Assembly (NCBI GenBank): GCA_021234155.1
Contig: JAJEKV010000052.1
Coordinates: forward strand, 9,441,284 to 9,505,283
Direction: 5' to 3'
DNA from: Isoetes taiwanensis
Lineage: Eukaryota > Streptophyta > Lycopodiopsida > Isoetales > Isoetaceae
Length of the DNA stretch: 64,000 bases
A program made the position numbers and the translations under genes. Positions 1 to 64,000 of the stretch are shown in pieces. How positions within the stretch are numbered: the first letter of the stretch is position 1; each line of letters starts with the position of its first letter. The notes under the pieces were generated by a model. It was not told the DNA's origin. It ran no database searches and worked only from the letters and a program-made list of their open reading frames with translations.

Positions 1-345
1 CATAAGATGTTGGAGGAAGCATGTAAAAATTTCAATTATTTGCTTGATAGAAATGTGGTCACATGGAATGCAACAATTATAGACTATATTCAACAGGGAG
101 ATATAATTTTTTACAAGGGAATGCAATGGAAACATGCAGCAGAAAGGCACCAGGCATAGTAAAATCACATTTTTGGAGCATCATTAAAGCATCCAGCAGT
201 ATGAATGCACTAGAACAGGGCAGGCATGTTCATAAGTAGATTCTTGATGTGGCATCCATTCTAAACTTATAGGGAATTCCTTAGTGCATATGCATGTAAA
301 ATGTGAAAGCTTAATAGAGGCTTGCCTATTTGATGGTTGAACAAA
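1..345 (+). pseudogene. pentatricopeptide repeat (PPR) protein remnant
   Basis: Frame 1 from the window edge reads LLDRNVVTWNATIIDYIQQG, the classic PLS-type PPR motif (DRNVVTWNAMI...), and then hits a stop near 159. A shifted frame resumes with SIIKASSSMNALEQGRHVHK, another standard PPR phrase (LKACSS..ALEQGRQVH), followed by an in-frame stop near 240 and further weak similarity. PPR proteins bind organellar RNA for editing, splicing or stability. At least two frame breaks and several stops make this a dead copy or fragment, and its 5' part lies outside the window. The motif identity is clear; its exact subfamily is not. Confidence 0.72.
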
Positions 346-1287
346 TCAAATTTATTGCCCTGGTCTGCAAAGATTAATGTTCATGCGGAATTTGGCCTTG
401 TTTTCAAATCTCGTGTTAAGCAGTAGGAGTAGCAGCATTGAGATGCTAGTCTATTCAACTTTGACAGCCATATAATACTGACGCACTTCTTGCAAGGTAT
501 TAATTGGAGACAAGATGCTCTTCGATTACTATGGGCCTACTTTGGGCCATCAGATATGCCTATCTTATGGTCCTAAACAATTAAGTGCACACCTAAACAA
601 GTGAGTGCATATAACCCCCTCATTTTACATGTATATGATGCTCTTATATTAAGACACTTGAGACCATGCATGATTATGTGCAAAATGATTAGAACATCTA
701 ACAAGTCAAAAAACCTTATGAATCATCACATAAAATACAACTACTAGATTATAATAATTCATTCTTTATCTTTTGCCTCGTCTTTTTTCATGATGCACTT
801 TAATGAACAAATATCCAATCAATGAACAAACGTTATCTAACAATTATAATTAGATACAAGAAATTTATCGCGGCGGCCTTGCAGCCGCCACGGAGATTTC
901 TCTTCTCCAACCCGCTGCAAAAGAAGTTTTGTGCTAAGTCGAATAGATCTCAATTCTGGACATCCTTGCGATGCGAAAGAACGTGCAGAAGTTGAACCTG
1001 TCCTATTGTCATTTGTTTTGCATCAAGGACGACATGGTGCCCGAAATTACCTCATGTCCTCAAGATTTTGTAGCAAAAATGTCTTGAACATGGATGGTAA
1101 TCAAAATTATGTAATTATTCTTGGCTTAAACTTTTCACATCTTCCACTTAACACCACCTTGCTCCTAATCATTCTTGGCTTAAGCTTTTTGCATTGTCCT
1201 TTTAACTCATGTGTGCAAGCCTTGTGCATATAGACTTTGAATGTTAAAAATATATTGCATTGTTGATTTGCAAATTTAGAGGTAAAT
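346..1287. other. anonymous AT-rich DNA
   Basis: No supportable gene. A 100-codon frame at 931-1233 has no recognisable motif and is low-complexity toward its end. A GC-rich palindrome lies inside (868-893) and is listed separately. Confidence 0.5.
868..893. repeat. GC-rich palindrome, possible transposon end
   Basis: Arms CGGCGGC and GCCGCC flank a short loop in otherwise AT-rich DNA, preceded by TTTATCG. A near-identical arrangement (TTTATCGTGGCGGC...GCCGCCAC) recurs at 23062-23087, so this is probably the end of a dispersed element. The element itself cannot be delimited. Confidence 0.35.
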
Positions 1288-1432
1288 ACAAATTTTAGCT
1301 TTTTTCATTGATAAATTGAACTAAATTGAAGAGTACAATAAATAGGTTGTTTATGCTACCTAATCTTACAAATTTTAGTTTTTTTCATTGATGAATTGAA
1401 TTAAATTGAAATGTTGTTTATGCTAGTATATC
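1288..1432. repeat. tandem duplication, about 80-bp unit
   Basis: Two diverged copies begin with ACAAATTTTAG at 1289 and 1368. Both continue with TTTTTTCATTGAT, GAATTGAA and TTGTTTATGCTA. The second copy is shorter. Non-coding. Confidence 0.6.
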
Positions 1433-2781
1433 TGACCAAAATGTGGTGTCTAATTTTATCCAATAATGGCATTCTATTTTGTATTTCAAATTAGCTAAGC
1501 GGATGCTCCTTCGTGAGCGACAAATTCTAGGGAACCTTTGCAATCTACTTGTTCAAATCAAGAATTTTCAATAGGAATTTTTTTTTCTCAAGAAACAGAA
1601 ACCATAGGATTTTTCCAATATTTGGGGGCTAGGTTTTTGTATAATGCTTCCTCCTGCTAAACTAGGGTTTTACATAATGTTTCCTGCTAGTTTAACACTA
1701 GAGTTGTCCCTTGATGAACCCAAATAGGTTCATTCGCACACTTTTTTTGAAATTCTATTATAGCTCCGAGATAAAGAATTTGTTTACATACTCACAATAT
1801 GTTGTCCTCCATGAGTGTACATATAAGGAAAAATTTATGAAAAATATAGAAAGCTTCTATTACCAAACAGAATGTGGAGCCGAATGCAAAGGGGTCAAGT
1901 TTATTCTCAAAGTCTTTAACATTTCTCACATTATTTTGCAAATGTTATTTTTGCCCTACGTAACCCCCCGTGTGAATATGCACCCAAACCAAAGGGGGTT
2001 TAAGGGGGATTTTAATTTAAATGTGTTAAATGCAATGGTTTGTGTTAATAATGTTAATGGTAGTTGTGTGTTGATTATTATATTAAAAAAAAATTTTGGG
2101 CCCTTCGGGCCTTAACTAAAGCAAACATAGATAAACTTTATGGGCCTAAATAGGTCTAAATATTAATTACTAAAACGCACAATAACATCAAGACAAACAA
2201 ATTATTTCCATTGCAAACAACTATTGAGTATATTTTATGTAGTCGTTATATTCATTATATTCATTATCTGTAATCTCAATATTGCAATACAAGAATCGTG
2301 TAAACTATTGTAAACTGCACATTCATGCACCATTCATTTACCAACTTCAATAGGCTTTTCGAATTTCTGTAGCAGACAAGCAGACCGTGACATGCAATTC
2401 TAAATGTCTTCAAGGGGTACAATGGTGCAACCGTTTGAAGAAATCAGACCTCCTATTCAAGGTCCAAAAGATCAAGGTCCAAAATCAGCTGTTTACTTAA
2501 ATCTTGCATCCATAAAGAGTAAAAAATCTTGAGCGTTCAAAATGTCCACTAATATTCACTGTCACAACCAACTTATTTGGCATACACTATAGATGGCACT
2601 GTTAGAATGATATAGTACATCACAAGTATTGCTTTTTCAAATCCTTTGGTTTAATCTTGAACTGCTCCAAAATAAGAATCAAAGGAAAAACAGAAACAGA
2701 TGCCATATCGCAATACCATCTGAAATTGTTACCGAAAATCCAACAAGATGCCAAATATGTCCATTGCCACACTCTGCTCAT

Positions 2782-2783
<2 letters not shown>
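1433..2783. other. anonymous DNA
   Basis: I see no gene here. The 134-codon frame at 1711-2115 is AT-rich, repetitive at its end and matches nothing I recognise. Confidence 0.45.

Positions 2784-2877
<94 letters not shown>
2784..2877. repeat. (AT)47 microsatellite
   Basis: An uninterrupted 94-bp run of AT dinucleotides. The poly-Tyr-Ile reading frames on both strands across it are artefacts of the repeat. Such loci are self-complementary and highly length-variable. Confidence 0.98.
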
Positions 2878-2879
<2 letters not shown>

Positions 2880-3668
2880 CGTCGTTATAACTGGCAGAGT
2901 TTTAAGGTTGCACGGCACAGAGTAGATTTGATTGGGAATCTGTGGTACCCAGTTGCCATAGCTGCACATCTGAATAAGAGGATCCCGCGCCAAATAAAAC
3001 TCTCAAAAAGCACAAAAAATACGCTGGTATAAGCCTAGCTACTTTTAAGCTACAGATCTCCTAAGAAAAGGGAAAATAAGGCAGGGAATCAGCAGAGATA
3101 TGGCATCACATTGAATACAAAGCTTTTACGTCATTAGAATTCGTTTGAATCTATAGCATGCATGGAGATCTGTCCCACAGATGAGGATTGCGAAACTTTA
3201 AGTCAAACTCGGACATAGAGATCACATACCTTGCCCGCAATTTCTATGGCAGTTTCGTAGCCCTAAGATAGAGATGCTGATAATGTTGTTAATGCTGCTG
3301 GAGAGTCCTAGAAAGTCCAGCTATTTGAAGAGTGGCACGATTAAAGGCAGCCAAAAGGACCCTGTTTATAAGGAAAGAATATCTTTCGCCTAACATCATC
3401 ACAATATGTTTTTGGATAAGCAATGTAAATCATGGGAAGATTGGCAAGCTCAGGGATTCTTGGTCTGCAAAGCAGTTGATTCTGCACCAGGGACCAGATA
3501 CCTTTTTCAGATTCGGCATGTGAGCCTGATTTTGACCTGAGATATATCAGAAGAATTTTTTTGGATGTGATACATGTGCAAAAGCAAAGAAAATGCATAA
3601 TAGATATACCATACACTGCCTCTGCGATTATCTCCATCCAGAAGCTTCTGCTAGTTGCAGAGCCCATT

Positions 3669-3890
3669 GCAAGTAAGTAATGTCTCTGTGTACAAGGTAG
3701 TTGAAGAATAAACAAGGTAAAAAAGCAGCTACCTTAAAGCCAATGCCCGTTTCTCACATCAAAATTTCCTGTTGATACAGGATAGATCTGGGAAAGACTT
3801 GATTCTAGACATCAAATTGCAAGAGTGATGTTTCTGTGTACAAGGAGTAGAAGAATGAACAAGGTAAAAAAAAGCAGCTACCTTAAAGCA
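3669..3890. repeat. direct duplication carrying a splice-donor copy
   Basis: Segments 3669-3740 and 3819-3890 match closely (GCAAG...TCTGTGTACAAGG...AACAAGGTAAAAAA...AGCAGCTACCTTAAAGC). On the minus strand both carry CTTTAAG followed by GTAGCTGC, a good 5' splice site. The right-hand copy is the donor of the exon at 3882-4427, so the exon end and intron start have been duplicated. Confidence 0.6.
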
Positions 3891-4427
3891 AAACCCTTGA
3901 CGCGTTGCTTCTTCAATTCAAGCTGAGTAGAAAGTGCTTGGATTCTTCCACGCTTTAAACCAACTACAGGACCGGAACTCCACGTCAAACATTGGGAAGG
4001 GCTATCCATGGCCATCTGCTTACTTTTATACTTTAGCTCGAGACTAGTCTTTTTCTGCAGCCTCGGAGTCCTCTTCATAGCTCCGGCTTCTTCTTCACAA
4101 GTTTTATGAACTCGATTTGAGCGTGGTCGCTGTGGAATTATTGACCCAGTATGGATAAGAACAGCTTCTCTCTTGAGCTGCAAATCACTTGCATTTTTCA
4201 CCGGCAATGACAGCGGATTCCCTTGTAATATGAAAGAAGCTATTTGACCCAAAATATCCAACCCACTTTTATATGAGGTTGCCTTATTCAATACACAGAT
4301 GGGTTCTGATTTGCTTGCCTTTTTGAATCCGTATCCGCTGCTGCCCAGAGTTTTTGCACCTACTTTTATAACAACGGACCTCCTAACATCGCCATCTGCT
4401 GAAGCTTTTACACGAGGCTTTCGTGCC
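3882..4427 (-). CDS. internal exon of an unrecognised basic plant protein
   Basis: An open frame of about 181 codons runs from an acceptor (TTTTAG, then GGCACGAAAGCC) to a donor (TTTAAG, then GTAGCTGC), both on the minus strand. The frame opens well upstream of the first in-frame ATG (near 4291), so it is best read as an internal exon. The product is Lys/Arg/Ser-rich with no domain I can name; short pieces include SGLDILGQIASFILQGNPL and QLELKKQRVKGFAL. Downstream on the same strand, about 3602-3660 and 3498-3535 could be further exons, each followed by GTAT donors, but this is weak. No flanking exon upstream was found, so the gene may be a fragment. Reading frame and splice sites are seen; being a gene is inferred. 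Confidence 0.4.
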
Positions 4428-6202
4428 CTAAAATGCTATCCACGAGGCTTGCATGTTCAGCCCCTAGAATAAAAAAGAGGGCTTTTGTTGTGAGCCCTTG
4501 GATGTTGGACTATTGAAAAAAAAACTAAATCAACGACTAAGAAATGGTGCACTCTAGATGTACGCATTAGTACATTCATTCAAATACGCCATGAAATCTT
4601 AGGAAAACCTTTGTGAAAAGCGTACAAAAACACAAAGAAAACCCCCTGTTATTATGCTACATATTCCTAGGTATTCTAATTCTTCCATCTTGTAAATCAT
4701 GATATGAGAAATCTATCACAAGAAGAATTAGAAAAATCTATGGTAGTTTTCGAGAAATAATTCCTTAAAGTTTGAAGTTTAGAAGTTCTTTATGGACCCA
4801 TTTAGATCCCCCGAGGGTCAAAATTTTGAAAATTCATAGTATTACTCTACTTCCATTTAGCAAGACATGTAGTATTTAGTATCTATTTCCATTAAAAAAT
4901 AATAGTACCTTCACATTCTTATTCTATTTCAAATATCACGGATATAAAATGGTTCCTGGATGTCTGCTTTTCAAAAATTCCTTAGGCACCTGACTGGGTC
5001 TTTCAAGGATTCAAATTATGATTTGCTCATTGATACATCAAATTTTTATGAAATCACGTGAAATTTGAAAAATGAGTAGCATTTGTAGGCTATGTTCATA
5101 GAAAATTAATGTTATTTTAACATTTGTATTCCATGTTGAATGTCATGGGATTATATCATATCATCGAAACCATTGAATTGAGTGTATTTCAAGGTGCGAT
5201 TGTGCCAAACTTGTGAAGAATTTTAGTTTGCCATTGAATATGGTGGTACAACTTCGAGTTAATCTTACAATTCAGATGTTCGTATTTAAAATCTCATAAG
5301 TATCATGAAAAACTAGTCCCTAATATGGAGAAGGGATTGAGGGACCCATACGGGTTGATGAACCCAAACAGATCCCTGAGACAACTCTAGTGTGGTAATA
5401 GAATTTGTCACTCACTAATGGTCCTTCGTAAGGCCAGTAACCTTCAAGATTGATATTGGAGTTGATATTCCAAGGACCTAGGATTGACGAGAAAAACTCT
5501 GATCCGTCGACTTATTCGGGGAATCCAACTATGCCAACCCACGAACAGAGCAGAGGCCTGTAGAGGTGGGGCTCGGTGCTGTCAGGCAAGCGACAATGAT
5601 ATTTTTCACTAACAGTCTGCAATGGGGCTTAAACAAAAGCTCTATCTTTTTCCTGCTTCAAAATCCCTCAAAAATTGGCTCCTCTGGACGAAGAATCCGC
5701 CTCCCTTCTGCCAAAGAGTTTAATTTCTAGTCTGAGTATGTCGATGTTCTAGAGGCCAAGAGGTAACTATTTGTGCTGTTAAATCTCATTTCATATTGTA
5801 AAATTTATCTGGATAGCAACAGAGCTTAGCGTCAGCCTCTTCAAATCACACATGCAATCCTTCTGTCCGCAATTTTCAGACCTCTGCAAATTCGCCAGCG
5901 TCTAACCCACATACGAATCTTATTGTCCACAATTCTAGCAGACCCCAGATTTCCTGGCCTTTTCTAGCTATTTGACGTTTTAGCAGATGATGTACTAAGA
6001 TATCAATATGATAGCAACAATTAATGCTGATCAAGTTGCCGGATGCCGGATCTAAGAGCAGGAGCGCAGATTCCGATTGTGAAAGAGAGGAGGGCAGATG
6101 CCGCATTGTCAAAGGAAACCATAGCCAGCAAATTTTTGCTTTACCTAATGCAACGTGTTAAAAAAAATTACAATAGAAGTGTTGCGCACGAAAAAACATA
6201 AC
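4428..6202. other. anonymous intergenic DNA
   Basis: No gene supported. The short frames are AT-rich or antisense noise. A 78-codon minus frame at 5876-6112 has no recognisable motif. Confidence 0.45.
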
Positions 6203-6782
6203 GTGTCGTGATCATAGAAAGAAATCTTAAAGTAATATGCCAAAAGAATTGCCCTGCAATAATTATATATGTTAAGATATACATCCCCTCTACCACCCCC
6301 ACCATTTTTTTCAATATTAGTATGTTGTATTATATACTCAGAACTCTAGATGGGGATGTTATGTCTTCACTATTAGGATTTGCATATAGTGCTAAAACTG
6401 CTAAGAGTATCATAAATTGGGCCATAGCTATAATTGGAATGTAATATATTTCAATCAAACATTTACGTTTGGGATGCCATTTAGAATATCACCTAATGTG
6501 TCGTGATCATAGAAAGGAATCTTAAAGTAATATGCCAAAAGAATTGCCATCCAATAATTATATATGTTAAGATATACATCCCTTCTACCACCCCCACCAT
6601 TTTCAATATTAGTATGTTGTATTATATACTTAGAACTCTAGATGGGGATGTTATGTCTTCACTATTAGGATTTGCATATAGTGCTAAAACTGCTAAGAGT
6701 ATCATAAATTGGGCCATAGCTATAATTGAAATGTAATATATTTCAATCAAACATTTATGTTTGGGATGCCATTTAGAATATC
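6203..6782. repeat. tandem duplication, 295-bp period
   Basis: Copy 1 spans 6203-6490 and copy 2 spans 6498-6782. They are nearly identical from GTGTCGTGATCATAG to GATGCCATTTAGAATATC. Copy 2 lacks 3 T residues in a homopolymer and has a few substitutions. The matching 77-78-codon frames in each copy are products of the duplication, not genes. The high identity implies a recent event. Confidence 0.93.
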
Positions 6783-7103
6783 GGATGTATGCATAAGGAG
6801 TAGTAAACAAAAAGCCTTCAAGACAAAGCCTTCAAGACGGTGCCTGTGTTGTCATAGATAAAACAATGATTTTTTTTGCAATTTGACAATAGAATTAACC
6901 TCAATAGAATAGAATGAGAACCCACCTGAACTAATGTCAGTGTATATTAGTTGCATAGTTAAGAGATTTACCCATAATTAGACATTTATTAGTAGCTTAG
7001 TTTGGAGATTTATCCATAATTAGATATTTAACGACACCCCTTCTGCATTGAACTAAAAAACTTGTAAGCTAACTTCAAGAAGTTTGATTCCATTGCTACT
7101 TCA

Positions 7104-7231
7104 TCAGTTGTTTAAAAAAGCACTAGCAATATCTGAATGAATGGTAGTTCTTTGAAGTAAACACCCATCAATTGTTCAAAAAAGCACTAGCAATGTCTGA
7201 ATGGATGGCAATTCTTTGAAGTAAACTCCCA
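7104..7231. repeat. tandem duplication, 64-bp unit
   Basis: Copies 7104-7167 and 7168-7231 share AAAAAAGCACTAGCAAT, TCTGAATG and TTCTTTGAAGTAAAC. Non-coding. Just upstream, a short AGATTTA.CCATAATTAGA repeat at 6964 and 7005 is a smaller relative of the same kind of event. Confidence 0.85.
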
Positions 7232-7559
7232 AGGGATTTTGTAACGAGAGTTAATCTGAATTTTGCTATCTCGTCAGGGAATCTTAGCATCATTGTATGT
7301 CAGTAGGACAGATTGGGGATGTGCTCTTTCATGCAAGGTCAATCCATCGTTTTTCCTTTTATCAGGATTCATGGTTTGTGTGCAGGTCAAATTCAAAACT
7401 ATCCTTAGAATTGATATCATCAGAGAGCTTAGAGCATGAGTCGATTTTGCAGCCATGTCTTTCAAAAGGAGGGGAGTTCGTTATTTCCTTTGGAGTTTTG
7501 ATACTTTTAGAGCTTTCTCAAACTGCATCGTGGCCTGCATTCCGGATTTTTCATGTATG

Positions 7560-8060
7560 CTTTTATGCATTAGCCTCTGCCCAGACACTGAGTCTTTGTT
7601 CTGAAATTATAGCAAATAAGTTAGAAAACAAGCTGCTTATCATTATGATTCGATAGTTTTTGGGATGTTTGAGTCCTGCTTTGTGTAATGGGATCATGCT
7701 ATTTACTTGCCATGATCGAGGAAATCAAGTTGCGAGCATCGTTTTAACATTTTCTTGATCATTTGTGTAATGGTATGTCTAGCCCATTTAATCAATTTGG
7801 TTATCAAACCAAAAGGGTCGGATGCTTTATTACATTTTAGTCTTTTTATTCCAGCAATTACATCATCATGCAAAAATAAAAGCAAAGAGCCATTGTTTGG
7901 TATGTTGTCGTCAGTATCATCCATGTGATACAACTTATACACCTGCTGCAATAAAGCATCTACCTTCAAGTAATTTTGTTGTTGTTTCTTGCTTTTCAAA
8001 CAAGCCCAAAATTTATGCAGGTCAGCCAATAATTCATGAACTAGCCTCCCTTACTTTTTA
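7560..8060 (-). pseudogene. LINE (non-LTR retrotransposon) reverse transcriptase fragment
   Basis: Reading the minus strand, the frame 8029-7703 contains VIAGIKRLKCNKASDPFGLI and TKLIKWARHTI. These match the conserved LINE RT segment (I..LK..KA.G.DG...E..KW). A shifted frame continues with IIPLHKAGLKHPKNYRIIMI, then SLFSNLFAIISEQRLSVWAE, which is the next RT block (PI.K.GD...NYR.I.....L.K.....). Stops and shifts follow, and the catalytic FADD region is not visible. The fragment is 5'- and 3'-truncated. The LINE family assignment is secure; the clade is not. Confidence 0.72.
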
Positions 8061-8149
8061 TGAGATAAGCCCTCCTTTTTAATGCATTCACTGAATTGAT
8101 GGCTTTCTCAGTCGCCGCCTTAAATTATGTTTCCTTAAATATTCGCATG

Positions 8150-8295
8150 TACCTAGGCTAAACTTATGCGGCTTCTAATTCTGGTAGAACCCGTTCCTAT
8201 AAATTGGATCAGGGCTACCTAGTTTATTATCAGTATTCTTGTTCTTCAATCAAGCAAGTTCAGTTCTATTCTGTTGTCCCATTTTCTAAATTACA
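8150..8295 (+). repeat. 3' part of a copia 5' LTR, with TATA box
   Basis: The sequence ends in TTACA directly before a canonical primer-binding site, as LTRs end in CA. TATAAAT at 8198-8204 would be the LTR promoter. The LTR start cannot be placed because no partner LTR is present: the element has lost its 3' end. Confidence 0.6.
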
Positions 8296-8307
8296 TGGTA
8301 TCAGAGC
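8296..8307 (+). other. primer-binding site, initiator Met-tRNA type
   Basis: TGGTATCAGAGC is the standard plant Ty1/copia primer-binding site, complementary to the 3' end of initiator tRNA-Met. It lies 60 bases before the gag start. Confidence 0.88.
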
Positions 8308-8355
8308 GGGACTCTTGATCGATTCATGTTTCTCCAATTTATGTTCTTTAGAAAG

Positions 8356-11300
8356 GATGACAAACAATTCCAGTGCTTCCGCTATGCTTGCATCTGCCGT
8401 GGATTCCCTTGAACAAACCAAGGGAATCGAAAAATCTGGTGTGGACCGCTTCAAGTGGGAGAGCTTCCACATTTGGAAGTATCGAATTCGCACTCATTTC
8501 ATGGAAAAGGCACTTTGGGGAATTGTTGAGGGTTCAGAGCCCAAGCCCACTTGAGATAACCTTGCAGAAATCCATGGCTGGGATGAAAGGGATTCTAGGC
8601 ACATGCAGTTCTGAACAACTGCATCCATACCCGCATTCTTATACAGCTCCAAGCATCCCTTACTGCTTGTGAATGTTGGAGCAAGCTTCTTTGCATATGT
8701 AAGGACAAGTCCTTGTCCACTCAAGTGCTTCTTCAGCGTAAACTCTTCAACATCAAACTTGAGAAAATGGTTCTGTCAGCACATGCATTGCTACTATGCG
8801 CTCCCTTATGGATCAATTGGTGGATGTTGGACAATTTGCATTATGTCAGACATGATCCACTGTCTATCTTGAGCAGAAGCATTGTCTCGTCTTACTTTCT
8901 AGCCTGACACCAAGTTTTAATAATCTAGTGGTGGTGCTTTCCAATCAGCCCCACCCGCTCACTTAGGAGAACATCAGTACTCGATTGTTGCAAGAGGAAT
9001 CTCGACAGCAACAAATATCGATTAGGGGATCTGAACGCGTCTCTCAATTCTCTGGCAAATCTGAAAAACACTGAAAATGACCAGAGAAGAAAGATTCGGC
9101 CAACTCATGATGCCAAGTGACCCAAATATAAGTACTGTAAACAGAGGGGACATCCCACAATGGATTGTTGGAGACATAAATTTGAACTAACCGAAGCCAA
9201 GTTAAAAGCTGCAGGGGCCACCAATTTCATCGTCAGTGATGCTGCATTAGAAAGAGTAGCCTTTATGGCCACCAATTATAGGGCTCTATTCCCTCTAGTC
9301 CAGTGGCTTGATTCAGCTGCATCCCAACATAAGACAGGACACAAGGCAGCCTTCACAAGCCTCTAACCTCTTCCTCATGTAGTCATTATCTCCTCTAGCA
9401 GGACGTCTCACAGGCACTCAGCAAGGTACTGCTCAGATTCACCTTGACTCAGGTACCTCCAAGCTCATTTTCACTGTTCTTTTTATTCCGAGCCTTGACC
9501 AAAATCTGTTATGCATTGCTCAATTTGCTGATAATGGTGTCCTTGTTTTGTTCTTCAAGGACCAAGCTTCCCGTTTGGATGCCCAAACCAAAATGTTGCC
9601 GACTACCGGCATTAGACATGGTAATCTATATCACTTTGGATCCACGGTCAGAAGTTTCCCTCCACACTCAGGTCCACTTCTCTAGTCCCCTTTGGCATCT
9701 TACCCATACCGCATGCCTCTAGAAAACTGTTTCTTGTAAAAAGATGTGCACGACCTTGATACCACTACTTTCTGTGATTAGTTCTGTCGCCCCTATGTAC
9801 AAGACAAATTCCACATGTTCCTTTTTCCATCCTCTGATGATCGGGCCTCTGTTCCTGCATAACGTCTTCATTTTGATGTCTCTGATTCTCATCCCACCAC
9901 ATTAGGCAGTTCGTGCTATTTTGTTCTCTTCATTGATGATTTCCTTAGGTATCTGCGTGTCTTCTTTATCAAAGGCAAATATGAAGTCATCATTATCTTC
10001 AAGAGATTGCACCAATCTATCCTCATTCAACTCGGACAGCCACTCCAATCCATCCAAACTGACATGGTGAATATATCTCCACGGCATTTGAAGACTATTG
10101 TTTAACACATGGCATACTGTTGCACGCACTGCTCAATAGAATGGCATGGCTGAATGCACTGTTCGCATCTTGAAGGATACTACTCGCAGTCTATTGGCAG
10201 AGGCTAATCTCCCTCTTATTTTCTGGGCAGAAGCTATTCACACAGTAGCATATGTTCGCTATCGACTTGTACTTGCTCCCCTTAAGTCTACTCCACATGA
10301 ATTATGGACAGGCCGCAAGCCCCACGTTGCCCATCTTCGTGTCTTTAGCTGTGCTGCTCATGCTTTGCTCCTCGAACATCCCCCTGGTCAGGCATTTGCA
10401 CCTAAGAGCATACCTTGCATCTTCATGGACTACTCCGCTCAAAAGAAAGGTTACAAGCTCTACAATCCCATGACCCACAAGTTCTTTTTCAGCCGGTATG
10501 TTCTATTCCAAGAGGATATGTTTCCCTCTATCGGCTCCTCTGCTGTCATCATTCCCCATCCAGATCTTGTGATGCTTCGCAATCTCCATCATCCACCACC
10601 AAGTACCCCAACTGATCCGCCTATTCCTACTCCGCCAGCCTCTGCTGCTCCAGCTACCTTGGCTGACCCAGCTCCCTTGGATGCCCCAGAGCTTGTTGCC
10701 CCTCGCCACTCTCAATGGACATGGAAGCCTACTGCTCGTTCTTTGGCAGCCCACCAAGCAGCATTCAATTGCCTTGATCTAAAAGCTCCTGCCACCTTTA
10801 CCCAAATATGCGCAAATCCCCATGCCAATGCATGGAAACATGCTATGGATGATGAAATTGCTGCCCTGCACAAGAATGATACCTGAACTCTCACTGTTCT
10901 TCCCCTTGGCCACCGAGCAATTTCGTCTAAATGGCTTTATAAAATCAAGATCATTGCAGCGGGTGAGTTGGACAAATTCAAAGTCCGCTTCGTGGCTCAT
11001 GGCTTCAGCTAGATGGAGTTGATTACTTTGACACTTTCTCTCTGATTGTCAAGATGGCATCAATTCGTGCTTTACTCGCGCTTGATGTTGAGCATGATTT
11101 GGACACCCACCAAATGGATGTGCACACTGCTTTCCTATATAGAAACCTCACTGAGGAGGTGTATATTGACAAATCACCTGGCTATATCAGCCCTGGCCAA
11201 GAACGCATGATCTATCACTTGTATAAAGCTCTCTATGGACTACGACAGGCTCCGTGCCTTTGTACCAACGAATTTGCTTTCCATTAGGTTCGTCAGCGGG

Positions 11301-11575
11301 CAATCTGACTGCAATCTCTACGCCAACTGGCGAGACAAGCAACTTGTTCTCTTGGGACTCTACATCAATGACCTAGCTTTGGTCACAAATGATCTTGTAT
11401 ATTTGCACTCCATCAAAGAGGCTTTGTCCCAAGAATTTCACATGGCTGATTTGGGTGATATTTGCAGCTGTCTTGGGCTTCGTATCACCTGCTTTCGCTC
11501 CCAACACCTCATTCATTTTGGATCAAGAGCACTATTGCCTAGATGCTCTTTCCAAATTTGACATGGCTGCATGCA
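8356..11575 (+). pseudogene. Ty1/copia gag-pol remnant
   Basis: Gag begins at MTNNSSASAM (8356) with the UBN2-like FKWESFHIWKYRIRTH segment. A CCHC knuckle near 9130-9175 reads YKYCKQRGHPTMDC, with the first Cys changed to Tyr. Protease and early integrase are broken by stops. The integrase core (YFVLFIDDFLRYL, about 9917) and its C-terminal half (10146-10560, FWAEAIHTVAYVRYR, GRKPHVAHLRVFSC) are recognisable. Reverse transcriptase follows at 11054-11570 (HQMDVHTAFLYRNLTEEVYI, KALYGLRQAP), with a deletion after QAP and YINDL in place of the catalytic YVDDL. RNase H and the 3' LTR are absent. Domain order PR-INT-RT proves Ty1/copia. It is non-functional. Confidence 0.93.
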
Positions 11576-12000
11576 ATGGAGCTGATCTCCCCATGAATCC
11601 CGGCCTCAAACTTAATCTTGCAAGGGAATGTCTTCAACAAGTATCGATAGTGCACTTGGCAAAGGTAGATGACCAAAGGGAATTCACTATGAGTGCCATA
11701 CAATGTGCCTAAGTGACTCGTAAGAGGGTTTTTTCAATCCATTTTACATGTACACATAGGATTAGGGGGCTTTTTTGCCATTGTATGGAAATGGTCGGAT
11801 ATGCCTTTCAGAAAATTGTACATATAAGTGTTTTTGGTCACCCTCTGCATGCGCACGAAATACCCCCATTTGTATAAGTGCATCCCTCGAGTGGCTGAAA
11901 GAAGATTGCGAGTTCAAACCCTGCCTTTTATAACTACCTTTTTGCATCTGTGTGACAACCATCTTTTGTACATATGAGTAGAATACTTGTATGGTATGAA
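11576..12000. other. junction between copia remnant and chromovirus remnant
   Basis: No coding signal beyond the copia RT end. GCGAGTTCAAACCCTGCC near 11909-11926 resembles a tRNA T-arm, but no complete tRNA or paired A box was found. Confidence 0.4.
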
Positions 12001-12004
12001 TACC

Positions 12005-15000
12005 CATATGGTCGCCACATCATCCCCCTCCTACGACGGCGACGAGTCCTCGAAGCTGGAGCTGGAGCCGAGGTACTCGAACTTGGTTTATCCGGATAAC
12101 GTCAGCGAAACTCCGCAATTTTTTTATCAGGAGCATTAGTCAGATTCCTAATAGGCTCCCAGGTTCCATCAAACCTTCCCAATCCACAAAGTAATACAAT
12201 CGCCAATGCAGAAACTTAGAGTCCAAAAATTTCTCGAATCTCGAACTCCTCATGATCATTAATTTTTGCTGCTGGTGGTGGCAGAGGAATGTGATCCGGA
12301 ACCTATCAATGTTGTTAAAAAACCCGTTTTTTATTTTTAAAGTACCTTTATAAAAATCCTCACGTTTTTTAAAGGATTTTTATGATTTGGTATGGCCAAA
12401 AAAAAAAAAAACTACACATTCTTTGCACTGCTTTATTGGATATATTTGCTACGGTTAAAATGCACATTTTTGCTATAAGTTACAAGATGTCGCATGCCAA
12501 CAAGTAAATTAGAAGTTTATGCTGCTACTAGAAACTATTAAGTTCAACTACAAAGATATCATAGTTGTTTTGCCATACAACTCTTAACAAAGTTCAGAAA
12601 AACATTATTATAGAGGTTAAGAAACATAAAAAGTTCATATACAAGGATAAATATGTTCAAGAATATCATATATTTGGATAAACAAAATCACAGTCTAAGG
12701 ATTTTTAAAGATTTTTAAGGATTTTAAAGATTTTTAACGTATTTTATATGAAATACGTTTTTAAAGATTTTTTCCAAAAATTTTAAAAATCTTCAAAAAA
12801 TCTTAAAAAACGTTTTTTAAAGGTACGGATTTTGACGTACTTAACAACATTGAAACCTATGTAGGGCTTCAATAGCAAAACATAAAATATTGAATAGAGA
12901 TGAACAACTTGAGGGAGCTCGAACCGGAATGCCACATCGCTGATTTGGATCGTGATCTGGTAAGGACCAAGGCGACGACAATCAAGCTTGTTACAAGGAC
13001 GCGAGGTAGGGAGGTCCCTATGAAGAAGCCATATAAGTCACCAACATGAAATGTAAGAGCTTCTTGCCGATATAAATCAGCATAATGCTGAGAGCGCTCT
13101 TGTGCCCATAGAAGATGGTGCTGAAGATCTGATTGAAGAGCTTGGAGTTTCTCAAGTCGAGACTCGGCACTAGGATTGACAGAGTTACTGCCATCGACAC
13201 TAAGGGAGCAATGAGGTTGCTGACCAGAGTTCATAAAGAAACAGAGTCTGGCTAGTAGAAATATGTACTAAGTTATTATAAGCAAACTCAACCAATAGAA
13301 GATAATTGACCCAATCATCCTGCTAATAACTCATAAAGCACCTCAAATATTGTTTCAGTCTGATTAGTGTGCTATGCTTGCCCATTACTTTTTGGATGAT
13401 GATTGGATATCGTGAGTGGTCAATATGCAATAACTCCAAAAGCCGCTTCTTGTGGTCCACGATCACTGACAATAGTGTCTGGCCGTCTATAAAGTCTGAT
13501 ACTTCACGAAGGAAAACATCAGCTGTTCTTTCATGGTAATGGTGATAATCTTTCATGGTAATGGTGATATTGCAGGGAATAAAATGAGCCATCTTAAAGA
13601 AGCAATCAACAATGACCATGATGGCATCATGACCCCGAGAGAGTGGCAGCTCTAGAATAAAGTCTACAGAAATACTCTTCCAAGGTCCATCTGGAACTGG
13701 CAGTAGATGAAGAAGACTACGAGGAAGATGTCTCGGAACCTTCTCTCGATAGCAGATATCACAGGATTGAATAAACACATCGGCAGAGCGACGAAGCCCC
13801 GGCCACCAATACTCTTGAGTAATAAGTTCAAGAGTATTGGCTACTCCAAAATGTCTAGCCGTAGGTGAGTTATGACAAGCTTGGAAAACTCGAAGTCACG
13901 AAGCACCATCCGAGACATAGAAAAATCCATCGTGGAACAGAAGTCTATCTCGGATCTCAGAAAAATCATAGTTCGATCGCATTTGCCGAGAAGATGATGA
14001 TGGGCCAATATGTGAAAATACATCTTGAGCCATCGGAGGACGGAGATGTTCGAACAAACTCCAATAAGGCTGTATCATGAGGCCTCTCGAATAAACTGGT
14101 GGCCATAAGCTGGAACCGATCAAACTCTAGGATAATCTATGATTGCTGATCAAGATCGAGAGAATGCATCAGGCTTCCCTTGGAGAGGTACAGGATGGTA
14201 CTTGATTACGAAATCAATGCGGGATAATACTTGAGTATGCCACCGAGTCTGGCAACAGTTCAGCACTCGAGAAGACTAAAAATATTCCAAATTTTGATGA
14301 TACATATAGACCGTGACCTTATAAAAAGATCCTTCCAAAAAATGTCTCCACTCCTCGAAAGAATCAACTATAACATAAATCCTTGTCATAAATTGGATAG
14401 TTAATTTCGGCAACCTGATTTACATATGGACTAGAAGGATCTGCATGAGCAAGAACTGGTGCCATCGTAAAAGCATGCTTCAAAGTAACGAAAGCAGTTT
14501 TCGCTTCCATACTCCATTCAAATGACACATCCTTTGTTGTGAGGCGTGTTAAAGAAAAGGCAATCTCCGAATAAAATGCCGATACACCAAATATATGATA
14601 AAAAAATATCTAAGAACTCCTGGAAGACATTGTTGGCCATATGCTGGAAAACTGTTGGAGCATTGGTATGCCCAAAAGGCATAACTGTGTACTCAAAGTG
14701 GTCATACCAAATTCATCACCCTCTTAGATTCGGATGAGATTGTAGGCACTCCGAAGATCAATCTTCGTAAAATTGCGCACATCCTGGAACCACTCTAACA
14801 ACTCTGGAATTAGCGGAAGCAGATAGCGATTCGGCATTGTGATCTTGTTGAGGCCATGATAATCAACGACCAGGTGCAGAGAACCGTCTTTCTTTTTTAG
14901 AAAGAATATGGGTGCTCTAACAGGGGACTGAAAATGTCGAATGAAGCCAGTAGCTTGATTCTTCTCAATATAATCCCCCAAAACCTTCAACTCGGTAGGA

Positions 15001-15010
15001 GATAGACCAT
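12005..15010 (-). pseudogene. Ty3/gypsy chromovirus pol remnant (RT to chromodomain)
   Basis: On the minus strand from the right: RT N-terminal half (14990-14724; APIFFLKKKDGSLHLVVDYH, FTKIDLRSAYNLIRI), broken RT/RNase H (to about 14200), and integrase zinc/core (13778-13323; SCDICYREKV, GPWKSISVDFILELP). The integrase C-terminus follows (RRLGPYQI, ending LLKPYIG near 12860), and after a MITE insertion a chromodomain (12270-12060; HEEFEIREI, LYYFVDWEG, TWEPI, LTNAP), ending in an Arg-rich tail. The chromodomain defines the chromovirus lineage. Gag, protease and both LTRs are absent, and frameshifts and stops are frequent. Domain identities are seen directly. Confidence 0.9.
12307..12852. mobile_element. 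hAT-like MITE, 546 bp, inserted in the chromovirus
   Basis: Termini CAATGTTGTTAA and TTAACAACATTG are perfect inverted repeats. Subterminal blocks also pair (CGTTTTTTAAAG, GTACCTTTA versus AAAGGTAC). Flanks GAACCTAT (12299-12306) and AAACCTAT (12853-12860) form an 8-bp target duplication with one mismatch, the length typical of hAT. Integrase coding sequence stops at one flank and the integrase/chromodomain sequence resumes at the other, which independently confirms the boundaries. No coding capacity; very AT-rich. Confidence 0.87.
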
Positions 15011-16650
15011 ATCTATTTACTTAAAATATTTTTGGGGGCGTGTGTCCTCTTTTTCGGCCGCCTGTAGATATCAAAATCCAGCCAAAAAGCAAAATTTTGG
15101 GATCAGAAACGTAAAATGTTTAAGGCAAGGGTTGATAGACTGACATATGTTTTTTTCCGGACTAAGTTAACGGATGGAATAATTTTTTGGGATGGCTCTC
15201 CGCCATAGCCGGGATGCCGCCTTCTTCCTTCATTTCTTCAAAATGCTTCCAGAACTTGCTTTTCGGCATTGCTTTGGCACCCACATAGTGGGCCAGAGCT
15301 GCCTGAGGTACAAATTTTCCCACTCTCCTCCATTCCGTCTCAACTGCTATTAATCGGATAGCAGGCTGGATTTGCAATTGCCAGTAGTAGCATTAGTATT
15401 TTCAACAATCTCTATTCATTCTTCTTTCGAATAGAGGGCGGTGGGCAGTGTCTTAAGGCACTATCTGGCCAAGAAACAACAGAGATTGAGAAGCAAGGGC
15501 ATTCTGTACAGATTAGATTTTATTCATATGATATGACAGACTCCTCTCTTCTCTTGGAACAAGCTCGATGAGTACATTCTGCGACCCAGAAATTGTCTTT
15601 ATCAAGCTCGTCAGCATTCTTATCATTCCCTTTAAATTCACATTTTTCTGCATTAAGATCACTATCCCAACTACGGCATGGCGCCTTAGGCTGTGCTTCA
15701 GCTTTTTTGGGTTTGGTTATTTCCGATCTCTGCAGGTAAAAGATCTCTGCAAGTAAAAGATGTATGCAAGTAAAATTACAGGAAATGGTTTCGAATGTGT
15801 TATGATTGAACTCTACTTCTTGGTTCCGGATGTGTTTTAGGGCTTGGGACGAAGTCTTATTTTGATTGCATTGTGAACCAGTGTAAATCTATGTATTCAG
15901 ATTTCATTCAGATATATTCTTGGTGTGTCCAGATTTCATCGTAGCACCGAAACATCTTTGAAGCAAGCTAAACTTTTTGAGTTTGTGCTTCCTTTGTGGC
16001 TGATTTTGTTTTTACAATATCTGTTTATGGCAGCCATCGATTTCGATTAAATTTTTTAGAAAAATTACAGAATATGATTGAAGCACCATTCTAGTTAGTT
16101 GAATGACTGCAAAGCATCTAATAAAGATGAGAATTTCCACATTTTTATTTTTAAAATTTTGTTCTTTGTGTCTGGTTGATCTGACTAAAGCCAAAGGGTT
16201 TGATGTTACCTAAATTTTTATGATATGTAAATTTGCAGAACCCAGTTTTCAACTTCAACTCTGCTGCCTAAACATGGCTTTTGCAGAATAGAAATGGCAT
16301 AAGTAGACTCCTATGATTCTTTCAAAAAATATTGTAACCGATTGTCTCTTAGGCACATTCATATATTGTATTATCTGCTGGGTATTTGTTTTAGTATAGT
16401 AAATTTATTGTTTCCATTGAGGCCTACGTATGTTGTTAGTGACTTATAATTTTACTGCTCAATAGTCTACGTAGAGTATGGGTTAGATCTTAGCCTTAAT
16501 CCCATAGCTAACATTACATTAGTATGGGTCTCTTCCTCTCTTACCACCTTGACTACAGCTTGAGTCATGCAATTAATTTATTATAGGATGCCTGTTTATA
16601 TTATGTCTCAATGTTACAGTTGCTGTTCCATCATCTTCGCGCATTAAATT
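15011..16650. other. anonymous DNA with one short unexplained frame
   Basis: A minus frame at 15162-15377 (71 codons; motifs WRRVGKFVPQAALAHYVGAK, KSKFWKHFEEMKEEGGIPA) has protein-like composition, but I do not recognise it and see no neighbouring exons. The rest shows no gene. Confidence 0.35.
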
Positions 16651-16786
16651 GCTGGCTTATGGCATTTTCCTGCACATTACAGATTCTAAAGATATTTATG
16701 GCTTATGGTATATCTCTGCACAAATTGATGGCTTATGGCATATCTCTGCACAAATTGATGGCTTATGGCATATCTCTGCACATTAC
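16651..16786. repeat. 30-bp minisatellite
   Basis: The unit GATGGCTTATGGCATATCTC plus TGCACAAATT occurs at 16697-16726, 16727-16756 and 16757-16786, with a diverged copy at 16651-16680 separated by 16 bases. The period is divisible by three, which explains open frames across it; there is no other coding evidence. Confidence 0.9.
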
Positions 16787-17143
16787 ACATTTCTACAAAA
16801 GCAATGCCTAGAGGTAGTCATTGTATTTGCTAAAATTGAAGTCACGTTGCTAGGCAGAATAATTACGTTTTGCTCAAGTCAAGATGATGCTTTTTTTCTC
16901 TAAATTAGTACTTCCTAATCTGCATTTGGAGAGCTTCTGCAGCAGCTTACTACCACTGATAACAGATCATATCATGTCAGAAATGAATATCATATGGATA
17001 AAGAACTCTGTATATATCATGACAGATTTGATTATCACAATGGATTTAGGCTTCCATTTGCTCAATTTTGGGATAAATATGTTGCCAGCCTTGAACCTCA
17101 AACCATGCATGGATGAAACATATTTTGATGGATCAAGCAACGG

Positions 17144-17402
17144 TTGCATTTGAAGATATGTCATAGGCTTGCAAGCAAGTCTTGCAAGCAACGCCATCTC
17201 TGATGTCTTTCATCTCTGCAGCAACGTCGGGCAAGCAGTTGTTGCATTTGGAGACATGTCATAGCATGCAAGTTTTGTAAGCAACGCCATGCCATCTCTG
17301 TTGTCTTTTCATCTCTGCAGCAAAGTCAGGCAAGCAACTGTTGCATTTAAAGACATGTCATATCAAGCAAAGTGTTTCAAGCCATGCCATCTCTGTTGTC
17401 TT
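17144..17402. repeat. 98-bp tandem repeat, three diverged copies
   Basis: Copies begin with TTGCATTT at 17144, 17242 and 17341. Each carries GACATGTCAT, GCAAGC and CCATCTCTGTTGTCTT. Non-coding. Confidence 0.8.
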
Positions 17403-19525
17403 ATAATGAATGTACACAACAGATCTAAGACATGTCTTTACATATAATGCACTCCATGTCATGCATGATTTGTTTATGTATCCAAAAGTCCCCTTCAACA
17501 AGAGAAATCACTGAATAATTATACTGCAACATGGCATGCATAAGTTTTATAATATATCCAATAATGCTTACCTCTAGATGGTTTTAATATTAATATGGGA
17601 TGTTCCTTTAAATATCAACGATCTAATATGCTGTAATGCATGGCAGAATGGAATTATATTTTAAGGCTAGGGATCGGATGTTCCTTTGAATATCAAAGTT
17701 TTAATATGTGTTTTAAGGCTAGGGTTGATAGAATATGTGTAAACATTAGAATATTTGTTTCACGCTGGGAATTCTTAAATGCATGTTGGAATGTTTGTTA
17801 AAAGGTTACTCTAAATCAAGCAAGTCTTGAATGTTTATCAAGGTTGTTTATAAAGGAGCTGTTACATGTGTTATGATAAATGTCAATCCCTTAAGAAATA
17901 AAACCACTACCATCAAGAAGATGAGAAATATTTGCTGAAGCGAGGCAACATTTGACATTCATTAGGACGCTCTCCTCTTAGATGTTACTAGAGAGCATGA
18001 AGACATCTAATAGATGCTCTCCTCTTGCCTTGAATAACATTTTTCTAGGATGTTCATCTTGCAGACTGTGACAATTTAGGTTTATCCTTTTGGAGCTAAG
18101 GGCTACATTTTCCTACTCAATTTTTTACGAAGTCATTATACTTTTGCATAAAAAAAGAACACGTAATTAGTCAAACTTCTATGCCATGAGCCCAACATAG
18201 GACATTGTTCTTGGAGTTCAACAAACATGTAATTGGCTGAACGTCTACATCGTAACCCCAAAGTACAGTGTTATTAAATCTGAACATAAATGGGAATGAA
18301 TCCAAAAGAGACAACAATTTTATCAAATTTGCACGCCTTTATAAACACACAAAGTCAACGTTGGCCATTATAGAACATCATGAAATGCGCAACAAAGCAG
18401 GATATCATATCTGCAAGTAACTATAGATTTGCTATAGCTTCACAGAACTGTATATCAAAATGTTGGCTGTTAACAATATACACCACTTTCCAATGACATG
18501 CGTCCTCAAAATATAACTCCCACACACGTTGGTATTGATTTTCACCCATGCCATACCATATAACTCTTTATTAAGCCATTTAACTTTTTGTTTACTATAG
18601 AGATGATTTATCCTATTTCATGTAGAGCTTTGAGAATTGAATTGGATTGGTTTTTAACGTGCTTAGAGACCAATTGGTCTATAGGACAAAAATACAATAT
18701 GTAGCAATAAATGCCAAATAGTAGGTGCACATAGCCGTACAAACTTTACTACCAGGAACATTTGCAGATAATAAGTGAAATGTACATAAGTCGTATTTAA
18801 TTAAAGTGGGACTCATTCCATTCCCACTTTTTCGCGGAACTCTGTTAATTTACACAAAAAGAAGCACCTCGACCCGAAAACTGGCCATAATTGGAATTTT
18901 TGTCTATTAGTGTGCATCCAAGCTTTTGTTCCAGTTTTCTTGGATAGCGTGTCGAGAACAAGAACAATGCAACGCAAACATAGGAATTTCATTACAGCTT
19001 GAAACCAAAGTTCTAATTAAAAAAGATTCTTAGTTGAACATTTTGGCTCTATTTTCTTAGGTGGGTAGACAATAGATCACAAATTCCAACAAAAATTAAG
19101 CAAATTATTTACTTAATCACCCAAAAATACTAGTTTTGAGATACCTTATATTTATACATGGGCTCATTACAATATATATTACAGTGGGTGAAGAGACCAT
19201 AGTGGTGGTATGGGCACAATGATTACACCCTCTTCACACATGAACCACCTAGTGCAAAGGGCGCGTGGAGCTCTCTCCTAGTCACGGAGCAACTTACAGA
19301 CGATAGAAATTTCTATGAGGAGTTCCTTTATGGGCCAGGTGCTTGTATGTCCAACTGATGTCACCACCCTCTTCTCGGCACCTTTCTTCAATGAACTGAT
19401 CTTTTCATTGCTCCCAAGCATGTACTATCTGGTCGAGATAAGGACTGCAAGAGACAAAATCAAATTAGTCAAGTGATGTTACATGCAAAAAAAATAAAAT
19501 AAAACACGGTTCTTAGGGCCATTTT
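17403..19525. other. anonymous DNA
   Basis: No gene, RNA gene or element ends that I can support in this stretch. Confidence 0.5.
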
Positions 19526-19559
19526 TGGAAAATACAGGCATGAGAAAGGCAGCTCAGAG

Positions 19560-20000
19560 GGAAAAACACAGGTTAGAAGGCCTTTCTCGACTCGCGAGTC
19601 GAGAAAGGCAACTCAAAGCGAAAAACACAAGTTTTAGGGTCGAAGGCCTTTCGACTTCGCGAGTCGAAAGGCGCTCAAACCGTAAACACAGTTTTAGGGT
19701 GAAGGCCTTTCTCGACTCGCGAGTCGAAAAGGCGTCCAAAGCGAAAAACACAAGTTTTAGGGGTGAAGGCCTTTCGACTCGCGGAGTCGAAAGGCAAAAA
19801 GCTTAAAAAAAACACAGTTTTAGGGATCGAAGGTCTTTCTCGACTTCGCTGAGTCGAAAAGCGCGCCTAAAGCCGTAAACGCAGGTTTTAGGGGTCAAAA
19901 GGCCTTTCTCGACTTGCGAGTCGAGAAAGGCAGCTCAAAGCGAAAAATGCAAGTTTGAGGGCCTTTCTCGACTCACGAGTCGAAAAAGGCAGCTCAGAGT
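19560..20000. repeat. palindrome-cored minisatellite, seven units
   Basis: Seven units of about 60-70 bp begin near 19580, 19645, 19705, 19769, 19831, 19902 and 19961. Each has a spacer like AAACACAAGTTTTAGGG and a core where GCCTTTCTCGACTCG faces its reverse complement. The first core (19580-19609) is a perfect 30-bp palindrome; others differ by 1-3 bases, and paired arms often keep complementarity. The long frames on both strands (19525-19806, 19554-19751) are by-products of the symmetry. Confidence 0.92.
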
Positions 20001-20490
20001 AAAAAAAGGGCAATTTCAAAGCTCAGAGTTCGAGAAAAATAGATACATACCATGAAAAATAGACCCTCCTACGTATTTTCCATGAAAAATAGACCCTCCC
20101 CATGTATTATCTAATGGACACATATCCAATGGACCCTCTTCCTTTCTAATGGGCTCATATTTAGCTATGTAAAGAGTAATGCCTAATGCACATGTAAATA
20201 GCAACATATGCACCTATAATGCACATTATAACCTATGAGAGCCTATTAGACCTATGCATTAAATCTATTAATATGCATTAGACCTATTAATATGTACTTG
20301 TCCCCATTTTGTGTCTTGAACCTTCAAAATGGGTTAAACAAGGTGTAAATTATATCATGATCTTCGCAAAGTTAAATTTTTACCTTAGAATAAGAATATA
20401 TGCCTAGAAAACGTGCACCATGGCAACATAATGTTTAATGTGTGAACATAGTAGCACACACATAAAAAGTAGCACACACATAAAAAGAGA

Positions 20491-20823
20491 AATTGGGGAC
20501 ACGTCAAAATATAATCCTATATATTATTAGCATTTATTTTACACTTCCTTTTTCAACGTATTATTTTACCCCCTTTTTTTCTAATACCCCTTTTTTTTCA
20601 TGCATGCTTGAATTTTAAAATTTGGTACATACCTTTTAGATTTAAACTCCTTTGTAAATTGGGGACACGTCAAAATATAATCCTATATATTATTAGCATT
20701 TATTTCACACTTCCTTTTTCGACGTATTATTTTACCCCTTTTTTTCTAATACCCCGCCTTTTTTTCCCGCCCATGCTTGAATTTTAAAATTTGGTACATA
20801 CCTTTGAGACGAAACTCCTTTGT
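20491..20823. repeat. tandem duplication, 166-bp unit
   Basis: Copies start with AATTGGGGACACGTCAAAAT at 20491 and 20657. Both end in TTGGTACATACCTTT and ACTCCTTTGTA. Differences lie mainly in poly-T tracts. Non-coding. Confidence 0.92.
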
Positions 20824-21218
20824 ACCACTTGGACTCTTTGTTTCTTGAAGAAGCTCCCCGTAGCATAGCTCCCAATCGAACTGACCCAGAACCAAAAGCT
20901 TCCAAAACTATGGAGAGTCGAGATAAAAAATGACATAGGGCTCAAAATTTTTTATTTTCCCTTTGTTATTTGAAGCGGAAGCCATGGTCTAGTTTTCAAA
21001 CTAGTTTTCAAACTCACCCGATCCGCCGAACAAAGGATTTGGTAGAGCAGAGGACAGAAAGAAGGAAGCAGATGAAAGAATGCAGATGAAAAAAGATCCG
21101 GCAGATGAAAAGAGATCTGGCAGATGAGAAGCTTCTTCTCTGAAAGATCCTCGGCTTCTCTCACTTTCTTCAACTCCGGCACCCTTCGTCTCATTCTTTT
21201 CTCGCCTTTTGTGACACA

Positions 21219-21641
21219 ATGGCTAAGAAGCGATCAGCAAGCCCCAAAACCGTCTCCTGTAGGAGGCGGATCTCATTACCGGGGCGTAAGGAAGAGGCCA
21301 TGCGGAAGATATGCAGCAGAAATTAGAGATCCATGGAAAAAAACCAGGGTATGGTTAGGAATATTTGATACCGAGGAAGCCGCAAAAGCACAAAGCATAT
21401 GATACAAATGCAAGCTAGAGCCTCAAGTGGAGCCAAAGCGAAAACAAATTTTTATGATCAGAGCACTAGCCAGGGATCTAGAATAGAAGACCCAGGGACT
21501 GCTCCCAAGAACCTGGTGGATTCTCTGCCCTCTCATTCTTTAGGAAGCTCGTATAATCCCAAAAATGAAGACATGGATTTGAATTCTTCTAAGGAAATCA
21601 GGACTTGTAAATCTATTTCGATGGCAGAGCCCCTTCTCTGA
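21219..21641 (+). pseudogene. AP2/ERF transcription factor pseudogene
   Basis: An ATG at 21219 reads [10 protein letters not shown], then a frame change leads into an AP2/ERF DNA-binding domain ([20 protein letters not shown], then [16 protein letters not shown], 21274-21390). A second frame break follows before GAKAKTNF, the usual domain end, and an acidic tail with MDLNSS. ERF proteins bind GCC boxes. Here the domain's invariant Trp in KRPWGR is Cys (codon 21301-21303), which should damage DNA contact. With two frameshifts, this is a pseudogene of an ERF-subfamily gene. Upstream (about 21069-21130) lies a short GATCCGGCAGATGAAAAGA repeat. The 3' part has a small duplication of TTCTCTGACCACAAGAACTA. 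Confidence 0.85.
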
Positions 21642-21699
21642 CCACAAGAACTACGATGGCGAAGCCGCTTCTCTGACCACAAGAACTAGAAGCTTCTGG

Positions 21700-22384
21700 G
21701 CGCTTCGCCATACCGCTTTTAATCGCTAAGAGATTTGAAAATCCCAAATTAAACTTTTCTCGATCTTCTACACCGTGTCTTGCGTCCTTCCCAACCCTCG
21801 GATTTGCACATGCCTGAGAGTTTACTTCAAACCCCCTTCACAGCTTTTTGACCCCTGTTCCAGATGGTGCAAGACGGATGTTTTTCTAGACTTTGGCCAT
21901 TTTCCTATTTTTCTGTCTAAGGATCAGAGGCGGCCATGGAATCGACAATATGACAGAGTAAGGGGCTGTACGAGACCGATCATAGCCCATAGCCATGGCC
22001 TGAAGCTCAAATTCTGAACAAAATCGGCCACACCTGTTCAATGCTTAGAGATGGAGGTTTTATGGGGCAAGAAATTGTCTGCTCAGAAGAAAAAAAAAAA
22101 AAGCATTCGCCATAGCCGTTCAGGGAGAATTTCCGCCATAGCCGATAGCCCCCATCCATTCTCCGTCTTGCAAAAATATCCCTGGTAGACAAGCAATTCT
22201 CCTTGGCAGCTTTTTTGGAGTATGGTTTTGTGGGGAGCTTCTCGCCCCACTAGTCGAGAAATCAGCCTAGCCTATTAGAAATTATATATATTGTTTTTTT
22301 TAATTATTAATTATAATAATGTTAATTATATTTGTTAATTATATTATTGATTTATAATTATATTGATTATAATTATTAAAGGTT
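21700..22384. other. anonymous DNA with AT-rich block
   Basis: No gene supported. 22275-22380 is almost entirely A/T, with repeated TTAATTATA-type words. Confidence 0.45.
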
Positions 22385-22650
22385 GCCCATCTTTGCCCCC
22401 TTTGCCCTTTCTCTCTCCTTCCCATTTGCCCATTTGCCCATCCTCCTCCCCCTTTCCTTGCCCCTCCCGAGTTGCCTCTTTGCCCATCCTCCTTCCCTTT
22501 CTCCGCTTGCCTCTATCCCATCCTCCTCCCCTCTCAGGTTGCCTCTTTCCCATCCCCCCTCCCCCAATTGCCTCTTGCCCATCCTCCTCCCCCCTCTCTA
22601 GTTGCCTCTTGCCCACCCTCCGACCCTCTTCAAACCTTCTCACCATCTCC
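22385..22650. repeat. pyrimidine-rich minisatellite
   Basis: About five imperfect units of 33-40 bp built on GTTGCCTCTT.CCCATCCTCC with C/T tracts between them. One strand is almost pure pyrimidine, which suits triplex or slipped structures. The 68-144-codon frames on both strands are low-complexity artefacts. Confidence 0.85.
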
Positions 22651-22799
22651 CCTTCTTTTCTCGGTTTGTTGTTTGTAAATGTTATTGTTGTTTTATTAAG
22701 ACAAAATTCTATTCAAGCACTCAATTCAAAAAAAAAAATTGAGTATGAGTCCCATTTTCAGTCCGAGTCCCAAAATTCAAGATTTGTCCCACTTTAATT

Positions 22800-25700
22800 A
22801 AATGCAACTTACATACACAAGTAATACCAAAGAAGCAATAGTATTGTCATAGTTTACCAATGTCTTGCATTGCTATGATGCTATCATAACATGATACACA
22901 ATTCTATCAAGCGCGGCAACGCCTGGCGCATGTTTACTTCTTCATCCATGTAGATGGCATTTTTGTAGCAAAAGAACTCACATGCATTGGAATATATAAT
23001 GCAGCGCATATTGGGTTTACAAATCGTTTCGTCTTGCGGCAATATTTGATTCTACAAGTACTTTATCGTGGCGGCAGTCGCCGCCACAGTGGACTCATGA
23101 ATGAAGTTCAATCGGATTTTGGACGAGTTAGGGAGTACATCTTTAAAGAATACATACCATATCCTTTTGCTTATCAGCCACTATGAAACATCATAAAAAA
23201 AATTTGTAATAATGAAATCTAAGAAACCATGTCGAGGAATAGATCTTCATGAATATTTTGAACATTTTGCATATGGCAATTTTGTATCACAAACACCATC
23301 CCCTACTGGTGGGCATATTTCCCCTTGAGTTTGAGCCCAAGTGATTGGTTATGATAGAAAGTACATACGATACCTTGAACTTGGTAAATCCAACTTGAGT
23401 TCTAAAACTATTGTTTATCAATAGAGATAACATAAAATAACCAACGACTAAAAGGAGACGAGAATTTTTTATGTAGGAACTTTTTACACGTTCATATGTA
23501 ACATCATACCATTTTCACAATTTTGAAACCTTATAGCTAGCTTAGCTTTCAAGGGTTCTAGAACATGATTTGCATAGCTTGTCTAGGTCTATTGGCATGA
23601 TATACTAACAATTTTGTCTAGGTTTGTCAATATATAATATACACGCCATCTATATACGAGACGTTGAACTTGGTAAATGCAACTCACACTGACCATGATC
23701 ATGTATAGGACTTTGATTAACAAAGCATGCAAATTGTAATTGAGGAATCTATTTATGGTACCCTCTTACTTCTTGTTTTGTAGATAGGGAATTATATGGG
23801 AGCAAACAACTTGAATTTTTACTTTATTTCTCGTTTTCATTATACTTACTTTTATGTGCTTGCCTATGGTTCAACTTACATAAATTAGCACAATAATTAC
23901 CATCAGTTTGTACTGTAGCTTTCATAAGATCATTTTTGAAATATCTTGTTGCAATCAAATACTACATCTTCCATGGGATCGTCTACTTGATATACTTGAT
24001 ATATCTTGTTGTGACTAGACCTTTAAGTACTCATTAAAGTAGAGCTTCTATACAGCTTCTATATCAATGCAAAGAAGCTTGTCTGCATGTAGGGTTGTGA
24101 CAAAATGTCCAAGACATTTCCAAAGCTCAAAGGCATATAGGCAACACTTCAAAATTGTTGGAAATGGTATTTACAAAAATGCATTTAAATGATGACGTGG
24201 CATTAGAAAAGACGAAGTCGTAGAGCTTATGGTTTTTTGCAACAGGCTGGCCGGAAAAGCTTGAAAAGGGGTTGCGGAGTTACGAAATTGCTGTAGAAAG
24301 CAGTGTGATTTTGCTGTTGAGGATCTCGGCAAAGCCATAGTCGATTTGGATTGAAACACTTGAAGGCCATTGCTGTAAAAGACAATATTAAATCTTCCAG
24401 ATCAACACCTCTTCGAAAATCAACGCCTCCATCAAATGGCAATGGCCTTCAAGTTCACTATTGTTCATCATCATCGTCATGTTTATTCTCAGTGCACAGC
24501 AATGGTCTTTCAGTTCACTATTGTTGAGGATCTCGGCTTGAGGACCACTTCAACTCCAACATGAACAAATATCGCTGCACTCAAAAAACTTACACAGAGC
24601 AATACGGCATGGAGGGAAGAAATCAAAATAGAGAGTTATACCTGGTGCAAGAAAAACTGAACAATATTGGAAAAAAGTAAGCTCAATGTCTCAACAACAC
24701 AGACAGCTGGGTGTGGTAAAGAGCCATGCTTTAAACTAGAGCTCCTTTGTTCAAAACAATTCAAAGGATTTATGCAGCAATCACGCTCTGGATGTAAAAT
24801 GTAATGGCCAATTCTTAATTTCGTTGCAACTGATCAACATTCTTGCAATTCGTAGGTTTCTGAGCAAAGAATACAGAACGGCCTTGGCAAAGGAGACTGG
24901 AATCTGTAAAGAATTTTTCATGCCATGTTGGGGGCGCAAACCAAAAACTAGCCATTGTTGTGTGTATGTTGACCCATGTGAAAAGCCTCCTGAATATCTG
25001 TAGTGCATGCAGCAAGAAAGAAGTATGCTTGCACTTATCACATCAATTCTACACAAGAACATGAATTCCATTTTCTATATAAGAAGATTTCAAAGAGTGT
25101 TGATCTGGAAGAGTAAATATTGCCTTTTATGCAGCTGAATTGGAGTCACACAAAGGTAAACGAGAGCGTGAATCACTCTGGCGGACCCACTCTGTTCGTA
25201 TCTTCGAAGTAAACCATCAAAAGAGCAGATATGTTTTCAATCTATAATATCGTCGTAAGGCCATCCTAGAGGAACTTTTTGAGTTCTGCATTGAACAGGG
25301 CTATGCAAGTAGAAGGCGGCATCCAAGTGGAGGAAGATATATTGGATTCGTCAAGGATAGATTGGTGTTATTGAAATAAAATCGTTTTTAATAATTCTCA
25401 ACAGAAAACAAAAGCGGCAAGCTGACCTTCTGAAGCCTCAGAAGCAGTACTTCTGCTAAACCAACGAATCCAAAGCTCTCACTTTTTTTCGCGGTTTTTG
25501 TGCCCTGCAAATTTAACCTGGACGCATGCCTGCCTTCCATGGCACATAAAAAGCAGATAAACTTCGATGTTGGATCTGACTCTCCTTTACCGACCTCTTC
25601 TCGGCTTCTCCTTGCGTTGATCCGAGCACCTGACCTCTGCCCTTTATATATACTGCGAAAGAATACGCTTGAAACTTCCAGAAACTCAACTCGGCCAAAG

Positions 25701-26169
25701 CTTCACGCACATAGTCGAAACTTCCAGATCGTTCCAAACTTTTTGCATACACACACGTGTACAATTTAAACCATAATTTTTCATTAAAGGCACCGCCACC
25801 TAACCTGGCCCCTTACCTTCCTTATTAGAATTATATATTAGAGATATACGAGCCTACCTTCGGGATGAGTTGTCTCATGTACTTGATAGTCATGAGACAT
25901 CGTGGGCAGTTCGAATCAAAAAGTACAACATTAGGCCCTTGGTGATGTGCATCATGTGGAGATGTATATTTAGGGTTCCATCATGAATTAAAGTACGACA
26001 ATGATTTGTGTTTTGCATTTCTGTACCTATTTTTTGATGATGTACTTAACTACTTCTAAGGGTGACATTTTGAGCATAAGTTTTGGATCTGTCTTTTCAA
26101 TTTTTCGTGTTTAGAGGTAAATCAAGTGCCCCCCACATTCTCTATAAAGCATTGTTTTCTCTACTGGAA
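22800..26169. other. gene-poor stretch
   Basis: No gene supported. It contains a GC palindrome at 23062-23087 and, near 22914-22943, a motif GCGGCAACGCCTGGCGCATG plus TTTACT that resembles the Helitron 3' end found at 26341-26370 but lacks CTAG. The short frames at 24171-25071 and 25500-25769 match nothing I recognise. Confidence 0.45.
23062..23087. repeat. GC-rich palindrome, relative of 868-893
   Basis: TATCG, then GTGGCGGC and GCCGCCAC around a short loop, preceded by ACAAGTACTT as in the first copy (ACAAGAAATT). Two such sites in one window suggest a dispersed element terminus. Confidence 0.35.
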
Positions 26170-26370
26170 TCTATAAATACAAAGTTAATACATTGATGAT
26201 ACTGTCATTAGATAATCTCAATAACAAAAATAATTACAAGAGCAAATAATGTCCATTCCCTCGAATATCAAGATGTGCTATTGACGGAATTTGCACATAT
26301 GGACCTTAACGCCCGAGTAAACACACATGCCAGGACATTAGCCCGGCAACGCCGAGCACACGTTTACTAG
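26170..26370 (+). mobile_element. short non-autonomous Helitron (candidate)
   Basis: The 3' end shows a stem CGGC-AAC-GCCG, ten bases, then CTAG (26367-26370) followed by T, which is the Helitron signature (hairpin about 10 bases before CTRR, insertion between A and T). A plausible 5' terminus TCTATAAATACAAAG starts at 26170 and is preceded by A. The 201-bp element has no coding capacity. The 3' end is the stronger evidence; the 5' end is a best guess. Confidence 0.5.
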
Positions 26371-26538
26371 TATCAGACTATATGGCAACGTTGTCTCAGA
26401 CTGTAAATCAATAGGACAATCATATAGTCGATGCTCTGGGAGCTTGCTGGTCTTGACTTTGTCAAAAACTAGAGAAATTGCTATATTTGTTTGGAAGCAT
26501 TGGAGCAGATTTTACCAGTGCAGAGCTAGTCGATGTAT

Positions 26539-26639
26539 GGGGGCATGGCCATTGGGACCCCATTCCGGTGTCCGTGGCCGTTGGAGCCAGGAGCGGGTCA
26601 CTGGCCACACCGGAATGGGGGATCAATGGCCACGCCCCC
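26539..26639. repeat. imperfect inverted repeat, 33-bp arms
   Basis: The left arm 26539-26571 (GGGGGCATGGCC...CCGGTGT) pairs with the right arm 26607-26639 (ACACCGG...GGCCACGCCCCC) with few mismatches, and GTGGCC/GGCCAC extend the stem inward. It lies in a locally GC-rich patch beside a run of C (about 26670-26680). It could fold as a strong hairpin RNA if transcribed, or mark a decayed foldback element. Confidence 0.7.
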
Positions 26640-27002
26640 ACAACATGGAAATTGGGAACAAATTTGCCTCCCCCCCCCCCATCTTTTCCAGTGGAGGTTC
26701 GGCGATGGTAGTGGCGGCGATGGGCAGCCCGTGTTTGATGGTGCTCTGTAGTGGCTATGGCGCTCAACGACTTGGTATTTGCCTCAGATTTTCCAAGTCC
26801 GGATGCGCCCTATTCTTCAGTTTTTTATTGGTTTTATGGCGCTTGCCTTATTTTTCAACCTTTCTTTGGTTTCTGCTTATAGGTATTCAGAGTTTGCACG
26901 GCAAATAGCGGTTTTTTCCAAGATAAGGATGCTTTGAGGCCGATTTCTTCCAGGGTAGCGGTCAGAAGCTTAGAATATGCTTCCGCAGCTCGTTCTGTGC
27001 TA

Positions 27003-27421
27003 TTATTTCTTGCATGCAGGTAGCGGTGCCATATTTTCGCTCCATGATGCTTTTATAGAGCAAATGCCCTCTGGACCTGCTTTAAGCTGATCTTTGCAGC
27101 AAATCCGGCAGGTGTGTGCTGTTTTAAGCCCCATTTGAGGGCCATCATAGTATCCATTGCAGAGTTTTCATGATTTACCGCATTTTCCTAATGTTCTTCT
27201 ACACTGATTTAGTTATTTCTTGCATGCAGGTAACGGTGCCATGTTTTTGCTTTACGATGCTTTTATAGAGCAAATCAGTCCTCTGGCCTGCTTTAGGCTG
27301 ATCTTGGCAACAAATCCAATAGTTATATGCTATTTTAAGCCCCATTTGAGGGCCATCACGGTAACTATTGCAGAGTTTTCACGATTTACTGCATTTTCCT
27401 AATGTTCTTCTACACTGATTT
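27003..27421. repeat. tandem duplication, 210-bp unit
   Basis: Copies 27003-27212 and 27213-27421 share TTATTTCTTGCATGCAGGTA, GATGCTTTTATAGAGCAAAT, TAAGCCCCATTTGAGGGCCA and TTCCTAATGTTCTTCTACAC. They have diverged by scattered substitutions and a small indel. Non-coding. Confidence 0.92.
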
Positions 27422-27589
27422 GGTTTTGCTATGATGCTTTCGGATTTGTGGGTTCAAATCCCATAGCTGAAAGGTTTATTGATTTTAGTTTTTTGCTCTG
27501 GTTGCTTTGTTACTGTTTGGACAACCGGGAGTAGTCTGTCAAATTTCATATGCACGAAATTTGCTTCCCTCTTTCCATTCCAGATTGTA

Positions 27590-27870
27590 GAGAGGTGACA
27601 GATGTCAGCACAAGCACGAGCAGGAGCAGGAGCATCATCTAGAACATGCAACAGGAAGAGCGAGAAAGTAGGGTCTGCCAATGCTGCCAACTAAGATTTA
27701 TTGAAGATGAGTGCCACATTCTTCAGAACTGGCCACCTATCCAAGCACGATATGTCGGGTTGGTTACACCTGACCAATCGCTACAGGTGATGATGAGCAC
27801 GCCTTCAGTGGGGACTTTGGCATATTACATTCAAAATATACTAGACATGTGGGCTCAATTGTGCCACTGA
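27590..27870 (+). pseudogene. LINE reverse-transcriptase C-terminal Cys/His fragment
   Basis: The frame from 27646 reads ERESRVCQCCQLRFIEDECH, followed by ILQNWPPIQARY. This matches the C-x2-C-x(n)-EDE-H-x(4)-C pattern at the end of plant LINE RT proteins, with the last Cys replaced by Trp. No upstream RT domain is present. A 27-bp tandem duplication (27851-27877 and 27878-27904, GGGCTCAATTGTGCCACTGA...) lies in its tail. The family assignment is from the motif only. Confidence 0.5.
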
Positions 27871-28159
27871 TCACTACGGGCTCAATTGTGCCACTGATCA
27901 CTACACTGACATGTACAAATGTATAGTTTATCAACAAGCTTATTACTACTTCCAAAGTTGTTCTCTCAAAAACCCTTCGAGGTGGGGTTTTTTAATCCTA
28001 GACACTAATACGGTGACTGTTCTTTGTTTGTTTGTTTTGTCCCATAGGCCATCTGGTCAAGCCAATTCATTTCAATTTATAATTTTAATACGTATTAGGA
28101 ATATATCTATACGAGTCGTATTCTGATTGACCAAGAGATTTTGTGATAAGTTTCAAAAA

Positions 28160-28835
28160 GGGAAAAACTACAAAATACCCTTATGTTTTGACAAATTTCA
28201 TGACATACCCCTGAGTTTTCATAAATTTTTGTAATACCTTGGTCAACATATTTAGTATTTTGTATTATTGAAAATTGTTCGAATGCCCTTATGATCTATC
28301 TTAATTACTCAAATGCCCTTGAGATTCTACACAATTCACCAAATACCCTTACGATGAGAGATGATACAGTTTTTATCCTGATAATCTGTTTTTATCCTGA
28401 TAATCTGATTAGCGTTCCTTCCAAGTATGAACATCAAATCCGAGAGCCATGATCAAAATATTAGATAGTCTTACTATACGGCTTCAGATTAATGTAAGAT
28501 GAGATATTCAGAGATATTCATATCTATATGGCAGTGAAGAGCATATTCAAGCACATGAGGTCGAACAAGGTTTTCCACTGGGATTCTATTAGGTTAGAAG
28601 GTCTAAATCTTTGGTCTGTTTTCTATTCAAAAACGAAAACTAGCGATGTCAAATCCTTGCCCAAAAACATATCCATTCAGAAGGGCTTTATATAAAATAC
28701 GTAAAATACAAGGGCATTTGATGATATACAAAATTCTACAGAGCTAAATACGTTGACCAAGGGCATTACAAAAATTTATGAAAACTCAAGGGTATGTTAT
28801 AAAATTCGTACATAAGGGTATTTTGTAGTTTTTCC
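28160..28835. mobile_element. Mutator-like MITE, 676 bp, with about 100-bp terminal inverted repeats
   Basis: The left end GGGAAAAACTACAAAATACC and the reverse complement of the right end agree over about 100 bp (ACTACAAAATACCCTTATG, GAGTTTTCATAAATTTTTGT, CTTGGTCAAC). Flanks TTTCAAAAA (28151-28159) and TTTCAAGAA (28836-28844) form a 9-bp target duplication with one mismatch, the Mutator length. The interior is non-coding with several ..ATGCCCTT.. and ATACCCTT repeats. Its right end is 143 bases before the cystathionine gamma-synthase start codon, so it forms the distal promoter of that gene. Confidence 0.88.
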
Positions 28836-28907
28836 TTTCAAGAACGTGTAGGGGCTTTTTTTATCATTAGCCCTAATTGCAGTGACATTTTGGTTTTTTT
28901 TCAAAAT

Positions 28908-28916
28908 TATATATAT
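28908..28916 (+). promoter_or_regulatory. candidate TATA box of the CGS gene
   Basis: TTATATATA lies about 65 bases before the start codon, between the MITE end and the gene. If used, transcription would start near 28940 with a short leader. No other promoter element is certain. Confidence 0.4.
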
Positions 28917-28978
28917 CAAATTGCCTTTCGTTTTGAGGGCAATTTTCCCTTCACAACTTCACAAGGTCGACGATTCCG

Positions 28979-32011
<3,033 letters not shown>

Positions 32012-32510
32012 TGCTATGAGTCAACTTCAAAAACAGAAAGTTTTAAAAATCATTGGGGTCGTTAAAGTCAATTCAAGTTTAGTATTCATGATATCCATTG
32101 CTTATTGCAAAAACATACAAGTCACCTCATCAGGACTTTATGAAGAAACAGGGAAGCAACTCTTAGATAAGACGAAACACATGACTAGTCTAGTACGATG
32201 GGTAGTAGTACCGTTTAAGGCAACCTGCCTAATAGGCTAAATAATGCAGAATATAGGATTCTGTGTTCTTCTCTACCTAAATTTGGGGTGTATTATCATT
32301 TGGGGTGTCCAATAATTATTTGGGGCCATCCGATGGTGGCATATGCCAAAGCATATGCCACGCCATGAACTTCAAAATCCCCTATATTTGACTTACCCCT
32401 ATCAGCCAAGCAAACCATTGAATAAATACAATCTCTGAAATTTGAAAGTTTGGCCAAACAAACAATGAGCCTGGGGAGTCGAATCACAGTATAAGTTCTG
32501 ACGCTCATCC
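32012..32510. other. 3' flank of CGS
   Basis: It should contain the 3' untranslated region of the CGS gene; no clear polyadenylation motif can be singled out. No other gene seen. Confidence 0.4.
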
Positions 32511-32552
32511 AAGCATACTAGGTATTCCACAGGAGGGATGCCTAGTATGCTT
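32511..32552. repeat. hairpin, possible element terminus
   Basis: AAGCATACTAGG and CCTAGTATGCTT are perfect 12-nt arms, with GGTATTCC/GGATGCC continuing imperfectly inward. It lies about 1 kb downstream of the HUH endonuclease gene (minus strand). HUH transposons often have a hairpin near an end, but no matching site was found on the other side. Confidence 0.45.
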
Positions 32553-32610
32553 AGGGGCCGAAGCCCACTAACAAAGCAAACAAGTCAGTACCAGCATATC
32601 ATTTGAATAC

Positions 32611-32912
32611 ACAATTCTGTTAAACAATTGCAGCCTGCTCAAACTTATTCAACACGTCATATTTACAATACACAATTCTGTTAAACAATTGCAGCCTGCT
32701 CAAACTTATTCAACACATCATATTTACAAGCATTTACCACAACCAATTTCGGAACTAGCAAACCATACCTGTTAACCAATTGCAGCCTGCTCAAACTTAT
32801 TCAACACGTTATTTACAAGCATTTACCACAACCAATTTCAAAAACCATACCTGTTAACCAATTGCAGCCTGCTCAAACTTATTGAACACGTTATTTAAAA
32901 GCAAACCATACC
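32611..32912. repeat. four-copy direct repeat, 60-90-bp units
   Basis: CTGTTAA.CAATTGCAGCCTGC plus TCAAACTTATT occurs at 32617, 32678, 32769 and 32851, with ATTTACAAGCATTTACCACA spacers between the later copies. Non-coding. It lies on the 3' side of the HUH gene and could belong to that element. Confidence 0.88.
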
Positions 32913-32919
32913 TATTATT

Positions 32920-33530
32920 TCAGCAATACAAATCCAGATCAAGGTTTATCAACTCCACACATAAAATCACAAGCCAACAGAAGAAGAACATGTAAAGAGA
33001 TAAGTTCATAGCCGAGCCACTTTGTGCATGCCTAATCACTGCATCTAGTTGCCGTATTTCTTGCACAAGCAAGACCATCGCAAGGCTCATATGAGAGCGC
33101 AAGATGTGCAACTCAGAAAGGGGCACCCCCAAATGCTCCCACTCCACAACAGATATGGCATTGTCAATTGACACATAAAACCCTCTAAGCTACCGCCTAA
33201 GCAAGCGCAAGGATGCCGCAATCCTATGCGCCTCAGTTCCAACCTGGATAACACTATTCACGAACTCCCCGAACAAAAATGTCTCTCGTGCTCACCGGTA
33301 AACACAACAGGTCCGGATGGGATGCTTCTACGCCAGACGAAATAAAAGATTCAGCAAAGACACAAAGAAGTTGCTCCACGCCAAAGAATCGTTTCCCCAT
33401 CGATCCCATAACTCCCCGCAACTAAAACAAACAAAGCTATGAAAACAAACCCAACCGTACAATGAAGAGGCAACCAAGATCATCCAACGGCCCATGGTAC
33501 GATCACCCTTGTGCATGGGATGAAATCTAC
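32920..33530 (-). other. broken coding-like stretch downstream of the HUH gene
   Basis: On the minus strand, short frames such as ETFLFGEFVNSVIQVGTEAH, then after a stop ISVVEWEHLGVPLSELHILR, have protein-like composition but are separated by stops and a frame change. I recognise no domain. It may be a decayed second gene of the HUH element, or noise. Confidence 0.25.
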
Positions 33531-33554
33531 ACCGGTCAAAGCATCACAACATCA

Positions 33555-34713
33555 TCATTTGTCTCCACTATAAGAAGCATCATGAATATCCTCGAAGTTA
33601 TTATCTTGTTCATCAGCAGGAATAGCATCATCCCAATACCGCCTCCTCCCAGGCCCATTCCTTTCCACAGGTACAAAACTTGCTGGCAGGCCAAACAAGA
33701 TGGTCCTCATATCCGATGGCATGCAGTGACTACGATTGAGCAGGACTCTCCATGCATCCCGGACACGGTGCTCATTGATATGGGCAGTGTTAGAAGGGAT
33801 AATGCAAGAATTAGACAAGGTAAATTTTCCAGAACGAATCATCCTGGCCAGTGCATACAACAAACTAGCAGTCAATCTACAGTTCCCGTGGTAATTCACA
33901 AAATGGGCAGCTCGATTCAACAAGTTTTTGTTATCAAGCACAACTAAATTTTTCGTATCACCAACTCCCCATCTCAAATACAAATCCTTACCTTTCTCGA
34001 TGGCAGCCTCACTCACATTATGAAGATGGCAGACATAATGAACTTTTCCCACATCCTTCATACAATACCCAATCATACTCTCAAAACAATGAAGACGAGT
34101 ATTTTTAAGGGCTTTGCATACCAATATCACACCAGGAGGCTTAGAAACCCAATTGAAATCTCCTTTTATGGCATCATTCATGGCCCTAGGACTCTTAAAT
34201 CGGGCTCTAAAAATAGCCTGACAATGCAAATGATCTACAGTAGCACCACGCTCCATGGCCACAGCTCCAGCAACACACCTCCGATTGCAAAACCCCACAA
34301 GACCATCATAAAAACTCATGGGCACATCTTGCCCAGACAGACCTAAGGTAACACTCACATCTATAACATTCCAGTCCTGCTCAACAAGAAAAACCACCAT
34401 ATCCCCCGGTCTCACGCTCTTGGGAGTTGGAAGAACTCAGGTTTATAATGTGGCTCAGAGAACCAGGGATAGAGCAACCAACACTCTTCCCCTTTCTCGC
34501 TGCCCTCTTTAGAGATATAATGTGGCAGAAAATTACACACAAAAATAAAGGGAAGAATACAGCCGGCTTACCTCGGGCATAAATCCCCTTCGAGAAGACT
34601 CCACCTCCGCTCCCCATCAAGCAACCCGACCCCTGTTTATCCGAAAACCCCAAAAAAGCAACAAGCCCAGAGGCAGGACACATAAGAACCTCCGGCCTCA
34701 GCAGCTCTGCCAT
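33555..34713 (-). CDS. single-tyrosine HUH endonuclease, Replitron-like transposon protein
   Basis: The long exon (34435-33555, about 293 codons) carries MERGATVDHLHCQAIF, an HUH metal site (H-x-H-x-Q), and 55 residues later FESMIGYCMKD, a Y-x-x-K nucleophile motif. This is the Rep/HUH nickase layout with one tyrosine. Conserved surroundings (PPGVILVCKAL, HNVSEAAIEKG, WRVLLN) fit my memory of eukaryotic Replitron Rep proteins. Such enzymes nick one DNA strand and stay covalently bound to its 5' end. The frame lacks an upstream ATG, but a donor CCCGAG|GTAAGC at 34572/34571 and an acceptor CCTGAG at 34436 join in phase to a first exon 34572-34713 starting MAELLRPEVL, giving 340 residues. No helicase domain is present. 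HUH assignment is strong; Replitron naming and the intron are inferred. Confidence 0.72.
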
Positions 34714-36117
34714 CCCTGGGGCACCCTAGGCGGCATTACCAGTTCCGGCCAACCGGGCACAAGATGCTCGGCCTACATTCCAGGGTCTCGAATCCCCACT
34801 GCCACCGTCAGCAAAATAACATACTCACATACGAATACCCATTACACCATAAAAACCTTAGGTTACAAAAATACGATTCCAAATTTCGGCCACTATCGTC
34901 TAGGAAATCGGGTGCCACAAGGTTTTTGTATGGCATTATGGCGCATTTGTGTGCATTCGGCAGGCCTCAATGCTTGTGGATTAAGTTAGTTGGTACTATC
35001 AATTTAATTAAATTTAAATTAAATTAAATATAACAGGTTGGGATAACTAAAAAAAGCAACCTCTTAGGCTGCTTTCCCATGGGCCTCCAGCCTCAAGGTT
35101 TCTTGGAGGTGTCAAGACCTTGGTGTGCCGGTTTTGTGGGTGCCTCACCTTGAAGAACTCAGGTTTTTGACCTGAATTCAAACTATTCTCAATGCATTTA
35201 TGGAGGTCAAGATCTTGGCATGCAAGTTTCCTTGGGCACCTCACTTTGATGTACCAAACAAGCTTTTGTTCCGTAGCATAGCCACTAGATCAATGAATCA
35301 GGCTGTATTAGAAAGGCTCATAGTTTAGGGCTCTTGCAGCGACTTTGATTTAATAATGTGACAAAGTAGAAAAACTGAGTTCGAGCCTTAATGGGGATGC
35401 GCCCTTGCCCTTATGTAATATAACCATTTTCACTTCACTTTTTCTTTATCAGGCTTTCCTAACCCCATTTACAACAATTTCTCAAATTTTAACCTATCCA
35501 CGTTACACTCCACCTCAACAATTTCAATTTACACCGTTGAATCTTCAAATTTCTACATCTACGGTTCACAAAATTACAAAAACTCGAGAAATTTACTCTG
35601 CCCCTCCTAATGTCCACTCTTCCCCTCTTCCCATTACCTCTCTGTTCTCACAGTGCACACATCGTGCTCCAACAGACCAGACTAGCGACTAGGGTTTTGA
35701 TCATGCCTGCCTAGTGTTGAGCAAATCTTAGTAGTTCCTTTATAGCAAATTATTAAGCATCATTGATGCTTTTAACAGCCTACGAACAAATAACATGATC
35801 CTTGACTCTTCTAAAATTTCTTTGCTCATTCTGATCCGCATGGATTGACGGATATAGAAAGAAGGCTATGGTAGGCTACGACGGTTGAGAGGTTTTTCCC
35901 AGCCAAGGTAGGGATAAACAGGCGAGAGCTTTCCTTTCCAAGCATAAAAATGAAGGAAACGTGGTGGATAAATATGTAGCAAAATAACAGGGGGTTCCAG
36001 GGGGATTTGATATGGATGTAAAAATAACAATTCCTGAAACCATAGACCATATATTCCTAAAAGAATTGAATGGGTTGTTATAAAAAAAAAAAACATAGAT
36101 TCAAGATAAAAAATAAT
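34714..36117. other. 5' flank of the HUH gene and anonymous DNA
   Basis: No gene supported. 35047-35250 contains a loose duplication (TCAAGACCTTGGTGTGC...GGGTGCCTCACCTTGA versus TCAAGATCTTGGCATGC...GGGCACCTCACTTTGA) and a small hairpin (GAACTCAGGT/ACCTGAATTC, 35155-35179). Confidence 0.4.
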
Positions 36118-36119
36118 CA

Positions 36120-36300
36120 CATTAGCTCACTAGGTACATTGGTTAAAGTATTCTTATTAGGACATTGAGTTATTTTGGTAGAGGTTCGAGCCCCCGTATT
36201 TCATATTCTAGAATCTTAGGCAAAGTCGTATAGAGGTTCGATATTTCCTAAAAACCTTAGGGGAAATCGTATTTCATATTTTAAAACCTTAGGCGCCTCC
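36120..36300 (+). mobile_element. tRNA-derived SINE-like fragment
   Basis: TAGCTCACTAGG (36123-36134) resembles a pol III A box with one mismatch, and GGTTCGAGCCC (36183-36193) matches the B box. The 60-base spacing is longer than in tRNA genes but usual for some SINEs. No cloverleaf can be drawn. No poly-A or T tail or target duplication was identified. Confidence 0.35.
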
Positions 36301-38900
36301 AATCATAAATGACTATACCTGGATTAGGAGTGTGCCTCTTCAGGAGACTTACATGGAAGACCCTATGGATTTTGAGATGTGCTGGTAGATCCAACTTGTA
36401 GGATTGATTACCTACTCTTTTAGTTATCCTGAACGGCCCAGCCCATCTTGGAGCAAGTTTCTTGCAATTGCCGATGCGGAGCTTCGCTTGCTTGACTTTG
36501 ATCTTCAGCTACACATTGTCCCCAACTTGGAACTCTCTTACTGTTCTGTGCTTATCGGCTACACTCTTCTGCCGGCTTTGTGCTGCTAGAAGATATCCTC
36601 TCACGTCTTCCACCAATTGTTGCATGTTGGCTAGCATCTGCTGGGATACTTCTACTTTGGACACGGGATTGTGCCAAGTGTCTGGGGTTAAGCATTGGTA
36701 GCCGTAATTGATCATGAACGGCGACATTTGAGACGACTCTTGTTTGGTGCTATTGTATATAAATTCCACCAAGTGAATATAATCATCCCACTTTAATTGC
36801 TTGTTCCAGACGTAATTCCTCAATATGTCTTCAAGTATCCTATTGGTGCACTCCGTCTTCCCATCCGTTTGAGGATGATATGCCGTACTCATCGAGAGCT
36901 TCGTCTGGATGGTGGTGAAGAGGTCTCGCTAGAATGCGCTCATGAACTTTGAATCTCTATCTTAGATTATTTCTCTCGGCATCCCGTGTCTGTGGTCCTG
37001 CACGGCACAAAATGTGCCATCTTTGACAATTTGTCCACTACTACCATCAAGGCGTCTTTGCCCCTTATGGTTCTCGGAAGCCTTCGCATTCAGCACAGGC
37101 AATGGCTCTAATGCTCCGGGAATTCGGAGTTGTTCTGCCTTCGTTTGCTGACATATGTGACACTCCCGAATATACTTAGCTATGTGCTTCTTCATGCCAG
37201 GCCAGAAGTAGCTACTTCTAATCTTAAAATAGGTCTTCGTAAAACCTACATGCCCTGCTATTGGGCTATTGTGTATGTCATAGAGTATCAACTTCCTGAC
37301 TCCCGATGACTCTAGTACATACAATTTATTCTTATGGTATAATAGGTTGCCTTCCTTATTAAAATGCTTGAAGTTTCCCTCTCTTTGTCCGTTCTTGCCT
37401 CCTTCGAAAGGCTTTTCCATGCTTCCTTGAAGTCTCGGTCCGTTGGCAACATTTCCTCTATCTTCTTGCCAAACTCACTGGTGAGTGTTGATACGGCATT
37501 GCAATGGACTCTCGTCGTCAAGGGGTGCCTTGAGAGCGCATCCACAACCACATTGAGCTTGCCTGACTTGTACATGATGACAAAGTCGTACTCCTCCAGG
37601 AACTCCATCCATCTCCTTTGTCTCAACTTGAGATGTGGTTGGATGAAGACATATTATAGACTTTGATGGTCCGTATCTAATTGGAACTTCCTTTCCAATA
37701 GATAATGCCTACATATTCTCAATGCTCTCATGGGTTGGGTAACACATTTCGGCATCGTTCATCTTCCTTGAATCATATGCTACCACCCTCCCCTCCTGCA
37801 TTAAGACTGCTCCTGTTGCAATCTTGCTAGCATCCGTTGCCACCAATTTGTCTTTCTCTGGGTCAAACAATATTAAGACTGGGGCAGTCGTTAAAGCTTC
37901 CTTCAACGTCCAAACACTGCATGGCCTTCCTTTGCCAATGACTCGCCCAATATTTTATCTTTTTCCCTTTGGTGAGGTCTGTTAGCGGCGCTGCTACCTT
38001 TGCAAAGTTCCTAATGAACTTTCTGTAATACCTTGCCAAGCCGAGGAAGCTCCTCACTTCATGGATGTTCTTTGGCGCTGGCCAATCAATTACCGCTTCA
38101 ATCTTCGCAGGATCGGTGGAAATCCCTTCCGTGGTGATCACATGCCCCAAGTACTCCACCCTTTCAATCGCGAAGTGAACTTGGATAGCTTCGCATAAAG
38201 CTGATGTCTCCTCAACTTTTCAAGTATTTTCCTCAAGTGTTGGGCATGTTCCTCCAAAGATTTGCTGTAGACTAGGATGCCATCAAAGAAAACTATGATG
38301 AATGTGTCTAGAAACTCGCGGAAGACGGCGCTCATGAGCCTCATGAAAGTTGGTGGAGCGTTGAACAATCCAAATGCATCACTGTGAACTCATAATGGCC
38401 ATATCTCGTCCTGAATGCAGTCTTATGGACGTCTTCTTCCTTAATTCTGATCTGGTGGTAGCCTGGCCTCAAGTCAATCTTGGAGAAAACCTTCGCTCCT
38501 GATCCATCAAATCATCTGATCGAGGTAGGGCATACTTGTTCTTGATGGTGTGCTTGTTCAATTGACGATAGTCAATACACATTCTGAGACTTCCATCCTT
38601 CTTCTTGACAAAAAGTATTGGCGCTCCAAATGGAGAGACGCTAGGTCTTATAAACTCTAGGTCTAGCAACTCCTGCAATTGCTTCTTCAATTCCGTCAAC
38701 TCCAGAGATGACACTGGTCTGATGCAATTGCTGCCCTCCCTGCCAGCAGAGCTCTTATCTCATGGATATCCGATCTTATTTGCGATATCTCCTCCTCTGA
38801 GATTGGTGCCTCGAACTCTTGGAACATGTTCCTTGGTTGAAACTGCCTTGCGGGTGTCTACTCTTCCTGAGGTTGTCGATCTTATTCTACATTCCTGAGT
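36300..38900 (-). pseudogene. Ty3/gypsy retrotransposon remnant (gag piece, RT, RNase H, integrase)
   Basis: From the right: a gag-like piece (FQEFEAPISEEEISQIRSD, about 38830-38710) runs straight into RT (38714-38140; [20 protein letters not shown]), so protease has been deleted. The RT active site reads [13 protein letters not shown], the second catalytic Asp changed to Gly. RNase H follows (37906-37430; VLMQEGRVVAYDSRKM, NVVVDALSRHPLT), then integrase with its zinc motif (37420-36962; ECHICQQTKAEQL, SSYFWPGMKKHI), core (36892-36509; MSTAYHPQTDGKTECTNRIL) and C-terminal part to about 36300. Several frameshifts. No LTR was recognised at either side. Order PR-RT-RH-INT is gypsy type. Confidence 0.92.
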
Positions 38901-39200
38901 GCTCTAGCTGCATACACATTAGATTGCACTCTTATGATTAGCTTTTGTTTGTTATTGCATTGGTTTGTCTGATGATATAGTTGTGGGGACAAAATATATC
39001 AAAGAACATACATAATGCCATAACTTATATTCATAAGGTACAATATTTTCACAATCAATAACAGAGAGAAAAAGTCTTAATCTATTCTTGGAATCTTCTA
39101 TATGTCGGGTTGTCTTCCAAGAACTTCTTCACTTAGGCTGTGCCAACTGTTCGCCCCAAGCTCCTGAGAATATTGGTGGCCGTACCACCTTGAAGTGCCG
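38901..39200. other. junction between gypsy remnant and hairpin gene cluster
   Basis: No coding or repeat signal that I can assign. The boundary of the cluster must lie here, but no terminal repeat or target duplication was found. Confidence 0.35.
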
Positions 39201-40123
39201 TCACCAGGTCTTCATCCTTCTATCCGACGTGTAGGCTGCAGTGACGGCCAATCTGCTATGCCATCCATATGGGATTGCGAGGTCGAAGATGCTCAAAGTT
39301 ATTGTCTTCTTGACCAGGATGACATTGTCGATGTTTGGAGGCATCTGAGCATGCCTATCAAATTCCGAGAGTGCAATCAGCATGAAGACACTTTCTCCTC
39401 CCCATGGGCTAAACTGGCGGTATATGACCGCTATCCTTCCGTCGATGAGGAGTGGAAGGTAGAACCTGAGGGCTTTGTCATGTCCCCCCTCTGTTGTCTC
39501 TTCTCCGGTTCTGATCCCGACCATGTGTCTACCGGAGTATTCGTCTACCGGTACCGCTATCATTTCTCTGTAGTCGCCAAACATGGACCTGGAAGAGGTC
39601 AACTTAATGCCGCTTCTTTCTAATCTGGCTGGCGCTACTGCAGAGGTGTTGGGCAGGAGCGCGCTTATTGTCTTTCCTCTGATGCCCATCCACTCCTGGA
39701 TGGCTATAAATTTCTCCTCCGAGGGTAGCTCCTGTTGTGTCATCATCTACCGGATGCCAGTGTACGCTTCAATATTCGATGATGACTGGCTAATATAAGT
39801 GTCCGTGCTACAGGCTGCTGGCGTAGAAGGTGCAGAAGCTCGCCCACACTATAGCCTCTATCTCTGCACTCTGGAAGATTCTTTATGTCGTGCAGCGTCA
39901 GGTACTTCTCTCCTTGGATGATGACTGGGGTTAGACTGGTGATGCCTAACCCAAATGGAGGAGCCGTCCTCGTTACTCTCAACCCTTCGTCGATGCCTTG
40001 AAGGTCTTCTTCTGCCTGTTGCCTCTCTTGTATGGGGTCGACGTCGATGAAGGGCGGATTTGGGGTCTGAAAATGGCCCTTATCTTGGGTTAAAGATTTC
40101 CACGTCAGATTCGCCAGGACCAA
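39201..40123 (-). pseudogene. orphan cluster protein, paralogue of the gene split at 43182
   Basis: Two minus-strand frames overlap at 39743: the first holds PVIIQGEKYLTLHDIKNLPE, the second PSEEKFIAIQEW, then RFYLPLLIDGRIAVIYRQFS and PWGGESVFMLIALSEF, ending at TGA 39201. They align in order with the plus-strand gene at 54402-55757 (PILVEGKEYLLLSDILRNPS; PTEEEFQ; RYISRFVNGEIIASARTFSP; KGASLSI). The two are therefore members of one family, inverted relative to each other. A frameshift joins the halves here, so the copy is probably dead. The 5' end is unclear; coding-like fragments continue to about 40530. Function unknown: no domain is recognised. Confidence 0.6.
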
Positions 40124-40732
40124 TCAGGTTTGCGCCTTTTTTACGAAAGTCAGTATTACTTGGCAGGTAGAAGGATGAGCAGGCTTACTTGGCATCCACA
40201 TGGCGTATTTTCATAGGGGATGCCTGCGCTTTCATTGCAACCATTTTAATGGCCCGTATTTTTTCGAGTCGCCACCGCTTCAAAATAATGGTGACTTTGA
40301 CCGCCACTTGTCAGCGTCACCAACTCCCTTGTCAAATTTTGGCGCCAAACTTCTGTACTGTCACTCCGGCGCCTCTACGTGCATCCTCTCCGCCTTCACT
40401 CCTCATCTGCAATCCATGTCTCCTGTAACCCCGTGTTTCTTGCCCCATTTACGTAACTCCCAAGGTCAAGAAGTGGGAGGTTTTGTCTCAATAGGTTCAG
40501 GTGAGTATGTTGCCATCAACGAGGGGCGAGCATAGAGTTAGCGACAAAGGCGATCGACGCGATGCGGACACATTGGATAGGTAGGATAAAAGAGTTCAAG
40601 TTGAATTCTAGCGTCGGAAAGTGGAAAGTATAACAATACGACATGCATATACCCCTTCCGATATGGCCAAAGAGCTAATCTCCACCAAAAATGCTTCCCA
40701 AAATTGCCCGCAAATGGTAACCACCTTAATCG
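40124..40732. other. 5' part of the minus gene or a second decayed gene
   Basis: Minus-strand frames at 40538-40738 (PYRKGYMHVVLLYFPLSDAR) and 40430-40530 look coding-like but cannot be aligned to the paralogue's N-terminus. No function can be proposed. Confidence 0.25.
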
Positions 40733-40803
40733 GATCACACGACGCCGAAGCTAGCCGCCTACTTAATTAAGCGTGAGAGATAGTTTCAAGGCGTCGTGTG
40801 ATC
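40733..40803. terminator. cluster hairpin 1 (GATCACACGACGCC arms)
   Basis: Perfect 14-bp arms 40733-40746 and 40790-40803 with a 43-base loop. Same arm sequence as the hairpins at 42917, 57463 and 59453. Here it lies between the minus gene and the next plus gene. The role as a transcript end or processing signal is inferred from position only. Confidence 0.8.
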
Positions 40804-41111
40804 TCCTTATCTTTTCATTTCTTTTCGTTGACACGCGTTTACAAACAAATTTATTGTGCGTTTTATGTTTATCGACGTCGTGGATGTCATTCCGCCGAAA
40901 GTATTAGTAGTGTACTTGTCGTGGTATCACATAGACATCGGAATTGTCCTTTTCCAAGGTATGGATGCCGTGACCTTTAAGGGGTATAGGCATCTGGTTT
41001 TACGCACATGATTATAACGTAAAGGTCGAAACCGGAGCTTGAGACCGGTTGAATTGCCCCTTTAAGTGAACTTTGTAAGCCACGCACTAATGAGAACAAT
41101 GTAATTGCAAC

Positions 41112-41709
41112 ATGGCTGACGAGGTGCAAGCGGGAATGTCCAAAACGGAGGCGTGAGGATGAGTTTCAAAATCTTCACACCGCTTGAGGTATTTGCTAAC
41201 ATATTCCGGATGGCGCAGAAGTTCGAAAAGATCCAAGACATATACGTGCTTTCTCCCCCTACGCCGATTTTGTGGATGGCTTATTTTTGGTTCCACACAG
41301 GATGTTCGATTCCACGAATCATCCGGTCAACTAACAGATGTCCGCGTAGTTAAGTCCTCCTTTAAGTTCGATACTTTCTTCCAAAACAATATTTATAATG
41401 CTAATTGTCAACTAGAACGAAGGAAAAAACAAAAAGAGAGGTCGCACAACTTTTTTGGGAGCCGCTTTGAGGACCATAACGTATAATCCGGCGCGGTGGA
41501 TATTCGAGTATGGAGAGGGGAGGAAGTCATTTATACAGCCCACCATGGAAAGCGAATGGCCATTATCGAGCTAAGAGTGCTAATGGAGACAGAGGAGATT
41601 GTCGACGACTTCCATTATTTTTATTGATGGCATTAGGGTTGGTTACGTGCAAGAGGGAAATGTAAAGTTTAGTGAGTTCGCGATCAACAAGAAATTGTCT
41701 ATCGCCTAG
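41112..41709 (+). pseudogene. orphan cluster protein, frameshifted
   Basis: An ATG at 41112 opens MADEVQAGMSKTEA. After frame breaks come FKIFTPLEVFANIFRMAQKF, DVRFHESSGQLTDVRVVKSS, then VDIRVWRGEEVIYTAHHGKR with IIELRVLMETEEIVDDF, and finally GIRVGYVQEGNVKFSEFAIN to a TAG at 41707. Protein-like composition continues across four segments that need at least three frame changes, so it is a decayed gene rather than chance. Nothing in it is recognised. A competing minus frame (41087-41296) covers only the first part. It sits between hairpin 1 and the H3-like gene. Confidence 0.45.
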
Positions 41710-41915
41710 CACTTTGAATCTCGGTTTTTATTTGTGTTTTTGTCCCATTTTTTTAGGGTTCCGTATTTTGTCCGATATTTTTTAGGGTTCCGTATAATTA
41801 TTTAAAAACGCTACCATCATATTTTACTTTAACTTCTATTTTTACTATTTATCTCTTGCCGCTTGTCTATTTTTTGTCGTTGTTCAGAGTATAAAGCGCC
41901 ATCCGCCGAGAAGCC

Positions 41916-42783
41916 ATGGCAAGAACTAAGCAAACCGCAAGGATCCATCCGTGGTGTAAGGCCAGGTGATTACATTAGTCCGCCTCCTTCATCTCGAATC
42001 AAGTCTCGATAGAGATTCTCCTCCTCCCACCATGCCTAACGTAAGACCCGGAAAAGAAATCCGCATGATAGACGGCGGGAGAAGCAGCTCCGAAGTAAGT
42101 AGGGAGGTGCACTCCGGTTCGGAGATGGAGGATGGAAATGTGAGAGACCGGTGAGCAGAATATGACGCCGGATTAATTATTGGGCAGCCGCCTCTTCTTG
42201 CTCTTACTGCTCCTCCTGCTCCTACTGTGGATGTGCCAGAACCTTCAAATCAAAGGAGGAGGCCCAACGCCCGAAAGGGAAGGCGACCGTAAATGTGAGG
42301 AGATCGGCCGGAAGAGTCGGGCCGAGGAAACGTACCGCAAATGCTGGGGTGAGGAGACGAGCGGAAGAGTCGGCCGAGCAACAGGCTCCAAATGCTGGGG
42401 TAGGTGAGGGTAGTGGCCGGAAGTGGAAGACGAAGTCTGGCATTAAAGCGCTTCGTGAGATTAAGAAGTATCAGAAGAGCACTGAGATGGTCATTCCGCG
42501 TCTCCCATTTGCCAGGCTCGTGAAAGATGCAAGAGTGTGGTGCGATACATCATACCGCATGTAATTCAAGCAATCGCCTTAAATGCTCTTCAAATGGCTT
42601 CGAAAGCACAGGTGTCGGCCTGTTCGAGGACTCGCAGCCTTGCAAAGAATACATGCCAAGCGGGTGATCATCATGCCCAAGGACATGCGCCTCGTCTTAC
42701 GCATAAGGGATCCCGAGTACTATGGTCAAAATTTTATGGCTGAATACAACAAGAAGAAAGACCCCCCAGAAAAAAGGCCGTGA
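41916..42783 (+). pseudogene. divergent histone H3-like gene with long N-terminal tail
   Basis: The ATG at 41916 gives MARTKQTAR, the universal H3 tail start. About 170 codons of Pro/Ser/Arg-rich linker with frame changes follow (NVRPGKEIRMIDGGRSSSEV; RKRTANAGVRRRAEESAEQQ). Then comes the histone fold: ALREIKKYQKSTEMVIPRLP and FARLVKDARVW (alpha-N/alpha-1, 42448-42545), IQAIALNALQMASKA (alpha-2), VGLFEDSQ, and IHAKRVIIMPKDMRLVLRIR (alpha-3). A 19-residue extension (DPEYYGQNFMAEYNKKKDP...) follows, ending TGA 42781. Core H3 contacts are recognisable but identity to plant H3 is low. It is not a simple CENH3: loop 1 is not lengthened. At least four frameshifts. TATAAA lies at 41890. Homology to H3 is certain; origin is inferred. 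Confidence 0.85.
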
Positions 42784-42916
42784 AGTGCCTTTGTGTTTTT
42801 TTCATATGTATAATATTTCTTAATGTAATGGCTTTATAAGCTTAATCTCTTAGTCCATTTCTTTCTTAGAAGCCTAGCTTCGCACTTTGTATTTTTTTTT
42901 TTAATGTTATACGTGA
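42784..42916. other. 3' flank of the H3-like gene
   Basis: AT-rich, with TATAATATTTC and a long T run before hairpin 2; this fits a 3' untranslated region. Confidence 0.4.
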
Positions 42917-42985
42917 GGATCACACGACGCGCAGCAAGCATTGTGCTTTTTTGTTGCACATAGTAGTCTTCGCGTCGTGTGATCC
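42917..42985. terminator. cluster hairpin 2 (GGATCACACGACGCG arms)
   Basis: Perfect 15-bp arms 42917-42931 and 42971-42985, 39-base loop. It lies 134 bases after the stop of the H3-like gene and 154 before the next start codon, the placement expected for a 3'-end signal. Confidence 0.85.
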
Positions 42986-43013
42986 AACCCTAACCCTAAC
43001 CCTAACCCTAAAA
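42986..43013. repeat. telomere-like (CCCTAA)4 tract
   Basis: Four perfect CCCTAA units directly abut the right arm of hairpin 2. The human-type hexamer is used, not the CCCTAAA common in many plants. It is too short to be a telomere. Confidence 0.9.
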
Positions 43014-43138
43014 TGTACGGACAAATCTCCCCACAACGGCTGTGTCCCCTTTCATAATCGACAACGGCTACTTGAGTTCAGAAGTGACAGCGCCTTACCG
43101 CTCCTAAACATCTTCTTGCTTTCGTCGTCTGCTTCGCC

Positions 43139-43182
43139 ATGGATTGTTATGTGAAGTTCCTGGAATGGTATGCATCCGCCCC
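43139..43182 (+). pseudogene. 5' end of an orphan cluster gene split by a retrotransposon
   Basis: The ATG at 43139 opens MDCYVKFLEWYASA, and the frame is interrupted after GCCCC (43178-43182) by the left LTR. It continues in phase after the second GCCCC at 54397-54401, so the insertion can be dated after the gene was still open. The remainder of the gene is described at 54397-55757. Confidence 0.8.
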
Positions 43183-44784
43183 TGTTGGCCGGGTCAACCT
43201 ACCCCAAGCCCGACAGAGTTCTTAGGCAATGGATGACAAAATAATAATACGAATGACAGCAAAAAATATAATTCCGTTAATTACTTACGCCAACACCACC
43301 ACAACTAGGCTCATAGCTTCCGTTATACCCCTTAAGCCTAGCCGCACCGCTTCCTTTTACTCCTTGCATTAATTATTATGTGAGTGCAAACTTGTAATAT
43401 TTATTATCCTTGATTTGTTTTAGCATCACATGGTCTTAGAGTAATGTTCTCCTTGTTATTTTAATTTTATCTTTTTCTTTTATGTATAGGGAAATCAAAA
43501 GGTTTAACTTATTACTTATGAAATTGTTGGAACTTATAAAATTGTTAGGTTTAGTTAAACACTTAGTTAGGTTTTCACGTTGAACATTTATTTAGGGCAA
43601 AAACCTGTTCGAGAGGCAGCGGCCATGCACAAATCCGGCTTCCTCCTCTTCTATCGATTCCACTCCTCACTTTCTCTGCTATGGCCTGATCAAATCGGCC
43701 GATTTCCTCCTTCCTCAACTCGGTTCTTTCTTCTCAGGTTGAGCCTTCACCAGGTAACGGTTTCTGCAGAATTAACAGTTAATTCGTGGGCTCCAAGGTA
43801 AGCAATCGGATCTGGCTTAGGGTATGGCAATACAGATGGAGCAGGCGGCTTCCGGATCCATGGCTGGGAACAAGAGATGGATAGGACGGCGAAAATGGCA
43901 TGGCAGAATCGGCAGTGAATCCAGCAGCAGCAAACGGATATGGCAGATGATCTGGGTTTTTGCAGGCTCTATCTTCCAAGCATGGGCAGTTGTATAGCAA
44001 AGGACCAGCAATTCCGGCTTCTCAGTTCTTCCTGATTTATAATTTATAGCAGAACTACAGAGAAGATTAGAACAGAGCAGCAGCACATATGATTTTCTTT
44101 CTCTTTTATCTCTGAATTTTTATTCATTCCATTTAGATTCTTATTATAACTTAATACTCTTACAGATTCAAGACAAATACAAAAGATGCACAAGTATCAC
44201 AAAGGATTTCCTTCAGGGTAAATCCTTGGGAAAACTTGCTGCCAATACAATCAGACAGAATTTATTTAACTTAGATTTCTTCACAACACTCACACACAAA
44301 AGGGTTATTCATTCACACAAAATAGCATCATCATAAACTAGAAAGGAAGACATCATGCACACGCAATGATGGACCAGAATCATACCAGGACGCTCAGGCA
44401 ATCAGCAGAGAGCAGACTCGAATAGGCACAAAAAAGGTAGTTTTTTCATTCACGTTGAATTTCTCTTATACAATTCCAATAAAATCTGGGCCTTTAAAAA
44501 ATACAATCTTTGCCCTCCATGTGGAAAACTTCCTTAAGCTCCAAGATTTTGACACCTAAGCGATCCTTGATCTTCCATCTCCTCCAATCACATCATTTGT
44601 GCTTTCTCCTTACCATTAAAATTCGAATTTCTAATGGTCTTCAATAATATAAGCACCCAAATCTTCAAAATAACCTCGTAACTATGCACTTTGGTCGATT
44701 TTGAGCCCATACTTCTTCATTGCAGCTTCTCTCCACACTGTTTCACTCAAAAATCAAAATTTCTACTGTGCTGACCGCTCCACA
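43183..44784 (-). repeat. 3' LTR (left copy) of the gypsy element
   Basis: 1602 bp. It matches the right copy almost base for base except for about 75 extra bases near 43840-43925, where the right copy has a deletion. The open frames inside (for example 43580-43801) are duplicated at 53270-53491 only because they lie in LTRs. Confidence 0.95.
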
Positions 44785-44799
44785 TTATCCCCCCTTACT
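44785..44799 (-). other. polypurine tract
   Basis: On the minus strand AGTAAGGGGGGATAA directly precedes the LTR start TGTGGAGC, the position for plus-strand priming. A second copy of the same tract with flanking similarity lies at 46864-46880. Confidence 0.8.
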
Positions 44800-44880
44800 T
44801 GTATTCGACGTCTCGACGAACTTGCTTTAAAAAATCTGCTCAGTATGATAAAAGATTGGACTAGAACTTCTCATCACCAT

Positions 44881-46076
44881 AGCAACACCATTATTAACCG
44901 GGATTAAAAAACCTCGCCCTTTCGGGTTTTCGAGGAAAAACCCTGGTAATAATGATGTCACTATCCTTGTTAGGGTCCTCTCGATCCGCATCAACCTCAT
45001 CCTATTCCGTGCCTATTTTGAACTTGCTGGGATGGAGACAATGGCCAGCAATACGGGAAATGAAAAAACAATGCAGATCGATCCGACGGATCGCGATTCT
45101 CGAGCCAGACGAGCATGCAAGAGTTGCATGCGTTGCCTGCATGCATTGCATGCATTTCGGGCCTCTCATCCGGTTAGGGGATCGCTATTTCTTCCTCGTT
45201 ATTCGCCTTCATTCTCATCATCGCTTTCTCTTAAGCCCGCCATGTTTGACTGTTCTATGCTCTCATGCGGGGAGGGGCTTCCTCTTGCATGGGTTGACCT
45301 TTCGTGGCATTTCCTATCATTCTTGTTTCTCTTCGACTGACCTTTCTGGCGGATCCCTTCACGGCGTTTCTTATCGTTCTCGGTTCTCTTCTACCTTGGC
45401 TGCGTTGACCTTTCTGGCGCATCCCTTCTGGCGTTTCCTATCTTTCGTATCTCTTCCTATCCTTCTCGTCTGAGATACCTCGGCATTCCTCCACTATGGG
45501 GCAATTCTTGAGCCTTCATCTCGGATCGACGGGAAGTTCTCTTCTTCTTTTTTATTTGTTGTGTCATGCAGTGCGTAATTTTTCCGAAATGCGGATCGAT
45601 CCGACGGATCGCGATTCTCGAGCAGGACGAGCATGCAAGAATTACATTACTTGCTGCATGCATTGCATGCATTTGAAACTCTCATCCTAGGTTAGGGGAT
45701 CGCTATTTCTTCCTGCATTAGCCTTGACTTCTCATCGGCGCTTTCTCTTAGCCAGCCCGGTGTTTTGAGGTTATGTTCTATGCTCTCCCTCCCTCCCTCC
45801 CTTAAGTATTTTGTTTATATATATGTTGTTCGCGTGGCACGGCACGCTTTAATCAACCCCGCTTTTCGAGGTTTTTGTTCTTCTCTATTGTGTTTTGTGG
45901 TCTTATGCATGCATGTGGGCTGCTTTAACGACGTTGGTTTCTTTTTGGAGCGTGGGTTTTGGGAAGTTTAGCGGCCGGCGTTGTCTAAAAGCCCACGCCT
46001 AGGGCTTATCGCTAGGGTTTTTCCTCGAAAACCCGAAAGGGCGGGGTTTTTTAATCCCGGCGATAAGCCCTAGGCA
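44881..46076. mobile_element. nested 1.16-kb insertion bounded by two related hairpins
   Basis: A 47-bp sequence (44898-44944, GGGATTAAAAAACC..CGCCC, TTTCGGGTTTTCGAGGAAAA) recurs inverted at 46014-46060 with about one mismatch. Each copy sits in its own hairpin with different outer arms: CATTATTAACC/GGTAATAATG on the left, GCCTAGGGCTTATCG/CGATAAGCCCTAGGC on the right. The interior has no supported gene. It contains a 135-bp direct duplication (45074-45200 and 45590-45720, GATCGATCCGACGGATCGCG...) with nested GCATGC palindromes. No simple target duplication outside. Confidence 0.6.
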
Positions 46077-46900
46077 GGTACACTAGCCAAACATCTATGA
46101 TATATTTTTGTATTTTGGGGTCCAGGTGTTATGACTGGATATTCCCTGTATTTTTGTTTTTTGGGTAGCTTGCGATATGCAGCTACCCACTCTCTACCAT
46201 TGTAATTACACTGCTGGGATGAATAGAAAAGCCCCATCCATGGGCGTTGTTGTGTCATGCGAGTCGCAGCTCGAGAATGGTAAAGAAAACAATGGTCATG
46301 GTTGGTAAGCCAACTAAAAACAGATGGACATGAAATGATGGAAAAAATGATGCTCCTGCAGCGAAAAATAACGTTAGTAGAACATATGGCTGCTAATATG
46401 GTGAAGCTGATTGCAGCACTTTATGATTTGAATGATATGGATGAATGAAAGGCGTATGGTTTGACTAATTACGAAGAACAATCAGGTGAACCTGCCATGG
46501 AACAAAAATTAGTAAAAACATTGCTGCCTGATGGTAAAGCTTACATGACAGACTTTAATGGATTGACATGGAGTGGATGAATGTAATATGAAATGAATTG
46601 ACAAAAATGGAGACAAGCAGGTGAACCTATCATGGAAACCATAAAAGTTAGTAACAAATTGTCACTGGATGCGTTGATTTGGCGCCTTTATGGATTGAAT
46701 GAGGTGTAAGAATGAAAAATGAGATGAATTTGAGTAATACGGAGAGCAAGCAGATGAATAATAAGAAAAATCAAATTCTTTATTTTTATTTTTTATTTAT
46801 TTATTTTTTTTTTCACTTTTTTAATAATTTTTCCCTTATTTAATTTTTCCCTTATTATGCTATTATCCCCCCTTACTTGTATTCATCGCTCTCGATGAAT
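46077..46900. other. non-coding 3' region of the gypsy element
   Basis: AT-rich. Two diverged segments beginning GCAGGTGAACCT..CATGGAA or similar (about 46485 and 46617) form an old duplication. The second polypurine-tract copy is at 46864-46880. Confidence 0.45.
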
Positions 46901-46989
46901 TACATTTCATCTGGAAGTTTCTTGAAAGTCCTTGGTGCATAATATGGCTTAAGATCTGGCACCATTAATTTTGGGAGCTCATTCCCCTG

Positions 46990-47960
46990 TAAATCTTGCA
47001 ATGACACGTAACCGTTAGGAAAAATTTTAAGGACTACATATGGTCCCCTTTAGTTATCTCATTCTCAACTTTCCGTGTTTCTTCCAATGTTTTGAATCAT
47101 ATAACAATACCAAATCATTTTCCACAAATTCTTTATTTTTATTATGAGCATCATACCATGTTTTACGCTTGCCTTTGAGTGCTTCTCTAGCCATGTATGC
47201 ATGAAGACGTACTTCATCTAGCTTCTCTAATTCTTGCAAGCGTGCCTTAAGACTACCATCTTCATCAAGCTTTTCCCCTTACCACTTTCACTGTAATGAT
47301 GGAATTTCTATTTCAATAGGTAAGATGGCCTCTTGGCCATACACTAACATGAAGGGAGTAGATTTCGGGTAACTTTGTAAGCTATTCTATAGGCCCATAA
47401 TGCATCTAACAATCTCTTATCCCAATCAGTCCTATTAGCGCTACAAATCTTCGCCATTATATTACATAGAGTTTTATTGGTTCTTTCAACCTGGCTATTA
47501 GCTTGAGGATGATAGGGTGTACTCTTTCTATGGGCTATGGCGTGGCGTTCTCAAACTCAAGGTAGCGACCACATCATTGATAAAGTGTGAACCTCTATCA
47601 CTAACCAACTCTAAGGGACACCCAAACCTAGTAATGATGTTTTCATATAAGAAAGTTGCTACACTAGCCGCATTAGCATTTCTCAATGCTTTTGCCTCAA
47701 CCCATTTGGTAACATAATCCGTGCACACCAATATATACTCACAACGGGTTTGAGCTGAAGGAGGATTAATGGGACCTACAAAAATCTATCCCCCATTTTT
47801 CAAAAGGTAATATGGGAACTATCGGGTTCGAGGCATAGAATCTCGCCTAGTAGGCCGAATTCCAATCTTTGGCAAAGGTCACAATGTTTTACCCGGATTG
47901 TTACATCATGGTACAAACTAGGCCACCAATAACCAAAGATTTAACACTTTCTTAGCAAAG
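46990..47960 (-). pseudogene. gypsy integrase
   Basis: The zinc-binding part (about 47960-47800, HCDLCQR) and catalytic core (47731-47528, VCTDYVTKWVEAKALRNANA, then RFGCPLELVSDRGSHFINDV) are followed by YHPQAN, DWDKRLLDALWAYR and a C-terminal segment (47239-47054, WYDAHNKNKEFVENDLVLLY). First and second catalytic Asp are visible. Several stops and shifts. Confidence 0.88.
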
Positions 47961-48399
47961 ACATCCGCAAAGAAAATGACCTCCAAAGAGGGGAATCATG
48001 GCAAGCTCTAATGACCTTTTGCACTTCATGAGGGAATATGCATCTACGCTAGATATCATCTTTACCTACCCTATACAAGGTTCCGCCAAAGAAAGTGAAA
48101 GGTTTACATTTTTGAATTAATCTTTTCCTTTCTATGGCTCTCATATCATCCGGAAATTCACCAAAGGAAAGGAATTCGCCACATCAACATACCATTCGAA
48201 CTGCAAATACCATAAACAAGTTAGCATCGTGCAAGTCATCTTTTACCCCTTTGTCGTTAGAATCACTCAATAATCGCGATAAATGGTCAAAAGTGCATGA
48301 GATTTTCCCGTTTTACAATTATATTTAAATTGAAACTCTTGCAACATGAGTAACCATCTAGTTATTCTTCCCGCTCGCAAGGTTTTAAAATTAAATATC

Positions 48400-49700
48400 T
48401 CAATGCTTGGTGGTCAACAAAAAATACAAATTCTTTTCCCAATAAATAGTGGCTTAAACTTTATAATTGAATAAATCATGCCCAATCCTTCCCTTTCTGT
48501 TGTTGAATAATTCTTTTCTCGCATTAGACAATTGACGACTAGCATAATAAACCGATGATCCCACCCATCTTGTTGTGGTTGTGACAAAATACTTCCTATT
48601 GCATATCCCAAGAGTCTACATGGACATGAAATTCCCTTTCCCAATTAGGAAAACTAAGTATGGGTGCGCTTATTAGAGCTTCTTTTAAACTTGTAAATGC
48701 TTTTTGACATTCTTGTGTCCATCGATATTCCTTCCCCTTTAAGGAGTGCGCTTAATGGTAAAGCCTTATTAGCATAATATCTTATGAATCTTCGATGATA
48801 CCCTATATGCCCAAGAAATGCTTGTAATTGCTTAATGTTAGTAGGTGGCTCCAATTCAAATAACTTTAGTCTTATCGGTCAATTGCAATACCCTTGCCCG
48901 AAATGATCCTACCCAACAACGTCCCCATGGGTAACTCCAAACAAACATTTCATAGGGTTTAGAGATATACCATATTCTCGACATTTCATAAAGCATAATC
49001 TGAAGCTCCCATGTTCTTGCCCGGTACTAAAAACACGTAAATCATCAAGAAACACTTCCATAAACTCTCTTAGATAATCTTTAAATGCACCCAAAACTAC
49101 CCTTTGGAAAGTGGCAGAGCATTACACAACCCAAATGGCATAACCTTATACATGTAGCACCCCCATTCCGTGACAAATGTGGTTTTTCCCCCATCTTCCT
49201 TGGCAATACTCACCCCGTTGTACCCACTCGAACCCGGCAAAGAAAAGAATAATACTCATGGCCAAAGAACCGAATCAATAACGTTATCGCTGAAAGGAAC
49301 AGAAACCCATCCTTAATGGTGGCAAAAGATTTAATTTTCTATAGTCCACACACACCCTTAATTTTTTTAGACTTCTTTGGAACTATAACTATTGGGGACA
49401 ACCACTCACTAGTTTCCACCGGTTCAATAAACTTAGCTTTAATTAAATTATCCAGCTCTTCCCTTACCACCTTTGAGTAATGAGGGTTCATCCCAGAGGG
49501 TCGCTGCCTTATAGCTTTTGTGTTAGCTTCAAGTACAATTCTATGCACACTTAACTCGGGTGATATACCCTTCAGATCCTCATACGTCCATGCAAAGACA
49601 TCCTTAAACTCCATGAGGAGATCCTTATATTCTTTATGTTCTTCACCAAGATTAAGTTTTCCCAATCGCACCATCTTGGGTTCTCCCGGCACCTAAATTC
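48400..49700 (-). pseudogene. gypsy reverse transcriptase and RNase H
   Basis: The RT N-terminal block (49692-49339; ELSVHRIVLEANTKAIRQRP, PHYSKVVREELDNLIKAKFI) precedes a broken central part. The active site is FMEVFLDDLRVFS (49094-48909) with both Asp present, then thumb PTNIKQLQAFLGHIGYHRRF (48854-48654). RNase H (48644-48414) has REKNYSTTEREGLGMIYSII. Frameshifts lie between all blocks. Confidence 0.92.
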
Positions 49701-49844
49701 AACTCATCATAAGTGGGACGGGTTAGCATTTGTTGGACTTCCTTGGATGCACAATGGGAGGGGGTTTCTTTTAGCTTGGGTTCTCCCTCCTCAAATTTTG
49801 AGAAGTACTCGTGATATCTCTCCTCTTCTTCTTCCTTTATAGTT

Positions 49845-50530
49845 TCATTTACTTCTTCCACATTTACAAAGAAAAACATTTACACAATTCATCCATTCCT
49901 CTATAGCCACAGATGAAGTATCATCCCTCATTGTTAGTTTTTCATAACCCTCTTGCTCTACATAAACTTGGTCTACTTCTATTTCATTATTATTTTCGTT
50001 ACTATCTACATCATCATCATTATTATCAACATGCATATCTTCAATTGAGGAACTAGTATCACTATCATTGTCATCCTTATTACCGCATTGAACATGGACC
50101 CTTATCTTGATTAAATTATTCCCATCTCCAATTTGCAAATAGCCTTGTAGACCAATCATGTTTAGCTGATGCTTGCATTAACCATGGCCTTCCTAACAAT
50201 AATGGATAAGTGCATGCACTATTTGGCATCTTTAAAATGACATAATCCACAAAGAAAGTCACACCAAAGAATTAAGGTTTTAATCCCAAAACTAATCCCA
50301 AAGGTGTTACCTTTCGCTGATCAGCCATCCTCACTATAAAACTTACAGGCATAGGCTCGCAAATCTAGTTTCCTCCACATACTCTCGTGCATAATGTTCA
50401 CCGAGCCCCCATCAATAGTGCAATTTCAGATCACTTTCCACTTATTTCCACATCCGCACAAGGTGAACTCATATCCGCAATTATAGGCCATGCAGAATTG
50501 ACAACTACTTTTTATGACTTTTAATGCGCC
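49845..50530 (-). pseudogene. gypsy protease region and acidic linker
   Basis: About 50460-50160 contains a protease-like segment ending YPLLLGRPWLMQASAKHDW, the typical Tat/Athila phrase after the aspartic protease. The active-site triad region reads DGGS rather than D(T/S)G. The acidic linker follows (50159-49845, DDNDSDTSSSIEDMHVDNND). Stops interrupt it. Confidence 0.7.
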
Positions 50531-50644
50531 AAGACCACCTTTTACGACAACTAGGAGCGATTTGCAATAATTGTTTGAATGTTAAGGAAGGACTTTTATT
50601 TTCCAAATCCTTCAAAATATCATAGGGTTGTTCTTCCTTTAAAT

Positions 50645-52202
50645 TCAAAACTCTAGTGTACTTCTTACGCTTTTACCCTTATCCGTATTTTCTTTATTAG
50701 ACTCGAAATCATTTAAAATTTCTTTAACTTCCATTGGATGGGGGAGTTGGTCAATATCTTCAAACAACGCTTCGGGTTCCTCAACCTCACTAACTTCATT
50801 ATCCCCTTCATTTATCACATGTGCTTCATTTTCTTCTTCTCTGAGTCTTCTTGCCCCACGAGTCTCCACAACATAACTTGGGATACTAACTTCGGCCCAC
50901 ATACACAACTCGACTATCTACCACCACTTCCTTTCCCTTATTATTAGAAGATGGTTCCCCTCTTGCCTTTAATTTGTGAGGACAATTTTCTTGGCTATGT
51001 AGGCCTTGGGTTTGGCGATCCCCCGTGATATGGGTTGATATCCAACTTGTCTCATAGGATTAGGACAATGAGGTGCTATATGACCTATCTCTCCACATCT
51101 ATAACATTGGGGTGGAGGCCTCTTCATAACTCTAGGACGATTTTGCCTTTCCTCCACGTTGGTAGCATAAGCTGCAGGATAAAAGGGTTGTGCTTGATAA
51201 GTAGGGGTAGGGGTATTAGGGTTAGCTTCCATTCTCCAAAAATAGCATCTTTCTCAGAGGGTGATTAGTTTTACCACACTTTTGCAAGGAATTGGTATGT
51301 TTGTAGGAGTAGGACACTCGATGGTAAATGGCCATAACCCTTGCATTTCACACACCACATGTTAGTCCTCTCATTGTTTACTTGTGGCTTATTACTCACA
51401 CCTCTTACCCAATTCAATTGCATCTCGCTCATTTTATTAGTAAGAGTCTCTACCACCTTTTCTAACTTTTTATCAACCCCTTCCTCTATGGTTGGCTTTG
51501 TTATTGGGGCACCACTCCCAATGTGGCTAGCCTACTATAATCTATGGTACCCAAGTCACTAGGCGTGACACCCAACATTCCCAAGTGAGGGCTTGCTAAA
51601 GGGGGTTCTAGAGGGTTCTTGAGGGCTACCCCACCCAACACGTAAGGCATAATCAACCCGGATTATAATGGCGGGCCATAGTTAGCTTGGCTTGTTCCCA
51701 AATTAGTCGCAATCTTGATGGCACTTTCTAAATCTGGCCGGGTTTGACCCTTAGTGAAAAAGCCCAAATCCGTGGTAACCCATTTGTAAAGTATCTTACT
51801 TGATCCTCAACTGTAGGGGTGGGCTCTCTTTTTGGCTACCAACCGCCTAAACCTCAAAGACATAGCTCTGCAGACTTTCATTAGGCGTGGCGTAAATATG
51901 TTAGCTCATCATTTATTCTTTCTTGAAGGCCAATAGGCCTAAAGGCCTTTAAAAATGCTTTTCTAAGGTCATCCCAAGTCAAAAAGGGGGTAATACTCCT
52001 AGAGGTTCTATACCATTCCATTGCCCCATCCTCTAAGGTTGCTCCAAACAAACCTAAGTCTTTCAAAGATTACCATCTTCTTGATTGGCCTCACTAATAG
52101 TCGAAATGATTGAATGTGAGAATCAGCCTCCCCCCCTTTTAAAGGTGAAAAGGTTGGGTATTTCATTTTAGAAGTTTTAGTTGCCATGGGATTAAGAATC
52201 AA
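50645..52202 (-). pseudogene. gypsy gag
   Basis: The N-terminal capsid part (52202-51881) has KYPTFSPLKGGEADSHIQSF and LEDGAMEWYRTSRSITPFLT, then WDDLRKAFLKAFRP, the retrotransposon gag signature. A knuckle QCYRCGEIGHIAPHCP lies in 51232-50969 and a Pro-rich segment precedes it. A second Cys-pair remnant (WCVKCKGYGHL) lies at 51370-51330. An acidic frame follows at 50908-50645. Stops between the blocks. Confidence 0.88.
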
Positions 52203-52850
52203 GTATTAGAAGGAGTTAAATAACCGGTTTCCTCTTCACTACTTTCCCTGTGGCTAGAGGGTATGGTGCTACCGCTACTAAACCCTTGCTCTACTAATGA
52301 TTCTTTCTTCTTCCAAGACTTGCTCTTTTAATTCCCTTCTTTTTGTTCCCTAAACTCTAGTCTAGCACTACGCTCACCTCTTTGCTTCTCGATGCTCTTC
52401 TTTCTCCTTTCAGCATCCAGGCCCCAATTCATGCAAAAACTTTAATTACTGGAACAAATAACTTTTTTTTTTTTTTTAATTACGTAGAGGTGGATGCCCC
52501 CTCTTGGCTTACAAATTCTTCAAATGAAGATTGCCTAAGTCTTCTTACAAATTCTTCGGTTCCCAACCATCCAGGAATTGGTCGTGGTTCCTCCCATGGT
52601 CCACCGTCTCCCCAACCACTATTAGGTTGAATTCTCTTACGAGGATTATTTAAAATAAGTACTTTGTGCTTAGTGATGGGTAAATGTGGCCAATTTTCCA
52701 TTCCTGCAAGCCATTATACATCCAACAAAAATTTAATAAATTTTATTTTATTTTATTTATTTTTATTCTCTTTTTTTTTTTTCGAAAATATAACAAAAAA
52801 TTCAAAAGTTGTACTATTATTCGTCAACACGATTACCCTTTAGTTAAGTT

Positions 52851-52867
52851 TCTCGGAATGCCCCCCA
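52851..52867 (-). other. putative primer-binding site of the gypsy element
   Basis: On the minus strand TGGGGGGCATTCCGAGA lies five bases after the end of the 5' LTR (right copy). It has the leading TGG expected for pairing to a tRNA CCA end. I cannot name the tRNA. Confidence 0.45.
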
Positions 52868-52872
52868 CTAAA

Positions 52873-54396
52873 TGTTGGCCGGGTCAACCTACCCCAAGCC
52901 CGACAGAGTTCTTAGGCAATGGATGACAAAATAATAATACGAATGACAGCAAAAAATATAATTCCGTTAATTACTTACGCCAACACCACCACAACTAGGC
53001 TCATAGCTTCCGTTATACCCCTTAAGCCTAGCCGCACCGCTTCCTTTTACTCCTTGCATTAATTATTATGTGAGTGCAAACTTGTAATATTTATTATCCT
53101 TGATTTGTTTTAGCATCACATGGTCTTAGAGTAATGTTCTCCTTGTTATTTTAATTTTATCTTTTTCTTTTATGTATAGGGAAATCAAAAGGTTTAACTT
53201 ATTACTTATGAAATTGTTGGAACTTATAAAATTGTTAGGTTTAGTTAAACACTTAGTTAGGTTTTCACGTTGAACATTTATTTAGGGCAAAAACCTGTTC
53301 GAGAGGCAGCGGCCATGCACAAATCCAGCTTCCTCCTCTTCTATCGATTCCACTCCTCACTTTCTCTGCTATGGCCTGATCAAATCGGCCGATTTCCTCC
53401 TTCCTCAACTCGGTTCTTTCTTCTCAGGTTGAGCCTTCACCAGGTAACGGTTTCTGCAGAATTAACAGCTAATTCTTGGGCTCCAAGGTAAGCAATCAGA
53501 TCTGGCTTAGGGTATGGCAATACAGATGGAGCAGCGGCTATTGGGCTATGGCAGAAGATCTGGGTTTTTGCAGGCTATATCTTCCTAGCATGGGCAGTTG
53601 TATGGCAAAGGACCAGCAATTCCGGCTTCTCAGTTCTTCCTGATTTATAATTTATAGCAGAACTACAGAGAAGATTAGAACAGAGCAGCAGCACATTTAA
53701 CATGATTTTCTTTCTCTTTTATCTCTGAATTTTTATTCATTCCATTTAGATTCTTGTTACAGCTTAGACTCTTACAGATTCAAGACAAATACAAAAGATG
53801 CACAAGTATCACAAAGGATTTCCTTCAGGGTAAATCCTTGGGAAAACTTGCTGCCAATACAATCAGGCAGAATTTATTTAACTTAGATTTCTTCACAACA
53901 CTCACACACAAAAGGGTTATTCATTCACACAAAATAGCATCATCATAAACTAGAAAGGAAGACATCATGCACACGCAATGATGGACCAGAATCATACCAG
54001 GACGCTCAGGCAATCAGCAGAGAGCAGACTCGAATAGGCACAAAAAAGGTAGTTTTTTCATTCACGTTGAATTTCTCTTATACAATTCCAATAAAATCTG
54101 GGCCTTTAAAAAATACAATCTTTGCCCTCCATGTGGAAAACTTCCTTAAGCTCCAAGATTTTGACACCTAAGCGATCCTTGATCTTCCATCTCCTCCAAT
54201 CACATCATTTGTGCTTTCTCCTTACCATTAAAATTCGAATTTCTAATGGTCTTCAATAATATAAGCACCCAAATCTTCAAAATAACCTCGTAACTATGCA
54301 CTTTGGTCGATTTTGAGCCCATACTTCTTCATTGCAGCTTCTCTCCACACTGTTTCACTCAAAAATCAAAATTTCTACTGTGCTGACCGCTCCACA
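52873..54396 (-). repeat. 5' LTR (right copy) of the gypsy element
   Basis: 1524 bp, TG...CA, adjoining the target duplication copy 54397-54401. On the minus strand it is the 5' LTR and would drive element transcription leftward. Confidence 0.95.
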
Positions 54397-55757
54397 GCCC
54401 CTCATGACAACAAGGAAGTTGCGCCGACTGCGATTTATCCGTTCTATTGCAAGGAGTTGGACATCATGGCAAACAGTAGCGAGCTTGGATGCTATCGCGA
54501 GGTTGCCTTAGCTTTCACCCGGACCGCTTGGTCTCAGCGCACGTCCTTTGCAGATGTCCCTGGCTCGTGGATTCCAAAACCAGCTCTAGAGGAGGCGGCT
54601 TCCCATTTGCAAACAGGGAAGATGTTTTTCAAGAATGCTGCGCAACGGGCTCCTCCTGGCTGCGTCCTTGTGCTTAAGAAGGTATCTTATTTCTCTTTGC
54701 CGTTTGCATTTGCTAGTTATTGCATTCTCGCCGCCAAACCGAAGATACACCGGAAACAATGAAATCTTTAAGCCAAGGGGGGTCATTTATGTGTGATGAT
54801 GCTGACTATGACGAGAAATGGAGATACATCTACAAGAAGAAGAGCAAGAATGTAGGAGTTTTAGCTTCACGACGACCGGCCTTGGGTGAACCAGAGGAGG
54901 GAGATGATTCTCAAGGTGATGAGGATGAGGATGAGGATGAAAAGAAGTTGTCTGACATAATGCCAATTTTAGTGGAAGGCAAAGAATACCTATTGCTAAG
55001 TGATATACTGAGGAACCCGTCTTTGTTACGAATGTGTGCTAGGGAAGACGAGCTTATCAGTACCTTGGCCGAATGGGTAAACTTAGGCCTAGATTTTGAA
55101 GAGGATTTGGACAAAGAGATGTTTGAAGTGTCTAATTATACCGCAAATGCTATAAAGCTTAAAGAAGCCTATGAGAGGCTGGAGTCTCGATTTGCTCAAG
55201 ATGAGGCGAATCTACCAACGGAAGAAGAATTCCAAATGCCTCCGCAAAAGTCGCCAACAGATCTGCTGTGTTTGGCAGGCCCGTCACCAATCAATGCAAA
55301 GATAAGCCTCGTAGATGAGGATAAATGTGAAGAAGATAAGCTTGAGGGTTCTTATTTGTGGGTATTAGATGATTTTTCTTGCCGACATGCACGCGGGGGA
55401 CAGGAAAGATTGAAGGACTCTACATTGTTACGATATATCTCAAGATTCGTTAATGGGGAGATAATCGCTTCAGCCAGAACTTTCAGTCCAAAAGGTGCGA
55501 GTTTGTCTATTACATCCGTGCATTATGCATGTTCGGGAACCATTCCCAATTGGCATCAAACACCGAAAGGGTGATAGCAATTCGGGGATGTTGTGCTACA
55601 ATATTTTGACGACCAAAAAGGGTCTCATGGGAGAGCAATATGTTAAATTTTTAGTCTGCTGGCTTGACTCACCCAAGGTTGGAAGCTGGGGTCGATAACA
55701 TGGAAGTCATTGCTGCGGGGGGATTGAAAGAGCATGAAATTGACGACGAAGCTTGAA
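54397..55757 (+). pseudogene. orphan cluster protein, main part of the split gene
   Basis: Continues the frame begun at 43139. The first block runs to LKK at 54679 (MANSSELGCYREVALAFTRT; IPKPALEEAASHLQ). A 35-base GT...AG stretch (54680-54714) then separates it from the next open frame, 54715-55574, which includes an acidic run, PILVEGKEYLLLSDILRNPS, PTEEEFQMPPQKSP and RYISRFVNGEIIASARTFSP. Further coding-like sequence in other frames reaches about 55757 (NSGMLCYNILTTKKGLMGEQ; EVIAAGGLKEHEIDDEA). It is homologous to the minus gene at 39201-40123. No known domain is recognised. The 35-base gap is either a tiny intron or a frameshifting indel. Confidence 0.65.
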
Positions 55758-55857
55758 AAATTGGAAGTTACATATTTTCCAACTTGTATCGGGTAAAAAT
55801 TATTTATGTACGATTGTCCTTCCAAATTCCTAATAAAAATTATTTTATTTGTATTTA

Positions 55858-56001
55858 TTCACATCACGCCAAAATACATCACCATTTTCACATCATATCT
55901 AGGTTTTCGTCGTGTGATATTTATCTCAAGAAATGAAATATTATTGGAAAAAACAATTAATTAATTTATTCCTCACACGACGCGAGAAGCAACTCGTGTG
56001 A
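55858..56001. terminator. cluster hairpins 3 and 4, back to back
   Basis: Hairpin 3: an imperfect left arm TCACATCACGCC...(from 55858) and GTTTTCGTCGTGTGAT (55903-55918). Hairpin 4: TCACACGA (55973-55980) and TCGTGTGA (55994-56001) with CGCGAGAAGCAAC between. They follow the split gene's end and precede the first tandem unit's TATA box. Confidence 0.6.
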
Positions 56002-56008
56002 CTCATGT

Positions 56009-56016
56009 TATAAATA
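56009..56016 (+). promoter_or_regulatory. TATA box of tandem unit 1
   Basis: TATAAATAGAAGACC, with the same wording at 56921 before unit 2. It lies 104 bases before the ATG. Confidence 0.75.
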
Positions 56017-56112
56017 GAAGACCGATGTCCACTCGACCTCCTCGACGCCTTCCGCCTTCTCAAGCCATCTTCTACTTCCGCTTCCGGCTTCCGCCTTCCA
56101 CCTTCTCGCTCG

Positions 56113-56506
56113 ATGGCATCATCATCTTCCTCTAGCAAGCGACCACGCCAAGATAGCACTCCCCAGCCAGAGCCGCCAGTGGACATCACCCCTTGCAAAG
56201 TGGTGATGAAGAGATTCAAGGAGATCCATGATGAAAACAACCGTCTCGTCGCCGAGAATATGGAGGTGGTCGACAGATTAGCCTTCACGAGGGAGCTGCT
56301 GCACGAGTGAGACATTGAGCTCGCGGAAACATTCGCCATGTACCAAGAGGCGACGAGCCGCAGGGCCGGCGGTTAAGAAACCGCCACAAGATTTCGCAGC
56401 CTTAGAAGATATGGAGAAGAAGCTCCGAAAGTCATGGAGGATGAGAACGCTGACTTACGGCTTTGCCGGACATGAAAATTAGCTAGAGGATCATGAAGAT
56501 CCCTAG
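56113..56506 (+). pseudogene. coiled-coil paralogue 1 of the tandem array
   Basis: MASSSSSSKRPRQ start, then MKRFKEIHDENNRLVAENME and RELLHE, with a premature TGA at 56308. Homology to unit 2 continues past it (DIELAETFAMYQEATSRR ... LEDHEDP, TAG 56504) with frame changes. The protein is a short, charged heptad-like coil with a basic KRPR patch that may be a nuclear localisation signal. Function unknown. Confidence 0.6.
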
Positions 56507-56606
56507 CCGTTGTATCTATCTATTTTTTGCTTCAAAGAAAAGTTTTCTCTATTTTTTGCTTCTATCTATCCTCTTGTTCCAATGTATGTTCTGTTTTATT
56601 AAAATA

Positions 56607-56671
56607 TCACACGACGCGAAATGCCTTGCTTGCAATTAGGTAGCAATCAATGGATTTCGCTGGCCGTGTGA
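56607..56671. terminator. cluster hairpin 5
   Basis: TCACACGACGCGAAAT (56607-56622) against ATTTCGCTGGCCGTGTGA (56654-56671), a few mismatches. It follows unit 1 and a T/A-rich stretch with TTTTATTAAAA. The loop GCCTTGCTTGCAATTAGGTA is shared with hairpin 6. Confidence 0.78.
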
Positions 56672-56784
56672 TCTCCATGCCGCTCTATTTTGCTTCAATG
56701 AGAAGTTCTATCTTTAGTTATGTATCAAGAAAATTACTTATGTATAGATTGTATCACCGAAATTATCAATAAAAATTATCACAC

Positions 56785-56880
56785 GAGCTTTCTCGAAGAA
56801 AAGACGTTAGAAGAAGTAACGGTCCTTTTTCCTCACACGACGCCGGTAAGTAAACGGTCCATTTTCCCTGACCGACGGCG
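56785..56880. repeat. decayed cluster hairpin between units 1 and 2
   Basis: TCACACGAGC and, further on, CTCACACGACGCCGG...CCGACGGCG are remnants of the same arm. Pairing is partial. Confidence 0.45.
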
Positions 56881-56920
56881 CATCCTTCGGTCGTGACTCA
56901 AGCTACTACGAAATCCCTGT

Positions 56921-56928
56921 TATAAATA
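56921..56928 (+). promoter_or_regulatory. TATA box of tandem unit 2
   Basis: TATAAATAGAAGACC, 99 bases before the ATG at 57020. The leader following it is similar to unit 1's (CTTCGACCTCC, CTTCCGCC repeats). Confidence 0.75.
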
Positions 56929-57019
56929 GAAGACCTTCTATCTTGCCTTCGACCTCCGATCCTCTTCCGCCCCGCCTTCCGCCATCTTCTCCGCCTTCCG
57001 CCTTCCGCCTTCTCCTCCG

Positions 57020-57378
57020 ATGGCGGTATCTTCATCCTCCTCAATTTAATCGCCCCAGAGCTGCCCGCGGACATCACCCTTGCTGTGATGATGAAGAGAT
57101 TCAAGGAAGTTCACGACGAAAACAGCCGTCTCGTCGCCGAGAAGATGGAGGCGGTGGACATGTTAGAATTCACGAGGGGGCTGCTGCATGAGCGAGACCT
57201 TGAGCTCGCGGCAACATTAACCAGGTACCGAGAGGCCAATAGCCGTAGGGTCAAGGCAGTTTTAACTGCACACAATATTTCGCAGGCGCTAGAAGATATG
57301 GAGAAGAAGCTTCGAGCTGCTGCGGAGGATGAGAACGCAGCTTTACGGCTTCAGCTACAGGATCATGAAGATCCCTAG
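57020..57378 (+). pseudogene. coiled-coil paralogue 2 of the tandem array
   Basis: The ATG at 57020 reads MAVSSSSSI and then stops. An ATG at 57088 in another frame opens a 96-codon frame: MMKRFKEVHDENSRLVAEKM, RDLELAATLTRYREANSRRV, ISQALEDMEKKLRAAAEDEN, ending LQDHEDP at 57378. It is the best-kept copy and predicts one long amphipathic helix. If translated from 57088 it could still give a product. Confidence 0.6.
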
Positions 57379-57462
57379 CCATTGTATATATATATTTTGT
57401 TTCAAAGAAAAATTTGCTCTATTTCTTGCTTCTATATGTTCTCTTGTTTTGTTTTATTAAAA

Positions 57463-57529
57463 GATCACACGACGCGAAATGCCATGCTTGCAATTAGGTA
57501 GCAATCAATGGATTTCGCGTCGTATGATC
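57463..57529. terminator. cluster hairpin 6
   Basis: GATCACACGACGCGAAAT (57463-57480) against ATTTCGCGTCGTATGATC (57512-57529): 18-bp arms with one mismatch. It lies 84 bases after the unit 2 stop, preceded by TTTTATTAAA. Confidence 0.85.
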
Positions 57530-57893
57530 TCCACAACGTACACCTCGTTGTATGTATAAATTCCTAATTTATTAATGGAAAAGTATATGTAACACAAATA
57601 TCTAGCTAGATTATGTGATAACTTGCAGGTAAATGCGAATTTGCATGTGGATGACAACGTCTATTCACATACGTGGCATGTGGATGACAACGTCATGCCA
57701 AGGACGTGGCATGCGCTGCCACAATAACACTGTCTTTTGTACGGCCTGCATACAGTACGGCTAGGATATGACGGATCCCATGATGCGAACATAGGCTACC
57801 GTTGCCTAATTGCATGCTATAATTTCGCCTCGTAGGATTATTACACAACTTTATACCGTAGATTCCAACGTATCTCTAGTTTCTATATAAAAC
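57530..57893. other. spacer between units 2 and 3
   Basis: A short direct repeat (GGCATGTGGATGACAACGTC at 57673 and GCATGTGGATGACAACGTCT at 57643). No gene seen. Confidence 0.45.
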
Positions 57894-57901
57894 GTCGGAG
57901 G
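57894..57901 (+). promoter_or_regulatory. TATA box of tandem unit 3
   Basis: TATATAAA, 88 bases before the ATG at 57982, matching the spacing in the other units. Confidence 0.65.
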
Positions 57902-57981
57902 CCTTTGTCTTCTCCTATCCGCCATCTCCTGTTCTACCACATCCGCCCTCAGCCATCTGTCCTGTTCTCCCATCACTTTCA

Positions 57982-58380
57982 ATGGCCTCCAGCTCCAGTT
58001 CCATCCCCCCCGGATCTTGTCTCAAGTTCTCGTCAAGGAAATTCGTAACATCTGTGGCCGAAGCGAGGAACGGATCCGCCTTCTAAAAGAAAAGAATGAT
58101 GAAGACGTCGCCAAGCTGGTTGCGGCAAGGGACAAGGCCGCCTTCTATAGGGAGGTGATTTTAGTGCGCGACAATCAGCGGGCCGCGAATTGCGCGCCAC
58201 GAGATATAACCTCCAAGAGAGGCTTAGGGCCGCAATCGGCTGAGAGGCTACCCGAGCTCAACTCGATGAGCGGGAAGATAAGGTTGCGGAATATGAGAAC
58301 GTGGTTGCAGAAGGCGTGCAATCATGTTGGAGGAGCAAAAAAATTATCACCGCCTCCGTGAAGAGCTTGCCCGGCGATCA
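57982..58380 (+). pseudogene. coiled-coil paralogue 3 of the tandem array
   Basis: The start MASSSSSIPP is followed by a frame change into VLVKEIRNICGRSEERIRLL, KEKNDEDVAKLVAARDKAAF and YREVILVRDNQRA. A last block MLEEQKNYHRLREELARRS ends at TAG 58379 in another frame. Charge pattern and position match units 1 and 2; sequence similarity is weaker. Three frames are used, so it is decayed. Confidence 0.55.
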
Positions 58381-58529
58381 TAGGCATCGGGCTCCTCCTA
58401 GAGGGGCCCGCTTTTTAATGTTTGTAATGGTTTTATTTCTCAATGGGAAAAGTTTTTGACAAATGTGCCGAATATTACGCTTCCTATTTTTAATTTTCAA
58501 TATCCGTGGTAGAGAGAATGATAAGACAT

Positions 58530-58594
58530 CATCACACGGGCCAAAACCCTTCATAGGGTTTTAAAGCTCGTGGTGCGATTTCGCGTGGTGTGAT
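58530..58594. terminator. cluster hairpin 7
   Basis: ATCACACGGG.. against ..GCGTGGTGTGAT, weaker than the others, with an inner palindrome AAAACCCT-TCAT-AGGGTTTT. It follows unit 3. Confidence 0.6.
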
Positions 58595-58735
58595 ACAAAG
58601 CAGTAGTTAGAATAGTTATTAATGTGTTCCAAATGACAAGCACCATTAATGTGTTCTAGCGGACAACCGACGAATCCGCCGACACGTCGCATGCAAAAAT
58701 CCGTATCGTGTTTAATATGTTCAAGCGCTAATATG

Positions 58736-58742
58736 TATAAAT
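58736..58742 (+). promoter_or_regulatory. TATA box of tandem unit 4
   Basis: TATAAAT, 93 bases before the ATG at 58829. Confidence 0.6.
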
Positions 58743-58828
58743 TGAGGTCCTTGCATTGTGCTCCTTCCGCCGTTAGAGTCTTTTGCTCCTCACTTCTATA
58801 ATCTTAACGCCCCTCCCATTTGTCATCT

Positions 58829-59270
58829 ATGGCCTCCACATCCTCAACCGTGATAAGGGAAAACGCAGAAGAGGATAGAACTCCCTTCCGACATATTGTT
58901 GGGTGTTCTAATGAAGAGGTTGAAGGAGCAAGATGATCTTCTAAAGGAAAACGCCGCTACAATTCAGCAGAAAAGAAGAAGAGAATGAATTCAACCTTCT
59001 CATGCTTCAGAGCCGAGAGGCAAATCAGCGTTGAATAGAAGGTCGGACAGATGACATGCCCCAACAACCGCACCGAGGTGGTTATGACGACAACGAGGTT
59101 GCTAATTCAGTGCGTAAGAACATGTTGTGCTATTGGGACAGAGAGCGGACATGTACAAAGAGATGGTGGACAGATTGGAGGAACGCTTGGATAGGGTGAT
59201 TGCTCGCTTGAGGAGAAGAGATGAAGACAAAGACGAGGACCGGAGCTGATGATGATGATGAAGATAATGA
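58829..59270 (+). pseudogene. coiled-coil paralogue 4 of the tandem array
   Basis: MASTSSTVIRENAEEDRTP, then in another frame MKRLKEQDDLLKENAATIQQ (compare MKRFKEIHDENNRLVAEN in unit 1), and finally DMYKEMVDRLEERLDRVIAR plus an acidic end. Several stops. It has the same family layout as units 1-3. Confidence 0.55.
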
Positions 59271-59381
59271 AGAAGAGCTCGCAGACCGAGCAACAATGAG
59301 TCGTTGTATTTTGTTTTTAATGTAACATCTTTCACAACTTTAATCAAAAGTAACCTTTTTTTATTATTATCTTGTAAAGCT

Positions 59382-59519
59382 TCACATGACGCAAAGCCAC
59401 ATAAATGCAAGCAATAGCGAACTCCACTGTTCGCACCGTATGATACAAATAAGATCACACGACGCCAAGCTACAGCCAGTGCAAACAAGGTTGGAGGCAA
59501 GTACTTGGCGTCCGTGTGA
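59382..59519. terminator. cluster hairpins 8 and 9
   Basis: Hairpin 8 (59382-59443): TCACATGACGC against GCACCGTATGA, imperfect. Hairpin 9 (59453-59519): GATCACACGACGCCAAG against CTTGGCGTCCGTGTGA, one mismatch. They end the cluster on the right; no cluster-like gene is seen beyond. Confidence 0.75.
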
Positions 59520-59736
59520 ACATGCTACACATTACAAGTATACTTTACCCGATTCTTTGTCTCTTAGATCTCCACTTTGTTCGATGCTAGTAGGGGCCCT
59601 AGAATTTTGCCAAACAACTTTCCGCTTTCTCTTCAAAGATTATGCCAATGGTGTTTACGACTTCGGTTGCTCCTTAAAGCGACCTTCTTGTCGTATTTAA
59701 CCATCGCCTTCTATAAAACCACTCTCGTCATCCGTC

Positions 59737-61582
59737 TTAGAGGATTAGTTCCCACATTTCCACCCCTCTTTGAGTGTTACGATGAAAGGCTATTTTAGCT
59801 TGTTTATGCGACTTCTCCATGCCTTGTGCACTCCACACTGCTAGGCTTCCATACTTCCTAAAAAACCAAGGTGCATGAGCCCAAAAGATGTGCAAGTAGT
59901 GCGTGACTTCACTCTCTCCCCATGCATCTATGAAAGCTTTAATAAATTTGTTATTCGCTTGCACGAACATTTCTGCATCTTCTCTTGTGAGGTCCATTCT
60001 CTGAATGTATGGGAACAATTCAGACAATGCATCCCATGCTTTTTTTTTTCCTCAATGCCGAACGAACGCCATCTGTGCGGTCCTGCTCCGCATCAACCAG
60101 CAATTTTCCAAATTCATAGACCTTTTCTCCCATCCGGTTTCGCTCGTCTCTCTATGATTCTTTATGAAGCGTCGAGCTTTCATCCCTCCAATTGACACCT
60201 TACGAGGCACACTTGTTCTTCCTGCCCGTTTCTCATCGAGCTCTAATCTTACATTGCCACCATGCAAACCTGCTTCTGATAGAACATGTTCAACTCTACG
60301 AATTCCTTCCTCTCTTCTCTTCTTGTCTGAAATGTTCCACACGAATCTGCAGCTCAAAAATATCATCTTGTCGATGATTCTCACAAAGCCGTGCAAAGTG
60401 CAGATATGAACCCTCTCTAATGGAATGGGGAAAATGCCATGGAACTTGGGATCTTCTTCTCCTCTATTAGGAGCATTTGCTTGGTTAAGGGACAAGGTTG
60501 AAACAGTCTTCCCAAAGATTTGACTTCCTTGCATGATAGCAAAGATGCACAACTTTTGCATGTTCCTTGTCCTCCTCCACTTGCTTTCTCGCTTTTAAAT
60601 CAGACGCCAAGTGAAAAATTACTTTGTAAGATCCATAGTGATCTACTTGCAATTTTTCCCTCCCTCGAATCTAGATATTAGACTCGGGATGTCGGTTTGA
60701 TTGAACACCCATTTCAATACCTCGTGGGTTTCTTTTCGAACTTTAAAGAGACCTAACCACCGTGTGTCATCTTCAGATTGACATGAGAACCATTTTTCTA
60801 AGACGCTTCTTCTCCTCGTCCGGTCACCTCTACATCTTTTTTATTATTCTTGTTGCTCTTTGATTTAGCATGTGCAATTGCATTCTCAATTGCTCTATTC
60901 ATGATGACAACGGATACCCTCTCATACTTCTCAAACTTGGTCGGTTCCATTTCATCCAATTTTATGCAAACTTCAATCTCACCATTAGTTTACAGAAATC
61001 GTTAAGTCATAATATTTGACAAGGAATTGTAAGAGAGTAACCAGGTCAACCCAAAGATTATTATGTTCATTCATTCCAACTATGTCACAACAATCCTTGC
61101 CATTCTTATCTTTTATGGCTATGGCGGGACCAAAGACATTCAACGTGGTGCATCTCTCCTAATATGGCATACACCATCTTTGTCCTAGTAACCCTTGTAT
61201 TCTCGACAATTTGTGGACGTGGAGCGAATACTTTTTTTGTGCCCATTCTTTTCAACGCTTCGTGGAATGGCTTGAATAGAGAACGGTAACCAAGCCTACT
61301 GATGCCTACATCATCACAAACAGTCTGTACATCTGTCGCTTCTAACTTCTTGTAGATCTCTCCTAGTACCATTTCCAATACCATCTTCTTGAGAGGAGCG
61401 TTGTAGGGCTGACAAATCATGTCCACTATCTCCCTGTTTGTCGCTAGGTTCTTCACTACGTAACCAAGATTGCTTCTAGTTTCCCCAGATCTTAATTGGC
61501 CTTTGCTAGTGTTGTAAACGGACCTTGTGGCCGTGACCCTGCGTCTGAATGCACCTGATCCAAACTTCAACAGCACGAGCAT
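59737..61582 (-). pseudogene. orphan mobile-element protein remnant
   Basis: Minus-strand blocks in order: 61582-61106 (LGYVVKNLATNREIVDMICQ, DVQTVCDDVGISRLGYRSLF); a decayed middle (60600-61105); 60561-60052 (RVHICTLHGFVRIIDKMIFL, EHVLSEAGLHGGNVRLELDE, GGMKARRFIKN); and 60027-59737 (THYLHIFWAHAPWFFRKYGS, AVWSAQGMEKSHKQAKIAFH). I recognise these phrases as a recurrent unnamed protein of repeats in non-model eukaryotes, including seed-free plants and invertebrates. It is probably a transposase-like or element-encoded protein, but I know no established function. The THY..H..WAHAP...KYGSLA..S.QGMEKSH block is strongly conserved. Stops and frame changes show decay. The element's ends were not found. 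Confidence 0.55.
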
Positions 61583-61669
61583 CCTTGAAGATGTACATCT
61601 GTTGTATAATATTGTGAATCAGAGCTAGAGGCGAGTGAGAACAGAAGTTAATGCAACACAATCAGACGA

Positions 61670-62215
61670 GACTGGGAGCTCATATTGGGCGGATGCCCAA
61701 TTCGACCCATGGTGCACACGATGGACATGACTAGGGGGCTCAAATTGGGCGGCCGCCCAATTTGTTTTCCATGCTGTGCACATCGGACGTGACTGGGGAT
61801 CTCATATTGGGCACACGCCCAATTTGACCCATGGTGCAGACGATGGACATGACTAGGGGACTCAAATTGGGCAGGCACCCAATTTGTTTTCTATGCTACA
61901 CACAACGGACGTGACTGGGGAGCTAAAATTGGGCGCCCGCCCAATTTGGTTTCCATGTTGTGCACAGTGGATATGACCGAGGATCTAGAATTGGGCGTCC
62001 GCCCAATTTGGTTTGTCTGGTGCGCAATGTGCACATGAAGAGGGGAGTTCGAATTGGGAGGCTACCCAGTTTAGTTCCACTGATCTCTCTGGCAATCATG
62101 ATCGAGGACTTCAAATTGCGTGCCTACCCAATCTGAACTCCCCGATCATGATTCATCTAATTGGGCGGCTGCTCAATTTGAATTAACATGCGTACCCGCC
62201 CAACATGGTCCTCAA
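61670..62215. repeat. palindrome-cored minisatellite, about 61-bp units
   Basis: About nine units begin near 61670, 61737, 61799, 61859, 61920, 61982, 62045, 62107 and 62157. Each has a core AAATTGGGC...GCCCAATTT and a spacer like CATGGTGCACACGATGGACA. The core at 61741-61764 (CAAATTGGGCGG/CCGCCCAATTTG) is a perfect 24-bp palindrome. Alternate spacers match better, so a two-unit (about 122-bp) higher order is likely. The minus-strand frames across it are artefacts. Confidence 0.9.
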
Positions 62216-62704
62216 CAATGCTAGGGCAAAGAGTCATCCTTGGCCATCTGCCCGACTTGGACCCAATACTGAACCTGCAACTCTAAAACTAACACTAAAT
62301 TGGCGGGCCTGTTTGAGCAAGAGGGAGCTCAATCCATTTCATAAAGACAAGTCTATGTAGCTCCTCGTAAGATGGAAGCTACATACACTATATAACTAGT
62401 AAGTATGGGACCAAACAACTTGAAGAGAATTTCATCATGTTTTTACAATAGGAAAACATTAGTTCGAACTCAGACAACACTACCACAACTATAAAACGAT
62501 ACTTCTAAACTAAGATTACCTTGGGGGTGTGATGCGCCATGTAACTTCTTCGTTATCTGGAGACAATCAACTATATTGGTGAGCGCTCAAGAATTGAAGA
62601 TTCAAATGCAGAAAGCAATAGACACAGTCTGGTGGCATGGAAGAATAATAACAAAATTCCCCTTTCAAATTCAAATTCAAAATGCTCCAAGAACGCATGA
62701 CTTG
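62216..62704. other. anonymous DNA
   Basis: No gene supported. Confidence 0.4.
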
Positions 62705-62855
62705 CCATGTGTGGCCCTGCTATTCATGGAGGCAGGATTGCCATGTGCCGCCTGGTCATTTATGGGCTACACGGGCTGGCCATGTGGCGCTGCATCATAT
62801 ATGGACTAAGGCCCGCCATGTGGCGCCCCATTATTTATGGACTACAACGGTCCAT
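62705..62855. repeat. 37-bp minisatellite, four units
   Basis: Units begin with CCATGTG at 62705, 62741, 62779 and 62815, each with a GCGCC-type word and ATTTATGG.CTAC or similar. Diverged. It explains the Trp/Cys-rich open frames at 62576-63095. Confidence 0.8.
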
Positions 62856-63099
62856 TTTTCACTGAAAGGTTGCCACTTGTCGCAATGCTGTGGGACCTCA
62901 TTGCATGTCTATTTTAACTGCCTCATCGGACTAGGGATATGCAACATGGAATCCTTTTGGGTGAATCCATGGGACCGCATCTTCGAAAGGCTACAGTCAC
63001 TGCATGTTTTAGCCTATTTGTATGTCAGCCAAAGCCACTGTCATGGCTCTGCCTGTTGTTATTCCAAGACCCTGATTGTCAAACAAACCCCTTGAGTCT

Positions 63100-63427
63100 G
63101 AACCCAAGTTAGAGCCTTTAATTCTGTTGCATTATGTATATTGTGGTGATGTTTTTTAGTGTTGTTGAATGGGCCACCCTTTGTGGTGGTATATTATTAT
63201 ATATATTGTTGTTGTGTGCTCACATCATGGAAACGCGCTTCCCTAGTATAGGATGTCTGAGAGGAGGACTAGAGCAATGACATCTTCGTGTCCTTCACTT
63301 AGGCACTTGGCCATCCCATATGGTTTCTGCTTGACAGAGGGCCTTTCTTAGTGATAGAGTCACCAACAAGGAGGACTTCCCATATTTATACGATGGAAGC
63401 ATTGTATAGCTTAGAGAAATGTCACAA
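63100..63427 (+). repeat. candidate copia LTR (3' part)
   Basis: This stretch precedes a primer-binding-site-like sequence and contains a TATA-like box (TATTTATA, 63383-63390). It ends GTCACAA. The LTR start and a second LTR are not visible; the element would continue beyond the window. Confidence 0.45.
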
Positions 63428-63440
63428 TGGTATCCGAGCC
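63428..63440 (+). other. primer-binding site, Met-tRNA type, one mismatch
   Basis: TGGTATCCGAGCC differs from the canonical TGGTATCAGAGCC by one base (A to C) and is followed by ATGATC. It compares with the intact site at 8296-8307. Confidence 0.6.
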
Positions 63441-64000
63441 ATGATCTCAATAGACCAGATCATAGCAATGGCACTGGTTATATGCATGCATTAGGGGTTG
63501 GTTAGGAAAAAATAGGGGATGAAATATGAAGAGCGAGGTTAAAATTAGGGAAGAATAAGGTCTCTTTCTTCACGAATCATAACTTTTTGTAGGAAGCTCA
63601 AATCGAGGCAATTTCTATGCAGCTGGATATAGGATACTTGGAATACAGGACACTTGGATGAAACTCAATAAAGCCCCATAAAGAGGTGCACCATGTCACC
63701 ATCTTCAAGGTTGATAAACATGACTGCCTCATTAGGGATATTTCATGCACCTAATGTAGTGCACTCAATAATCTCTTCTTGGAAAGTATTAACAACGAAC
63801 TCTGTCTCCTTCAATGAACCTGCAATTTATATATACATCCATCATACATATCCATCATTGTAAAACAATTTCACATGTGGGACCTCAATGACTTCTACCC
63901 GGTGTATGCCATGTACATCTCCAATCATTAACAAGAATGCCTCCCCCCACGTAGTTGGAACTTCGACAAGCCTAGATGTCTCTTGAGTGCGTGATGATAT
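63441..64000. other. right edge, no gene recognised
   Basis: If a copia element starts at 63428 its leader would lie here, but no gag motif was recognised before the window ends. Confidence 0.35.

Follow-up and report, generated by a model that had tools for sequence, protein, structure and literature searches.

Positions 39201-59519 of the Isoetes window (that is, the whole stretch of 64,000 nucleotides analysed here) contain small genes on both strands, hairpins between them and a divergent histone H3, which raises the question of whether a large DNA virus or some other self-contained element has been preserved in this genome. The host belongs to the lycophytes rather than the ferns. On the basis of current results, the locus is most probably a single decayed copy of a jumping gene, large and very abundant, rather than the remains of a virus. 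More precisely, we would put at roughly 80% the probability that the locus derives from a ~13.5-kb Isoetes DNA transposon, here called family A, of which it would be a decayed copy truncated at the 3' end.

Architecture of the locus

The interval turned out to be three merged things: the relic of a g4 homologue, a DNA element bounded by terminal inverted repeats (TIRs) and a gypsy insertion (Table 1). The element, which is a family A copy, spans 40047-61569. Thus, the compact gene cluster proposed in the earlier note was upheld only in part, because 39201-40046 lies outside the element, 43183-54396 is a retrotransposon, and the element, which takes in a transposase-like gene, runs on past 59519 as far as 61569. 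The left-flank stretch (39204-40046) is the remnant of a gene homologous to g4, one of the cargo genes (30% identity, E 3e-15). The right end has been lost, and the missing ~3.2 kb were not found in the following 10.4 kb. In family A, the ends are 32-bp TIRs that start with CATTAG, and they are sharp and common to the copies, with differing flanks. The gypsy insertion (11.2 kb) is flanked by a GCCCC target duplication (43178-43182 and 54397-54401), and its LTRs differ by 1.18% plus four indels. The CCCTAA tract is found at the same element position in all five full copies. The AlphaFold model of g4 (pLDDT 32.2) was too poor for comparison.

Table 1. Coordinates of the features identified in the window
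Feature	Position	Strand	Remarks
Left terminal inverted repeat	40047..40078	+	first bases degraded
ORF g0 (111 aa)	40200..40535	+	gene status uncertain
Hairpin 1, 14-bp perfect arms	40733..40803	+	fold z -6.4 (40728-40808)
g1, broken frames	41112..41709	+	gene status uncertain
Divergent histone H3 gene relic	41916..42783	+	Pfam Histone E 1.4e-9, above curated cut-off
Hairpin 2, 18-bp arms 94% complementary	42917..42985	+	fold z -6.8 (42912-42990)
CCCTAA tract, telomere-like	42985..43010	+	belongs to element
g3, first part	43139..43182	+	interrupted by gypsy insertion
Ty3/gypsy LTR retrotransposon in g3	43183..54396	-	foreign to element
g3, second part	54397..54759	+	
g4, broken frame	54760..55750	+	homologues in left flank and on contig C35
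Inverted arms, weak hairpin, end of g4	55905..55985	+	fold z -2.0 (55900-55990)
TATA box of small gene 1, TATAAATAGAAGACC	56009..56023	+	
Small coiled-coil-like gene 1, broken	56113..56505	+	
Hairpin	56605..56676	+	fold z -3.0 (56602-56680)
TATA box of small gene 2, TATAAATAGAAGACC	56921..56935	+	
Small coiled-coil-like gene 2	57021..57378	+	duplicate of gene 1
Hairpin, 30-bp arms 83% complementary	57462..57530	+	fold z -7.3 (57458-57534)
Small gene 3, broken	57984..58410	+	
Hairpin, degraded arms	58530..58598	+	fold z -3.8 (58528-58600)
Small gene 4, broken	58830..59250	+	related to gene 2
Degraded hairpin	59380..59446	+	fold z -1.5 (59378-59448)
Hairpin between convergent small gene 4 and transposase-like gene	59452..59522	+	fold z -4.8 (59450-59525)
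DDE transposase-like gene, broken frames	59707..61569	-	N-terminus lost with right end
Right breakpoint of element	61569	none	

Nine stretches were folded, including 55970-56006 (z -3.3), and their z scores, together with an excess of the arm TCACACGACGC, bore out the hairpin family described earlier as shared between genes, two of the stretches being weak or degraded. The window has nine exact copies of this arm, against 0.01 expected from shuffling, and 13 copies when one mismatch is tolerated (0.29 expected), all of them at 40.7-43.0 and 55.9-59.5 kb. The hairpins keep their element positions in all five full copies, and a genome-wide search yielded 3165 hairpin arms vs 123 for the reversed control. 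The TATA boxes noticed before were likewise recovered: TATAAATAGAAGACC is present at 56009 and 56921 and, when up to three substitutions are allowed, recurs at three corresponding element positions in each of the five full copies. Small genes 1 and 2 share 80% DNA identity (56167-56677 vs 57055-57533). Comparison of translated pieces related gene 1 to gene 2 (E 2e-18) and gene 2 to gene 4 (E 8e-6), and small gene 3 (58.0 kb) matched none of the others.

Copy number, insertion and decay

A genome-wide search for the 32-bp TIR (at most three mismatches) returned 1705 occurrences, and the reversed control none. At least 15 TIR pairs lay 13.2-13.8 kb apart among the 100 places listed, and five of the 10 other copies retrieved were full-length (13.3-13.8 kb). 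The pairwise difference among four full-length copies was 6.5-9.1%. High copy number, TIRs and the transposase-like gene bear out 'another self-contained element', one of the two alternatives offered in the earlier note.

None of the 21 junctions had a target duplication of at least 3 bp. The ends were exact, without loss, at the insertion sites that could be checked: at one junction a gypsy copy that lacks the interruption could be aligned over 119 nt with no gap, and at a second the reading at the protein level ran uninterrupted across the insertion site. It should be noted that four junctions, against 1.4 expected, had a 2-bp match between the flanks, and some copies may therefore carry a duplication of this length.

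The cargo proteins showed no sign of selection in 11 copies. There was no clear codon-position bias in 16 segments from up to 11 copies (the small gene 3 segment, represented by one copy, was uninformative), and indels among the 11 copies were mostly not multiples of three, some small ones of which may be errors because the assembly is Nanopore-based. Thus, the copies decayed neutrally after their spread.

Histone H3 and the transposase-like gene

The divergent histone H3 claimed for the cluster was confirmed by its Pfam match. Its relic consists of a MARTKQTAR tail, a long basic linker, the histone core and a C-terminal extension; MARTKQ is kept in all 11 copies and the whole MARTKQTAR in eight of them.

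The minus-strand gene at 59.7-61.6 kb looks, from its sequence, like a DDE transposase. When its C-terminal part was searched against the PDB, all 15 matches at E<=5 were RAG1 (best E 0.025) and covered the motif around its last catalytic residue; the RAG1 resemblance is weak and sub-threshold (E 0.012-0.025 over the searches that gave it). On contig C35 there is a homologue in a less decayed state, to which the gene aligned with 34-57% identity (E 3e-26 and 5e-25), and this better-preserved homologue (L068:929-1459) had no RAG1 match at E<=1. An H(4)H spacing precedes the last Glu in both (YLHIFWAH...GMEKSHK in the window, YIHILHAH...GMEKSHK on C35). For the C(2)C between the second Asp and the last Glu, the aligned pieces have HICTLH, the frames being broken and other positions possible. 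No residue could be assigned as the second catalytic Asp, and the AlphaFold model of the transposase part (pLDDT 39.4) was too poor for comparison.

On C35, a divergent H3-like gene (E 3e-9 vs another Isoetes H3) lies 3' of the transposase homologue, which also has palindromes with 57 bp spacing beside it; a homologous transposase-like gene therefore neighbours an H3-like gene elsewhere in the genome. A second H3 on this contig is fused to a novel N-terminus of ~315 aa. We refer to the H3-fusion stretch as B and to the transposase stretch as C. Between the ends of these relatives (L015:1-3100 and L068:6301-8500) there was no convincing inverted repeat, and neither end carried a copy of the family A terminal repeat. 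A g3-like gene apparent by eye in B had no BLAST match. Beyond the window copy, H3-like genes with very different tails occupy three further places adjoining family A copies or the related transposase, the distance downstream of that transposase being 0.8 kb in one case. The genome thus harbours one or more divergent relatives whose H3 gene is altered, and the best reading is that this transposon lineage has an H3 variant as its recurrent passenger.

About ten compact genes lie between the 32-bp inverted repeats starting CATTAG. A plausible scheme is that at these repeats a DDE-type transposase encoded by the minus-strand gene would excise the element and join it to its target without a stagger, so that no target duplication would arise. 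Each gene apparently has its own TATA promoter and is expressed singly, and the hairpins, which lie close to or at the ends of genes, are probably 3'-end or protein-binding signals. As for the H3 variant, its likeliest role would be either to be built into nucleosomes, countering or bypassing host silencing, or to act in the transposition complex.

Alternative origins and known systems

The decayed large DNA virus suggested in the earlier note would be an endogenous virus, either NCLDV-like or of an unknown linear type whose termini are inverted repeats, that entered the genome through end joining and later underwent amplification. Such an origin would suit the histone genes, the insertion without target duplication, the compact genes on the two strands and the presence of hairpins where genes end. 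Some NCLDVs encode histones, and endogenous Nucleocytoviricota elements are likewise compact and multi-gene. Mimivirus mRNAs are described as polyadenylated at hairpins (PMC4402537). However, Pfam scans of the window and copy ORFs found no major capsid, DNA polymerase B, packaging ATPase or VLTF3, which agrees with the earlier remark that no capsid, polymerase or packaging gene was visible. No relative was found in viral contigs by paired-arm pattern and protein scans, and PHROGs gave weak matches only. A precisely bounded ~13.5-kb repeat, present in hundreds of copies of the same length with ends exact and without loss at checkable sites, also argues against a virus, and we consider this origin very unlikely. 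Polinton/Maverick elements share multiple compact genes and inverted repeats with family A, but their 6-bp target duplication was seen at 0 of 21 junctions, and neither a protein-primed DNA polymerase nor a retroviral-type integrase had a Pfam match among the element ORFs, where decay limits sensitivity. A segmentally duplicated cluster of ordinary plant genes is scarcely credible: the TATA boxes are of plant type and the CCCTAA tract resembles a telo box, but terminal inverted repeats with 1705 ends and dispersed insertions into gypsy elements do not fit, and the insertion junctions contradict it.

A stronger competitor, although still an improbable one, is the single capture of a host H3 gene by an ordinary EnSpm/CACTA-like transposon, with the relatives on C35 as coincidental neighbours. 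Family A resembles the CMCT group (EnSpm/CACTA, Mirage, Chapaev, Transib/RAG1, Plavaka) in its weakly RAG1-like DDE motif at the last Glu, its 5'-CA ends and its H(4)H spacing. Both the ends and the spacing are reported for EnSpm and Transib, and an H(3-4)H that precedes the final catalytic Glu is given as a criterion for EnSpm/Transib/RAG1 (PMC12730594). There is also a precedent for such a capture in Pseudocercospora fijiensis, where a hAT transposon with short TIRs has spread an H3-like sequence to hundreds of copies, of which only the original escaped inactivation (PMC6710886), and family A is likewise a DNA transposon with TIRs, an H3-like passenger and hundreds of copies. On the other hand, family A has CTLH in place of C(2)C in the aligned pieces, its ends are CATTAG rather than CACTA, the 3-bp duplication was absent from all 21 junctions, and different-tailed H3-like genes recur at the three further places near family A copies or the related transposase. 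The fungal hAT has 8-bp target duplications, a length of 9.5-9.9 kb and a captured canonical host H3 (PMC6710886), whereas family A makes no duplication, differs in the type of its transposase and has about ten genes, hairpins and divergent H3s in more than one lineage.

The best reading is a new lineage of large DNA transposons with insertion without target duplication and a recurrent H3 passenger. We tentatively extend it, at somewhat less than even odds, to a new superfamily: several divergent families in a single Isoetes genome would share blunt insertion without target duplication, have their genes punctuated by family-specific palindromes or hairpins and carry, as a standing component, their own H3 variants (intact-tail, tail-replaced and highly divergent), which would package or mark element chromatin to escape silencing or assemble a transposition complex. 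If true, plants would have a lineage of DNA transposons whose insertion leaves no target duplication, and its repeated H3 carriage, the tail-replaced form included, would offer a direct test of whether a parasite can rewrite its own chromatin. The case also warns against taking every compact, hairpin-punctuated gene cluster with histones in a plant genome for an insertion of a giant virus.

Other known systems show partial likeness. Helitrons lack terminal inverted repeats and encode a Rep/helicase, whereas family A has a 32-bp TIR, and Pfam found no Rep or helicase match in its ORFs. Spy elements prefer AAA/TTT targets, a preference not seen in base counts at the 21 family A sites. Like family A, Spy (PHIS group) lacks target site duplications, and it is described as simple, cargo-free and limited to three invertebrate phyla (PMC11304231); no PHIS transposase was matched by Pfam. 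Transposons carrying silencing countermeasures are already known (VANC, SET, TET/JBP), and chromatin-related passengers are reported in TET/JBP-carrying fungal DNA transposons and, as VANC, in Vandal elements (PMC12730594). The passenger in the TET/JBP and VANC systems is an enzyme or anti-silencing factor, whereas in family A it is a histone.

Structure and copies of the element

The earlier note had described a family of hairpin arms between the genes of a compact cluster; indeed, the arm TCACACGACGC was far more frequent in the window than expected by chance, and was confined to two blocks. These blocks are the two halves of a single element bounded by terminal inverted repeats, most likely a copy of a DNA transposon of ~13.5 kb (family A), separated by a Ty3/gypsy retrotransposon whose insertion is flanked by GCCCC. 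The frame at 39201-40123, previously taken as a cluster gene, lies mostly outside the element, which starts within it.

Features of the window and of related stretches (L015 and L067) of the same genome
Feature	Position	Strand	Remarks
Element copy	40047-61569		Right end lost
Ty3/gypsy LTR pair	43183-44784 and 52873-54396		1.18% mismatches and 4 indels
Transposase-like gene	59.7-61.6 kb	minus	C-terminal RAG1 motif match; homologue on contig C35
Left flank of element	39204-39746	minus	30% identical to element gene g4, E 3e-15
Inside gypsy element	44898-46060		47-bp inverted repeat (98%) around 172-bp direct repeat; looks like a nested small element
Probable short mobile repeat	11674-11886		Matches ~230-bp insertion in element copy c133
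TTCTCGACTCGCGAGTCGAGAA palindrome array	19584-19986		Spacing about 59-65 bp, layout as C35 palindromes
AAATTGGGCGGCCGCCCAATTT palindrome array	61690-62010		60-62 bp spacing; begins right after truncated element
H3 fusion	L015 2940-4253		Novel ~315-aa N-terminal region fused to H3 core; frame open as far as inserted element
hAT-like transposase ORFs	L067 2891-5207		354 and 437 aa (identity by eye), interposed among C35 relatives

Genome-wide counts refer to an assembly of 1,658,258,908 bases in 1110 contigs (the window lies on G000:C1059); the published description of the I. taiwanensis assembly gives 1658.30 Mb in 204 scaffolds and 909 contigs, based on Nanopore reads, with racon and pilon used for polishing (PMC8566536). 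The hairpin arm occurred 3165 times, compared with 123 for the reversed control. Ten other copies were fetched, all alignable to each other and to the window copy, and five of these were full length (13,313-13,834 bp), ending in CATTAGGGCGGATTTGGGGTCTGAAAATGGCC and its reverse complement (slightly altered in copies c91 and c84). Allowing up to three mismatches, this 32-mer had 848+857 occurrences (control, 0), and 15 terminal-repeat pairs 13.2-13.8 kb apart were found among the 100 places listed. Both the ends and the copy number of the element are established. Four of the full-length copies showed pairwise divergence of 6.5-9.1% with 23-29 indels per kb; Nanopore errors may contribute to the small indels, but the gypsy LTR pair in the same assembly carries only four. 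Aligned to copy c133 (13,834 bp), the window copy spans positions 5-10,641; the remainder was not found in 8 kb fetched beyond the window.

Insertion sites and their neighbors

Among 21 junctions (10 and 7 from two junction listings and 4 from fetched copies), none shared three or more flanking bases; two bases were shared at four junctions (1.4 expected) and one base at six (5.4 expected). The junction in stretch L063 could be aligned with an uninterrupted gypsy copy in L065 over 119 nt without gaps (87% identity), the reading at the L055 junction continued for 36 residues at 61% identity, and the H3 frame in which copy c35a sits also read on across the element. Duplication-free insertion is established where checkable, and these few cases point to a process that neither adds nor removes target bases.

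Flanks were read for 11 insertion sites, and four of these sites (the window copy, c35a, c84 and c17) touched relatives. Copy c35a lies within a 438-residue ORF that ends in an H3 core of ~110 residues (Pfam E 5e-40; PDB H3.3 E 7e-50), the ~315 residues before the core having no Pfam match above the cut-off; a g4 homologue (E 1.8e-6) follows downstream, beyond the inserted copy. The c84 flank contains another divergent H3 (Pfam E 5e-12). In the c17 flank, palindromes AAATGGCGC..GCGCCATTT are mostly 54-59 bp apart, and an ORF shares a domain with the C35 stretch (37%, E 4e-12). No element ends were found for either C35 stretch (H3 fusion or transposase), and no homologous protein next to the TTCTCGACTCGCGAGTCGAGAA array.

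Transposase-like gene, histones and hairpins

When the C-terminal part of the minus-strand gene was read through one stop, all 15 PDB matches at E<=5 were RAG1 (best E 0.025), covering the motif that surrounds the last catalytic glutamate of RAG1; the Pfam RAG1 score was under the cut-off. The C35 homologue (L067:8109 to L068:1459) is 34-57% identical in seven pieces and retains IKLDEM, HICTLH and YGSLGIWNTQGMEKSHKQAK, with no RAG1 match of its own at E<=1. The next gene, about 0.8 kb downstream, is H3-like (33% identical to the fusion H3 in tblastn, E 3e-9; Pfam 0.0049, below the cut-off); tandem paralogues follow (41%, E 1.6e-35), and ten TTCGCACCGTGGCCACGGTGCGAA-like palindromes mark gene ends in this stretch with 56-57 bp spacing inside groups. 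A homologous transposase-like gene is established in two settings, with H3-like genes adjoining.

The divergent H3 recognized by the earlier note held up as a relic with a MARTKQ tail, a long basic linker, the histone core and a C-terminal extension, in that order; MARTKQ was retained in 11/11 copies and MARTKQTAR in 8/11. The near-canonical core with a replaced tail in the C35 fusion, together with the tail kept in family A, suggests that the tail is the varied part of element H3s. The other cargo (g0, g1, g3, g4 and the small genes) had no Pfam match above the cut-off.

Hairpins were located at or close to gene ends on both strands, which suggests putative 3'-end signals or candidate binding sites for an element protein. 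Their positions were unchanged in all five full copies, two of which had an additional arm pair at 11.65-12.0 kb. Outer stems were similar, and inner stems varied in sequence while still pairing in strong cases, a pattern consistent with past selection on the stem, prior to the spread of the copies; decay within copies was neutral. We propose that the minus-strand protein would be the transposase and would cut the target without stagger, that the element genes would be expressed one at a time, and that the H3 variants may change element chromatin or serve the transposition complex.

A fungal hAT transposon that carries H3 in hundreds of decayed copies has been described (PMC6710886), so there is a precedent for H3 as transposon cargo. 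As far as our searches of the open-access literature show, the new features are the absence of target duplication combined with a RAG1-like motif, a gene array punctuated by palindromes, and the recurrence of altered H3s in at least two related settings.
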